A DNA stretch of 64,000 nt, from positions 37,777 through 101,776 of the forward strand of contig CAUDNR010001557.1 of NCBI GenBank assembly GCA_958430865.1, in the 5' to 3' direction. A model generated the notes under the pieces. The model searched no databases. It was not told the origin of the DNA and saw only the letters and a program-made list of their open reading frames with translations. Below, piece by piece: positions 1 through 64,000 of this stretch. This stretch comes from Entrophospora sp. SA101 (taxonomy: Eukaryota > Glomeromycota > Glomeromycetes > Entrophosporales > Entrophosporaceae). Position 1 is the first letter of the stretch, and each line of letters opens with the position of its first letter. The translations under genes were made by a program, and so were the position numbers.

Positions 1-541
1 GTTTAGAGATACAAAATCATAATATATAAAAGCAAGAAACATACCAAATAATAGTCAAAACTCAAAAGAAAAACAATAATATTAAAGGGATTAGCAGCAA
101 TTTACAACAAAAAGAGTTTCTGGAAGATCTTTGTGTGTGACTTTTATGAGTGGTAATAACATCGAAAAAAACATGATAAATAACTATGATCATTCATTCA
201 TTAGGTAATCAAAATACTTATTTAGTTAAATATAATATTGTACATAATAACAAATATAAAAAGTACATAAATTATAAAAATTTTTTTTGATTGCTTCTTT
301 TTATCAATATCAACACTTCTATCATCAACATCATCACTCTAATAACATTGTCACCACTACAATATCTGATATCATCATTACCATTACAATCCCTAACATC
401 ATCATCACTGCCATCATTTTTCATTTCATATGCATTGGCATAAATACTGAAGCATTACTGTCAAAATTATATTCAATTAAAGTGTTTGGTTGAATTTTTT
501 TATTTGATAATTAATTATTATATAACAATAATTAATATTAC
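1..541. other. Non-coding start of window with ATC-rich simple sequence
   Basis: I see no gene here. Positions about 296-430 are an imperfect run of ATC/CAT/CAC triplets, and the open frame through it is low-complexity and not convincing as protein. The kinase-like exon that follows on the minus strand should continue into this stretch, but I find no kinase subdomain sequence in it, so the gene is either interrupted here or its next exon lies outside the window. Confidence 0.5.
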
Positions 542-1249
542 CTCTTTTAAAATATCTATAATTTTATCATTTGAGTTATATAATCTTTTTAATACCACAT
601 TTGGTTCAGAAACAATATAATAATAATTAATCCATGTTGCTTTATGAACTTCACTAAAACCACCTTTAGCCATATATTCAATATTTTTGAATTCATTAAA
701 AGGAATCCATTCAATATGATCATCCTTATATCTATTTATTTTTTTACATTCATAAAGAAACTTGGCTATTTCTTTATTTCCACAATCAGCCTCTAAGTTT
801 TCAATTTCCTTTTCTTTACAACCATTGCATAATACAACTTTATTCAATCCAACATCTGTGTAAATTAAATTTTGATATGATTTTCTAATTAATTTTATGC
901 TTTCTTCTTCCTCATTTTCTTTTAATCTATTTGAAAGTTCATTTAATGCATCAATTGATTTATTCAAATACTTCATAAGATCATAATCATCTTTTATCCA
1001 ATTTTTTTTACAATTGGTACAATTTTCTATTAATTTTAATGTTCCAAGTAATTCATTTAAAATATTATGAATCCTAATTTGCCCACCATATTCATCTGGA
1101 ATTGGTTTACATAATAAGCCATATTTCGGATAAATTGATTCAACCAATAGTTTCAATTCATTTGCCAATTCACTTGGAAGTTTAATTATCTCCGTCATCT
1201 TTTCAGAAGTGAAATATAAATGTATCAAGATTTTTTTCAAATGATTCAC
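542..1249 (-). CDS. Partial protein-kinase-like gene, first exon
   Basis: The reading frame starts at 1249 (a second Met 17 codons in is an equally good start). It gives about 236 residues up to a GT donor (GAG|gtaata) at 541/542. The N-terminal two thirds is a charged helical region with two CxxC pairs (CTNC, CNGC), a layout I associate with Rhizophagus tyrosine-kinase-like proteins. The C-terminal part begins a kinase fold: a glycine-rich loop GGFSEV followed by VVLKRL, where the Lys would be the ATP-binding Lys of strand 3. The catalytic HRD, DFG and C-lobe segments are absent from the window, so this is a first exon or a truncated gene. It lies inside one unit of a perfect tandem duplication. 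Confidence 0.6.
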
Positions 1250-2287
1250 AATTTATCACACGTGATTATAAAAAATCAAATTCTCCCTTATACATTATTT
1301 TATGGCCTAATTTTTTGTTAATAATACTACTGTTACAACATCACCAATTATACTGATAATTACAATAATGAAAATGATCAAACTAAAGATTTTGGATTTG
1401 TAGATAGGTAATTATAATAATATATTAATGTTTATAATTTAATATGTTCATTAATTCAATCAAATAATTAGTTATTATTATCAAATATTTTTGAATTCAT
1501 TAAAAGGAATCCATTCAATATGATCATCCTTATATCTATTTATTTTTTTACATTCATAAAGAAACTTGGCTATTTCTTTATTTCCACAATCAGCCTCTAA
1601 GTTTTCAATTTCCTTTTCTTTACAACCATTGCATAATACAACTTTATTCAATCCAACATCTGTGTAAATTAAATTTTGATATGATTTTCTAATTAATTTT
1701 ATGCTTTCTTCTTCCTCATTTTCTTTTAATCTATTTGAAAGTTCATTTAATGCATCAATTGATTTATTCAAATACTTCATAAGATCATAATCATCTTTTA
1801 TCCAATTTTTTTTACAATTGGTACAATTTTCTATTAATTTTAATGTTCCAAGTAATTCATTTAAAATATTATGAATCCTAATTTGCCCACCATATTCATC
1901 TGGAATTGGTTTACATAATAAGCCATATTTCGGATAAATTGATTCAACCAATAGTTTCAATTCATTTGCCAATTCACTTGGAAGTTTAATTATCTCCGTC
2001 ATCTTTTCAGAAGTGAAATATAAATGTATCAAGATTTTTTTCAAATGATTCACAATTTATCACACGTGATTATAAAAAATCAAATTCTCCCTTATACATT
2101 ATTTTATGGCCTAATTTTTTGTTAATAATACTACTGTTACAACATCACCAATTATACTGATAATTACAATAATGAAAATGATCAAACTAAAGATTTTGGA
2201 TTTGTAGATAGGTAATTATAATAATATATTAATGTTTATAATTTAATATGTTCATTAATTCAATCAAATAATTAGTTATTATTATCA
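680..2287. repeat. Perfect 804-bp tandem duplication (680-1483 and 1484-2287)
   Basis: Two directly repeated units of 804 bp show no difference that I can see. Each contains the promoter region, the start codon and about 190 codons of the kinase-like exon. The junction falls inside the coding sequence at the FNEFKNI segment, just before the glycine-rich loop. The breakpoints share only a few bases (atca/aata). The absence of divergence means a very recent event or an assembly duplication. Confidence 0.9.
1481..2053 (-). pseudogene. Truncated duplicate of the kinase-like exon
   Basis: This is identical in protein sequence to residues 1-190 of the neighbouring copy and then runs into a stop at the duplication junction. 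It lacks the glycine-rich loop and everything after it, so it cannot encode a kinase. It keeps the full upstream region, so it could still be transcribed and read through toward the downstream copy on the same strand. Confidence 0.7.
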
Positions 2288-5200
2288 TGACTGTTTAGAT
2301 TCAATTGAAAGTTGAGATATTTCCACCAATGGAAGTTATCCAGATGAATGGACAAAACTTAATCAATTATAGCGATAACACCTAGTTTTTGGTTGCGTCT
2401 CTCTTCATTACTGGAAGCCTTTACAAAATCTGTGTGTGGCAATGGAAAGAAATTTATATTAACATCGCACCATTACAAGTTAGTTGGTAAGAATGAGTAA
2501 AATTCTAAGTTTAAGGAAATCGGAAACTGAAACAAAGTTTAAAATTCTAAACTTTTCCAAAACCTCCGAAACCAAAACAATTTATCGGCTGAAATTTTTT
2601 TAAATGTTGCAAAAATTATATCACCGAATAGACTATAGTAGACTCCTCTTCTGAAATCATTTCGGAGAGTCTCGGATCGTTATTTTCTATAGAAGCAAAA
2701 ACAAAGACATCAAATAGATAATGATCAATGTAAAATGGAAACCAGACAAATCCTTAGACCTATGGATGTTTACTATCATATGAATCAGCTTTGTCGAAAA
2801 AAAATCCATGTCTTATAAATTTTTTGCATTTTAACTTATTGGATGACGGGCTTCTTTTCTATAAATTAGGAATTTGTTGGTCCATAAAAAAGTCAATTTA
2901 AAGTTTTCGAAAACATCAAGTGTAGTGCTACTGTTGAAGTAGTAACAATGATAACTTTGATGCATTTAATGTAAGTGCTAATGATAATGATGACGGTTCT
3001 GTTGCAAATGGATAATAATGATGGAAAACATCTGTCAGGTCAATCAATTCACTCATTCATTCCAGGTTGGCTGTGTCATATACCTTGGGTAAATTTTTTA
3101 CTAGTATCTTTGTTACTATTAAGTTGGATCAGGCGCAATATCAGAAAAATTAAAATTGTAAGTTTATACTATGTTAGTAATAGTAAGTTTCACACCAACT
3201 TAATTTCCGGATGTTTTTCTTGATCTGCCGAAAGGACTCACTCCTGAAGGTATAACAGAATTTCCAGCATTTGTACGAAAATCATAAGAAAAGATATTAA
3301 TTGCTTCCACGAGATAAAAGTACACAAAAAACTGATCAGGGGTAAAGGGGAAAAATAAAAATTACTTTAAATTATTGTATTAATGATAATGGTGCAAAAT
3401 AAAATAATAATGCTTTGCTCTACTGTTAAAGTCTTGCATTAATGTTTCAAAATTGCATAACTATATAGGAGAAGGTGTAGTAGTATCTTTAACACAATGC
3501 TCCATACATCACACATCTGTTATTTTATTTTTATTTTTGACTTGGCTTTCATTTTCCTCGTCCGAATTTTCCAGCTTTCTTTTCTGATGGAAAATGAAGC
3601 AGATGCAAGTACCAAGTTAAAAATTGGATAAAACAAATAAGAGAGTGCAAAGAAGAAATTTCTCTCTCAAACATAACCATTCTAGTTTATCTGACCAACT
3701 ATCCTCCCAAAAGACGCAAGTGATAAGCTTACTTTGTTGATTTTGCGAGTTGTTAAAAATTCGAAGCATCTTATTTTCTGTTTCTTCCAATTCCTTGAGT
3801 CGTTTATTAAATACTATATAGTAACCTTGGATCTGTTCATAATTATTTGTCTTGTTTTCGAGATCGCTATCTCTTTCTATCGCTTTGATGTCCATATATA
3901 CATACAGTATATTTACAAGAAAGTTACTTAACTGGCCCAACCTAATTTTGATAAAGAACATTTTTGGAAATATCTTAATAAATGAATGAATAATTAGACG
4001 GATTAACTGATTCATTACATTTGGTAGTTTTGTAACTAATATTTATCATCAACATTGTTTACTCTTGGGAACGAATATGATGATAATAACGTTAAAAATA
4101 TACGTGATAATGATAGTACAGATGAAGATGTCGAAGATTGTGAAGAAGGAAATATTTTTTTTAATGAGAAATAATCCTTTATTTAAAATTGAGTTTTCAT
4201 CGGGTCTTACTTTCAAAGCATATTTTTTTAGAGACAAATAATACTCTGGACAAAGTAGTAGTATATTCTTTTACTTTTTTAAAGGTGGGGTGTACTTGAT
4301 AAATTATTTGTACAAGTTTCTCCTTTCTTAGAGAGCCTTTTTTTCCTCGCATTAATTGACAAAAAATTAATAACGAGTAAATAACGAGTAAATAATAATT
4401 ACGTGGTAAATTCTTTACGAATAAATCTATTTCAACTGAAAAATTGTCTTTGCTGGCTTTTTTATTAGCATCATCTTCATAAGAAACAACAATGGCATTT
4501 TTAATTTCACATAAAACATACATATATATATTAGTTAAACTAATCTCTTTGACCAGGAAACTAATTAGCTCTAGCTGAGAGATAATTATCATTGTTGTTG
4601 AAATAAACTTATTACAATTTTGATTCAGATTAAAAAATTAGATGATAATTATAGTCAATATTTTTTACCTTTGACAATTTGAAGCCCGAGTAAATATTAT
4701 TTAACTCATATACTATATAATAAATATATATTAATATATATATTACTTATTCATATCTGAAGATCATATGACAATCACTTGATTTTGATAAAACATGTGT
4801 ATAATTTGGGAAAAGTCTATGAATTTGAGCCATGAATTAATCAATTGATTTAATGATAAAATTCAAACGAACGACTATTCATCCTAGTGATCAAGCGGAG
4901 TTGAAGAGATCGTCGTAAGCGACTTCGATGAGCCACAATTTTGAGTCTATGACGACGTAAACATAAAATGCTATGCTTAGACTGAAGATAGTTTACTTAA
5001 ATGATAATATTAATTAAATACAGTTTTCAAATATTAAAATATTACTAATGTGAGTAATAATTTACATCAATAATTGCCGATCAAGTCAATGTGATCAAGT
5101 GAAGTCTTGGATGAGACAACTTGTTATTATCAAAAACAAGATTCGAACCAATTGCAATAGAGAGACAACCAGACTTCTACTTCTACTCATTATTTAGAAA

Positions 5201-6444
5201 CACAATGAAAAAATTGCTATTAATCCAAGTCAGACTTGAGGAACAAAGATTTAATGATATGATATAGTAAAAAGAAATAAACAGAAGAATATATCGAGAC
5301 AAATGCATAAACGATGGTTTGATTTAGAATAGATAATGAATTGGTAATTTATAGTAATGTCATACATATATTTATAGAATGGAAAATTTGTTTCTTTCAT
5401 GGGAATAATCTTGTGTGGTCCCAGCGCTAATACTAATTAATTAACAGTATTCAATGAGCAAAATAATCTCCTAACTATTTTGTGTTTATTGCTACAAAAT
5501 TAAATCTGCAGGTATAATTAAGGAGTGAGTGCAGGGTTGGTGATAGACCGGGTCCATTGAGACAAATTAAATATAGTTAAAATGTTACACGGACAGTGTA
5601 AAGTATTTAAGAAATAAATACTTTTGAACTATTTATAATTAATTAATATTAAAAGTTAAAACGCTTTAATAATATTAATTATAAATAAAAATAATAAATA
5701 TTTAATTAATTCATTTTAAAAAAGAGTCCATCATTTCCATCAACATCAGCTTTATCAGTTACATCAGCAGCATTTTTGAATTTTTGTAAATTCGTGACAC
5801 CCAAAAGAGAAGCACAAACTTTAAATTTAGGTTTAATTTGTTGATTTTCGAAATAATCAGATTTTTTGAGGGGAAAGGAAATAGAATAACCACAATTATT
5901 TATATTATTTATTATTTATTATATATTTGAGAGATACATAGATTAGAAAAGGGAATTCAACAATAAAATTCAATCACACTTTTACTATTACTATAAAATC
6001 GATCCTTTTTTTTTTCGCATCCAAAAGAAAATACATATTAATATGTAAATAACCCAACTTTCCTGAATTCAGTCTTGCTTTACACTATCTCGTTGCCATT
6101 TATGTAAATTATTTTGTGAATACTAATTACTAATTATTTATTACTAATTATTATACATTGTTGATTAACCAAATAATCATCTAAATGCTAAAAATTGAAC
6201 GGTGACTAAAAAAAAATAGGAGTGAGTGGTTTATCTTTTTTAAAAAAAGATCGGTGTTCAATCATGTCATTATCATCCATCATTGAACTATCAATTCATC
6301 TTCTTTTAATGTGCGCTCGTGTAACATGTAAGCGATATTTTTATCGTTATCTTACCATATTAATATAAAAACGAGAAGCTGTCATAAATTTTTGTTAGAA
6401 AAAAAAACTTTTTTAATTCTTTTTTTACTTTAAAAAAAAAAAAA
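2288..6444. other. Long intergenic region with weak minus-strand frames
   Basis: There is no recognisable gene. Two minus-strand frames, 3617-4015 and 4197-4592, are open for about 130 codons. The first contains a lysine/glutamate-rich helical piece (about 3724-3900) followed by a GT donor, so a small spliced gene is possible, but I recognise no family. The rest is AT-rich sequence with short homopolymers. I saw no clear transposon termini. Confidence 0.3.
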
Positions 6445-7729
6445 ATGTCGCATAATTCCATAATTTTAAACAAATCAACTGCACCAAAACCTTTGATTCC
6501 TTTCACCATACTACCAAGTCCTTTTCAAACCGTGATTGTGATCAGTGCAACACAATATCAACAAGCCATACAAAAAATAAATGTGCTTGATAATGAAATT
6601 CGAAATGCTGGTGGTATACCTCACCGCAAATTTTAAATTTTGTAAAAGATTTTGTCCTATATTTTTTATTTTTTGTTTTTGTTATTAATAAATATTGTTG
6701 TGCAATATAAAAATAGTAAATTTAACGCATATTCAAGATGTTAGCAAGAAACAAAAGGCCAGTTATTCGAACATTATTGCAGAATTGATTCCATTATATG
6801 CGAAAATCAATCGATTAATTCCATTATATTATATTGTAACAAAGAATAATGATATAGCAGCAAGAAATATTATCACAATGGTAATATAGTTCTTCTTGAT
6901 TGTTTTATTTTTCTGATAAAAGTCTTTGTCGCATATATATATATATATTCATAAATATTCATAATCTTATTTTCTAGAAATATCTTATTCAAAAACAATT
7001 TATAGCACTTCCTGATGAACAGTATTTCTTAAGGATCGGTGAATTACAAAGACACAAGGAATTACTTTACCAACTTGAGAAATATGAATACGCAATAGAA
7101 AAACTACAAAATTCTGGAGGGTATATCGCTTGTAAACTACAATATGTCACACGAGATCATGAAAAAACGCCGTCATATTCATCGCTATTATCACCAGCAA
7201 CTTCATCATCTTCAACAAATTCAGCGGCAACATCAACGAATGATGACAGCAGGGAAGAGGATGATGATGACGATGATGACGATGATGATGATGATTATGA
7301 TGATGATGATGATGATGACAATGACGATTATGAAAATGTTGGCGAACTTGGTTTCGTTACTCAGCTAAGTTCTGGAGCAGGTGCACTTGCAAAATTTTTA
7401 TCTTTGGTTAAAGATGAAGGTGAAGATTCATTTGGTCAACTTTCAAGTCGAGCTGGAGATTTGTCTGTGCCAAGGAAATTTTCAAGTCATCCAAATAATA
7501 ATATTAATCATAACACTGATAATAACAGTAATAAAAATCTTAAAAGTAATAATAAATTTATTAATAATTTTTATAATATTAGTAGAATAAAAAAATCAAT
7601 ATTAATAAGTTATTTTCAAATAACAATAACATTATTATTACAAAAAAAGGAAAGAAAATTTTTCTTAAGAACAATGATCTTGCTAATTGGCTAGAAGAAT
7701 CAAGAAACTCAAAGAAACCTTCTAAATAA
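6445..7729 (+). CDS. Three-exon hypothetical protein: helical N-terminus, poly-Asp tract
   Basis: Exons read as 6445-6613, 6717-6880 and 6978-7729, with GT-AG introns of about 100 bp that keep frame (phase 1, then phase 0). The predicted protein is about 360 residues. It has two helical segments of the pattern QQAIQKINxLDNEI and QLEKYEYAIEKL, then a Ser/Thr-rich stretch, an Asp/Glu tract of about 25 acidic residues near 7255-7325, and a Lys-rich tail ending KKPSK. In the last exon one base is missing from the A7 run near 7590. Adding one A joins the upstream frame to the natural C-terminus NDLANWLEESRNSKK. I do not recognise the family. An acidic tract with basic tail would fit a nuclear or chromatin-associated protein, but that is a guess. 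Confidence 0.55.
7250..7325 (+). repeat. GAT/GAC trinucleotide tract encoding poly-Asp
   Basis: An imperfect (GAT/GAC)n run lies inside the third exon of the hypothetical gene. In the gene's frame it reads Asp with one Tyr and one Asn interruption. The same DNA read in another frame looks like a Met-rich protein, which is an artefact. Confidence 0.85.
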
Positions 7730-9308
7730 TATGTTTTGGAAATTTGGTGAATATAATAAAAACAATTTTATGCTATTTCAAGTTTTTTTTTTTTTTATTA
7801 TATATTAAAATTACTATTGTTGAATATGCAAGATTATATAAATGGTAAATATTATTGTTTTTCTGTATCTGATAAACTAACCTTGAATGGATCTATGTAA
7901 TACAAAGATGGATTATTATTATTCCGTAAAATTTGTGGCGTTTTGCCATCTCTTCACTTCAAAAGTTGTCCGTCTAATTCTTCATTTCATTTTGAAACAA
8001 TGTCTCAAAAGAAACAAAATAACTGAATATATATATAGGCATATAATGAAAAACCTACTTATTCGTGTAAATACTACATAATCCAATTTCTCTTTTTAAA
8101 TCGTTCGTTTTATCTTTTTCGTCTGATTATGACCCCGAATATGCTTTGGCGCAACTAAGTGAACTATACATGTGGGCGAAACCTAGTGACACTTAATCAT
8201 CGAGTGGTGGCAGCTAATCAGTTATACAGATTGCAATTTTATTGTACTATCATATGATAATCATTTGAGGATTAAGTGTCACTGGGTTTCTTCCTGCCAA
8301 GCCAAATAGCAAAAAAAATGTACATGTTACGTTTGGAGTAAATTTTCAATCTGTACAAAGAGGTTCTAGTTAGTATAATCAGGGATCTTGTCTGATTTCA
8401 TTTTCGTAGTACAAAATGAAGAAAACTCGGGTGTAATATATATATGTGGGCATATTGCAACAAAGTGAACATTGTGCCACACAGAATTACAGTGATCAAA
8501 ATTCAGTAAATTAATCTACCAGTATGACATCACTAGTAATAATGTATATATTTTGAAACTTATAAATGCAAAATCACAAAGAAATTGAATATATTTCTTA
8601 TGAATAATATAAATGATAGCATAATAGTTGTGGGAATTAATTTACTAATTGAAAAATTTGCTATTGAAGAAACAGGGAAAAACCAAGATAAATTAACAAC
8701 TTATTTTTGAGAATGATTTTCCTAATGAGAGAACTATAATATTGCTAACACTCAGCAAGAACTAAAACAATTATAAAATCTAAACCAATATATAATAACA
8801 CCAATTATCATGAAAGTTTAAAAAAACTACAAGAAAGCCAGATTAAATATGAAGCAGAATAGTTAAAAAGTCACCAAGAAAGGCATTGGGAAAGATCTAT
8901 AATCTTAATCAACTTTGAGAAAAGGTTAAAGAGAAAGGATGGTTAGAATACTAACCAGTTTGGATTAAGCAATATTTGACAAGAAACCATTTTATCAACA
9001 AAATAACTGGCCAGTTGAAATAAGTGTGATGATTGAATAAATGGTGACTGCTTGCTTACACTGCTTTTTCACAACAAAGAATTTATAAAGATTTAATTGA
9101 GAAAAAAGAGTTCATTTAGAAAATATTGCCAAATTTCAAAGATATACAAAAGATTTAGTGAAAGAAAAAGAAAGATATTTAGCCAACACTCAAGAAGCTT
9201 TAGATACTGAAATGGTTGGTGTGGTGGCAATCATCTAAAGACATCACAAAATTTGCCAATCTTTAAATGCTGGCACATTGCTAAGTATGGGCTATTTTAC
9301 CATAAACT
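7730..9308. other. Intergenic region with fold-back and decayed coding remnant
   Basis: An inverted repeat occupies 8177-8290: the arm GAAACC(T/C)AGTGACACTTAAT is present at both ends, so it could fold as a small MITE-like hairpin. From about 8640 to 9240 there are shreds of protein-like sequence in shifting frames (for example KLQESQIKYEAE and KDLVKEKERYLANTQEALD) interrupted by stops. I take these as the remains of an old repetitive gene, identity unknown. Confidence 0.35.
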
Positions 9309-9445
9309 CTCTAGCGGTGTATAAAATTCAATGTGTGGGATGTGCGGGTGGATGTAACGTTACACGTAGCAATTTTTTGCAGGTAATTTCTAAATTTGTA
9401 GAAATCTGTTTTAGCTACACCCGAAATTTATACACTACTTTCTAG
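9309..9445. mobile_element. MITE, 137 bp (family also at 38778-38904)
   Basis: Terminal inverted repeats read CTAGCGGTGTATAAAATT on the left and, complemented, CTAGAAAGTAGTGTATAAAT on the right. The interior (GGATGTAACGTTACA, then AATTTGTAGAA) is shared in reverse orientation with 38778-38904. No transposase is encoded. The superfamily is not determined. Confidence 0.6.
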
Positions 9446-10249
9446 TTTTGCAATCTTCTAGGCATAAAAAATAACACAATAGAAAGTTTTATAATGGTTT
9501 AAAGTTGGATAACTTTGCCATTATTTGAAATTTTGACAACCATCTAAATCACAATTTACCGATTATTTCTGATTATTCACGTGACCAATTAGCGGATCTT
9601 TTACAGATGTGGATTTATTTTATATTAAGTTCTTTATAAAGCAAGATCGGCATTAAAATTTTTGGTGGGCTATGCAACACATGATGACTTTAGATGATTC
9701 ACACTGTATACAAAAATTAAAGGAAAAGAAATGGCTGAAACAAAGAAAATGGGAATTATATTTGGCTGCTAAACTTTTATCAAGTTTACTAAAAAGGAAA
9801 ATTAATTTGTCAAGTCAGGGAATGAAATTAGAACCCAATTTCAGCAGGTCCCAAAAGATGGCATCCCTTTTCTACAATCATTTATACAGGTAATTTTAAA
9901 ATAGTGGTGCTACTTTTCGGGACTGTATGATAATCAAAGCAAAAGAATGCCAAACAAAACCAATTAATAACTCTCTTTTGAGCACTTTATTTTTAACTTC
10001 TTTAATCTTTAAAAAATAATTAATGTGAAACTAATTTATATAAAATATACCATGAAACCCAAGAATTATAGTACAATCAAAAGTATTTTGAAGAAAGAAC
10101 AGGGTGAAAAATTTACACCTTACATTTTTAAATTAGCAGACATTAATCTATGCAAGCATATTTAAATAAAGAAAGTATTACCTATGAAATTTATCAAGAA
10201 GAAAGAAATATCATAATTGGTAAAAGAACTTTAACACAGGACCATGAAT

Positions 10250-10687
10250 AAGGTTGTGAATGAAACCTCCTTAGTAATTGCTGAAACCACAGCAAAACTA
10301 TATTAAATCTTATCAAAAATCCTGTTGAAACTTTGCCAAAATGGCAAAACCTCAAAATGTGAAACTCTGCCGAAACTCTAATAAACAATTAATGTGTAAC
10401 CTGCCAAAACCCTGCTGAATGATTGAGGAGTTTCGACAAGCAACCTTAACCATGAAGAACTTGGGAAAAAAACAAAAAGTAAAAAAGAAATAATTCCAGC
10501 AAACTTGGGTTAATTCCTCCAGAAATCATTCAGCAGAGTTTCAGCAGGTTACACACTGATTGTTTGTTAGAGTTTTACATTTGGGGGTTTTGATAATTGG
10601 CAGAGTTTTGGCAGGTTACACACTAATTGTTTATTAGAGTTTTGCCAGAGTTTCAGCAGTCATCAAGAGGTTTTGGCAAGCAACCTT
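10250..10687. mobile_element. Fold-back/MITE pair with AAGGTTGCTTGCC termini
   Basis: Left unit 10250-10447 begins AAGGTTG and ends with its complement CAACCTT. A second unit at about 10490-10687 runs in the opposite sense and ends GGCAAGCAACCTT. Motifs such as CTGCTGAAT, TCTAATAAACAATTA and GTGTAACCTGCC occur on both arms, so the whole block is a large imperfect palindrome. A related copy lies at about 18730-18910. It sits beside the nested complex that starts at 10697. Confidence 0.6.
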
Positions 10688-10785
10688 AGTTAATTGTCAA
10701 CATTTGGGAAAGTAATGCATTTAAATTTATCCTTTACAAATGGGTGAATATTATAAAAGTGTTCTCACCAAGGAGGCATTAACAC

Positions 10786-11026
10786 TAAGGTTTCTGGTCC
10801 AAACTATTTTTGAAAAAAAGTAATTTGGACTCATCAATATTTTTTTATAAGAATGAACATAAAAAATCTACATAAATCAACCAATTTTAGTTTAAATAAT
10901 TTAAAAGTAATTTTGCAAATTTCAATGATTAATAAAAAATAGTTTGAACTTATAAAAAATTAATTTTTCCCCAAAGTATTTGACAATTTGGCTATTGAAA
11001 GAGGTGGTTTTAACCAGAAGTCTTTG
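10786..11026. mobile_element. hAT-like MITE with 7/8-bp target duplication
   Basis: Imperfect terminal inverted repeats: TAAGGTTTCTGGTCCAAACT on the left and, complemented, AAGACTTCTGGTTAAAACC on the right. TTAACAC flanks both sides (10779-10785 and 11027-11033). The element interrupts the minus-strand transposase-like pseudogene. A short relative with the same TIR lies at 52079-52167. Confidence 0.65.
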
Positions 11027-11071
11027 TTAACACTAAAATAAATAAAGCTTTGATTTCTTTTATGGCATATC

Positions 11072-11828
11072 TAGAGGTTGGAATCAACTAAAGTAGTTGA
11101 CTAATTTAATTGATTACATCTGGAAAATATAAAAAAAATTTGCACATGTCAATTGTAAGTTTAATAATAAAAAAGTGTAAAACTTATGTCGGCACTGTAA
11201 GATTATGTGATACATCGGTGTTATAAGATTTATACAAGTTTATGCTAAATTAATTTCCTGATTTAATTAGTTGACTAAACTTTTTTTGAACAACTAATAG
11301 TCAACTAATTAGTCAACTACTAATATTACTAATACTAACACTAATACTATGCTAATATTATTATTGTCTGACCAATTGCAGAAGAGTATCAATATGCAAA
11401 TATTAAAACTTTACATATTAAAATTTATGGATGTAATATTATGGCAAGGAAAATTTCTTGATGTACAAGGTCCAATAGTTCATTGACTTCAAGTTCCAAT
11501 GATTTGTGTGGTGGTTCCAGAAGACCTTTAAAAAAATGAATCGTAACACATGGTTTTGTGTGGAAGCATTTTGAAAAAGTGAAAGATTCAAATGGAAATG
11601 AATTTGTAATTTGCAAATTAAAAAAAAAAACAAAATATTATTATTATTTTAAAAAAATTTTAGTTGACTAATTAGTCAACTAAAATAATCAATTAAATAA
11701 TCAACTAAAATAGTCAACTAAAATAATCAACTAAAATAATCAACTAAATCGTCAACTAATTAGTTGACTAAAGAAATTTTGACTAACTAGTAGTTGAATA
11801 AGGATTTTTTGGATGATTCCAACCTCTA
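11072..11828 (+). mobile_element. Non-autonomous hAT-like element, 757 bp
   Basis: Ends are TAGAGGTTGGAATC and GATTCCAACCTCTA (perfect 14-bp inverted repeats). They are flanked by GGCATATC (11064-11071) and GGCATAAC (11829-11836), an 8-bp target duplication with one mismatch, which is diagnostic of hAT elements. Near both ends are many copies of AGTTGACTAA / TTAGTCAACT, typical subterminal repeats. The interior (about 11429-11635) is a decayed BED-finger-like N-terminus (IVTHGFVWKHFEKVKDSNGN) with stops. The same protein fragment occurs at 14778-15056. Confidence 0.8.
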
Positions 11829-11989
11829 GGCATAACTGCTTTCCTAGTTTTCAATAAATTGAACTTGGCAAAAGACCCATCAGCAACCTCCTGAGTTTTG
11901 ATGACACCAGGGTTAGATGCTTCAAAAAGAAAATGTTGCCATTTTTGCAGACTAAGGATGGTTGACATAATTGCTAAATTTAGGGGTCT

Positions 11990-12083
11990 GGGACACTTTA
12001 CCAACACCCACTTTACTGGGACACTTTACTGACAGGACACTTTACTGACAGGACACTTTACCAACAGGACACTTTACTGACAA
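11990..12083 (+). repeat. Minisatellite of 16-bp unit GGACACTTTACTGACA
   Basis: Five to six imperfect direct copies alternate ACTGACA and ACCAACA endings. It overlaps the 5' edge of the transposase-like pseudogene. No function is visible. Confidence 0.8.
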
Positions 12084-12368
12084 TCTAAGTAAAGTCGAAT
12101 TTGACATAGAAATGGTCTTGCGAGGAACACCATGGCCCCACAGAAACCACAAGATTGTAATCATGAAATACGGATTCAAACAGTATTAAAGGACCATAAC
12201 ATTAGATCAACAATAAAGTTTCTTTGGGGCATTGCCCATAATATTTCATTTTAAATTTTTTTTAATTTTTTTAAAAATTTTTTTTGTTTTGTGTATGGTT
12301 GGCTCGGTCTAAAGACCTCCTATTTCTGCGCCACGTGGCCAAATTTCAAAAATAGCAATTTTGTAATT

Positions 12369-12378
12369 NNNNNNNNNN
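12369..12378. other. Assembly gap (10 Ns)
   Basis: Ten Ns of conventional length mark a scaffold join of unknown true size. Sequence on the left (AT-rich tail) and right (LINE-like ORF) may not be contiguous in the genome. Confidence 0.98.
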
Positions 12379-13218
12379 GCACAAATCCTGCTAATAGATT
12401 ATTGGCTACCTTTAATGTAGCACAAACCCCGGCATAAAATTTCCAACACTGGTTATGAGCATTACGACATAATGGTAATAGCCAAGAAATGGGGGCTTAG
12501 AATTTGTAACCATCTTCCAGAAGACAAAAACCATGAATTCATTGGGGGTGACATAACCATTAAAGATATATTAACAGACAACAAGTTATTTAAAAAGAGT
12601 ACAAAACTTCTGAGGAAATTAAATCTAATGTTTTTGAATCAGCTTGTAACAATAGATGGTAAGCATTTATTGAGATGGGACCACTGGCTGGCCAGAAATA
12701 AAACTCAATCAACTAGGAAAAAACCAAGTTGGTATGGGAAAATTGAACAAGTAGTAATGGAGAATCCAATCACTAGAGTCTTACATGAGAGATACATAAT
12801 TAATGATCCAAATCTTACGTACCAAAGCAACAGCAATAATAAAAATTCCTTAATAATTGCAAAACATAAAGACATTATAACATATGGTAAATATCACAGT
12901 AACAGTAATAACAGTAACAAAAACCAAATAAACAATGGGGAAATTAATTTAATACATTACCAAACATCCTGCCAAATATCACCCACCACATCTCCAACAA
13001 TGGCAGACTGGGAATCACCTCACATGCTTAAATGCACAGGATGCAAAGGCAATAGTAACAATAATCAAGAATGCATAATTAGGATTAAAAGCAAGGAATC
13101 AATAAAAATTCCTTACAGCAAGGGCAGGGATGGGGATTTAAAGCTCAGAATCACTACAGGAGAACTGGGAAAAATAAACCCTATCAGTAATAACTCACAA
13201 ACATATATAAATGGTTAA
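12379..13218 (+). pseudogene. C-terminal fragment of a LINE-like (non-LTR) ORF
   Basis: An open frame from the gap to 13218 (first Met 12472, about 248 residues) contains FLNQLVTIDGKHLLRWDHW followed by a Lys-rich segment and WYGKIE. This arrangement is what I recognise downstream of the reverse-transcriptase domain in Rhizophagus/Gigaspora LINE-like ORFs. A later CTGC segment with one CxxC may be a zinc-binding remnant. The reverse-transcriptase domain itself is not present and would lie across the gap. The frame runs directly into the hAT-derived segment. Confidence 0.4.
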
Positions 13219-13906
13219 AATATGATGCAGTAACAAAGAGAATGTTTTGCACAATTTGTAAAGCACATGGAGAAAAAAATCAATTTGAGGAAAAGGTAAC
13301 AAATAAATATAATTAATTTTGCATTTTGCAATTGTTAATTTACTAATGTTATAATGTTAATATTTAGGAACAAAGAATGTTTCAAAATCTACTGCTCTAG
13401 CAACTCATGCACTTTCAAACCAACATAAAGATGTTTTGCTTCTAGAAAAGGCAAGAATAACCATGCATGATTCTTCTGAAAAGGCCATTAATAATGGGAA
13501 CAAACATATAATTAATATTTACTGGATGGCAAAAAAAAAAAAAATATTCCAATTTCCAAACTTCCAAGTCTTATTTATATCTTAAAACTTATAGAAATAG
13601 TGCACTCAATTCGATTTTCTAGTGTAGATTGTGAAAAAAGTTTTAGCAAACAGAATATTATCAAATGTAATGTAATGAAAAATGACACATTGCACATGTT
13701 AATGATGGTTGGTTTAGAAGGTACTGATTTATTTGGTTATGATTTTAGTGATGCTCTTGGTAAAATTTTTCAAAGTGAAAACAGAAGAATAAAGTAAAGA
13801 AATTTTAGCACCCAAAAAATTTTCCTTTTTTTAAAGTTTTCTTCCGGAAAATTCTTAGCATTCAGGAGAAACTTCCGTTTTTTTTCAGACCTTATTTCCA
13901 GCCCTG
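13199..13906 (+). pseudogene. Internally deleted hAT transposase (ZNF862-like) with 3' terminus
   Basis: The first piece reads IYKWLKYD...MFCTICKAHG, the start of a TTF-type zinc finger. It splices at GTAACA (about 13297) to an exon giving STALATHALSNQHKD, the rest of the finger. The frame then decays. A second piece, 13600-13797, gives SVDCEKSFSKQN and LMMVGLEG...FDFSDAL, the C-terminal hAT dimerisation region. The core with the RNase-H-like catalytic triad is missing. The block ends at 13906 with CCAGCCCTG, a typical hAT terminus; the left end is not seen. Confidence 0.6.
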
Positions 13907-14049
13907 TTGGGGACCCTTTTTAGTTTTACTAGATTGCTTGTAGGAATGCCTCAAGTAGTGTGGTTGTATATGGTGATTTTAGTTTTGTTGAACATTATTG
14001 GCTGTGTACCAGATTCAGTAACTCTGTAATAGAGTAGAGTTTCTATCCA

Positions 14050-14470
14050 TAATATGAATTCTTGTTCAAATAGTCCATTTATTCAAATTATTCAAAATAT
14101 TATTATTCGTTTTGTTCAAATTATTATCATTAGTTTATCCAAATTATTGTCATTCATTTATTCATTTATTCATTTATTCATTTATTCATTTATTCATTTA
14201 TTCATTTATTCATTTATTCATTTATTCATTTTGTTTGAACTATCCATTTTTATTCGTCATTTGTTCGAATTGTCTGAAGAATTACTCGTTTTAATCGAGT
14301 TATTCGTTCATTATTTTATTTGAGTTATGCGTTTTATTCGAATTGCTTCTTTATTCAATTTATTCGTTTTATTCACTTATTTGAATTATTCGAACTATTT
14401 GAATTATTTAAATTATTCGAATTAGTATTAGAATTATTCGTTTTATCCGTTTTAATCGAATTAATCAAAT
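14050..14470. repeat. Tandem TTCATTTA array and degenerate TTCGTTTTA flanks
   Basis: Positions about 14151-14232 are a nearly perfect (TTCATTTA)n array of about ten units. On both sides the sequence continues as a degenerate array of TTATTCGTTTTATTCGAAT-like words. A similar short patch occurs at about 58500-58610. Frames through it (Phe-Ile-His repeats) are not genes. Confidence 0.85.
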
Positions 14471-14690
14471 TAACCATTTAAAATGCAGATCATTCTTAAT
14501 TCGCAATTTGTGACAGAATCCTGGATCGGTTTTTAAATTTGTAAGTTGATCGCCAAAACTATTTTGAAGAGGTGAAAGTCAAAACTAAAATTAAAAAGTT
14601 TGTCAAAAATAAATTAAAAGTCAATAGTCAAACATCAAAACTAGTTTCGACTATGGCGAAACCTTTTGAATTTCGAACGGTTGCGAAACT

Positions 14691-15400
14691 TAGATATTGG
14701 AATCTCCAAAAAAATCCTTAGTCGACTACTAGCTGGTCAAAATTTCTTTAGTCGGCTAAAAAATTTTTTTTTTAATATTAATATTTCATTATGTTTTTTA
14801 ATTTACAAATTACGAATTCATTTCCATTTGAATCTTTCAATTTTTCAAAATACTTCCACACAAAACCATGCGTTACGATTTGTTTTTTTAAAGGCCTTCT
14901 GGAACCACCGCTTAAATCATTAGAACTTGAAACCAATAAACTATTGGAATTTGTATTGGAAATATTTATTAGTTCACATGTAAAATTATCATCAACACCA
15001 TTGTCATCATTATCATATTGATGATATTGATACTCCTCCGCATAGAAATTTTCCATACCACAAAAATCGGTTTTATTTATAATTGGTCAGACAATAATAA
15101 TAATCATCAATATTAATATTAGTAGTCGACTATTGGTTGTTCAAGAAAAAGTTTATTGACTATATTAGTCGATTCCGACCTCTAATTGATACTCCGTATA
15201 GAAATTTTCCATAATTTTTTTTGTACCACACACAAAAATCGGTTTTATTTATAATTGGGTCAGGCAATAATTATCAATCTTAATATTAGCATAGTAATAG
15301 TATTGATATTAGCGTTGCCTAGTAATCGACTAATTAATCGACTACTAGTTGCTCAAAAAAAAAAAGATTAGTCGATTATTTTAGTCGATTCCAATCTCTA
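14691..15400 (-). mobile_element. Non-autonomous hAT-like element with duplicated right end
   Basis: This is a relative of the 757-bp element at 11072. Left end TAGATATTGGAATC and right end GATTCCAATCTCTA, with AGTCGACTA subterminal repeats. The right third is present twice (about 15035-15183 and 15190-15400), both ending in GATTCC(G/A)A(C/T)CTCTA, so either two elements are fused or one end was duplicated. The minus-strand frame 14778-15056 encodes a BED-finger-like N-terminus (THGFVWKYFEKLKDSNGNEF). Target duplications are not clear (GCGAAACT vs GCGCCAAT). Confidence 0.6.
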
Positions 15401-15704
15401 GCGCCAATGAAGATAGATTTATTTCACTCATTGCGTTTTATTAGCAATTATAAACTTTTCTTCAAAAAGGCCATTAAACAATTCTCAAAAACAACAATAT
15501 CAATATATCTCTTTCAAATCAACACTCGTAAATAAATATTGCATATTAATATAAATAACACGTAATTTGCATGGACGGTAAATTCATATAAAAAATTATA
15601 ACAAGCTGTCGTTATATGTATGTTGAATTAAAATTTTTTATTTGTCAATTTAAAAAAGTTGCTTACTATTTCATTTATTTTGTAAAAAAAATATTCTCTA
15701 AATT

Positions 15705-16541
15705 CTAGAAATTGACACTCTTAAATTTAAATCGTTTGTTCATTTGTTTATCTGGTAAACATTCAGATCCTTTTGAGAGTATTTCATCATAATTTAAATC
15801 CATAGTAGTGTTAAATTTGGCGGTTTGAGATGAAGCGTTAGTATTATTGATGAAGTTGTCATCATTAATGGGAAGAGGATTAAAAGTAGAATACGAAAGA
15901 AAAGAAGTGGAAGGATTAAAAGAAGTGGAAGATAACGAACTTGGGTTATTGCTTATAAAAGAAGAAAAAAAAGGGCGTGTATAAGATAGTGTTGAAACCG
16001 CAAAATTGCTATTATCGTTATAATCCTTCTCTTCTTGTAATAGTTCTTGTTGTTGATAAAACGAGCTTGTATTATAGTTTGTGTGCAAGCGATACGATGA
16101 TGAATCTACATAATTGGCATTATTATCATTGGTTTCTTGTTGTAATTCCGGTCCTTGAGAAATAAAGATATATCTTTTTGGTAGTTGAACGATATTTTCA
16201 TAAATCAATTTATGTTTTTCAAAAGCCAACATTGCTAATATTTTAAAGTAACGTTTTACTTCGTCCGATTCATTCTTCCAGGAATTTCCAGCTTCCTTTG
16301 AGAGAGTTTTCCAATCCTTTTTACTCTCAAGAGATTTATGTTTTGCAGCATAATTTTTGCGGTATAAGAGAAAAGCGTTTTGGGATTTTGGAATATCTAT
16401 GGAATCAACATTATTGGGATTGGGTGAAATGAGTTGAATCATTTGCACGTGTAGTTGACAAGGAGGATTAAAGAGAAGACGAGTCTGATCACTGTCAAGT
16501 TGTGCTTTATAAACACATAATAATATTTCATCCATACACAT
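15705..16541 (-). CDS. HMG-box protein, MATA-HMG-like, intact copy 1
   Basis: Single-exon gene, 278 residues, start MCMDEILLCV. An HMG box spans about residues 50-118: NAFLLYRKNYAAKH is helix 1, the middle includes WKTLSKEAGNSWKN, and the end includes KRYFKILAMLAFEKHKLIYE. This is the sequence-specific MATA_HMG subtype of fungal mating-type regulators. The C-terminal half is Ser/Asn/Gln/Tyr-rich and probably disordered. Expected role: DNA-binding transcription factor in the nucleus. R. irregularis is known for an extreme expansion of this family, and a mating role is not established for most members. The box is nearly identical to that of the gene at 22420, with a much more divergent tail. 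Confidence 0.88.
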   Translation of the reverse strand: MCMDEILLCVYKAQLDSDQTRLLFNPPCQLHVQMIQLISPNPNNVDSIDIPKSQNAFLLYRKNYAAKHKSLESKKDWKTLSKEAGNSWKNESDEVKRYFKILAMLAFEKHKLIYENIVQLPKRYIFISQGPELQQETNDNNANYVDSSSYRLHTNYNTSSFYQQQELLQEEKDYNDNSNFAVSTLSYTRPFFSSFISNNPSSLSSTSFNPSTSFLSYSTFNPLPINDDNFINNTNASSQTAKFNTTMDLNYDEILSKGSECLPDKQMNKRFKFKSVNF

Positions 16542-17354
16542 TATTACTGTTTTTGTTAGAATAATAATTTTCTATTCGAACTTGCGATATATTAATTATT
16601 ATCGAAAAATTTGTTTTATTATACGAAGAAATTATTATAATTATAAAATAAATTTTTTCAATCGAGTTTAAAGTTGCGATACGACGAAAACAAAAAATTA
16701 ATTATTAAAGAAAGTAATTGGCATATTATTAATAGCTTAAAGATTATTTTCAAATTAGAGGGTTCGATGTTATAGCTTAAAGGTTTTTGTATCTTTTTAT
16801 AGTTGAAATTATAGATCTAGCTAGATTTACAAATGACATGTCAGTTCATAATCACTTTACCACATTAAGCCAATGTTTTTCAAAAAATAAACGTTTTCGT
16901 CATTGTATCCTTTCACATTCGTCCAAATATTTGTAATGCAAATTTTCTTTGTTTTATTTTAGATTTATTATATACTAATTCGTAATTGATTACATGATAT
17001 TCTAATTATGATTTACTGCTACAGGTATTATGGCTAAAATAATTTTTTGTTGTGAATGTATGAAGAAGGACGAAAAGAGCCAAAAAAAGCAAACAAGGAA
17101 AAGTGGATGTTAAAAGAAAGTAAGTCAACATTTTTTTTTATCGCATTTTGGAAATTATCATCGTTATTCATTCATTATTACTGTTATAGATAGATTTGAT
17201 TGAAATGTTATCTAGGTTCTACATTTAAATGATGCAACCAGTAATAATTGGAAAGTAAACTATAACTTATATAATAATATATTGAAATATATGTAACAAA
17301 CGTTTGTACTCGGCAAAAGGAAAACCCGATTAGAAACACGTTAGGATCATGGAC

Positions 17355-17448
17355 CTACGTAGGGTTCAAAATTGACCAGCATTATGTGGTAGTATTATCA
17401 GAATTGCAAATATTTCGATGTAATGCTGGCCAATTATAAGCTTACGTA
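17355..17448. mobile_element. Hairpin MITE, about 94 bp
   Basis: Long imperfect inverted repeats meet in the middle, so nearly the whole element can fold. Termini start TACGTA. It lies 0.8 kb upstream of the start of the minus-strand HMG-box gene. Confidence 0.5.
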
Positions 17449-18729
17449 AGCTTTATTTTCCTGATGTAGTTAGTTATATTCAATCATTAAACAATAGAAA
17501 AATATTATTCGAGTTTATTGATTTGCATGTCTAGTGAGTATTGGCTTACCTTTTAATTACCAAGGAAACCTCTTCTCGTCACGCTTCCCCAGAATCTGTT
17601 TGAGATTGTGGAACAATGACATTTGTAATCTTACTAGAACTTGCGAGAGCTTTAGAAATGTGTTAGATTGATATGCAAAATAAAATTTCCCTAAAATTGA
17701 CATAAAAGAAATAAAATTTACGATAATTTAAACATCTCATAATCGCAATGGTTTAATGATGCATTAAATATTTATTATTAGAAACGATATTAACAATGAT
17801 AGGTCATTCTTAATAATACAATAAACTGTTTTTTGGCAATGACGTGTAATTCTATCATTAACTATATACAAAATGTGATCTTGTTCACTTTTTTAATCAA
17901 ACAGTGATTAGATGCTAATCCAAAAAAATAGTGTAATGCAAATATAAAAATAATACAGACGGGTCCGCAAATTTTATAGATAGTAATAGGAATGAAAATT
18001 CCTGTTTGCTATATTGATATTCTAAAGACACCTATTGCTGCGTCAACGCTTCAAAATTTCAAAAATAGATATTTCAAGAAAGGTCTATTCACATGACTTT
18101 GATTGAAAATTTTCTTACTGCCAAATTTAGATATGATGGTCGCGCGTTAGTCTAAATTTAGTAATAGATGATTTAAATCTAGTCTAAATTTAGCAATGAT
18201 AATAGCGCACGAACAAATACGTAGTTTATAGTAAAATGCATGTACTAAAAAAGAATCTCTACGACAAATAAATTTTTTGATAAAATCTCTTCGTCACATT
18301 AAAATTAGAGGCTATTTTTTTAAAATAATGGACAAAAAATGATTCTATGCTCTTAAAGTTTGCACAAAATTTAGGAGGAGGTCCTTTACACTGAGCCAAC
18401 TATATGATTTGACCCAGATCAAAATTAAGTTTAATATAACTTGACCTAAGGTTTTCAACAACATTAGAAAAAACCATAATTTGGCCCATAATATTTACTA
18501 ACATTAAAATTTTTGAAACCGTCTACTGTAACGGAATTAAATTTTGCCAAATCAATTGATTTAACTAATCAACTGATTATAATGAAATGATTCACTAATT
18601 TTTATAATTTTAATGAATTTTTTTTAATATAAAAAGATTTACTATATATAAAGTATAAGATTTCTTGTACGTAAGAAAAAGATTTGCTGCACAAAATTTT
18701 TGGCTTCCTAACAAATCGTTCGTTGATTT

Positions 18730-18910
18730 AAAGGTTGCTTGCCGAAACCTCATAGTGACTGTCAAAAATCTACAAGCTCTAATAAACAATTAATATCTAC
18801 TTGCCAAAACTCTGCTGATTGCCAAGATCTCTAATGCAAAACTCTCCCAAGATTCTAATAAACAATTAGTGTGAAACTCTGCTGATTGATTCCTGAAAGG
18901 GTTTCGGCCA
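18730..18910. mobile_element. Relic of the AAGGTTGCTTGCC fold-back family
   Basis: Begins AAGGTTGCTTGCCGAAACCTC. It carries the family words TCTAATAAACAATTA (twice) and ACTCTGCTGATTG, and ends near GGGTTTCGGCC. It is shorter and more decayed than the pair at 10250-10687. Confidence 0.5.
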
Positions 18911-19288
18911 GGGATATTAAACGGTTGAAGACAAACCAAGCCAACTGTGATCGATTCAATTAGTTGAATCCTAGTAATAGTTTAAAACCGTGGTTTGTCA
19001 ATAAATAACCAATTAAATTTCATCATTATTTTAAAATCAAAATTTTCAACAAGGTTTTTTAATCAATTTATGGTTGTTAAACCAAGTCAATATGTTTAGA
19101 CCATTTAAACCGTGGTTGAACAGCTGTCAGTTTATTGATTCAAATTTAATAAATTAAATTTTTGATGCCTTTTTCCATTCCACTTATCCCCCAAAAAAAT
19201 TTTTCTATATTATATCTAATGAAAGTTAAAATAATGACAAATATTTTCCTGACAATAATTATCACCAGAATTTGAAATTAACTCAGAT

Positions 19289-20135
19289 ACAGTGTGTTGC
19301 AAAAATAATTGGCCAAAAATCATGTGATTTAAAACGTGATAACTTTTCATTATATTATATTTTATAAACTTGTTTATTTTATTTTTTCTTATTCCTGACA
19401 TCATTTTTTTAAAAGTTTGTTACTACATTATTGAAAATAAGGTTATAATTATGTCATCATCAGATCTAGAATCACAATGTCAGACTATATTATACTTTTG
19501 GAAAAAAGGTGCCTATAATTCCACAAATTAACAGGAATTCCATTACCTACTATTAAATACAATATCAAAAAATCGAATGAGACAGGAACTTCATCTCAGA
19601 AAAAAATCCGGAAGGCCGACTATGGTTACACAACCCACGTCGAGGACAATTGGACAGTTCCTCTGAAGAAATCCTACTCTTTCTTTAAGAACTTTGGCTA
19701 CCGAACCATCTAAATTTGATGTAAATATTCGCTATACTACAATTAAATGACATTTAAATAGAATTGGTTATAAAAATTCATTACCAACTGGAACGCCGAT
19801 GCTTACTGTATCCCACAAGGCTAATTGTGTAGAATGGGACAAAAAAATTTAAATGGCAAAACTATTTTACAGATGAGACAGCATTTCAATTATTTAGGAA
19901 TACAATTACACAATGGTATAAAGGTCCAAGGCCAATTAGACCACTCCCTAAAAATAGACAAAAAATCTTTGCATGTGCCGGATTTTGTAGCAAATGGAAA
20001 ACAAGTCTATTTTGTTTTACACAAACAATGGATGCCAATTTTTATATTAAAATCGTTGGAAATCATCTCTCTGAAGTCAATAATATGCTTGGGAAACGTT
20101 GGAAATTTCAACAAGACAATGATCCAAGTCGTATA
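19289..20135 (+). pseudogene. Tc1/mariner transposase relic, truncated
   Basis: A probable left terminus at TA|CAGTGTGTTGCAAAAATA is followed by a decayed transposase starting at ATG 19451. Conceptual pieces include GRPTMVTQPTSRT (helix-turn-helix linker), SHKANCVEWDKK, FTDETAFQLF with the first catalytic Asp, and WKFQQDNDPSR with the second. These are the expected DDE-type landmarks of Tc1/mariner. Several frameshifts and stops separate them. The sequence stops just after the second catalytic motif, where a different element begins, so the third acidic residue and right end are lost. Confidence 0.75.
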
Positions 20136-21130
20136 TAATGTTGTATGACGAAATGTTTTTAGAATTGAGAAATTATTTCGTCAAATGCACTAAAAAACGA
20201 CGAAAGACTAAACCTTGACGAAAGTCAAAATCATTCAAAAATTATTGAACAAAACAAAAAATTAGAAAATCAGATTTAGCTTTTATTAAAATAAATTTTT
20301 TTATAGGTTTTTGTTATTTTCTAACATTGAATTCAATTTATTATTGTAATTAGATATTTCGGTACCAAGAAATTTTCCAGATAAAACACTCCTAGATGGT
20401 GGTTGATATGCATGATGGAGCTATTGAAGAAGATATATAAAGTATGGATTACTGACAACTGAAAAAGAAAATCACAGCAAACAAATGCTTTGATTAATGC
20501 CCAGTTAATAGAATCATTGCGTTTTTTTGTCAACAATGTGCTTTCATAAAAATTTGAAATTGGCTGTTGAATTGTTGATGATTCTAAATTTTCATTGTTA
20601 TTATCATCATTTATTTGCCTTAGATATTCTTTTCTAATTTCATGAGTACAGCCAGGACAATGATTTGTTAAATGTGATAAAAGTTTTTGTGGTTATCCAT
20701 GGCTAAACTTTTTTGTGCAATACTTGCATTGTGCAGAGTAATGTCCTTTAGATTTTTCTTTTTGTTTTTAGTAAAATGAATGAATACACACATTTGAGGA
20801 AGGTCTACCAGATAAATTATTTTGTGGATCCGACATTGCCTTAAACAATATTATCTCATGAGCTTACTATTGGATATAAAAGGAAGGTGGAAGTTGCTTG
20901 TAATTTGAATAGTTTATGGTCGTTTTACTAATTTCAATTCAAATAATTTTTACTCAAATATTATAAATAAGGGGCAAACTTTTATATATAAATATATAAA
21001 ACAAAAAAAAATTTCAATTTCAATTTTACTTTCGTCAAATTGTCAAAATGGCCCTTGGTGAAAAACCATCTTTGGTCAGTACTTTCGTCACGTCAATGAC
21101 TAAAATCAAAAGTTTCGTCATACATCATTA
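20136..21130 (-). mobile_element. hAT-like element, about 995 bp, with BED-finger transposase remnant
   Basis: Inverted ends TAATGTTGTATGACGAAA and, complemented, TAATGATGTATGACGAAA (18 bp, one mismatch). On the minus strand a degraded reading begins MSDPQNNLSGRPSS (about 20835), then a BED-type finger (CKYC ... HLTNHC), then the conserved hAT stretch ALIKAFVCC ... PPSR-like ... SGKFL, ending near 20330. Only the N-terminal part of a transposase is present and it is frameshifted. The same terminus plus subterminal sequence recurs at 50474. It abuts the Tc1/mariner relic immediately after its QQDNDPSR motif. An 8-bp target duplication is not evident. Confidence 0.65.
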
Positions 21131-22419
21131 CCAAGGGAGTTACTGCTATAAATGCTGTTTGTTTTATGATATAAATAAAATCTTTATCATTATTTTCCAT
21201 ATTGACATCATCAGGAGTTGTCTCATTCATATTGTCATCATCAAAAGAAGTGGTTCTATTATCATCAAGTGTAGTAATAGGTTCTATTTCTTTGTAAGTT
21301 TCTGATTGAGATGGTTGAGGCATTTGAGAAGGCATATTATTTTGTTCATTTTCTTGAGTAGATTCCTCTAATTTTTGTTTTTTGTCTGAATTGAATTGTA
21401 AATTATTTTTTTTTTGTTGTTGTCGTTTCTTGACATTTATTTTATTTGTTTAAGTCAACATGTAACTGTGAGTTGACTTTGCTTTATTAACATTTATTTA
21501 CTAAAATCGTTATTATAATAGATTCCGATTGTTATTATTACTATTACTATGTTCTTTGTAAATTTTGGTATTCTTAAAAATGTCTAGAAAATTTCTAATT
21601 AAATTTTTTATAAATATTAATATTCAATATTGATAGTATATATATATATTGGTTTCAAAAGAAGGCATGTACGCGCATCTTACTGTTTAAATATGTTTGC
21701 TGATACGATAAACAATACACAACAAATAACATATATTTGGAATGTTTTTTCCATTTTGCATTAATTTAACATTTAATTTTTCGACTCATTTTCCAAAAAA
21801 GTCAATTTACAGTGCCACTTACCTCATACATAGCTACTTCTCAATTTAGCCATTCACAAAAAAGTCAATTTACGTAATAAAAAAAATTTTTCGTTGTTAG
21901 ATGGTTATTTTAGAATAACAAGATAATAAACAAGATAATAATATGTCTCCCACGTTATACTATTTGTTCTGCCTATTTATGGAAGTTATATCAAAAATGA
22001 GGTATTCTATAATTCATTATTGAGAATAAATAAAAACCGTAGCAAATCTTTTCATTGATAATTGTTGATGAAAATATTGTATTAATAATTCTTAGTAAAC
22101 ATCCTGCTAAAATTGTAATTTATAGCTTTCAAGTAGTCAAAGATAAAGATATTATAGAAATATTACAGAAAGTAAAATATATTTAAAAAGTATTATTTTT
22201 TTTAAACGATCCGCTGTACAATTATAATTATTTTAGTCATATGACTAATTCGATTCATTTGGTCATTTGGTTTATTTTCACATATATAAAGTTATAAAAA
22301 TTCGATAAAAATTTTATTAATAAAAATATTTTCAATAATTAATAAATTTGTAAATATCACAAATTCGAATAAAAAAACTTATCATTTTAAATAAACAATA
22401 ACATATTTAACGCAACAAT
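21131..22419. other. Intergenic region with a minus-strand Asp/Thr-rich remnant
   Basis: The minus-strand frame from about 21335 down to 21131 (PSQMPQPSQSE, then Thr/Asp/Asn-rich) is low-complexity and ends in the hAT terminus, so it is probably the leader of another decayed transposon ORF rather than a gene. The rest, including the promoter region of the HMG-box gene at 22420, is AT-rich with no other supported feature. Confidence 0.35.
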
Positions 22420-23373
22420 ATGAATCCTGAAATATTATTATATGTTAATAAAGCACGACTTGACAGTGATCAGACTAGCTTTCTCTTCAATCCTCCTTGT
22501 CAACTACACGTGCAAATGATTCAACTCATTTCACCCAATCCTAATAATGTTGATTCCATAGATATTCCAAGATCCCAAAACGCTTTTCTCTTATACCGCA
22601 AAAATTATGCTGCAAAACATAAATCTCTTGAGAGTAAAAAGGATTGGAAAACTCTTTCAAAGGAAGCTGGCGATGCCTGGAAGAATGAATTGGACGAAGT
22701 AAAAAGTTACTTTAAAATACTAGCAAAGCTGGCTTTTGAAAAACATAAATTGATTTATGAGAGTATCATTCAGCAACCAAATCAACATATATTTATTTCT
22801 CAAGGACCAGAACCGCAACAAAAACAAAAAGAAGATTGTCATAAAACCAATAGCAATACAAGTTCGTTATCTTCCACAAATAATAATTCAAACTCATCTT
22901 ATCCGCAACAAAAAAATCAAATAGATAATTCCTATTATGAAGTTTCATCATTGCACCATTTGTACTCAAACTATAGTACAAAATCGCCTTATCAACAACC
23001 AGAACAACTAGAAGATAATGATAATAATAACAATTATGTAGTTTCAACACCAACTTATCCGTACTCTTCTATCCCTTCTTTCACAAGTGATAATCCAAGT
23101 TCATTATCGTTCACTTCTTTTAGTCCCTCCGCTTCTTTTCTTTCGTGTTCTACTTCGTCTGATTTTAATCCCCTTCTCGTTAATTATAACAATATTGTCA
23201 ATAAGACTGATGATTTATCTCAACCCGCCCAATTTATTACATATTTAAATAATGGTAAAGACTCCCTAGAAGAATTTCAACAATACTTACAAATTGAACA
23301 AGCAGATGCACAACTAAATGAGACTTATTGGAATTCATTGGGTTTGGTCTCAAAAGAAAATAAAAATATGTAA
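22420..23373 (+). CDS. HMG-box protein, MATA-HMG-like, intact copy 2
   Basis: Single-exon gene, 317 residues, start MNPEILLYVNKARLD. The HMG box lies at about residues 50-118 (SQNAFLLYRKNYAAKH, DWKTLSKEAGDAWKN, KSYFKILAKLAFEKHK), followed by a Gln/Asn/Ser/Tyr-rich tail with PQQK-type repeats and a short acidic/glutamine C-terminal segment (EEFQQYLQIEQADAQLNE). The region before and inside the box is almost the same as in the gene at 15705, while the tails differ in length, so tails evolve faster than boxes. The upstream words (ACATATTTAACG before the ATG) are shared with other family loci here. Expected to be a nuclear sequence-specific DNA-binding protein. Confidence 0.9.
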   Translation: MNPEILLYVNKARLDSDQTSFLFNPPCQLHVQMIQLISPNPNNVDSIDIPRSQNAFLLYRKNYAAKHKSLESKKDWKTLSKEAGDAWKNELDEVKSYFKILAKLAFEKHKLIYESIIQQPNQHIFISQGPEPQQKQKEDCHKTNSNTSSLSSTNNNSNSSYPQQKNQIDNSYYEVSSLHHLYSNYSTKSPYQQPEQLEDNDNNNNYVVSTPTYPYSSIPSFTSDNPSSLSFTSFSPSASFLSCSTSSDFNPLLVNYNNIVNKTDDLSQPAQFITYLNNGKDSLEEFQQYLQIEQADAQLNETYWNSLGLVSKENKNM

Positions 23374-26300
23374 TAATTGAAAAATATCAATAGCAAATAG
23401 CAAAATTTTAATTTCAATATATAATGACAATCTTGTTATAATGACCTTTTTTAAAACCAAGTTTTACGAATGACATCTCGATGTAAATTAGGTTAACTAA
23501 TTTACATAGAGTTTTCAAGGCTTTAATGTAATTTTATTATAAAATAAATAAAAATTATCTTTAATATTTTTGATGGCAATGTTAAAAAATAGAAGTTTTT
23601 TCAATTGATCAATGATCAATTAATTTTGTCAAAAAAAGAGTTTTTCGGCCAATATCTAGTATTAGGCATCAATTTTATTTCTTAACCGTGACTTTAAACA
23701 ATAAAATAAAATTTAATATCCGTGTGATTTGTTCACTCGCTCATTGATTTATTCATTCATAGAGAAAGAGAAAGGGAGGTTCTTTAATATGATATATATG
23801 ACTAATTAGTATTTCACAATAAATTTAAAATCAAATCGTGATAAAAAATCGCTTTTTTTTCCTCATATGCGAAATTAATCGTTACGTTATTATTGATATC
23901 ATTTATGGACTGATAAAAGCGAATAGAATAATAAAATTAGGAAATAGTGAAAGAGGAACGAATATCAGCCAAAACAACAACGAGTAATGATAATATTAAA
24001 AGACATAAATAATTTATCATTTTATCATTCCAATCATTTGTTATCCTTATCGTCATCATTATTATGATCATTAATTCAGAATCTGAAAATGATTTGCTAT
24101 TATTGTTATTGTTGTTATTATTGTTATTATTATTTCCTTATTATTATTATTACCCCATAAAAAAAGATTGTATAATATTCCCATAAATGCATTATATTTA
24201 TGGAAAAATGATGTAAACTTTGCCGTTATAGAATTAAAATTCAAATAACAGACTATTTTTTTTTATAGGGTTACTTTATCTCTGTTGTAAATGAATAAAA
24301 TAATAGACAGCGCCAATTACGTATTTTATTTTTTATCTGAATATAACCCCTGTAAATATTTATAACATATGCATTATATTAAACATGTATTTATTAATAT
24401 ATTTAAAAATTTTTTAATGTAACCTTTTTTTGCTTTTTAATGATTAAATTAGATAGTTTCATTTAAAATAAAAAATAAATGACAAAGCGCGTTAGTATGA
24501 CACTATTGTAGATTGTAACCGAAGTTTTGAATTTTCGGTAATTCAATGAATGATACTTACTAAGCATTGATAAATATGATTGAATTAATATTCAAATTAC
24601 CGCCGTTATTTATTATTTATTATAATTCGGTTCTTTTAATTCTCCAAAATTTTATCTATAATAGTAAATTAATACATTTTTTTTTCTTTTAACATCCACT
24701 TTTATAAAATAAACCAAAATTCTTTCCCAAAACGTTAAATCAATTACCATTATAATTACAAATTGGTGTATCTCACTCGTTACACTACACAAAATTGTCG
24801 CGATCAGATAAATTATGGAATTCCTTAAAAAAAAACTTAATGTGAGTGATGATCACTAATATTGGGTAATGCATTACGTACAATCACTTTGTCACTTTTT
24901 TCACTTGGAATAGCAGTTTACTGAAACCGAATAAATAATAATAAGCTGGTTACAATGCAATATTTGTAATATTATTAATATTAATAATTGTTCTGTTTGA
25001 CAGAAAGCCAGTTATCGTGTCAATTAATAGAGAATATGAGATACTAAATACTACATAATAATATTTACTTTATTTCTGTTGTAAATGGATCGAAATGGTA
25101 GAATAGGGTAAGAATGATAGAATAAAATTGCAATAAAGATAAACAATACCACCGCCAAAAACTAAAACACATTATTATATTTAATTGCGTGATTAATCCA
25201 CCACGTTATTAATTTCTCTATAAAAAATTATGCATAGTACATCTTTATATTAAATTTAAATTGATCCTCGTACTCACAAATAGATGATAATGTTGTTATT
25301 ATGCATAAATGTTGTTGTTTACTTTTAATTTTAGTCGGAAAGTTTTAAGCGTGCATATCAATGATCAAATTGGACATATTTAAAGTTTTCCTCTCCGCAT
25401 ATATTAAAAATATTAATAATATTATTATTACATAAAGAATTTCAAAAAAAACTTTTGTCCAATGGTTTCATTAATGCACGCATTCCGTTTTCTCATTTGA
25501 TTTTTCAAACATTTTAAGCTTAAAATTATGTTTTTGTTTTTTTCTTTTTTTGTAACCCTGATTTTTTTGCGCATAGTATGCATGGTGTGCATAGTGTATA
25601 ATATCATAATGCGCACATAATAATAATTATTAACTTAATAAATTAGTATCAACTATATTAGTACATTGTCCTGCTTTAAGATTAGTTTTATACAATGCAG
25701 TCAGTACAGAGCCTTTTCTTGTAGGTAATTCGAATGATGAACGTAAATTTTTAAAAAGGGTTCAAGTTCAAGAAAGTGAAAGAGAAAGTCCACAACAAAA
25801 TATAGCTTGAGAAATAGCATATAGATGCTCTTTCTGTTTAGTAGTTAATCGGTCTTAAAAACTATAGATATTGCTAATTGGTCTTGTTTTCAATTGATTT
25901 ATTGATCCTTTTGAATATCGGGAGCTAGTATTACTTGGTCGCTCAAGCTTTGACTAAAATGCTCACAAATAAAAAAAAGTATTAAAACCTGGAGCTTTTT
26001 TCGTTCAAATTGGATATGTGGTTCAACAAAGAGTAAAATGTAATGCATGTGGCATTGAGTGTAATAGTTCAGTAAAATTGATGTGAAGGACATTTCAAAG
26101 TATGTTTAAATGTAGATATTGCTAATTTACGAGATAAACAAAATTACAACAAAAGAAAAAGTAGAATACATATACCAAACAGACACCTTAACAATTTATC
26201 TAAATTTAGCAATCTTTTGAAATTTATGCATTAATAAACTTTAATATGGTGAAACTTTTGTACACGCATGCAACTTGAATGATGTATACACAAAAATTCT

Positions 26301-27104
26301 TGAACATAGCACACTACGCGCGGCACACCACTGAGTAGAATTGACTAAAAAAAATTTTACATAACATCAAACTCAAGTTAAGTCGAGTCGAGCTAGACGT
26401 TTAGCTCAAGCTCGGCTCGTTCAAAATTAAGCACAATAAATTTTCTGAATATTTGCACAAAAGATTGAAATGCATATTCTTTAATTATAAAAACTAAATC
26501 AAATGCAAGTCTTTTAACATTTATAATTCATTAAATAATTCATAATTTCAATTTTATATACACAAATGAATAAAAAAGGTATGAATAATGCTTTTGCGGG
26601 AATAAAGCCAGAAAAACGTGAAGATTTATGCGGTCATAATTTAAGACGTTTACATTGGAGTCTAAATCTTGAATGAAAAAATATGATTATTTGACCAGGT
26701 GAGGATATCTATGCATGGCATATTCGTGTACGCATTCCTCTCAAAGAACTTAATTCGAGTGGCGCTAAAAGCAATTATCATTACAATTGCTTATATGCAT
26801 TTTATTACAGAAACAATAACGACGCTTTTCATAGGTCAATTCTTGAAAAGACGGGTAATGTTATTTGTTATAGATGTTTTAAAATTATGCGAATAAATCT
26901 AAATTAGGGGCCTGGTCATGTTATATCAGATGTTCGTTTGTGACAACTGCGAGAAAAACAATGAATCAATACATATCCATACATGTTACACATAGTAATA
27001 TGTTTTATTATTATGCAGCAAGTGAATTATCAAATCAGTACGTACTTATTTCCAAAGGCAACTCTTTTGAGATTTACAGAATTTAATTATTTTATTATAT
27101 ACAG
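23374..27104. other. Long intergenic region carrying a segmental duplication
   Basis: About 24880-25625 is alignable by eye with 44430-45170 (shared words: CTGTTTGACAGAAA, AGAATGATAGAATAAAAT, CCAATGATCAAATT and the block around TTTCAAGCATTTTA), and its right end also with 41640-41720 (ACCCTGATTTTTTTGCGCATAGT). About 25680-26100 and 26580-26900 hold protein-like shreds in broken frames (for example GEDIYAWHIRVRIPLKELNSS) that I cannot assign. No intact gene is seen. Confidence 0.45.
24880..25625 (+). repeat. Segmental duplication, copy A (partner 44430-45170)
   Basis: This is non-coding sequence downstream of HMG copy 2, diverged but collinear with the block between HMG copy 4 and the pseudogene at 45776. 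It shows that HMG loci were duplicated together with flanking DNA. Confidence 0.6.
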
Positions 27105-27511
27105 CAGAACCTGTCTAAAAGCATAGAATTTTCTCGACCCGAGTTGAGCCATATGTGCTATAAGCACACAGCATCTTGTATATATGCATAAAAAAAATTC
27201 TAAACTTAATATATGAACATAAGCATAATCACATGTATCAACAAAAATTCCTGTGTCACACTATTTTTTAAAAAACTGTAAAAAATTGACTAGGTCTTTT
27301 TGGAAATAACTATATATATAAAATATTTAACAATTGCTTACTTAAAATGTAAAATAATAGATCTTTTTTTATAAATGTGTTTAAATGAAGAAAAAAAATC
27401 ATGAATTTTGTGACATCATAAACATATAAATGCCAAACCTGCTTTTAAGAATAACCTGCTTAATAGCATAGGATTTTCTTGGCCCAACAGTATTCTTATA
27501 GACAGGTTCTA
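27105..27511. mobile_element. pogo/Tigger-like MITE
   Basis: Left end CAGCAGAACCTGTCTAAAAG, right end complemented TAGTAGAACCTGTCTATAAG, with TA at the edges. The inner part AGCATAGNATTTTCT(T/C)G occurs on both arms. These termini resemble pogo/Tigger elements. No coding sequence is present. The right half is included in the 463-bp direct repeat that follows. Confidence 0.55.
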
Positions 27512-27861
27512 CTATATTTGAATTAAATTCGAACCAAATCAAATCATTTACAGGTTAGAATCGAATCAAAGCACGATTCGTATTCAATTCATATTCAATT
27601 CGAAAGAAACAAATCAAAAATTAGGTATTGCTAATCAAGATAAAGAAAATACCTACTAGTAGAAAAGATGTTATTTGAAAATATCAAATGAAAATGTTGA
27701 AATGAGATCAAAAATACATTGAAGGAAAGAGCTAATGAACATACTAATCAAAAGCTTATAAAAAACCAACCAAATGATATTTAAATCAACTCATGATAAT
27801 CAAAGTTCATAGTCGTCATATCAATCATTAGTTGATAATAATTTTTAATAAATAATATTTT

Positions 27862-28310
27862 ATGAAAACATTTGTTTACCTCCTTAAGTTTATCCATTTA
27901 TAGATGTAATTCAAATTTTCTTTGGTAAAAAAGTGGAATATTATTAAAAAATACTTTATTTATTACAAAAAGATCATTGATTGTAACACCACCTATTAAT
28001 ATAATGATCTACAGCCAAACCTTTAATAATTAAATTCGCGTTACAACAAATTTTTTTGTTTACATATATATAAAAATATAAAAACATAAAATTTGTCAAA
28101 CAAATTTTAAATGCAATTTTCTTATGTCTTCCCTATAGATTTTTTGAAACGAGGTTTGGCTGTACATATCACGAAAATTATTTAACTTCTACGTGCAACA
28201 ACTGTCATTCTAGGATTAATGCATTTCATAGCTCCTCCTTAAATAATCTTCTTCTCAACAATGATTTTTAGCTTCCTCCAACGTTGTTTGGAATTAGCTG
28301 GATGTTTCGT
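27862..28310 (-). repeat. Inverted copy of the tropomyosin promoter and first exon
   Basis: This is the reverse complement of 32968-33418 with no difference noticed over about 450 bp. It contains the upstream region, a 155-bp TACAGCCAAACCT MITE (28010-28164), the ATG and the six-codon first exon MDKLKE with its GTAAAC donor, and then stops. It carries a complete start region without the downstream coding exons. Confidence 0.9.
28010..28164. mobile_element. Tc1/mariner-type MITE, inverted copy
   Basis: 155 bp with ends TACAGCCAAACCT and AGGTTTGGCTGTA. It is the same element as at 33114-33268 and was carried here by the inverted duplication. Confidence 0.75.
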
Positions 28311-28772
28311 GAATTTTGTGACATCATAAACATATAAATGCCAAACCTGCTTTTAAGAATAACCTGCTTAATAGCATAGGATTTTCTTGGCCCAACAGTA
28401 TTCTTATAGACAGGTTCTACTATATTTGAATTAAATTCGAACCAAATCAAATCATTTACAGGTTAGAATCGAATCAAAGCACGATTCGTATTCAATTCAT
28501 ATTCAATTCGAAAGAAACAAATCAAAAATTAGGTATTGCTAATCAAGATAAAGAAAATACCTACTAGTAGAAAAGATGTTATTTGAAAATATCAAATGAA
28601 AATGTTGAAATGAGATCAAAAATACATTGAAGGAAAGAGCTAATGAACATACTAATCAAAAGCTTATAAAAAACCAACCAAATGATATTTAAATCAACTC
28701 ATGATAATCAAAGTTCATAGTCGTCATATCAATCATTAGTTGATAATAATTTTTAATAAATAATATTTTATG

Positions 28773-29447
28773 GAAACATCTTTTATGATAAATACAAGAC
28801 CAATATTTAGACAATAGAAAATGTGCGATGTCATGCAAATATATAAGTCATATATTCATTTTTTTTTTTTGGTTTTAGCATTCTATCTTCTCTTTTTAAT
28901 AATTTCTTTTTGAGGTTAAAAATTTTAAGCAAGAATGTTCAATTAAATTCTTGGTTTTCGAATTTGAATTATGAGATAATTTTTTTAAAACAATAAATAG
29001 CAATAGTTGTTTATGTACAAGTTGAACGAACGAAGAATCTCTTGTAAACTAAAAAAAAGAAAAAAAATTATCAAAATAATTAATAAGCATCATATATCTA
29101 CAAATAGTACAAGCCCTGGTTCTTTATAACCTCAATAAAAAACTGATACGCTTCATACACATGAGAACCCCAAGGTTATACGTAAATTTCCTCTGTGCAA
29201 TAATTGACAGCAATGAATTAACGGAAAGATCGGCGCATGTTTTGGAAAATGGAATTTTCTTTTTGATACAAGAAAAATGGCCGAATAGTCAAATGGGGAA
29301 TATTTTGCGGATTTATTGTTATTATTATACATCAATGGCTGCTTATTTAACATATACGGTATTCAAGATAACAAATATGATCGTCAAAATCGAATTGTTT
29401 GATTTTATATAAAAAAGGGATGGAATTTTCTTCGAAAAATAAAAAAT

Positions 29448-29493
<46 letters not shown>

Positions 29494-29667
29494 CTTTTAC
29501 CTTCCTTAAAACAAAAATTCAAACCTTCAACCACATCTTCTCCCTCTTTTTTCCTTACCACATTAACATATTGTTAATTTCTGCGTGATTATTTCACAAT
29601 CATTAAAAAAATTTCTTTTATTACTTCTCCTCTCGAATCTTTTTTTTATCAATTAAAAATAATAAAA
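28773..29667. promoter_or_regulatory. Upstream region of the subtilase gene
   Basis: It has an (AAT)n microsatellite at about 29447-29487, followed by pyrimidine-rich stretches (CCTTCC, CTTCTCCTCTC) in the 150 bp before the ATG at 29668, typical of fungal promoters and 5' leaders. No clear TATA box can be chosen in this AT-rich context. A frame at 29161-29412 overlaps it but is not convincing. Confidence 0.4.
29447..29487 (+). repeat. (AAT)n microsatellite
   Basis: About thirteen AAT units, nearly perfect, about 180 bp upstream of the subtilase start. Likely length-polymorphic between isolates. Confidence 0.9.
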
Positions 29668-30990
29668 ATGGTTTCATACAAATTTTTTTCAATTGCTATC
29701 ATTGTTGCTTTTTTGGCCACAGCTGCTCAATCGGCTCCTAGCAACAATAATGTCAATTGTCAATTCGCCGCCAAATTTTCTCCTTCTTCTTCTGAAAACG
29801 CTAAACTCTACATCGTCTTATTAAAAACCTCTACTTCTGCATCATCGTCTTCAAAAAAAAATGCTGCCTTCAAACATTTTGAAATGTTGAAAAAGTGTTT
29901 AGGAAGAAAAATTCAAAAAGTCAATGCAAGCAACTTCTCTGCAAGATTAGATGATAAACAAATGATCTATGATTTCTCTGTTGATTCAGAAGTAGTCGGA
30001 TATAATGGTTACTTTACTCCTGAAGATGCTAAAAAAATAGCAAAATTGGATGAAGTTTCTGTCGTCGAACAAGAACAGGAAATCAAAGCAAATTATGCTC
30101 TTCCATCTGGAAATAATGGCAGGATATTCAAAAGAGCCGTTGTTAATAATCCATTATTCAATTTGGATCGTATCGATCAAGCTAATTTTCCACTTGACAA
30201 AAAATACACCTTTCCTGACACAGCTGGTCAAGGCGTAAATGTCTACGTTATTGATACTGGAATCAATGTTGAACATAGCGACTTTGGTGGACGTGCAAAA
30301 CATAGTGCTAGTTTTTGTGAAGGATGTGGCGATAAAGATGATAATGGTCATGGTACCCACGTTGCTGGTATAATTGGTGGGAAGACTTTTGGAGTAGCCA
30401 AGAAATGTAATCTACTTGCGGTAAAAGTACTTGCTGCTGATGGTAGTGGTACAAATACTGATTTTGTCAATGGCATGTTACATGTGCTCAGTCAGCATAA
30501 AAAAAGTTCCAACAAAAACACAGTCATTAACATGTCAATTGGCGGAGGTTTTTCTCAAGCTATCAATGATGTTGTCGAAAAACTTACCAAAGCAGGTATT
30601 CATATTGTAGTGGCAGCTGGTAAGGAGTCTTCAGGTGCTTGTGAAGTATCACCAGCATCTGCGCCATCTGCTATTACAGTTGGTGCAACAGAAGATACAA
30701 GTGACCAGATTGCCGATTTCTCAAACTCTGGCAAATGTGTTGATATCTTTGCACCAGGTAGTAATATTAAATCTGCCACTTTTGATGACAACAATGGTTC
30801 AGTTGCATTCTCCGGAACCAGCCAAGCAACACCACATGTCTCAGGAACAATTGCATTGATTATTGCTAAAGAAGGCAACGCAAGTCCAAGTAGTATGGCT
30901 TCAAAACTTATAAGTCTAAGTACCAAAGATGTTGTTGATGGTTTGGATGATTCTACACCAAATAGATTTTTGCGTGTTCCATCAGCCTAA
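29668..30990 (+). CDS. Secreted subtilisin-like serine protease (S8, proteinase K type)
   Basis: Single-exon gene, 440 residues, a normal length for fungal proteinase-K-like enzymes. It has a signal peptide (residues 1-22, ending AAQSA), then an I9 propeptide domain (about 45-140, ending at the VVEQEQE segment), a linker, and the S8 domain. The catalytic triad is visible: Asp196 in VIDTG, His228 in GHGTHVAG, Ser385 in SGTSQATPH. The oxyanion-hole Asn, expected in the AAGN motif, is replaced by Lys319 (AAGKES, codon AAG). In this family that Asn stabilises the transition state, so activity may be reduced or altered. Cys pairs are present. Predicted role: extracellular proteolysis. It lies between the inverted tropomyosin fragment and the tropomyosin gene. 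Confidence 0.93.
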   Translation: MVSYKFFSIAIIVAFLATAAQSAPSNNNVNCQFAAKFSPSSSENAKLYIVLLKTSTSASSSSKKNAAFKHFEMLKKCLGRKIQKVNASNFSARLDDKQMIYDFSVDSEVVGYNGYFTPEDAKKIAKLDEVSVVEQEQEIKANYALPSGNNGRIFKRAVVNNPLFNLDRIDQANFPLDKKYTFPDTAGQGVNVYVIDTGINVEHSDFGGRAKHSASFCEGCGDKDDNGHGTHVAGIIGGKTFGVAKKCNLLAVKVLAADGSGTNTDFVNGMLHVLSQHKKSSNKNTVINMSIGGGFSQAINDVVEKLTKAGIHIVVAAGKESSGACEVSPASAPSAITVGATEDTSDQIADFSNSGKCVDIFAPGSNIKSATFDDNNGSVAFSGTSQATPHVSGTIALIIAKEGNASPSSMASKLISLSTKDVVDGLDDSTPNRFLRVPSA

Positions 30991-31913
30991 TATTACATAT
31001 AAATATAAATATAATTTTAACTAACAGGCATATAGAATAAATAGATTTTTGCAATGTAAAAAATTTTTAATAATATTAAATAAAAATATTTTCTTAAAAA
31101 ATCTTAATATTATTGTTGTTATCACGCTAGCCAATTGTGATGATAGAATTTCACAAATTATAAAACAAATGATTTGTCCAAACACTATATGGTGATATTA
31201 TGATATCAGTTAAATGTTGACAACCATTTTTGGGCTATATGGAATTTCCCAATTTTGCTTTTCAATAAGATGAAAGAAACTAATCCTAAAGATTTGATAA
31301 TGTTGGTTCTTTAATTTCACAATGATCGAGTACAGGTTTCCTTTAACTGTGTGTTATTAGTCATTCAATAATAATAATTATTTTTAAATTTCATCAGGTT
31401 GATTATTAGTATTATCATTGTGAGTCTTTAGACCAGGGGCCATTATTTAAGCAATGCAAATAATATTTAACTAAAAAATATATATGACTCACAACAATAG
31501 AAGTAGTAGAATGGCATCAATCTAGTCAAAGGTTTTCTTACATTATAAATTATTTTGCTTTGATTAATAAGATTAATCGCTTAATTACGGTATCCAGAAT
31601 CTAATTTATAATTTTATTAAAAGTAAAATGATAGTGCTTGTTAAATAAGTGAACAAAAAACATAGGCTATTTTTGTTGGAGAATATCAAAAAAAAATCCA
31701 ACAAAAAACAATTATCTGTATTCTCTTGTTATAATGATGATTTCAATTTTTAGCCAATTACTTGAAAAACTTCCAATTCATCAAACCTCTTTGCTATTTT
31801 TGCATCCGTTTCATTTTTTCATGTTTTCATATTTTCATAATATAAATTTATTCCACAACATTAATATTAAAATCCAAATTATCCCCAATCAGCGCAATCG
31901 GGTTTATTGTTTT
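30991..31913. other. Intergenic, no supported feature
   Basis: AT-rich sequence after the subtilase stop. An AATAAA-like word at 31037 could serve as its polyadenylation signal. Short open frames here are low-complexity. Confidence 0.4.
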
Positions 31914-32040
31914 TGGGCCGTAAAATGAGGCAGCTTGTATTATCACTTGTACAAGAAAAGGTGGAATATGGATAAATTGATGATGATGAAAACTGCACGA
32001 TCGTTACTATTGTTTTTATGAAGATTATCTTTTTGTTGTA
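31914..32040 (-). repeat. Dispersed fragment of an HMG-gene C-terminal repeat
   Basis: About 125 bp matching the minus-strand repeat unit inside the HMG gene at 42267-43754 (closest to about 42537-42662). Shared words include GGATATGGATAAATTGATGA, TGCACGATCGTTA and TTTTTATGAAGATTATCTTT. It lies alone, with no HMG box nearby, about 10.5 kb from the gene. Confidence 0.75.
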
Positions 32041-32455
32041 TCAATTATTCAATAATTTATATAGGAGTGATCAAAGTAAGCATTAAGTGACAAGATCTAT
32101 GAACAAAACATTCAATAGTTTGTGTAGGAGTGATCTACGTAAGCACTAAGGACAAGATCTATAAACAAAATATACTAACAAACGTTTTATCAATTATTCA
32201 ATAGTTTGTATAGGAGTGATCAAAGTAAACAAAATATACTAACGAACGTATTATCAATTATTCAATAGTTTGTAGAGCGATTGAAGTAAGAGTTAAGGAC
32301 AAGATCTATGAACAAAACATACTAACGAACATTTTATCAATTATTCAATAGTTGTATGGGAGTGATCAAATTAAGTGTTAAGGACAAGATCTATGAAGCT
32401 TGCAAAGTAAGTTATACAAAAATGAACATTTTATCAATCATTCAATAGTTATGTT
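32037..32455 (+). repeat. Minisatellite, unit about 85-90 bp
   Basis: About five diverged direct units built from TATCAATTATTCAATAGTTT, TAGGAGTGATCAAAGTAAG, AAGGACAAGATCTATGAAC and AAAATATACTAACGAACG, with internal deletions in some units. It starts at the edge of the HMG fragment. Confidence 0.8.
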
Positions 32456-32967
32456 TATTATTTATTTATGTATATAAATTTCTCTTTTAACTTATATTTA
32501 ATAACATCACTATAATAAATAATTAAATGGAATAAAGTTAGAGATAAAACACCATTTAATTTAATCATTATTGTTGCTTGTTTATTATTCTAATCATTAT
32601 TTATGTATATTTATTATATTTACTTTTAAAACAATGTTTTTACTATAAAAGACATACCTAAGTGATCAAAAAACTGTAAATATTCGTAATAATGTAATAT
32701 TTGGACATTTATTTCTGCTTATACGTCAAACAAAATTTTACGCATATGAGTATAAATGCAAAATTTGACTTTGAAGGTCATATTATTTTCGGTTTTATTA
32801 ACAACCTGCCTTAAAAATTTTCTTAAAGCAGATACATGTGATAAAGAAGTTAATCTCAAATTTGGTGGTGGTTGCTACACAGCAAGGTAAAACAAGTCCT
32901 ATCACAATAAAACTCTTGTTGTTCCCACACAAATTCTAGTCTTGTATACAAAAACAAAGAAAAGAAA

Positions 32968-33418
32968 ACGAAACATCCAGCTAATTCCAAACAACGTTGG
33001 AGGAAGCTAAAAATCATTGTTGAGAAGAAGATTATTTAAGGAGGAGCTATGAAATGCATTAATCCTAGAATGACAGTTGTTGCACGTAGAAGTTAAATAA
33101 TTTTCGTGATATGTACAGCCAAACCTCGTTTCAAAAAATCTATAGGGAAGACATAAGAAAATTGCATTTAAAATTTGTTTGACAAATTTTATGTTTTTAT
33201 ATTTTTATATATATGTAAACAAAAAAATTTGTTGTAACGCGAATTTAATTATTAAAGGTTTGGCTGTAGATCATTATATTAATAGGTGGTGTTACAATCA
33301 ATGATCTTTTTGTAATAAATAAAGTATTTTTTAATAATATTCCACTTTTTTACCAAAGAAAATTTGAATTACATCTATAAATGGATAAACTTAAGGAGGT
33401 AAACAAATGTTTTCATAA
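32968..33418 (+). promoter_or_regulatory. Tropomyosin promoter/first-exon segment, copied at 27862-28310
   Basis: The segment holds the region upstream of the tropomyosin ATG, with a 155-bp MITE (33114-33268) ending about 110 bp before the start codon, so transposon sequence forms part of the promoter or 5' leader. The copied block ends 20 bp into intron 1. Confidence 0.75.
33114..33268. mobile_element. Tc1/mariner-type MITE in the tropomyosin promoter
   Basis: Ends TACAGCCAAACCTCG and TTAAAGGTTTGGCTGTA. TA at both edges fits the TA target duplication of Tc1/mariner elements. No coding capacity. Confidence 0.75.
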
Positions 33419-33918
33419 AGATTGATTTTAATAAAGACATTCTATAATAATAAAATAATTAATATTATTACTTTTATTATTATTGTTCATAGAAAATAAA
33501 TACACTTAGAGATGAACGTGATGCAGCAATTGCTAGTAGTGAAGAAGTAAAAAATGAAAATAAGAAAGTTCAAGATGAGCTCACTGCTAAAGAACGAGAA
33601 AATCATTCTCTTACAAAGAAAGTTGCACAACTTGAGTCTGACCTGGATGAAGCTCTAAAAAACTTGAAAGAAATTACTGAAAAGTAAAGGTTTGAATTAT
33701 TATCAGATTTGTAGTACTGATATATTTACTAATATATGTATATTTTTATTTATAGACTTCGTGAGATTGATGTTAAATCAGAAAGTCAAGAGCATCATAT
33801 TGCTAAACTTGAAGAAGAATGTACAGAAAAAGATACACAAATAGAAGAAAAGAAAAAGGCATATGATGAATTAAAAAATGAATATGATGAAACTATTAAA
33901 CATCTTGATAATATTTAA
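33381..33918 (+). CDS. Tropomyosin, short fungal form
   Basis: Three exons: 33381-33398 (MDKLKE), 33493-33683 and 33756-33918, with GT-AG introns that keep frame. The 123-residue product is one continuous coiled coil. It matches fungal tropomyosins at both ends: KINTLRDERDAAIA near the start, then KEITEKLREIDVKSE, and a C-terminus of ELKNEYDETIKHLDNI. Tropomyosin polymerises head to tail along actin filaments and regulates myosin and cofilin access. Most fungal forms are about 161 or 199 residues. This one is about 38 residues shorter than the 161-residue type, close to one actin-binding pseudo-repeat, lost from the middle (after ENHSLTKK). The frame is clean, so it is probably real. Confidence 0.85.
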
Positions 33919-34047
33919 AAATGTTTTATTATTTTATTTAAATGTTATTAATAATTTATTATTTTATATGATTTATATATTATATTTATTAGGTGAGATT
34001 ACATATCATACATTTATGTTTAACCAATAAATAAAATATAAATATTA

Positions 34048-34645
34048 TCATTTTATGTTATAATTGATTGATTTTTTAATCTCTGATACAACATATCTAG
34101 TTTCTAATAATTCATCTTCTGTCACCTTAACTGTTGGTATGATTGATTGGTCAACTTTAAATACTAAATTCTTTGAAGATCTAATGTCTCTCTCCAAATC
34201 TTTAATCCCATCTCTTGTTTCCTGTTATTATTAATATCATATTTATTATTATTAGTAAATATTATTACTATTATTATTAATAAATTATTATTAATGACTA
34301 ATATTAATTAATAATAACAACCTCAACAGATTTTTGAATTGTTTTCAATGAATTTATATTTTGAATAATTGAATTATTTACATATGATAAATGATTATTA
34401 GTTATGTTATTTATTTCTTGCCATAATTTTTGATTTGATTCAACTATTTTTTTTTAAAAATCATTTTTTAGCATTAAATTTTTACAAAAAAATCAAATCA
34501 ACAAAAAACAAAAAACATACTCAGTTCCTTTTCCAAAGGTGTTCTAATAATTGTGGATAATTATCAGTAAAATGAAAATTTTTTTAAAAAAAAATCATAA
34601 ATCTAGAAATAATTTAATCTATATTTACTTTGTTGAAGAAGACAT
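34048..34645 (-). CDS. Small coiled-coil protein, multi-exon
   Basis: Minus-strand exons: 34322-34443 (ESNQKLWQEINNITNNH to KTIQKSVE) and 34048-34221 (ETRDGIKDLERDIRSS to the stop) join in frame. An upstream exon at about 34521-34602 gives FHFTDNYPQLLEHLWK, and 34629-34645 may be the first (MSSST). In the third-from-last exon one A appears to be missing from the A4 run near 34533; adding it gives LWKKEL followed in frame by the next exon. The 5' part also has an in-frame stop, so the start is uncertain. The product would be about 130 residues, mostly helical, family not recognised. It is tail-to-tail with tropomyosin, about 130 bp apart. Confidence 0.5.
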
Positions 34646-36360
34646 TTATAAATATTTTTTGTTGAAAAAAGATTGAATTACACACATTATTTGTGCTACA
34701 ATTAATTGTTTCATTTATTTTGAAAGGGGGGTTCTTTATCAATTAAAGGAGTAGCAGCAGTGATTAACTAATGAGTAAATCAGATTCAGAAGAGGAAGAA
34801 AATGATGAATGAACTTTGTAAAAAAAAAATGCATGTAAGAAAGGTTGTATATAACTATATCTTTAATAAAAATCAATTAGCATGTAATAGTAGAGATTTC
34901 TTGTAATGTTTTCTTGCTTATATCAGATAAGTAATTATAATAATGATGACTGTGATGTTGATTTGATTATAATATTGATGATTTTATTTTTTAAAATGTT
35001 TATGTTGTGTTTAGGAAATTTATGCACGATGTTTAACATTGTCAGTGCTAGGAAAATATGGTGATAATGATTTGTAAAAATCCTTGAGGCAATGTCGAGC
35101 TTATTAGAGAGTATTATAAATTTATATGATACAGGATTTAGCATCAAGAGCAAATCAGGTAAATAAAATAGTTTCTCAGAACAAATAATGATCAAAGGAT
35201 TTATATTCTTGTGATAAATTGGTTGAGATTACTAAAAGCTAAATTATATATGGAATCAAAGATCCAACACTATATAGACTACATAAATTATATAAAAAAT
35301 TTATTATTGCTATCATTACCATCTTTCCACCAATTCTCTTATTTTACGTTCAATAATCAAGTTTCCTAATGGTTGCATTTCATTGTACTACCATTATATC
35401 ATCATTATGTATTTGGGCATGCTGCAACAAAACCAGACAAAGTGAACTACAGGGATCAAAATTACATTTATCACCATGATTGTTTTTAGTCAAAAGAAAA
35501 ATGCATAAAATATTGGAGTATTCCATCCTTGTAGATCACCAAACATAGATTACATCATTATAACAATTACTGCGCGGATTTTTTCAACGTTACATCAAAA
35601 AATCTATCGGTTATTGTGAATTTTCAAATTAAAAAATATTTATGATGGCTTAACTCTTAAATTGAAGACTATACAAAAATAAAATTTATCAAGCCGGTTA
35701 ATTCTAAATATTTCTTTATTTAAAATTTGTTTCTTACGGTTCTTTTTTAATACCATTTTCTTTAAAAGGAAAAGATTTTAAAAGAAAATCCTTATAAATC
35801 CTCTTTTTACTGATAAATTTCCAAAAACATTCTGTCAGCTTATTCCCTATATCACAAAGAATAAAACTACGGAAAGATTTTTGCTCTATCTTATTTATTT
35901 ATCAAGCCTTTATGCTTCAAAGTTTAACTGTATTTTCAACATTTTTAGATGATTTTACTAAAATTAAAAAAAAATCTGTCAGCACGTTCACCATCATATT
36001 TATTACAATCTTTCTTAATTTCATAGTTGTACCTTTTTTTTTGAGGGAGATACAATTTTATTTTTTATATTCGTAAATTTTATATAATATTAACTATTAT
36101 CATCATTAAAAAATATTTAACATTAAAAGATATATTGGTGTTGGTAGCAATTTTATATATATAGTTAATAGTTTATTTTTAATTAATTATTGATTTGTTT
36201 TAACCCTGATTTAATAAAAATATAATATGTAATAATTATTTTATTAGACATTTATTCAAATAAAAATAATGAATTTCGTTCTCTTTAAAATTGTTGTACG
36301 TGAAAATGAAATTATGTGAATTCTTAATTTAGATTTCCATTACTGGCCAGATGATCGTTC
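34646..36360. other. Intergenic region, mostly featureless
   Basis: No gene is supported. About 35410-35470 (GGGCATGCTGCAACAAA ... AAGTGAAC ... GATCAAAATTA) resembles about 8446-8510, so both may be fragments of one dispersed repeat. The remainder is AT-rich. Confidence 0.4.
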
Positions 36361-38069
36361 TTAATAACAGCATTTTAAATCTTCACTAAATTCAAGCAAT
36401 TTTTTCTCTTTTTTGAGAGACTTATCCAAGTTTTCAATCATACTTGACATATAATGGATCGCATACTATAAAATCAAATATAGTTAAATAAAATTTATCA
36501 AATTTGTCACATAAATCATATATTATTTACCATCAATTGATTTAAAGACCGATAATATTCATTATTACCTTCCCTCACAGGAATTTTTAAAGTTCTCACT
36601 AAACGTACTCTATATATTCTATAACCTACTTTATCTAAAGAGTATACTTCCATATTAAATCCTATTAATTAACAAATAAACAATTAGATAATTGGTTTAA
36701 TGATCAACTGCGTGATAAAAAAATGATTACCATATATTATAGCGCCGAATACTTCTAAATTCTTCAAGTCAAGGTTTTTATTGTTGTTAGAATTTTTTCC
36801 ATATTTTTTATAAGAATATTTAGTTATGAGGTCATAACTGTCTTTCGTCATCCTCATCATTTTATTTTTATCTGAGTTTATTTCTGGCAGCAGTTTTATC
36901 CAAGGTGAAAGACAAATTTCACTGAAATAAATTTCGAATTTTACTAATTTTGGATCATGATACTTTTTTTTGTTAGAATAGTTATATCAGCCTTTTCCCC
37001 ATGTTTATTCTTCTGTAAATAAAAATGTTTATGCAAAGTAATATTTTCTATGATCTTATACTCACCTTTTCTTCACTGTCATTATCACTAATACTTTCTA
37101 ATTTTCTTCTCTTGGACCCAATACTAATCCTCTCGCAACAATGAAAATAAATGTACACACAGGTGAGGTAGACATATAAAAGTATACAGGATTATGGTAA
37201 ACGTAATACTTTTTTTGATTAGCATTTCCTGCAAGTAATTGCTATGTAAAAAAAAATTTTTAAATCTTGGTTGCAGGAATTCCCAATTTATATATTTACA
37301 TACATTATTAGTTGTAAATTTCCAACATCACGAGTAACAATATTGAATGGAATTGTGGTGAAATGGCTTCGCCATGTGCCTTCGCTTATAAACTTATCCT
37401 TTTTAGTGTAAGTCGAATTTTTGTGAATAAAATAACTAGAGTAATTTATTAGCAATGAAGATTTTATAGCAAAAGATACATAAATACTCACAAATGGTTT
37501 CTTAGGTCATTAATATGATTTTCACCAATAAAGTTTGCATTACCAACATCGTTTATTTTTGAACTTGACTTATCCGAAATTTTTTTCCATTCTTCATTTG
37601 AAAAGTTATTTCTAAGCCATGGGTGAGGATTTGATGTGTCAACATTTAAAGAAACTATTGGATCATCATAGTTCAAATGATCTGGTACATATCTTTCTAT
37701 TATATGCTTTAATCTAAGTTGCAGTACCACTTGAGTTGAGTTGCAGCTGATGATAATGACACATTATTTACAACATTTTCTATTGGAGCGAATGCTTTTC
37801 TTTTGAAAGAGCCATGGCCAATATGACACCTTTTCAGCCTGAAATAAATAAAAATAACAAATAAATCAATTGATTTTATTATCAGATTAAAAATATAAAC
37901 CATTAAATGAATCAATATTTACATCAAGTTCCATTATATCAATGTTACTTTTTAAAATTTTTTCATGACTGATATCATCTTCAACCTTTTTTTTAAGAGA
38001 AATAACAATCGGCGAGAAAACTGCACGGAAGTCGCACGACTTGCGAGTTTTGGAAGGAGATCGTGACAC
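36361..38069 (-). CDS. Seven-exon gene of a Rhizophagus-expanded family, possibly nuclease-like
   Basis: Minus-strand exons: 37901-38069, 37492-37838, 37304-37435, 37066-37129, 36731-37012, 36531-36661 and 36361-36465. All junctions are GT-AG and their phases agree if one base is added in each of three places (the exon 1/2 boundary, CTCAAG near 37727, and the A8 run near 36970). The product would be about 410 residues. The order of motifs, a TWRSHFTTIPFNIV block, then KRRKLES, GEKADITIL, KFEIYFSEICLSPW, KMMRMTKDSYD and EVYSLDKVGYRIYR, matches a large family of hypothetical proteins I associate with R. irregularis. The acidic residues in EIYFSE and the spacing suggest a PD-(D/E)XK-like core, which is inference only. 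Confidence 0.55.
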
Positions 38070-38130
38070 GGCAAATGTTAAATCTTTTTTTTGTGTTAAT
38101 TAATTAATTTCAAAAATTAAATTTAAATTT

Positions 38131-38292
38131 TGATTATTTTCTTTCGTTCAAGGTTTTTCCCATTCGTATAATTTGATTTTGTGTTTATGCATACATTATA
38201 TTCCGTGTAACTTAAAAATTAAATTAAAATTGATTATTTTCTTTCGTTCAAGGTTTTTCCCATTCGTATAATTTGATTTTGTGTTTATGCAT
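38131..38292 (+). repeat. Tandem duplication, period 100 bp
   Basis: Two copies of about 62 bp, starting TGATTATTTTCTTTCGTTCA at 38131 and again at 38231, identical over the shared part, just upstream of the seven-exon gene's start. Confidence 0.85.
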
Positions 38293-38777
38293 ATGTTATT
38301 GTATGTTATTATTATCATGCTAATTTAAAAGAAAGAATTGGTTTGTGCGTGAGCAATTATTGACGTGAGAAATAGTTTTATTGTTTTTGGATATTTATTT
38401 AATAATTATCAAATTTTTTATTTTTAAACTGTCGTATTTTATTTTAAAAAAACACAATTCCACCATTATCTCTACAAAATATCAATCTAAATTCCCCGAT
38501 TGATTTAATCATTAAAAGCATATTAATTTGCGATTCACACACAATTCACAAAATAATAATATGTTGATATTACTCGCATTATAATATTCTACACAAATAA
38601 TTCAAATAAAACAAACCCTGACACCATAAAATGTGTGGAATATAAGATTTTATTTACGACTAATCTTGATAATGATAAAGAATGATAATAATAACCACAA
38701 ACATCAGAAAAGAATAACACAAAAATAATTTATATTGTTTAATTAGATGTTAAAGTAAAAAAATTTTTATATGATAG

Positions 38778-38904
38778 TCTAAATCAGTAAATTTCAGTGT
38801 GTAACTATGCCGACTTCTACAAATTTGTAAACTATTACTATTTACAGAAAACTGCTAATGTACGATGTTACACCCGCATTGAATTTTATACACTGGTCTA
38901 AATC
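38778..38904. mobile_element. MITE, second copy of the 9309-9445 family
   Basis: Inverted relative to the first copy. It shares CAGTGTATAAAATTCAATG (complemented), GGGTGTAACAT and AATTTGTAGAA. It ends about 75 bp before the start of the Asn/Gln-rich gene at 38980, so it may contribute to that gene's promoter. Confidence 0.6.
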
Positions 38905-38979
38905 GCTATAAAAGCACCTGAAAATAAACAAAAATCAATATTTAAAAAAAGTTACTAAAAAAAATTTAAAAAATTAAAA

Positions 38980-39549
38980 ATGGATTATCAAAGTTATGAC
39001 AATAATGATTTGATTAATGGCACTAATAACCAAGGCCCCAATCGTGTTCTTCATTCAAACGGAGAAACAAATTTTACCGGCTCGGCTCCTATTCAAAACA
39101 ATCAAAATGCCGAGTTTGCTGACTTTACCCATGGAAACTTAGCTCATGACAATCTCAATCAACAAAACACTTTTAACAGCAATTCTGTTGGTCCAAACAG
39201 CATGGTTCAAATAGGTGTCAATAACCAAAATTTTAATCTTGTTTCTCATCCAAATGGACAAACAAATTTTACCGGTTCGGCTTCTATTCAAAATAATCAA
39301 AACGTCGAGTTTACTGACTTCATTCACGAAAGCTTTGTTTATAATAATTTCAATCAACAAGATACTTTTAACAATATTTCTGTCGGTCAAAATAGTATGA
39401 TTCTAACAGATGCCAATAATAACAATTACAACAACGTGAGCACTGCTTATCAAGGCTCTCAAATTACTAATACTTATCAAAATGATCAAATAGTAATTAG
39501 CCGTCAGCAACTTCTAGATATTGTTAATCAACTGTTAGGACTATTATAA
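38980..39549 (+). CDS. Asn/Gln-rich protein built from two 65-residue repeats
   Basis: Single exon, 189 residues, with A-rich leader before the ATG. Residues 16-80 and 81-145 are two copies of one unit, best conserved at NFTGSA(P/S)IQNNQN and the segment ending F(N/T)...SVGxNSM. A short Tyr/Asn/Gln stretch follows, and the protein ends with an amphipathic helix (SRQQLLDIVNQLLGLL). No signal peptide or membrane segment is present. The family is not recognised. Composition suggests a disordered, possibly self-associating protein with a C-terminal docking helix. Repeat spacing is exact and the frame is open throughout, supporting a real gene. Confidence 0.65.
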   Translation: MDYQSYDNNDLINGTNNQGPNRVLHSNGETNFTGSAPIQNNQNAEFADFTHGNLAHDNLNQQNTFNSNSVGPNSMVQIGVNNQNFNLVSHPNGQTNFTGSASIQNNQNVEFTDFIHESFVYNNFNQQDTFNNISVGQNSMILTDANNNNYNNVSTAYQGSQITNTYQNDQIVISRQQLLDIVNQLLGLL

Positions 39550-39715
39550 TAACATAATTATTAAATTTTTATTTTATTTTATATATTTGTATTAATATTA
39601 TATACAATTTGACCATATACATTTTTATTTTGTTTTATTTCACTTGAAGGTTAAAATATTAATAATAAGATTATAAATTTATATTTCAAAATCTTTTTTT
39701 CATTTTTCAATAAAT

Positions 39716-39904
39716 TCATATATGTAAAAAAAAAAATTTTCCCAGGAAAAATTCATACAAGACATCAGGAAATTTTTTTGAGGATAAATATTGAGATACA
39801 TTGTTTTTCTCAATTTTTTTTAAAATAATTTTTATTGTTTCTGAATATGCGATATTTGCAAATAAAATGAAACATATTAATATCAAAAGTTTGGCTCGGG
39901 TCAT
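39716..39904 (-). CDS. Candidate small secreted peptide
   Basis: A 62-residue frame with a good signal-peptide profile: MTRAKLL, hydrophobic core ILICFILFANIA, and likely cleavage after AYS. The mature part is Lys-rich (about 43 residues) with no Cys. Small secreted proteins are common in mycorrhizal fungi, but in sequence this AT-rich a hydrophobic start can arise by chance. No intron or relative was seen in the window. Confidence 0.3.
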   Translation of the reverse strand: MTRAKLLILICFILFANIAYSETIKIILKKIEKNNVSQYLSSKKFPDVLYEFFLGKFFFLHI

Positions 39905-40456
39905 TATAACATGGCACCACTTCTTTAAATAGGTTATTTTTTTGTTTGTGATATACAGTGAATTTCGATTTAGCGGATGTCTAATAAAAATCTTGATTTA
40001 ACGGATTGAGGCTGCCACATTGTAAATTTTCTCGATATAACATATGTACTAATTAAATCTCGAATTAACGAATTTTTGAAAATTTTTCTTTCCCATATTT
40101 TATCTCTACCATTTTTTTGTTAATTTGTTAAACAATAATCCAAATAAAACAAATTAAATTTTCATCAACAGTCACAGGACATTTCCCGCCGATCTGTAGG
40201 AGGTTGTAAAACATATTAATATATAGTAAAATTTTATAATCGAATGTCTTCACACCCTCGTTAATTTGTGCAAATTAATTTAGAATAATAGATGGTAATG
40301 TTTATATTTATTGTTTATGCAAGAATTTTTTATATAAATACGCCTTCATTTAATTTTTGTTTCAAGATTTAAAAATAATAATTATCGTAAATATCCAAGT
40401 CAAATTATTAAATAAAATTTTATTATTAAATAATTAATATCTTTTACATAACGTAT
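39905..40456. other. Intergenic region with a pogo-like terminus
   Basis: At about 39955 the sequence TACAGTGAATTTCGATTTAG, followed by repeated TTAACGGA-type words, resembles the terminus of a pogo-like element. I do not find its matching right end. The 20 bp before 40457 (TTTTACATAACGTAT) is the leader shared by HMG-family loci. Confidence 0.4.
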
Positions 40457-41172
40457 ATGGATACTGAAATATAATTATATGCTGATAGAGCACAACTTGA
40501 CGATGACGAGGTTCACAATCCTCCTTGTAAACGCTACTCGCAAATCACTGAGTTATTTTACCAAATCTTATTAAAGTTGATTCTATAGATATCACAAAAT
40601 CTCAAACGCTTTTCTGTTATAACACAAACCTCTTGGGAGTTAGAAAGGAAGCCAATGATGTCCGGAATAATGAAACAGACGAAGTGAAAAAATCACTTTG
40701 GAGTTTTAGCAAAACTAGCTCTTCAAAAACTTATGAAAATCGACCAAAAAATTGTATTTTCATTGCTCGCCACAACCAAAACAAATAGATAATGATAATA
40801 ATAATGATTTTACAGTTTCATCATCACATTCTTATGATGAAATTGAACAATCCTTATTATTGTTTTTATGAAGATTATCTTTTTGTTTTCGTTGTGGTTC
40901 TAATTGTCGAGTCATAAAATGTGGCAAAATTGTACGAAAACAAAAAGATAGTTTTATAAAAACAATAATAACGATTGTGCATTTTCATCATTCACACTCT
41001 TCTCCTTCCTTTTGTCATATTTTATGGCCCAACAACCAGAATCACAACAAAGCAAAAAGATAACTTCTGTGAAAACAATAATAACAACTGCGCAGTTTCA
41101 TCATCGCCTTATCCACGCTCTGCTTCGTCCGATTTTAATACTAATGCTGATTACGATACGATGACTGGCTGA
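40457..41172 (+). pseudogene. Decayed HMG-box gene with internal fold-back
   Basis: It starts like its relatives (ATGGATACTGAAAT) but has a stop at codon 6, and frameshifts and deletions within the box. Recognisable pieces include LYADRAQLDDDE, NPPCKRYSQIT and a later SPYPRSASSDFN. At 40854-40971 an antisense copy of the tail repeat is followed by a sense copy, forming a hairpin of about 37-bp arms. It cannot encode an HMG protein. Confidence 0.8.
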
Positions 41173-42266
41173 TCTTTGTTTTTAATATTAATGATGATTA
41201 AAATACATTTATTGATTTTATTCTTATGAAAACATGAAACAGATGTAAAATAGCAATAATAAATATTTTTTAAATTGATAAATAGATATGTAATGACATT
41301 TTTTTAGAGAAGGCTTTATTAGTGAATTTTATTATAAAAAAATAAATCTATTTTTTATAATTTTCTTTTCTTTTTTGCGAGATGGCTAAAAAATTATCGG
41401 CTAATACTAACACTAATAACTAAGGAATTTTTAAACGGCTTATCCGGCTAAATTAATTCGATGATAAAAAAACTCTCTTAACATTTATTTTATGTCAGAA
41501 ATTTTACTGCAGAATTCAGCGACATAGACACTTAGTCGAGATTGGTCCATCTGCATTATTTAGAACGACAAAAAAAAATCACATATTTGCTTAAAAGAAA
41601 AAAATAAAAGATAATAATATAGCAATAGTTAGAGATGTGCCATTCACAATAACCCTGATTTTTTTTCGCGCATAGTGTGTATATACATTATATGGAGGGA
41701 AATATCATAAATGCGTACATAATAATAAAAAAGCAAATGGCATATTCCTTAATATTTTTTTTTCTTAGAAATGTTTGTTAATAAATAAATGTCTAAAAAA
41801 CATAGCTAAACCCTTATGCGTAACATACTATGCACAGCACATCACTAGCAATAGTAAACCATTATTTCCAACTCTTTCTTTAGCATCAAAAAAAATTTTT
41901 TTTGAGGTTTTGTTAGGTGTTGTTTCTTCTGGTTCAAATGAACAAATACAAATATTTCCGATGAAACAAACTTGCAATAAAACAATATATATACATTCTT
42001 TGATTAATAATGACAAGAATTCTCAACCTTCACTATTGTGAGACGCTTCCATTACACGCGTAAAGAATTAAAATGAAAAAAAAGGGTTTATTTCTTAAAT
42101 AGTACAAATCACATGTTTATTATAAATAGATATAAGGGAAGTTAAAACTTCATATTTAGATTTTATTTTTCGAAAATAAATAATTTTTTTAAAAAAAAAT
42201 TTATATACTTAACTGTTTTTAACCGGTTAGGCCGGTTCCAAACTCTATATCATGGTTGTAGTTGAG
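41173..42266. other. Intergenic region between HMG loci
   Basis: About 41640-41720 (ACCCTGATTTTTTTTCGCGCATAGT, GCGTACATAATAATAA) matches the right end of the segmental duplication near 25550-25625. No gene is seen; the 88-codon frame at 41775-42041 is not convincing. Confidence 0.4.
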
Positions 42267-43754
42267 TCATAAATGAGACGAGTTTGCAACATCAATTGTG
42301 CAAGAAAAAGTGGAAAGTGAATGAGGTGATGACGATGAAACTGCATAATCGTTATTATTTTCTTTTAGATTTTGTTGTGGTTCTGGTTGTTGGAACATAA
42401 AATGAAGCGAGGTTGTATTATCGTTTGTGCGAGAAAAAGTAGGATATGAATAGGATAATGAATGTGCACAATAGTTATTATTGTTTTTATAAAGATTATC
42501 TTTTTGTTTGCGTAGTGGTTCTAGTTGTTGAGTCATAAAATGAGGCGAGCTTGTACTATTACTTGTGTAAGGACAAATAGGATATGGATAAATTGATGAT
42601 GACGAAACTGCACGATCGTTATTATTGTTTTTATGAAGATTATCTTTTTGTTGTAGTTGTTGAGACATAAAATGAGGCGAGCTTGTATTATCACTTGTGC
42701 AAAAAAAAGTAGAATATGGACAAAATGATGATAATGAAACTACACGATCGTTATAAAAATTATCCTCTTGTAATTGAGCCATAAAATGAAGCGAGGTAGT
42801 ATTATCGTTTGTGCAAGAAAAAGTAGGATATGGAAAGAATAATGAATGTGCATAATCGTTATTATTGTTTTTATGAAGATTATCTTTTTGTTTGCGTTGT
42901 GGTTCTGGTTGCTGAGTCATAAAACGAGGCGAGTTTGTACTATTACTTGTGTAAGGATCTTTTTGTTGTAGTTGTAGCTCTGATTGTTTATCTACAAAAT
43001 GAAGCGAGGTTGTATTATTAAATGTGGAAGAAAAAGTAGAGCATGAATAGGATGATGATGAAACTGCACAATCGTTAATATTGTTTTTATAAAAATTATC
43101 CATTTGTTTTTGTAGTAGTTCTAGTTGTTGTTGATAAGACGAGCATACATTATCGTTTGTGTTAGAGGAGAAAGAAAAATAGGGTGATGACGAAACTGCA
43201 GAATCGATATTGTAATTATTATTTATTTGTTTTTGTTGCGGCTCTGGTTGTTGATAAGACGAGTTAGGATTATCGTTCATGTAAAAAAAAGTGGACAAAG
43301 AAGGATTATTATCATCATCATTGTTATTTTTTTCTTTTTGTTCTTGTTGTAGTTCTGGATGTTGAGCAATAAAAATATATTCTTTTGGTAGTTTATTACC
43401 CGAAATGTTGCCTTTTTTATCATAAGTTGATTTATTTTTTTCACGAGCCAACTTTGCTAATGCTTTAAAATAACTTTTTACTTCGTCGGATTCATTATTC
43501 CAGGCATCGCCGGCTTCCTTTGAAAGAATTTTCCCGTCCTTTTTACTCCTAGAAGATTTATGTTTTGCGATATAATTTTTGCGGTAAAAGAAAAAAGAGT
43601 TTGGAGATTTTGTGATACCTATATAATCAACATTATTGGGGTTAGCTGAAATAAATTCTGTGATACGCGAGTAGAGTTTACAAGGAGGATTGGAAAGAAG
43701 ATGAAATTCATTATCGTCAAGTTGCGGTCTATATAATAATATTCCAGGATCCAT
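42267..43754 (-). CDS. HMG-box protein, MATA-HMG-like, with tandemly expanded C-terminus
   Basis: Single exon, 495 residues, the longest family member here. The box lies at about residues 45-120 (SPNSFFFYRKNYIAKH, EAGDAWNNE, KSYFKALAKLAREKNK) and is more diverged than those at 15705 and 22420. The C-terminal 340 residues are about nine tandem units of variable length (roughly 25-45 residues) with the pattern QPEPQ-KQKDN-KNNNND-AVSSS-YPTFS-TNDNT-S-HFM. Units differ by in-frame indels. A Gln/Asn/Ser-rich tail of this kind could act as an activation or condensation domain, which is inference. Leader TTACATAACGCAT before the ATG is shared with the pseudogene at 40457. Confidence 0.9.
   Translation of the reverse strand: MDPGILLYRPQLDDNEFHLLSNPPCKLYSRITEFISANPNNVDYIGITKSPNSFFFYRKNYIAKHKSSRSKKDGKILSKEAGDAWNNESDEVKSYFKALAKLAREKNKSTYDKKGNISGNKLPKEYIFIAQHPELQQEQKEKNNNDDDNNPSLSTFFYMNDNPNSSYQQPEPQQKQINNNYNIDSAVSSSPYFSFSSNTNDNVCSSYQQQLELLQKQMDNFYKNNINDCAVSSSSYSCSTFSSTFNNTTSLHFVDKQSELQLQQKDPYTSNSTNSPRFMTQQPEPQRKQKDNLHKNNNNDYAHSLFFPYPTFSCTNDNTTSLHFMAQLQEDNFYNDRVVSLSSFCPYSTFFCTSDNTSSPHFMSQQLQQKDNLHKNNNNDRAVSSSSIYPYPICPYTSNSTSSPHFMTQQLEPLRKQKDNLYKNNNNYCAHSLSYSYPTFSRTNDNTTSLHFMFQQPEPQQNLKENNNDYAVSSSSPHSLSTFSCTIDVANSSHL
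42280..43330 (-). repeat. About nine coding tandem repeats in the HMG gene tail
   Basis: On the plus strand the units are marked by AAAATGA(A/G)GCGAG followed by (G/C)TTGTATTAT and an AAGATTATC(T/C)TTTTG word. Spacing varies from about 75 to 137 bp but stays in multiples of three, so the frame is kept. Confidence 0.85.
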
Positions 43755-45368
43755 ATGCGTTATGTAAAATATATTATGGCTATTATTATATTTTTAAATC
43801 GACAATTCGATTCGATAATTGCTATTCCTTAAATTTTAGAAAAAATATAAAACAAATTTTTTATATTAAATAATAATCGAAAAAAAAAAAAAATAAAACA
43901 AAAAACATGCAACATTAAATACTAATTACTATACAATAAAATTTATGATATATTTATCATTGATTTATTAAATGAAACTTATAATATATTCGTCATTGAT
44001 TTATTTATTTTTCAATACATAAATAGAAATGTCAAAGAGTGCTTTGCATTGCATACGTTAACAATTCATGCCTTGTCGCACAAACCAAGCAAATTTTTAT
44101 CAACAAATGGTTGTTGTAAGTCTGGATTCTTTTTACTATTAAAGATGCAGATCTTTCATTCCCGCAATCGATATTTACAAAATTGAATAATTTAAATAAG
44201 GAATTATTTAATCTGAGTGACATCTTCCAGAGAGAAAATTAGTCTTGTACGATAAATGACCGAGTTTACATGTATAATAGCTCAAAGTTCAATATAAATT
44301 TTAAACTTCTTTTTTATTTTAATATCGGCACTCGCTGATTACAATCCGATTTGTATGATTTGTATGTATAATCGTGGGATTGATTATTGTGATACGTTCT
44401 GTTTTTAATTAATAGAAAAAATTTCATGAGTGACAAAGTCACTTGACAAAAAATTGTTATTCTTTTGTGCCACAGGGATTACTTTATATATGAATAAAAT
44501 AATTTTATCTAAAAATTAGCATGGTTTGTGTGATGAATAAAGACTTTTCTATGTAGAAAACACAGTTTTGCGGGTCTCTCGGATTCATTTACAGATTGGC
44601 AATTAAATAATTGATTGATTTATCTGTCATTGAACAATTCTACTGTAATAAAAAAGTAGAATTGGTTGTTCCGTTTGACAGAAACTAGAGACCGTATCAA
44701 TTTGTACAATGCTACGTAATGATACTATGAGATTTACTTTATTTTAGAATGATAAAATAGAATGATAGAATAAAATGTCAAATACAATAATTAGACAAAA
44801 AGAATTTTCGGACTTTGGCGGTATTTCCTGGCATGCATGGTCATCAATTTCTCATACCGAAACTGAATTTTAATGATATTGTTGCCATTATTATGCATAA
44901 ATGTATTTACTTTTTTTAGAGAATTGAAAAGTGCGCACCAATGATCAAATTAAATAGATTCAAAGTTTGCCTTCGTATACATGATAAAAACATTTCATAA
45001 TGTTGATGATAATATTACACGGGAATTCCAAAAAAACCTTTATTCAATAAAAAAATTATGAATGCTTTCTAATTTAAATTGAACATTATTGGCTTCCATT
45101 AGCGCGTGCTTTTTCAAGCATTTTATATTTAAATTATGGTATTGTTTTTTTTTTTTTATTCTTTGTAATCATCCTTTTCAATATTTTTTCATTTAAATGA
45201 AAAAATTAATGACGAAATGAAAGTCAACAACCGGCGAATACCGAATCTAAAAATTTAACGTCTACTGTTTTAATTTGTACGCCTTTTTATAAATATTTAG
45301 AATTCGAATTTTCTTTTTTATTATTGTTTGACCATTTCAATCATTGACTGTGTGCCATGTGATTTTCT
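43755..45368. other. Intergenic region, segmental duplication copy B
   Basis: About 44430-45170 is the diverged partner of 24880-25625. Shared words: TTTGACAGAAA, AGAATGATAGAATAAAAT, CCAATGATCAAATT, TTTCAAGCATTTTA. No gene is seen; the short minus-strand frame at 44032-44223 is not supported. Confidence 0.5.
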
Positions 45369-45509
45369 CAGGGCTGGCTGCGTAACTCAAATGAGCATTG
45401 GCTAAACTGACTAGTCATATGTTAAGTCAAGTTTAGTCAAGTTTAGTCAAGATGATTGTTACTAAATTAGGTTTTTAACCCCCTTTACGCTGCCAGCCCT
45501 GGATTTTCT
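45361..45509. mobile_element. 133-bp hAT-type MITE with perfect 8-bp target duplication
   Basis: Element 45369-45501 with ends CAGGGCTGGCTGCGTAA and TTTACGCTGCCAGCCCTG, flanked by GATTTTCT on both sides (45361-45368, 45502-45509). CAGGG termini and an exact 8-bp duplication identify a hAT derivative. The interior contains repeats of AGTCAAGTTT. The perfect duplication implies recent insertion. The fragment at 13199-13906 ends in a similar CCAGCCCTG and could be a source family. Confidence 0.85.
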
Positions 45510-45775
45510 ATGATCAGCAAGGGTAAAATAATTCCCGAACCTCTTTATCCACACCCTCATTACTTGATTTTTTTTTTGAAAAAAAACAAATTTGAGCCTT
45601 TAATATTTTAAATATAGTTTTTTCTTGCGAATGTTTGTTTTTATTATCATCTTAATAAATCCTGGTAATTAATTTTTTTAAAAATAAATAATTATCCAAA
45701 TATCTCAAATTTTAAAAATTCGAGCAGTCAAATAAAGTTTTATTATTTAATATAATGTTTTTTATACAATACACA

Positions 45776-46876
45776 TGATGAAATACCATTATATTTTGGT
45801 AAAGTACAAACTTGATAATAACCAGACTCACCTTTTCTTTAAATCTCCACCAACAAATCACAAAATTTATTTCACCTAATTCCAATCAAAATCTCAAGTC
45901 TCTTTTTTATACCGCAAAAATTATAATGCAAAACATAAATCTTTTAGGAGTAAAAAGAAATTTCTTTCAAAGGGAACCAGTGGTGCCTAGAATAATGAAT
46001 TGGAGGAAGTAAAAATTTAAAGTGTTAGGAAACAACCTCTTCAATAACTTATGAAAGTATCATTTCAGGGAATATTTCAGGAAATCAACTACCAGAAAAT
46101 AGATTTTTATTTCTCAATGACCAAAACCGCAAAAGAAAATTCTTATAAAACCAATAATAACTATTGTACAATTCTTCTTCTCCTGCTAGTTTTTCTTGTA
46201 CAAATGATAATACAAGTTCATTATCTTCCACCTCTCTTCTTCGATATTCTACTTTGTCTTGTTTATGATTTGATAATTAGAACAACAAAGCAAAAGATAA
46301 TTTTTATAAAATCAATACTAGTCATTATGTAGCTATATCACTATCTTCTCCATGTTACTCTTTTTCCTCGTTTCCTTGCACAAATAATAATCCAAGCTCG
46401 TCTTATTGGCAACTAGAGCCACAACAAAAAAAAAATATATAATAATAATAGCGATGAAGATTATGCAGTTTCATCATCCACCTTCTTCCTCCTCCTCTTC
46501 TACTATTTTTTTACACAAACTATAATATAAGCTCATCTTATCAACAATCAGATCTACTACAAAAACAAGAAGACAATAATAACGATTGTGCGGTTTTAAC
46601 ACCACTTATCCGTATCCTTCTTTTTCTTTTTTCCTTGTACAAGTGATAATCCAAGCTCTTTATTTTCACATCTTTCTTTCATGTTCTACTTCGCCTCTTC
46701 TTATTAATTATAACAGCATCATCAATAAGACTAATATTCTACCCCAATCAGACCAATTTAAGTAATGGTAAACATCCCTAGAAGGATTTCAACAATATTT
46801 ACAAACTGCGGAACAAATGCACAATTAAATGAGACTAATTGGTATTTGTTACAAAAAAATGAAGCAAATGCAAAAT
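45776..46876 (+). pseudogene. Decayed HMG-box gene
   Basis: Family landmarks appear in order but in different frames: the ATG region with ILWTS-like remains, LFYTAKIIMQNIN (a frame-shifted form of the helix 1 segment LFYRKNYNAKH), and later Ser/Gln-rich tail pieces. The 3' part near 46740-46860 still resembles the EEFQQYLQ end of the gene at 22420. Many stops and shifts make a product impossible. Confidence 0.75.
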
Positions 46877-48475
46877 AGTAAAAGTGCAAGCGTGCGACTG
46901 AGTTTCTTAATTAGTTGCCTTTAGCTATGTCTAGTTAGTTATCAGCTACTAACCGCTATAATTTGGATTATCTTCTTGATGATTGCTTGTAATCCATCTT
47001 GATAACTGCTTGTTATTCCCTTGATAACTACTTGTAAGCCTCTTGATAACTGTTTTACCGGCTACCTTTGATGGCTGCTTTTCTAACTAAAATAAAATAA
47101 TGAAATAAAATATATACAACTATACTACAAGCAATATAGTAAAATTAAAAGGGTCCTAACTAATAATTAAAGGTTGGCCAAACCATTAATCATTAGAAAG
47201 GATTAAGAACCAATCACACTAGTTCGTTTATTTATTACAGTCAAAAGACTATTTTTATTATCGGTGAAAATGAGTCATGTAACGGATTTTTCAAGCATAT
47301 TTATACTTCTTGGAGAATTATATTATCCAATAATCTAAAAATGTAACGTTATCCAACAATGCATAATTAGAAATATGAATACGAGTTATGTTTATACTCA
47401 TAATAGAAATGCTAGATATATCCAGATACTCGCTAGTACTGTAATCAGGGCGTAAAATATCTATTTAAATTTATCGAAAAATTTCTGAAAGTAATATTAA
47501 TATACTAATATTATTCTCCAGTGCGAAGAAAAAAATGTAATGTAACATAAAATATATTTTTTAACGTGTGATTATAATCACATAAAATGAGTTCATTTTG
47601 TATACGGGTTTGGTAAAAGTAGCTCAAAACCAAGATAATCAGGGTACGTTTTATAAATATCATTTCTTTGTATAAAGTAAAGTTTACAAATAAATTTAAA
47701 GAAACTTTTAATATAACATCATTTCGGACAACATGTGACGAAATGTGCGAAACGCAGCAATAGATGTGAAGCAAGCAATTCCGCACAAAAAAAAAAAATG
47801 TTTAAAATTAAATTTTTGTTTTAATTAAATCTAAATAAAATTGAATTTTATATTTTTGTCATCTTTATCATAATTTGACTTTTGACTTTACCCTTAGAAT
47901 CATCTGATAATCCCGATTGTTGAAATGCTTCTTCATTTACTATTTTAATGAAGTGTAACCATACATCAGGCACAAGATGTCCTGTAGCTAATTCTTGATT
48001 GTTGTTAAATGAACTTTCAGGTATATTATCTAATTTTAACGTTTGCAAATTCATTTTACATGATGATGATTGAGAAGGGAATCGGTGAGTTGGGTGAATT
48101 TGTGAATTGGTAAATTAGAATTTGATATCATGGATGTTATTTACTCCATAATTTAAATCTACTAAATAATTGGTTTCGTCACTTTCGTCAAATTACTCAA
48201 AGTGCAGAAATCCTATTTATTTTTCGTCACCCAAGCTTGATATAAAATACACACACTTTATTGATTGAGAATTTGTTATTTTATTTATCATGAATTTTTT
48301 TCTTTTCGATTAAAAATAATAAGAATAATATTTTTGTTTTCGTTTATAGTAATAGAGCAAGTTATAAATACTCGATAAAAAATTTTATTATAATAAACTG
48401 TTTTTCAATAATTAATTTTGCAAATATTGCAAAAAAATATACTATTTTAAACAAAAACAATAATATATTTTACTA
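46877..48475. other. Intergenic region with short repeats and a BED-like fragment
   Basis: About 46975-47065 has three to four imperfect copies of CTTGATAACTGCTTGTAA. The minus-strand frame 47848-48054 (68 residues, GHLVPDVWLHFIK) looks like the start of a BED-type finger from a hAT transposase; upstream on the same strand are GACGAAA words like those in the element at 20136. The rest is featureless. Confidence 0.4.
47848..48054 (-). pseudogene. Possible hAT BED-finger N-terminal fragment
   Basis: A 68-residue frame in which VPDVWLHFIK matches the start of BED domains (the xxVWxxF pattern), but the Cys and His ligands are not found downstream. TGACGAAA occurs several times in the preceding 180 bp (minus strand), as in the hAT-like terminus at 50474. 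Confidence 0.3.
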
Positions 48476-49317
48476 ATGTATATGGATGAAATATTATTCT
48501 ATGTTGATAAAGCACAACTTAAAGATAATGAACTCGCCTCATATTCAATCTTCATTGTAGAATTTATTTCGGGTAATTCCAATAATGTTGATTGTATAGG
48601 TATCCCAAAATCCCAAAACACTTTTTTCTTATACCGCAAAAATTATATTACAAGTCATAAATCTCCTATGAGTAAAAAGGACGGGAGAATTTTTTACCCA
48701 ACAACCAGAACCACAAAAAGAAAATTCTTATAAACCAATGATAAATATTGTACAAATTCATCCATATTCTGCTTCTTTCTCTTATTTTTTCTCTTTTCCT
48801 TGTGCAAATGATAATCTAAGCTCATCTTATCAACAACCAGAGCCACAACAAAAACAAATAGATAATAATAATAATATCGATTATGTAATTTCATCATCAT
48901 ATTCTTCTTCTTCCTCTTCTACTTTTTTGTACACGAACTATAATACGAGCTCGTCTTTATCAATTACTACAAAAACAAGAAGATAATAATAATAATAACG
49001 ATTGTGTAATTTCAACACCACTTTATTCGTACCCTTCTTGTTCTTTTTCTTCTTCTTGCGCAAATGATAATACACACTCATTACCTTCCACTTCTTTTCT
49101 TCCGTGTTCTATTTTGTTTGATCTTACTCTTCCTATTAATTACGACAACAAAATCATCAATAAGACTAATGCTGTACTTCAATCCTCATAATTTAACATT
49201 ACTACGAATTTAAATAATGGTGAAAATCTTCGAGGAGGATTTCAACAATGAACAAACAGATGCATAATTATATGAGAACTTGTTTGATTTTACTGTATTT
49301 TTGTCGCAAGAAGAATG
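48476..49317 (+). pseudogene. HMG-box gene with box truncated by internal deletion
   Basis: The start and first half are intact: MYMDEILFYVDKAQL, then SQNTFFLYRKNYI, then MSKKDGRI. The frame then jumps into the tail region, deleting helices 2 and 3 of the box, and stops at 48733. Downstream the Gln/Asn/Ser tail continues in another frame. The 3' flank of about 150 bp is present twice (about 49330-49510 and 49511-49650). It could only give an 85-residue half box, so it is probably non-functional. Confidence 0.75.
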
Positions 49318-50473
49318 AAAATATGAAACAAATGCAAAATAACAATAACAAAGAAACATTTTTTAATTCCAACATACAATAATATGATTAAGTTTATGAA
49401 TACCATCTCGATGCAAATTAAATTTACTAATTTTACATTGAATTTTTCAGGATTTTAATAATTTTATCATAAAATAAATAGAATTTATCTTTAGTAATTT
49501 GTTAACATTATCAATAGCAAATCAGCGACATTTTTAATTCAAACATATAATTTATAGTGGCAATCTTGTTATAATGACATTTTTAAAAACTAAGTTTTAT
49601 AAATACTATCTCGATGCAAATTAGGTTAACTTTGCATTGAATTTAAGATCATATACTAACTTAATTAACGTATAATAAATTTGTAGCTAATAGTTTTGAT
49701 GCATGTAACTTTCCATATTTATCGAATTTTTTTTAGACGATGAATGATATTGATAAAGACTTGGTTATGCTCATGAGCTGGCTACCTTTTTTTGAGGAGG
49801 GAAATTTGGGAATAACTTCAAAAAATTATTACTTTTTATTTTATATGTTGAGCTTTACATATTAACAATCTCCAAATACATATGTTTTAAACCTCCATCT
49901 GCTTGTGAAATTTAGGCAATGGCATTTGATCCAAGCTATCTCAAAATAATCATCAAATATTTATTATATTATATTTATTATTATATTTATATTTATATAT
50001 ACAATGAGAGCTACTAGAAATCTTTTATAATTTCGGTATAGCAAATCTTCTTCACATCATCCTTTAGTAACACAAAAATCATATTAAAACCATTCAACTT
50101 TGCCGAAGACCAGAAATTTTTCTTATAAAATTCCTATTTGTAATTCAATCAATCAATTACAAAATAATTCAAATAATAACCTTTATTTGAATAGAACTTT
50201 AAAACAGTAAATAACAAGTAACATCAGTGACTTTGTCACTGTCATAAAGCATTCATCTAGTATTAGTACTAATATTAGTATTAGGTATTATCAATATCCA
50301 ACGCTACCGCTGTAGATTTCATCAAATTGAAAGTTACAAATCAAGCATATATTTATATACACCCTAAATATATAATAATAAATATATCCTGAATCTCACT
50401 GCCCTGCAGGGTAAGCACCTGGTATAAACCGGTTCATGATGTATCAATAAAATCATACCCACTGGTCTATACA
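49318..50473. other. Intergenic region starting with duplicated HMG 3' flank
   Basis: The first 330 bp contain two direct copies of the family 3' flank (word ATCTCGATGCAAATTA twice), also present after the gene at 22420. No gene is seen beyond it. Confidence 0.5.
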
Positions 50474-50690
50474 CAATGAAGTATGACGAAACTTTTGACT
50501 TTAGTCATCGACGTAACTAAAGTATTGACTAAAGGTAGTTTCTCACCAGAGTCATTTTGACGATTTGACTAAAGTAAAATCCCTTGACGTAAGTAAAACC
50601 ACTTGATGTAAGTAGGGAACACTTGATACAAGTAGAAACGTTTGATACAAGCAAAAACGCTTGATACAAGCAGCAATAATGATAATGATA
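50474..50690 (+). mobile_element. End of a hAT-like element with subterminal repeats
   Basis: Begins AATGAAGTATGACGAAACTT, the same terminus as the element at 20136-21130, and matches that element's right end for about 100 bp in inverse orientation. It is followed by five copies of a (C/T)TTGA(T/C)(A/G)(C/T)AAG(T/C)A word. The opposite end was not found, so this is a partial copy or the far end has decayed. Confidence 0.6.
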
Positions 50691-52615
50691 AAATTGGATT
50701 ATCAAAAGTTCCAAACTATGTAAAAATGGGTGTCCCGAGGATGAATAAATAATTGTTATATCATAGTATATATATTGCAATGATCCAAGAAGAATAATTA
50801 TCATGAGAAGTTTACAAATGTTATAATTTGAATTAGGACTTTTACTTGATTAAATTACTTATTTTTTCTTCTTTTTTACCATTTTTTTATTATTACATTT
50901 TATAATGTAAATGTCATTTCGGATTTTTGACTTTGAAGTTAGCTACACACACAAATAATTCCCCGTTTCACTATGTGTCACCAATCAGGATTTTCGTGTA
51001 ATAAATTCAAAAAATAAAAAATTCCGATTTGTATGTACGCGTTATAATGAATTTATACATAATCATAAAATAATTTATTTAATATATTGGAAGAGGAATA
51101 TTGAGAATGAGTATTTAGAATATTTATTTAATATATTGTGTATTAACATTAGTACGTTGCGCATGAATTTACACACATAATGTCAAATAGAATCGCCATT
51201 TATTTATAAAATATACAATACAGCATCGATGAATATATAAACACATTATTACAAAGCATTGTTATAATTTATATTGACATTTATTATCACCTTTTATGAT
51301 GATATTTGGCATAGAATCATCATCATTTAAATTTTCTTCAATAAATAACTCATCACTACCCGACTTTTTTTTGGTTGGAAGTTTGAAAGGTTTCTTTAAA
51401 ACATCATTATTTATTTTTTCACTAATTTTTGAACCTAAGGTTTTCCTTATAGATGGGTGATTACCGATTTCTTTTAAAGGTTCGCTTGATTGTTTGAAAA
51501 AAAATTTTAATTTAAATAAAAAAGTTACAAATGATAATAAATAATAAATTATGAACCAACACGAATATAATATAAGTTACTATTTTTTAGGTAGTACTTC
51601 GTCGGAATCCGTCTCCTGTGTTTATATTTACAAAAAAAGTTTTTTTTATTGTTATAAAATATAAATCAAATTGGTGATCCATTTTTTGAAATTAAAGAAA
51701 TTGAAAATATGCTTTTTATTTTTATTTTTTGAATTTACATATGTATTACACGAAAATCCTGATTGGTGACACTGTGAATCGAGGAATTACACTGTAATTA
51801 CCCGAAAATCCGAAATCACACGAAATTTCCCCTAGCGGGGAAATTTGTCTAATTCCTGGATCTTTGGGCAATTACTAATACTAATAGAAAAATAATGCTA
51901 ATGGTTATATTAATTATATAGGTTGGTTGTCAGAGTACGAAAATACTGGAAACTCCACCTCCTCTCACATTCCTGAACCAGTATTGGATACCGAATCACA
52001 TACCCCCTCTCACATTCCTGGCAATGATCTCGCTGTTAATAATACTAGTGGACCAGTATTGATACCGAAACACATATCTAAGGTTTCCGGTCCAAACTGT
52101 TTTCTCAAAGCCCAATGTGTTTTGGCAATTTCGGCTACTAATAAGAGAGCTTCGGCCGGAAACCTTAGCTATCACCATTATGGATACCGGGCGATAAAGA
52201 TGGGGTATATATGATATATAAAATATAATTATATTTTAAATATTTTAATACAATAACTTTTTTTTATTTTTAATATTATATATAGGAAACAAACTGAATG
52301 CATAAAATGCGCGATACATTGCCCATTAGAATGATTGAGTTTTTTAATCTATAAAATCAGAGCAAAAAATTTTTTTTAAATTATTGGTGTATATTCACAT
52401 TAATTAGTATTACAAAAATAAATTTTTTATATATTTGCGAACACGAAATTTTACTAAAAAAAAATGTCCAATGATAGCTAAACCATGGAAGACCTCAATT
52501 AAATTGTGGTGTTAAACAACCCTGAAATTCTTGGTAATACAAATGTTCGCTTTGCCTGGTTTTGTTACAGTATGCCAATAAAATTTATTTTTGGAATTGA
52601 GCATTAAAAAAAAAA
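50691..52615. other. Intergenic region with an exon-like frame and small MITE
   Basis: The frame 51927-52200, just after an ATATAG acceptor-like site, contains an imperfect repeat (SHIPEPVLDTESHTPSHIPGN) but its second half is the MITE at 52079-52167, so it is not a convincing gene. No other feature is supported. Confidence 0.4.
52079..52167. mobile_element. Small MITE related to the 10786 element
   Basis: 89 bp bounded by CTAAGGTTTCCGGTCC and GGCCGGAAACCTTAG. The left 35 bp resemble the left end of the element at 10786. Confidence 0.6.
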
Positions 52616-53521
52616 ATGACTTGTATTATTAAAAAAAATATTTCATATATAGAAGAAAAAAAAGAACAATCAACTAATCCACAACAACAAACACTTGATA
52701 TCTTTTTACCATTAATACCATCATCATCACCATCACCATCACGAGTCAATAATAGACCACCTGTTATTATTATAATCCATGGAGGAGCATGGCGTTCTGG
52801 AGATAAATCAGAATTAGAAAGTTTTTGTGAAAAATTAACAAAAATTAGTAATTATGTGGTTGTTAATGTTAATTATCAATTAACAATTGCAAACATTTCA
52901 CCAAATATAAAACATCCTATTCATATTGAAGATGTTGCCAAAGCTATTTATTGGGTCTATCAAAATTCTGATAAATTTGGTTATAATCATGATAGGATTT
53001 ATTTAATTGGACAAAGTTGTGGGGCTTTTATTGCTACACATTTGGCTTTACTTTCTGAAAAATATTTTGGCAATATATTTAATCAACATCAAGAGGAAAG
53101 GAAAGAGGGGAAAGGGGAGGAATTAAATAAATTGATAAAATCTATTGTAGGAGTTGTTTGTATTGAGGGAATTTTTGATATTCCATTATTATTGAAGACT
53201 TGGCCTAAATATATTGAATTTATTAGATTACCATTTGGTGAATATGAACTTATTCATCAATCAGCTTCACCCCAACACATTTTATCAACAAATAATGATA
53301 ATGACAATAATAAATCACTACCACCTCATTTAATTATTCATTCATTAGAAGATGAATTAGTGGATTTGAGTCAATCAAAAAATTATTATAAAATTTTAAA
53401 AGATAAAAAAACAATTGTTAAGTTAGAAACATCATTAAAAGGTACTCATATGGGAATTATGTATACAAATCAATTGGTTGACAAAATTTGGGAATTTATT
53501 ATTTCAATTGAATCAAATTAA
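52616..53521 (+). CDS. Alpha/beta hydrolase (esterase, BD-FAE / methylesterase-like)
   Basis: Single exon, 301 residues, complete. The fold's landmarks are in order: oxyanion-hole motif HGGAWRSGDK (about 54-63), nucleophile elbow GQSCG with Ser134, acid Asp246 in LEDELV, and His278 in GTHMG. This set is typical of the serine-esterase group that includes isoprenylcysteine methylesterase-like and kynurenine-formamidase-like enzymes; the substrate cannot be told from sequence alone. No signal peptide is present, so it is likely cytosolic. A Glu/Lys/Gly-rich insert lies at about 158-172. A 5'-truncated tandem copy follows immediately. Confidence 0.85.
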   Translation: MTCIIKKNISYIEEKKEQSTNPQQQTLDIFLPLIPSSSPSPSRVNNRPPVIIIIHGGAWRSGDKSELESFCEKLTKISNYVVVNVNYQLTIANISPNIKHPIHIEDVAKAIYWVYQNSDKFGYNHDRIYLIGQSCGAFIATHLALLSEKYFGNIFNQHQEERKEGKGEELNKLIKSIVGVVCIEGIFDIPLLLKTWPKYIEFIRLPFGEYELIHQSASPQHILSTNNDNDNNKSLPPHLIIHSLEDELVDLSQSKNYYKILKDKKTIVKLETSLKGTHMGIMYTNQLVDKIWEFIISIESN

Positions 53522-54562
53522 ATATTAATCTTTCTGCATTGATGGTTTCAACAACAAGCTATTATTATTATAAATAAAAAAACAACGCAATTTTAATCTT
53601 TTATTATGAACAATAATCATGACTTGAGTTATGTTTAACCAAGTGCTTTCCCCTTTCTTCTCTTATAGATATCATGTATGTAAAACTAATACTTCTCATC
53701 ATCAAAAGGATCCAAAAAAAAAAATTTATAAATAATAAGTGTAAAAGAAATTAATGAATTACCCTATAAAGTTTGTATCCACAAGTGCTAAGCAGGACTA
53801 TGTTTATTTACATCAGTTTTACTTTCTGAAAAATACTTTGGTAATATATTTAATCAACATCAAGAGGAAAGGAAAGAGGGAAAAGGGGAGGAATTAATAA
53901 ATTGATAAAATCTATTGTAGGAGTTGTTTGTATTGAGGGAATTTTTGACATTCCATTATTATTGAAGACTTGGCCTGAATATATTGAATTTATTAGATTA
54001 CCATTTGGTGAAGATGAACTTATTCATCAATCAGCTTCACCCCAACACATTCTATCAACAAATAATAATAATGACAATAATAAATTACTACCACCTCATT
54101 TAATTATCCATTCATTAGAAGATGAATTAGTGGATTTGAGTCAATCAAAAAATTATTATAAAATTTTAAAAGATAAAAAAACAATTGTTAAGTTAGAAAC
54201 ATCATTGAAAGGTACTCATATGGGAATTATGTATACAATTCAATTGGTTGACAAAATTTGGGAATTTATTATTTCAATTGAATCAAATTAAATATTAATC
54301 TTTCTGCATTGATTATAAATAAAAAAACAACACAATTTTAATCTTTTTATTATGAACAATAATCACGATTTGAGTTATGTTTAACCAAGTTCTTTCCCCT
54401 TTCTTCTCTTATAGATATCATGTATGTAAAACTAATACTTCTTCTCATCATCTAAAGGATCCAAAAAAAAAATTACAGAATATTTTTAAATAATAAGTGT
54501 AAAAAAAATTAATGAATTACCCATAAAGTTTTGTATCCGCAAGACTATGTTTATTTACATCA
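53047..54562 (+). repeat. Tandem duplication of 3' half of the hydrolase gene
   Basis: Unit 1 about 53047-53816 and unit 2 about 53817-54562, offset 770 bp, both including the coding 3' half and about 270 bp of 3' flank. Identity is high, with scattered substitutions and small indels, so it is older than the kinase duplication at 680-2287. Confidence 0.85.
53817..54291 (+). pseudogene. 5'-truncated hydrolase duplicate
   Basis: It matches residues from about 144 to the C-terminus of the upstream hydrolase. It lacks the oxyanion motif and the Ser nucleophile, and has one missing base (AATTAATAAATTG vs AATTAAATAAATTG near 53902). The Asp and His of the triad remain. A 129-residue frame stays open but would not form an active enzyme. 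Confidence 0.8.
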
Positions 54563-54795
54563 TGTAAATATTGACTATTTACTTTAAAGAGCCAATTATA
54601 GAAATTTTAAAAATTTTATCAGAACATGAAGGTATTTTGAGTAAATTCATACTTTTTAATAATATTATTAATATTATATAATGTACATAATATTACAATT
54701 TTCTATAAATATATGTATATATAATATTTAAAAAATAATTAATGAATGGATGGATGGATGATGAAAAATTCATTTAAGAAAAAAGGTTTTGTTTT

Positions 54796-57549
54796 TTATA
54801 ATTTTGAGAAAATCATTGTTTCAGCTTTATTATCATATTCAGCAACTTGACTTCTTTTACTAAATTGATGCTATTAATTAAATGTAAATGGGATGAATTA
54901 GATAAACATATATATATATATCAAATTTAAATTAAGAATAAAATTATGGATACTTACAGCAACTTCAATACCATCATTATGAACTCGTTCTCTTGAATCC
55001 AAAGGGATATAAGATCTGACACTTGGACCAACATAAACTTGCCTTGGTCTCCAAATTTTTGTTTCTTTGTCTTCTAATAATTCTTTCCAATGAGCTAGCC
55101 AACCTGCAACTCTTGGGATTGCTGTTTTATTTCATATAGAAATCAAATAAGAATTTAATTATAAAAATCTTATTTTGTTAAATACAAAAAAGAAAAAAAA
55201 AGTGAACCAATTTTTATTTTTCATACCAAATAATACTGGAAACATATCAGTTGGAAATCCCATTGCTTTATAAATTAATCCAGAATAAAAGTCAACATTT
55301 GGATAAAGTTTTCTTTCAACAAAATAATCATCCACCAAAGCTGCCTTTTCTAATTCAACAGCCACATCTATAAGTGGTTCACGTCCACATACATCAAACA
55401 CCTATTATATATATATATATATAACGATTTATATAAACAATCCTTTAAAAAAAATAACATTCTCATCTTTCCGATTTGATTGTTCAATTAACTACCTCAA
55501 AAGCAATCTTTCTGATAATTTTTGTTCTAGGATCATAATTTTTATAAACTCTATGACCAAATCCAAATAACTTCCTTTTTCTTTGTTTAACTTCTTCCAA
55601 AAATCCTAATACATTTTCTTTTGAACCGATTTCTTCTAACATTCTCAATACTGCTTCATTTGCACCTCCATGGAGTGGCCCGTACAATGCAGTAGATGCA
55701 CCTGAAATTGCACTATAAGGATCAACAAGTGATGAACCTATATGTCTCATTGCTGCAGTTGAGCAATTTAATTCATGATCTTTGGGTTTTCATAATTTAT
55801 ATATAGGAGAATGAATTATTTGCTTTTATAATAAAAAAGAAAACAAAGAATATTTATAACTAACTGTCAGCTACCTGCATGAAGAATAAATAGAACATCT
55901 AAAGCTCGAGCTAATTTTGGGTTGGGTTTATAATTCTCTTCAGATAAGTGATCAAGCATGTACAAAAAGTTTTCTGTGTATGAAAGATTATTTTGTGTAA
56001 CATTGTATTGTCTTTATTAGAGGGTAAAATATATATATAAGTAATCACTATTAATCATTCATGATCAATAATTATAGAAATGAATTAATAAAATTACCTT
56101 CCGATACGATGAAGATATGCCATTCTATATGTATTAATAAGTAGATTGATAAACATTAATTTTATGAAAAATTATATATATAAAGTTCTATAACTTTTTT
56201 CTAAAAACTCACGCTGCTAGAGTTGGTGTTTTACCCAAAAGTCTAAGTATTTGTTTATTACGAGCTTTTTCATCACGAATGAACAAATCTGACCCCTTAA
56301 ATATTTATGAAATAAAATTGTAAATTTGTTTAATAAAATAAAAATATTTAAATTTTCTTTTTTTTATCACTTACAGCTAAAGCTGGATTAGCATCAGGAA
56401 AAGTATCATAGAAGCAACTCCGCTAACAAACATTCCCATAGGGTGAGCATTATTATTAAATTTACGCATTAATTCAGTCACATTCAAGTGAACAAATGTG
56501 TGATACATAACTTCATGATTAAATTTGTAAATTGTTGTTTAGTAGGAAGTTCTCCATAAATTAATAGATAAGCAACTTCAAGATATGTAGATTTCTCAGC
56601 AAGTTGTTCAATTGGGTATCCACTAATTTATTTAATTTGTTATTATTAATGTTGTATTATAATAATATTTACTTTTATTAACATCTCTCCTCCTCTCTTT
56701 ATGAACCAATCAAAAATACTTACCGATATCTTAAAATACCAGCATCACCATTAATATAAGTAATTTTTGATTTTGCGACTGCTGTATTTTGAAATGCTAT
56801 AAAATAAAATAATAATATAATTTAATGAATTGATTTTTTAATACCTTCCCTGCTTTAAAATCATTTGAAACAACTGTTACACAGTTGTAAAAAGGGGTGC
56901 TATCTTTCTGGACTTTACGGTAATTGGAAAAAAATACCTGGATCGTAAACACTATTTAAACAAACAAAAATATTTAGATTTATGTAATCATTTCTATAAA
57001 ATCAGTTTAGAGTCAACCCCCCTTTAAGTACACCCCCATCAAACTGGGCGAGAGCGCGCACATTCAGAGGGGATGCACTTAAAAAAAAAATAGAACAAAC
57101 CTTAAACCTTTACTACTTTCATCCTCCTCGCGAGAATTTGGTATTGGATCTGCTGTCCTTTCCTTGAATTTGAGAGCAGGTATTGTATTGTTCTCAATTG
57201 GAACTTCATAAATTTTATTTGTTCTATTATCTAAAACTCTAAGAGATTGTGTGTTTGGACTTTATTTTAAAACAATAAATTGTGAGTTAATTAATGGATC
57301 ATTATAAATAATAATAAGCATATGTGAAAATTTTTTTTTCAATCAATTACTTTCTTGGTAATACTATAACACCAGTAGGTTTTGGAGGTGAAGTCTTTCC
57401 ACCCGTTTCTGGAGAAGGTAAGTTCCAAGAGGTCCCAGAGACCTTGTCTGTCAAGACAAGACTAGAACTAATGGTATATTTAGTTTAATAAATTAATTAA
57501 TGGTTCGTAATTTTAACATTATTTAGTATAATAATTACCTTTGAGTCAT
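54796..57549 (-). CDS. Citrate synthase, glyoxysomal/bacterial type, C-terminal SKL
   Basis: Thirteen exons on the minus strand: 57539-57549, 57351-57467, 57101-57259, 56938-56951, 56724-56796, 56375-56622, 56213-56295, 56098-56124, 55875-56011, 55496-55779, 55227-55401, 54958-55121 and 54796-54870. All junctions are GT-AG and phases agree, giving about 522 residues. It condenses acetyl-CoA with oxaloacetate. Catalytic residues are visible: His in [11 protein letters not shown], His in PLHGGANEA and Asp in [20 protein letters not shown] is also present. Sequence style is gltA-like, close to plant glyoxysomal enzymes. The last residues SKL are a type 1 peroxisomal signal. Exon 6 lacks two bases (near ACAAATTT about 56513 and ATGATACTTTT about 56409); phases require exactly two, so assembly error is likely. 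Confidence 0.9.
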
Positions 57550-60500
57550 TTTGTTAATGTTTTTTCGAGCGGAAAAAAAAAGGAAATCAATAAATATTAT
57601 GTGATATTGATTATCTAATTATTCGTTATCAACAAGTAACAAACAAACAAACAAGATACAAATTGCGCGGATATCCCATATTGGAAGACGATTCTTCTTT
57701 AATTTTAATTTTTTTATTTTATTTATTAATTATTTGTATAACGTCGTAATTTATTTAACTTTATTAATGAATTTTGGAATTAGTTAATTTAAGCCAAAGA
57801 GCACATGCCTCAAAAGAAATGCCAAGTATACAAATCTTGTAAATGTTAAGAGTTATTAGTTAACGATGATGGTATATTAATAATAATTGCAGAAAAAGAA
57901 TTTACAAGATTGATATGTGTAATCTTTGCTAGAAAAGATTATTAGTTTATAAAATTTTTTTTATACATATAGTTTGTGCAATTAATAATTTTTTTATATA
58001 TAGTTTGCGCAATTGATAATTGCATTTACTGTATAATATAAAACAATTAATTAGTTAGCTCCACAAATTACTCACTACCAGATTTTAACTCAATAGCATC
58101 TTTAATTTCCAAAACACCTTTTGCTGCGTTAACTTTCACCATATTGTAATGGTCGGATAAATTTAGCTCTTTTTCCAGAAGACAAATCTTCTAGTTGATC
58201 TAATAAAATCTACTAAAACAAATAAACAAAGGATAAATTTATTATTTATCAAAAAAATAAATAAAGAAACTTTAAAGCAAATATGATTGATTTTGGACTG
58301 AGATTGACGTAACAAAAAAAAAATTTTACACATTAAAAATTATACATTTAATAATTAATTCTTTGACTACTACTACTTGTGTGATTGATTCAATCATTAA
58401 CACCAAAGGAACAAAATTGATTATCTTGCAATAAAAGCTATTTGTTTGTTTTTTTGATTTTAATATTAATGCATGGTTTCGATTTGTAATGCAAAAATCG
58501 TTTTATTCGTTTTATTCGTTTTATTTTTTGCTCAAATTATTCACTTTATTTTTGCTTAAATTATTTTTTACTCAAATTATTCATTTATTCAAAATAAACC
58601 TTATTCAAATAGAAATCCTAACTACTACTAGAGATATGATATTATTTTAGTACAAAGAACTTTAGAAACATTTAACCAATAACTTAATTACAATGTAAAA
58701 GAGCTATTAGTTTATTATACTATATGATAAAAATACTAAGAATATTACTAACTTATCAGTATGCCAATACCTTGATTATTTTTTTAAAGAATTATCAGAT
58801 TCTGATATTTACTGATACCCCATTACCAATTTGGCATCATTCAACCAGTAAAAAGAGAGCCAATAAATTATATATAAGCATGGGACCCTAAAATTAGCAC
58901 AAAAGAATTTTAAATCATGCATAAACACAACAGCTTGATAGCTTGATTGACATAGTGGTGTAGCTTGCAATTTTTTTATTGTATATTTTAAATATAATTA
59001 ATTATATATCTTTAATAATAAAACAAACATAACTTAGCTGTTTAATCATTTCCTTGCATGTGAATGCCTCCATACATCAAATATTCATGATTATCATCCA
59101 ATACATTTGATGTTATAATTGGCATAACAAACAATTGCATCACCCAAGTAATACCAAGGCCATGCATAAAAATAATGTGTTTCTACCCAGATCTTTAGGT
59201 TCACAAAATAAATTATTTTACCTAATGATCAATTGTAGTTCTTTATAAATAATAAATCTGATGTTATTTGCAAGTGTCAGATTTAATTAAATTTTCCTGT
59301 CACAAACATGTGGGTCGGGTGCTATTTGCACACCCCATAACCATGGGATTTTCCCTTCACAGGTGAGGGTGCCCAATGTTGGTAGGCTTTGAGCAAAACT
59401 TTCCTTATCTTCCTCTCAGACCAGGCTTGGCTGTTACCATGTGCATTGGTCACCTGATATCTAGTGTTTTCATGATGCTTGCTTTATGTTATAGTTCTCT
59501 CACTAAAATAAAGTTTGTGTCTGCTGTCTATTTTAATCTACATAACAAGTAACTAATTGGGAAAAACCCCATTCAGCCCCTACCTAAAATTATAAATTGG
59601 TTAGTATTAAACAGCCTTTCTCTTAACATCAGAGCTAATTCCAATTTCAGGACCATCAATCCTGTTCTAAATTGTGACCTCCTGTGCTTGAAATAAGTTG
59701 CAGATTCTTGTTGCTTTGATGGATCTGGATGTATATGCATTCCTAATGTCACAACTCTTCAAAATACAACTTGGTCACATAGCCATCCTTACCTTAGAGT
59801 TAGAAACGTTGCAGGCAACTTTCAGCCAGCATGATAACAGCCTCCTATGGTCTGGGTACAGCGAGAAAGATTAGTGAAAGTGTCAGACAATTGATGCAGT
59901 TTCTACCGTTTCAATACATCCCAGGGCTACTCCCCCCCCCTAAAATTTAACAACATCATTTTATCATTGGAGCCACGACATAGTTAGATTAGCCTTTGTA
60001 CACAAGGAATTTGTAAGAATGACTGTAAAGTGTTCATGGTTGAATGCATGCTTCAATATCTGCTAATCTAGTAATTTCCTGATAATCAAACATTGCATAT
60101 TGAAATGTTTCTTCTGCAACAGTCAGTCATGCTGTCTTGACATCTTGTAACTATATATATATTTATATATATTGATATTGATACTATTTACACGAAGCAA
60201 AATACCAATCATTCATTTATCATCATCAAGAATCTTATAATTTACCCAGCAAGTTCTACTCTGCATTTTGATTCCATTTAAAATATCTATAAACTAAAAG
60301 ATCATCACGTTATTATTATATCAAGGCAAATAAGAAAAAATACCTCTTTCATTAACAGGAGTCTCATGTTTTGCCACCTTTGAAAAATAAAATTGTTTTT
60401 CCAAGAAAAAAAAATCAATCAATTCATGTCAACAAAAAAAAACCATAAATAATTAATGTGTACGCGTTTGTCAATCAAATAGGCAGAAGTTTATATGATT

Positions 60501-60728
60501 GGCTAATTTTCTGTAGATCATTTCTTAATCTTTGTAATTTAATTGGTTCAATTTTATTAGATGATATTAAAATAAATTCTTATGATTAGTAATCAAACAA
60601 AAAAACCATAGCCGAAGAAATCACCATATTGTATCATCTCATGAGGCTAAAATGTCATCTGCAAATTCTTTAATCATCATTATCATCTTCAAGAATAGAA
60701 TCGGGATCTTCGCCTTCAGCATTACTAT
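57550..60728. other. Long intergenic, repeat-rich region
   Basis: At 58142 on the minus strand a short frame starts MVKVNAAKGVLEIKDAIEL and ends at a GT donor-like site; it could be a first exon but no partner is found. About 58500-58610 repeats TTATTCGTTTTA words as at 14050. About 59280-59530 is GC-richer than its surroundings and looks like a dispersed repeat. On the minus strand about 60240-60390 two exon-like pieces (HETPVNER, DILNGIKMQSRTCW) join in frame across an intron-like gap, recalling a PDE6-delta-like start, but I could not extend them. Confidence 0.35.
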
Positions 60729-61001
60729 TCAAATTAGTTTGATGTAAACTTTTAGAAGTGATTGAACATGTTTATCAACACCACCCTTAATAAAATCTAA
60801 GCAATGCAAGCACTTGGACCCACCTTGGTTAAAACATGTGTTATGATATGCATGGCCACATAGCAATACCCATCCTGTTTCTTCAGTGATTATAGTTTTA
60901 GTAATAAAACAATTGGAAGAATCACAACCATGCAAACTAGGCTTATGCGAAGAGCTATACCCTAAAGGTAGATGACAAAGCCATGCTTCCTTCACTTTCA
61001 T
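60729..61001 (-). CDS. RING-like zinc-finger ORF, probably repeat-derived
   Basis: 90 residues, Met at 61001, with an upstream Ala/Asn/Pro extension in frame. Ligands follow a RING-type order: CDSSNC, then CGHAYHNTC, then CLHC, and the helix after it reads GGVDKHVQSLL. This ending is one I associate with many R. irregularis proteins of unknown, possibly transposon-linked, origin. No catalytic partner domain is visible. Might be the last exon of a larger gene. Confidence 0.4.
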   Translation of the reverse strand: MKVKEAWLCHLPLGYSSSHKPSLHGCDSSNCFITKTIITEETGWVLLCGHAYHNTCFNQGGSKCLHCLDFIKGGVDKHVQSLLKVYIKLI

Positions 61002-61264
61002 TGCTGGAATAGGAATACTGTTTCCTGCATTAGCACTTCCTTCTTAATGGGCGTTTCATAGAAACCTGTGGTGGGATTAAAAATTGGAAGACTGTCTCTT
61101 GCATATAGTGATTGCACATGGTCCTGTAATACTACTAGTAAATGGCATTTTTGTCTTCTAAGTAAAGTATGTCGGGAGTATGATTTTTTTTTTTTTCTTT
61201 TGCACAGTGAATGTCAGTATTATTTTAAAGGCTTTTGTAATAATTTCTATTTTTTTTTTAAACT

Positions 61265-62490
61265 ATATAAATAATATGCGAACTCAATTGAATTTGATCA
61301 GCAAAATTAGCCAATCAGACAACTTCTGCCTATTAAATAAACAAAGAAGAAAGAATTCGTTCCTAAGATTGCTAGGTAAGTGTTTATTAAAGAATGGTGG
61401 TTGTCATCATTCTGGTTTATATTTCCTTCTTATTCTAAGTTCGGAAACACCTCTGAGAGATAAAAAAAATACTGAAAATCATTGCTATTATCCAAAAGAT
61501 GACAAGGGCAAGGAACTGGATAGCAAGTCTAAGAGATTTTATAGATCAATTTTATATTTTTTCAAAAAAGCAACTGAGTGGTCATATACAGCTTTTTGTG
61601 AACATGCATCAAGAAAAGGTTAATCATCCTACACAGAAACTTCATTAAGATGATGTATTCCAGATGTCTTGAAAATGCACTTCGTAATAACAAAATTAAT
61701 AATAAAACTTTTTTATAATTACTGGATCAAGCAAGGGTACATTTACTTCTATGTCATTTTCACAAAATTAGGATGGATATAATTATGAAATATTATCTTA
61801 GTCCATGTAAAGTTCATTTGTTTGGTATTCAAGATGAAGCAATAAGGGAACAAATTAATTATGTTCTTAATGAAAAATGAAATTATAGGAAAAGATCCTA
61901 ATAGCATTCTTAGCATGATTTTAGATGGAATTAAGAAATTGAATAAAGGTGAAAAATTTTAGATTACTTGTGACTATTTAATTTTATTTATATTTGATAA
62001 TTTGTGGTCATTATGAAAGTGTTAAATTGAATTTCATGATTTCTGGACATATTAAATTCAAATGTGATGGTAGTTTTGGCATGATTAAAAAACTCTATAA
62101 GAGAACAAGAGTAGATCGTCTAGACCATGTGGTTGAGGTGGTAAAAAGTGGAAAAAGTTTTCAATACTTAGATATTAAAGCTATTTTGGGAATTTATTTT
62201 AAGAAATTACCAAGTATCCAGAAATATCAACATTTTCTTTTTGAAGCATCAAATTTTGGTACAGTAAAAGTTCAAGAATTTGCTAATGGATCTTTTACTG
62301 AATTCAATTTATTGAAAACTAAGAGAGCAGATCTTTTTGAAGAAATTAAAGCTCTATCTATTTTAATATTGGCACCACCTATTTTGGATTATAAAAGATG
62401 AGAATACCTTTATAATAATAATTGCCCATTTGTCAGAGATAAATTCAAAGATATTACTTGCCCCAAGCCAGCACAAAATGTAATTGAATA
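61265..62490 (+). pseudogene. Transposase-like pseudogene, copy 2
   Basis: The better copy of the family at 10697-12007. Pieces in order: an upstream Lys-rich frame (61276-61623), KVHLFGIQDEA (about 61808), then the longest frame 61994-62401 with LNFMISGHIKFKCDG, RTRVDRLDHVVEVV, KYQHFLFEASNFG and FNLLKTKRA, then after a stop EYLYNNNCPFVRDKFKDIT. Frameshifts and stops break it at least four times. The GHxKF / R.SRVD pattern resembles DUF7869-type transposase-like proteins; this is a tentative call. Confidence 0.55.
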
Positions 62491-64000
62491 ATTTTTACAA
62501 AATTAAAAAGTGTAGATGATAGAATTAACCCTAATAACTAAAATAACTAGAAGGCACAATAGTATTCCACAACCAACCATTCGTAAACTTTCTCTCTTGT
62601 TCTTGTTAAGTTGGTTTTCTAATTTGACTTGGGAAGTTTTATTTAAGCATGTTAGTTGAAATTGCCTCTCTTAATAAATGAATCTGAAATGCTGAAATAG
62701 TTTTTCATAGTTGCTGAAATCAACTTCATTACTTGTCAAAATTATATCCAAAATTATTTGAACACTTTAACTCAATAGCTAACATTCTGGGTATCCAAAA
62801 CTGCTTGCCAAAATTAGTTTTTCAAAAACTATTTCAGCTAACATCCTTAATTTTTTTAGGATCTCTTAATTTTTCAGCTATTCTTTCATTTTCTATGATG
62901 CCAACAAACTTACCAGCTTTATTAAATGGTCTTCCTTCTCCACAGTTTTTACCTCATATTTTTGCAGTTTGAATTTAGAAACAGCACAAAAACAATATTA
63001 TCTTTTTTCACTCCCTTTTCTAGTTCATCTGCTTCAGAAAAGTTATAATTTTTTTGTCATTGATTAACTTGATTTCTTTTCCTATTTGCAGAGAAATATA
63101 AAAGTACATGACAATTAATTCCTTCTTCCATTTTTGTAATACTTCAAATTCTTTTCAAATTGAGGGTTCTAGTGATCATTTGAAACACATTACTCTGGTT
63201 CAATAGCAGTGTATACAAAAGATGTTTCATTATGTAATCTTGTAAATAGTTTACTTCTTTCTGCAATAATATTATCTGCTGTGGGTTTCAAAACCTTTTT
63301 GGTTAATTCTATTTGCTCAGGAGTGGTTGGCTTATACTCTTTTGACATACACTCATTTCCATAACTTTCTTTGTATTTTGGAACTGTGCAAGCCATGAAA
63401 TGAGGGAGGCCTTGACCAGCAAGTTTTTCCAGTTGGTATAATAAATCAGAAGTTCACAGGGTGGTAAACTTTGTCTATACTTTTCATGGTATTATTAGGC
63501 ATGTTACACATGTCTCTCATATTAACATTACACAATGAGATTTACTATTGGGACGGATATTAACAAAAGTAAAAAAACTTCCTACTAAGTCTGATACATA
63601 GCAATCACATAGTAAGTAATGGCACACATAAAAAACCATCACGTGACCGAAATGTAATATAATTGGCACAAACACATTTTTTAAAAAAATGCTTGTATCC
63701 CGAAATTTTGCCTATGAAACAGACTTTTATTTTATAACAAAAAAATTCCTTGCCAAATTTTATTATATATGCTCTTTTGGTTATTGCAAACAATCAAAGT
63801 TTTAATTTATTTTTAGATTTTTGCATTATTAGACAGAGTCACGTGATTGCACTTTGTTTCCTTTTTATGTGCACCATTACTGATCTACCTGCAACCACAC
63901 AAACCTTTTTTATAAAGGACTACACTGCAACAGGAGAGACCGTTCTGGGAACACAAAAATTAACAGGAGGGAACACAAAATTTTAACCCATGCTATTTGT
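62491..64000. other. Repeat-rich end of window with minus-strand remnants
   Basis: Two minus-strand pieces look protein-like: about 62850-62950 (GEGRPFNKAGKFVGIIENE) and 63190-63440 (KLAGQGLPHFMACTVPKY ... ERSKLFTRLHNETSFVYTA). They are interrupted and unassigned. I regard them as remains of one repetitive element. No intact gene is seen. Confidence 0.35.

Follow-up and report, generated by a model that had tools for sequence, protein, structure and literature searches.

The stretch of DNA analysed here, hereafter the window, covers 64,000 nucleotides of one contig of the Entrophospora sp. SA101 genome (C1205:37777-101776; genome of 101.35 Mb in 2123 contigs). Six HMG-box loci were confirmed between its positions 15705 and 49317, three of them open frames (g1, g2 and g3) and three decayed (g4, g5 and g6). 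A first-pass annotation had assigned the cluster to this interval; the six loci do lie there, but the cluster is wider, with g0, g7 and g8 located beyond it on the same contig. In all, nine distinct loci of the subfamily were found on C1205, six of them inside 34 kb, and the arrangement is that of an AM-fungal tandem cluster, a single contig bearing several neighbouring HMG-box paralogues. The features are listed below, in window coordinates unless C1205 is named.

C1205:31400-32416: g0, intact HMG-box gene, 338 aa
15705..16541, minus strand: g1, intact HMG-box gene, 278 aa; box at residues 51-110
22420..23373, plus strand: g2, intact HMG-box gene, 317 aa; head like those of g0 and g1, flanks like those of g6
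22564..22749, plus strand: HMG box of g2, residues 49-110 (PF00505, 28 bits)
23146..23370, plus strand: type-A C-terminal module of g2, nearer to the C2062 genes than to g0 and g1
29578..30990, plus strand: subtilase (S8; PF00082, 3.4e-42), between the two cluster halves
40457..41173, plus strand: g4, decayed; type-B C-terminus at 41080-41163
42267..43754, minus strand: g3, intact HMG-box gene, 495 aa, with a repeated tail
42370..42754, minus strand: 2.8 tandem copies of a 132-bp (44-codon) unit within the g3 tail
45776..46880, plus strand: g5, decayed; type-A C-terminus at 46682-46804
48476..49317, plus strand: g6, decayed; flanks pair with g2, head nearer to g3 and g8
C1205, about 175939: g7, decayed
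C1205:206521-207924: g8, intact, 467 aa

The products of g1, g2 and g3 are HMG-box proteins. Searches with the general HMG_box profile (Pfam PF00505, curated cut-off of 25.4 bits) scored them at 29, 28 and 31 bits, respectively, all clearing the cut-off, and g0 and g8 at 30.5 and 29.6 bits. A tblastn search with the heads of g1-g3 returned three further loci, starting at about 40457, at 45793-45802 and at about 48476, and frameshift-aware alignment against four intact queries revealed between 1 and 7 frameshifts in g4, g5 and g6, depending on the query, with zero frameshifts and zero stops in the intact controls g1, g2, g3 and g8. The first-pass annotation had proposed three intact genes, three decayed copies and one member with an expanded tail, and all three proposals hold: the open frames lie at the positions it gave and exceed the profile cut-off, each decayed locus carries at least one frameshift against all four queries, and the g3 tail repeat is present. 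The HMG-box genes of the cluster are intron-less, and their products combine a conserved N-terminus and HMG box, here termed the head, with a fast-evolving tail rich in Asn, Gln and Ser that ends in one of two kinds of C-terminus.

In the AlphaFold model of g2, block-mean pLDDT is 86-97 over residues 1-110, except for a value of 60 at residues 41-50, and the tail is disordered; three helices are predicted in the box (55-67, 76-88 and 92-118). The first 14 Foldseek matches of this model were HMG boxes, but all at E 0.5 or worse. The g2 protein contains the string QNAFLLYR, which resembles NAF.LYR, presumably the hallmark of the MATA_HMG subclass (cd01389). Membership of the HMG-box family predicts sequence-specific DNA binding and transcriptional control; the proteins would bind and bend DNA via the box and regulate transcription via the disordered tail.

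All six loci had also been credited with a common leader word, ACATAACG(T/C)AT. It exactly precedes the ATG in only two of the six, g3 and g4, and with one mismatch allowed it occurs 3 times in the window, against 2.97 expected by chance. A leader shared by all six loci is hence ruled out.

Distribution and lineages of the HMG-box subfamily

Searching the genome with the g2 head yielded 58 matches, partly redundant, which together with g4 amount to about 20 distinct subfamily loci in 101.35 Mb. Under random scatter of this number, a 34 kb interval would be expected to contain about 0.007 loci. The general profile identified 118 places in the genome, all above the cut-off, many of them exact pairs from redundant contigs. 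Further members of the subfamily map to C1689, C819, C2062, C1206, C1526 and C2041; on C2062 (44,070 bp) the HMG genes are duplicated, in inverted (6506/41567) and direct (12098/31819 and 18801/38522) orientation.

All 20 matches of a protein search with g2 were from Entrophospora, as were 29 of 30 in a profile search; no Rhizophagus-named protein was returned by two profile searches (0/30 and 0/12, with 5 of the 12 unnamed) using an exact-word method of limited sensitivity. Three SA101 protein records (P0004, P0010 and P0011) match genes of the present assembly with 100% identity. R. irregularis is thus rejected as the source, and the cluster has to be compared within the Entrophosporales. 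Orthologues of g0, g1, g2 and g3 are present in E. candida, those of g1 (P0002) and g2 (P0001) with 93.5% identity over 278 aa and 94.5% over 309 aa, respectively, and that of g3 being P0014.

In a DNA tree of 17 heads, those of g0, g1 and g2 form one clade (100/100), the g3 head stands apart, and the g4-g6 heads group loosely with members from other contigs. A single clade comprising the six window loci was rejected (AU p 2.3e-7; 2.6e-4 with g0 added), and a clade of g4, g5 and g6 was borderline (AU 0.0501). The decayed copies are therefore not simply descendants or ageing siblings of their intact neighbours, and a single local birth-to-decay lineage is ruled out. This disposes of the first-pass reading of birth, tail expansion and decay side by side as one local series. 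The same annotation had set a placement of the loci in unrelated clades against its own interpretation; the lineages do prove distinct, but the trees place all of them within one Entrophospora subfamily.

The dN/dS ratio, which had been proposed as a check on the intact genes, ranges from 0.12 to 0.55 for the N-terminus and box in 12 pairs, and its bootstrap upper limit lies below 1 in 10 of them, the exceptions being g0-g1 and g1-g2, with few changes; for the tails it ranges from 0.33 to 0.94. The 132-bp repeat is represented by 6 anchors each in g3 and g8, by 7 in the E. candida g3 orthologue and by 8 in C1689_6k. Tail expansion is hence a family trait of varying repeat number, and since g3-like tails occur also in g8 and C1689_6k, it cannot be regarded as a local novelty.

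Histories of heads and flanks

The g2 head is 94% identical to that of g1, 93% to that of g0 and 73% to that of g6. Its flanks pair differently. Among the eight C1205 genes compared, the best match of the g2 5' flank is g6 (75% over 128 bp, z 11.5), followed by g1 (z 8.1), and that of its 3' flank is again g6 (81% over 114 bp, z 21.3), followed by g4 (z 7.4). Unlike the head tree, the tree of C-terminus and 3' flank joins only g0 and g1 (100/100), and the path between g1 and g2 measures 0.075 in the head versus 0.781 in C-terminus and 3' flank, the largest ratio among 36 pairs of nine genes. Of the sites that distinguish g1 from C2062_11k, g2 agrees with g1 at 83 and with C2062_11k at 11 in the head; the corresponding tail counts are 32 and 70 (Fisher 1.3e-16). 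The g6 locus presents a similar conflict: placement of its head within g0-g2 was rejected (AU 0.0086; 0.037 on a shorter stretch), and so was its pairing with the head of C2062_11k (AU 0.016), yet the two are sisters in the tail (83/91).

Comparison with E. candida extends these observations. The g2 orthologue presents the same head-tail combination as in SA101, so the mosaic structure of g2 cannot be put down to a fault in a single assembly. The g3 orthologue differs from SA101 g3 at 14 head positions, 13 in the box half and 1 in the first half (Fisher 0.001, for a boundary picked after viewing the differences). At 11 of the 14 it carries the g2 state, amounting to a g2-like box patch, and one change, H to Y, is found otherwise only in E. 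candida g2. The SA101 g3 state is common to other paralogues at up to 8 of the 14 sites, which leaves few positions from which to judge the direction of change. The g6 orthologue (P0025, assigned by eye from its start and C-terminus) has a head resembling g0 and g2 and agrees with g0 of E. candida at 22 of the 28 sites that differ, as if the SA101 g6 head had been replaced. On this sequence evidence heads and flanks are shown to have different histories, from which we infer that members of the family exchanged heads.

Several results temper this inference. A GENECONV-like test on 12 intact genes detected nothing after correction (best global p 0.40), with low p in uncorrected pair tests, and a comparison of head and tail at synonymous codons, with conservative filters, returned p 0.09 for g0-g2 and 0.077 for g1-g2; in its pairwise version 2 of 47 pairs fell below 0.05, g0-g2 being one of them. 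The triplet permutation p reached its floor of 0.0002 and became 0.050 after correction for 252 triplets. Estimates of the g2 breakpoint disagree by comparison (codon about 105-128, 152 or 254), and the g1 5' flank resembles that of g2 as well (72% over 111 bp). A single head clade for the type-B C-termini was not rejected (AU 0.10), and in a patch of E. candida g1 that carries the C819_2k state at 4 of 7 sites the clustering was not significant (p 0.40). Titles and opening lines of abstracts in the literature contained nothing on gene conversion in the HMG-box family.

These results bear on the strongest alternative, plain birth-and-death without exchange, in which the contrasts reflect a constrained head combined with fast or re-annexed 3' ends. 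Heads are indeed constrained and tails fast, and the GENECONV-like and conservative synonymous tests fall short of significance. A tail clade of g0, g1 and g2 was not rejected either (AU 0.080 and 0.171); part of the contrast could accordingly stem from rapid C-terminal evolution on the branch leading to g0 and g1. Segmental duplication is also evident: window 32888-46391 (C1205:70664-84167), carrying g4, g3 and most of g5, is duplicated at C1205:116900-130464 (13.5 kb, 98.9%), and the subtilase has a paralogue at C1205:27774-29156, adjoining g0, the two blocks being 88% alike and each near HMG-box genes. We nonetheless consider this account unlikely to suffice: both noncoding flanks of g2 pair with g6 and its head with g0 and g1, the heads of g0, g1 and g2 show low dS of similar size (0.13-0.19) despite widely divergent 3' ends, and the sisters of the g6 head and the g6 tail conflict.

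The interpretation that we favour, with a probability of roughly 0.7, is that the window holds part of a larger Entrophospora cluster of HMG-box transcription factors shaped by birth-and-death together with ectopic exchange of heads. Such exchange is likely, though not proven; it would proceed by ectopic recombination or gene conversion alongside duplication and loss, and would keep some boxes alike (g0, g1 and g2) and re-sort boxes among tails. A bolder version, in which the cluster serves as a recombining store of DNA-binding heads, with conversion shuffling boxes between paralogues, decayed copies included, and re-sorting specificity among tails, we regard as doubtful. HMG-box genes are the main sex-regulator candidates in AM fungi, a lineage long thought asexual, and accounting for their numbers has been difficult. 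Should paralogues swap heads, box trees of single genes would mislead, cross-species orthology would have to come from flanks and tails, and recombination might homogenise or re-sort box specificity.

Assembly, surroundings and known HMG-box families

A third account, which we hold to be improbable, attributes the mosaics and part of the cluster to amplification chimeras and redundant contigs. According to PMC6987183, SA101 DNA derives from MDA-amplified single nuclei, and the assembly contains 65 kb of N in a 208,590-bp contig, perfect short tandems and near-identical repeats: besides the 98.9% duplication, C2071 repeats window 38198-53815, the half with g4, g3, g5 and g6, at 99.98%. Another SA101 record, P0016, is an oddly merged gene model spanning g3 and g5, joining pieces of both kinds to ORF 38980. 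The repeats may be true duplications, different nuclei or assembly redundancy; g3 is identical in three assembly places, and for g1 and g2 C1205 is the single contig of the assembly that carries them. Against this account, E. candida shows the head-tail combination of g2 again and also has orthologues of g0, g1, g2 and g3, the right half of the cluster is found again on C2071, and the contig given in the protein records of g0/g1, g1, g3 and g8 is one of 213,549 bp. The cluster itself sits in one N-free stretch (C1205:50155-101776).

Less probable still is the view that the cluster serves as a store of cassettes or as a mating-type locus of the SexM/SexP kind. In its favour, HMG-box proteins set mating type in Mucoromycotina, and two HMG-box genes of R. 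irregularis, one of them in a five-gene tandem, are raised upon co-inoculation (PMC7490403); a profile search also matched a Marasmius protein that bears the name slightly ste11-like (E 9e-6), a lead only. Against it, the roughly 20 copies are scattered, with several pseudogenes, and no TPT or RNA helicase flanks of the Mucoromycotina type and no homeodomain were detected in the 24 of 34 window ORFs (at least 95 aa) scanned, although introns could hide some. The analysis turned up no evidence for a mating role, in keeping with the caution originally attached to the cluster.

AM fungi are already known to have expanded and tandemly clustered HMG-box genes (PMC7490403 and PMC4771724). The first describes the five-gene R. 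irregularis tandem, around GBC31594.1, a local cluster as here, set apart by a description that, in the part available, mentions neither head exchange nor decay. The second reports large HMG-box families in Gigaspora rosea (over 100) and G. margarita, an expansion of transcription factors comparable to the 118 profile places found here, redundant contigs included; unlike for the present locus, its available text does not describe cluster anatomy. Multiple, diverse SexM-like HMG-box copies related to fungal sex regulators are likewise reported for AM fungi in PMC3834313, and the present cluster too consists of multiple, diverse copies. The locus adds a second order, a cluster wider than reported and signs of head exchange.

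Riley and colleagues are said to have described, in 2014, an expansion of MATA-HMG genes in Rhizophagus irregularis. That family is likewise a large AM-fungal HMG-box family with an unproven mating role, and it belongs to a different order from the Entrophosporales cluster described here.

Rfam and tRNA scans of the window returned no matches. Perfect tandem copies occur at window 680-1483 / 1484-2287 (804 bp, 100%) and at C1205:25530-27285 and 154817-157485, all possible assembly artefacts. P0008 and P0012 are likewise fused public gene models of SA101: P0008 has a g0-like head and a g1-like end, and P0012 runs from a g1 head into a stretch containing a Rad51 domain, which was found neither in the retrieved part of C1205 nor as a separate match genome-wide. 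Frames at 19440-20200 look by eye like a decayed Tc1/mariner transposase (one was scanned, with no Pfam match). The Asn/Gln-rich ORF at 38980-39549 has no Pfam match and has relatives on C138 and C1352, and alpha/beta-hydrolase-like frames lie at 52601-54291.
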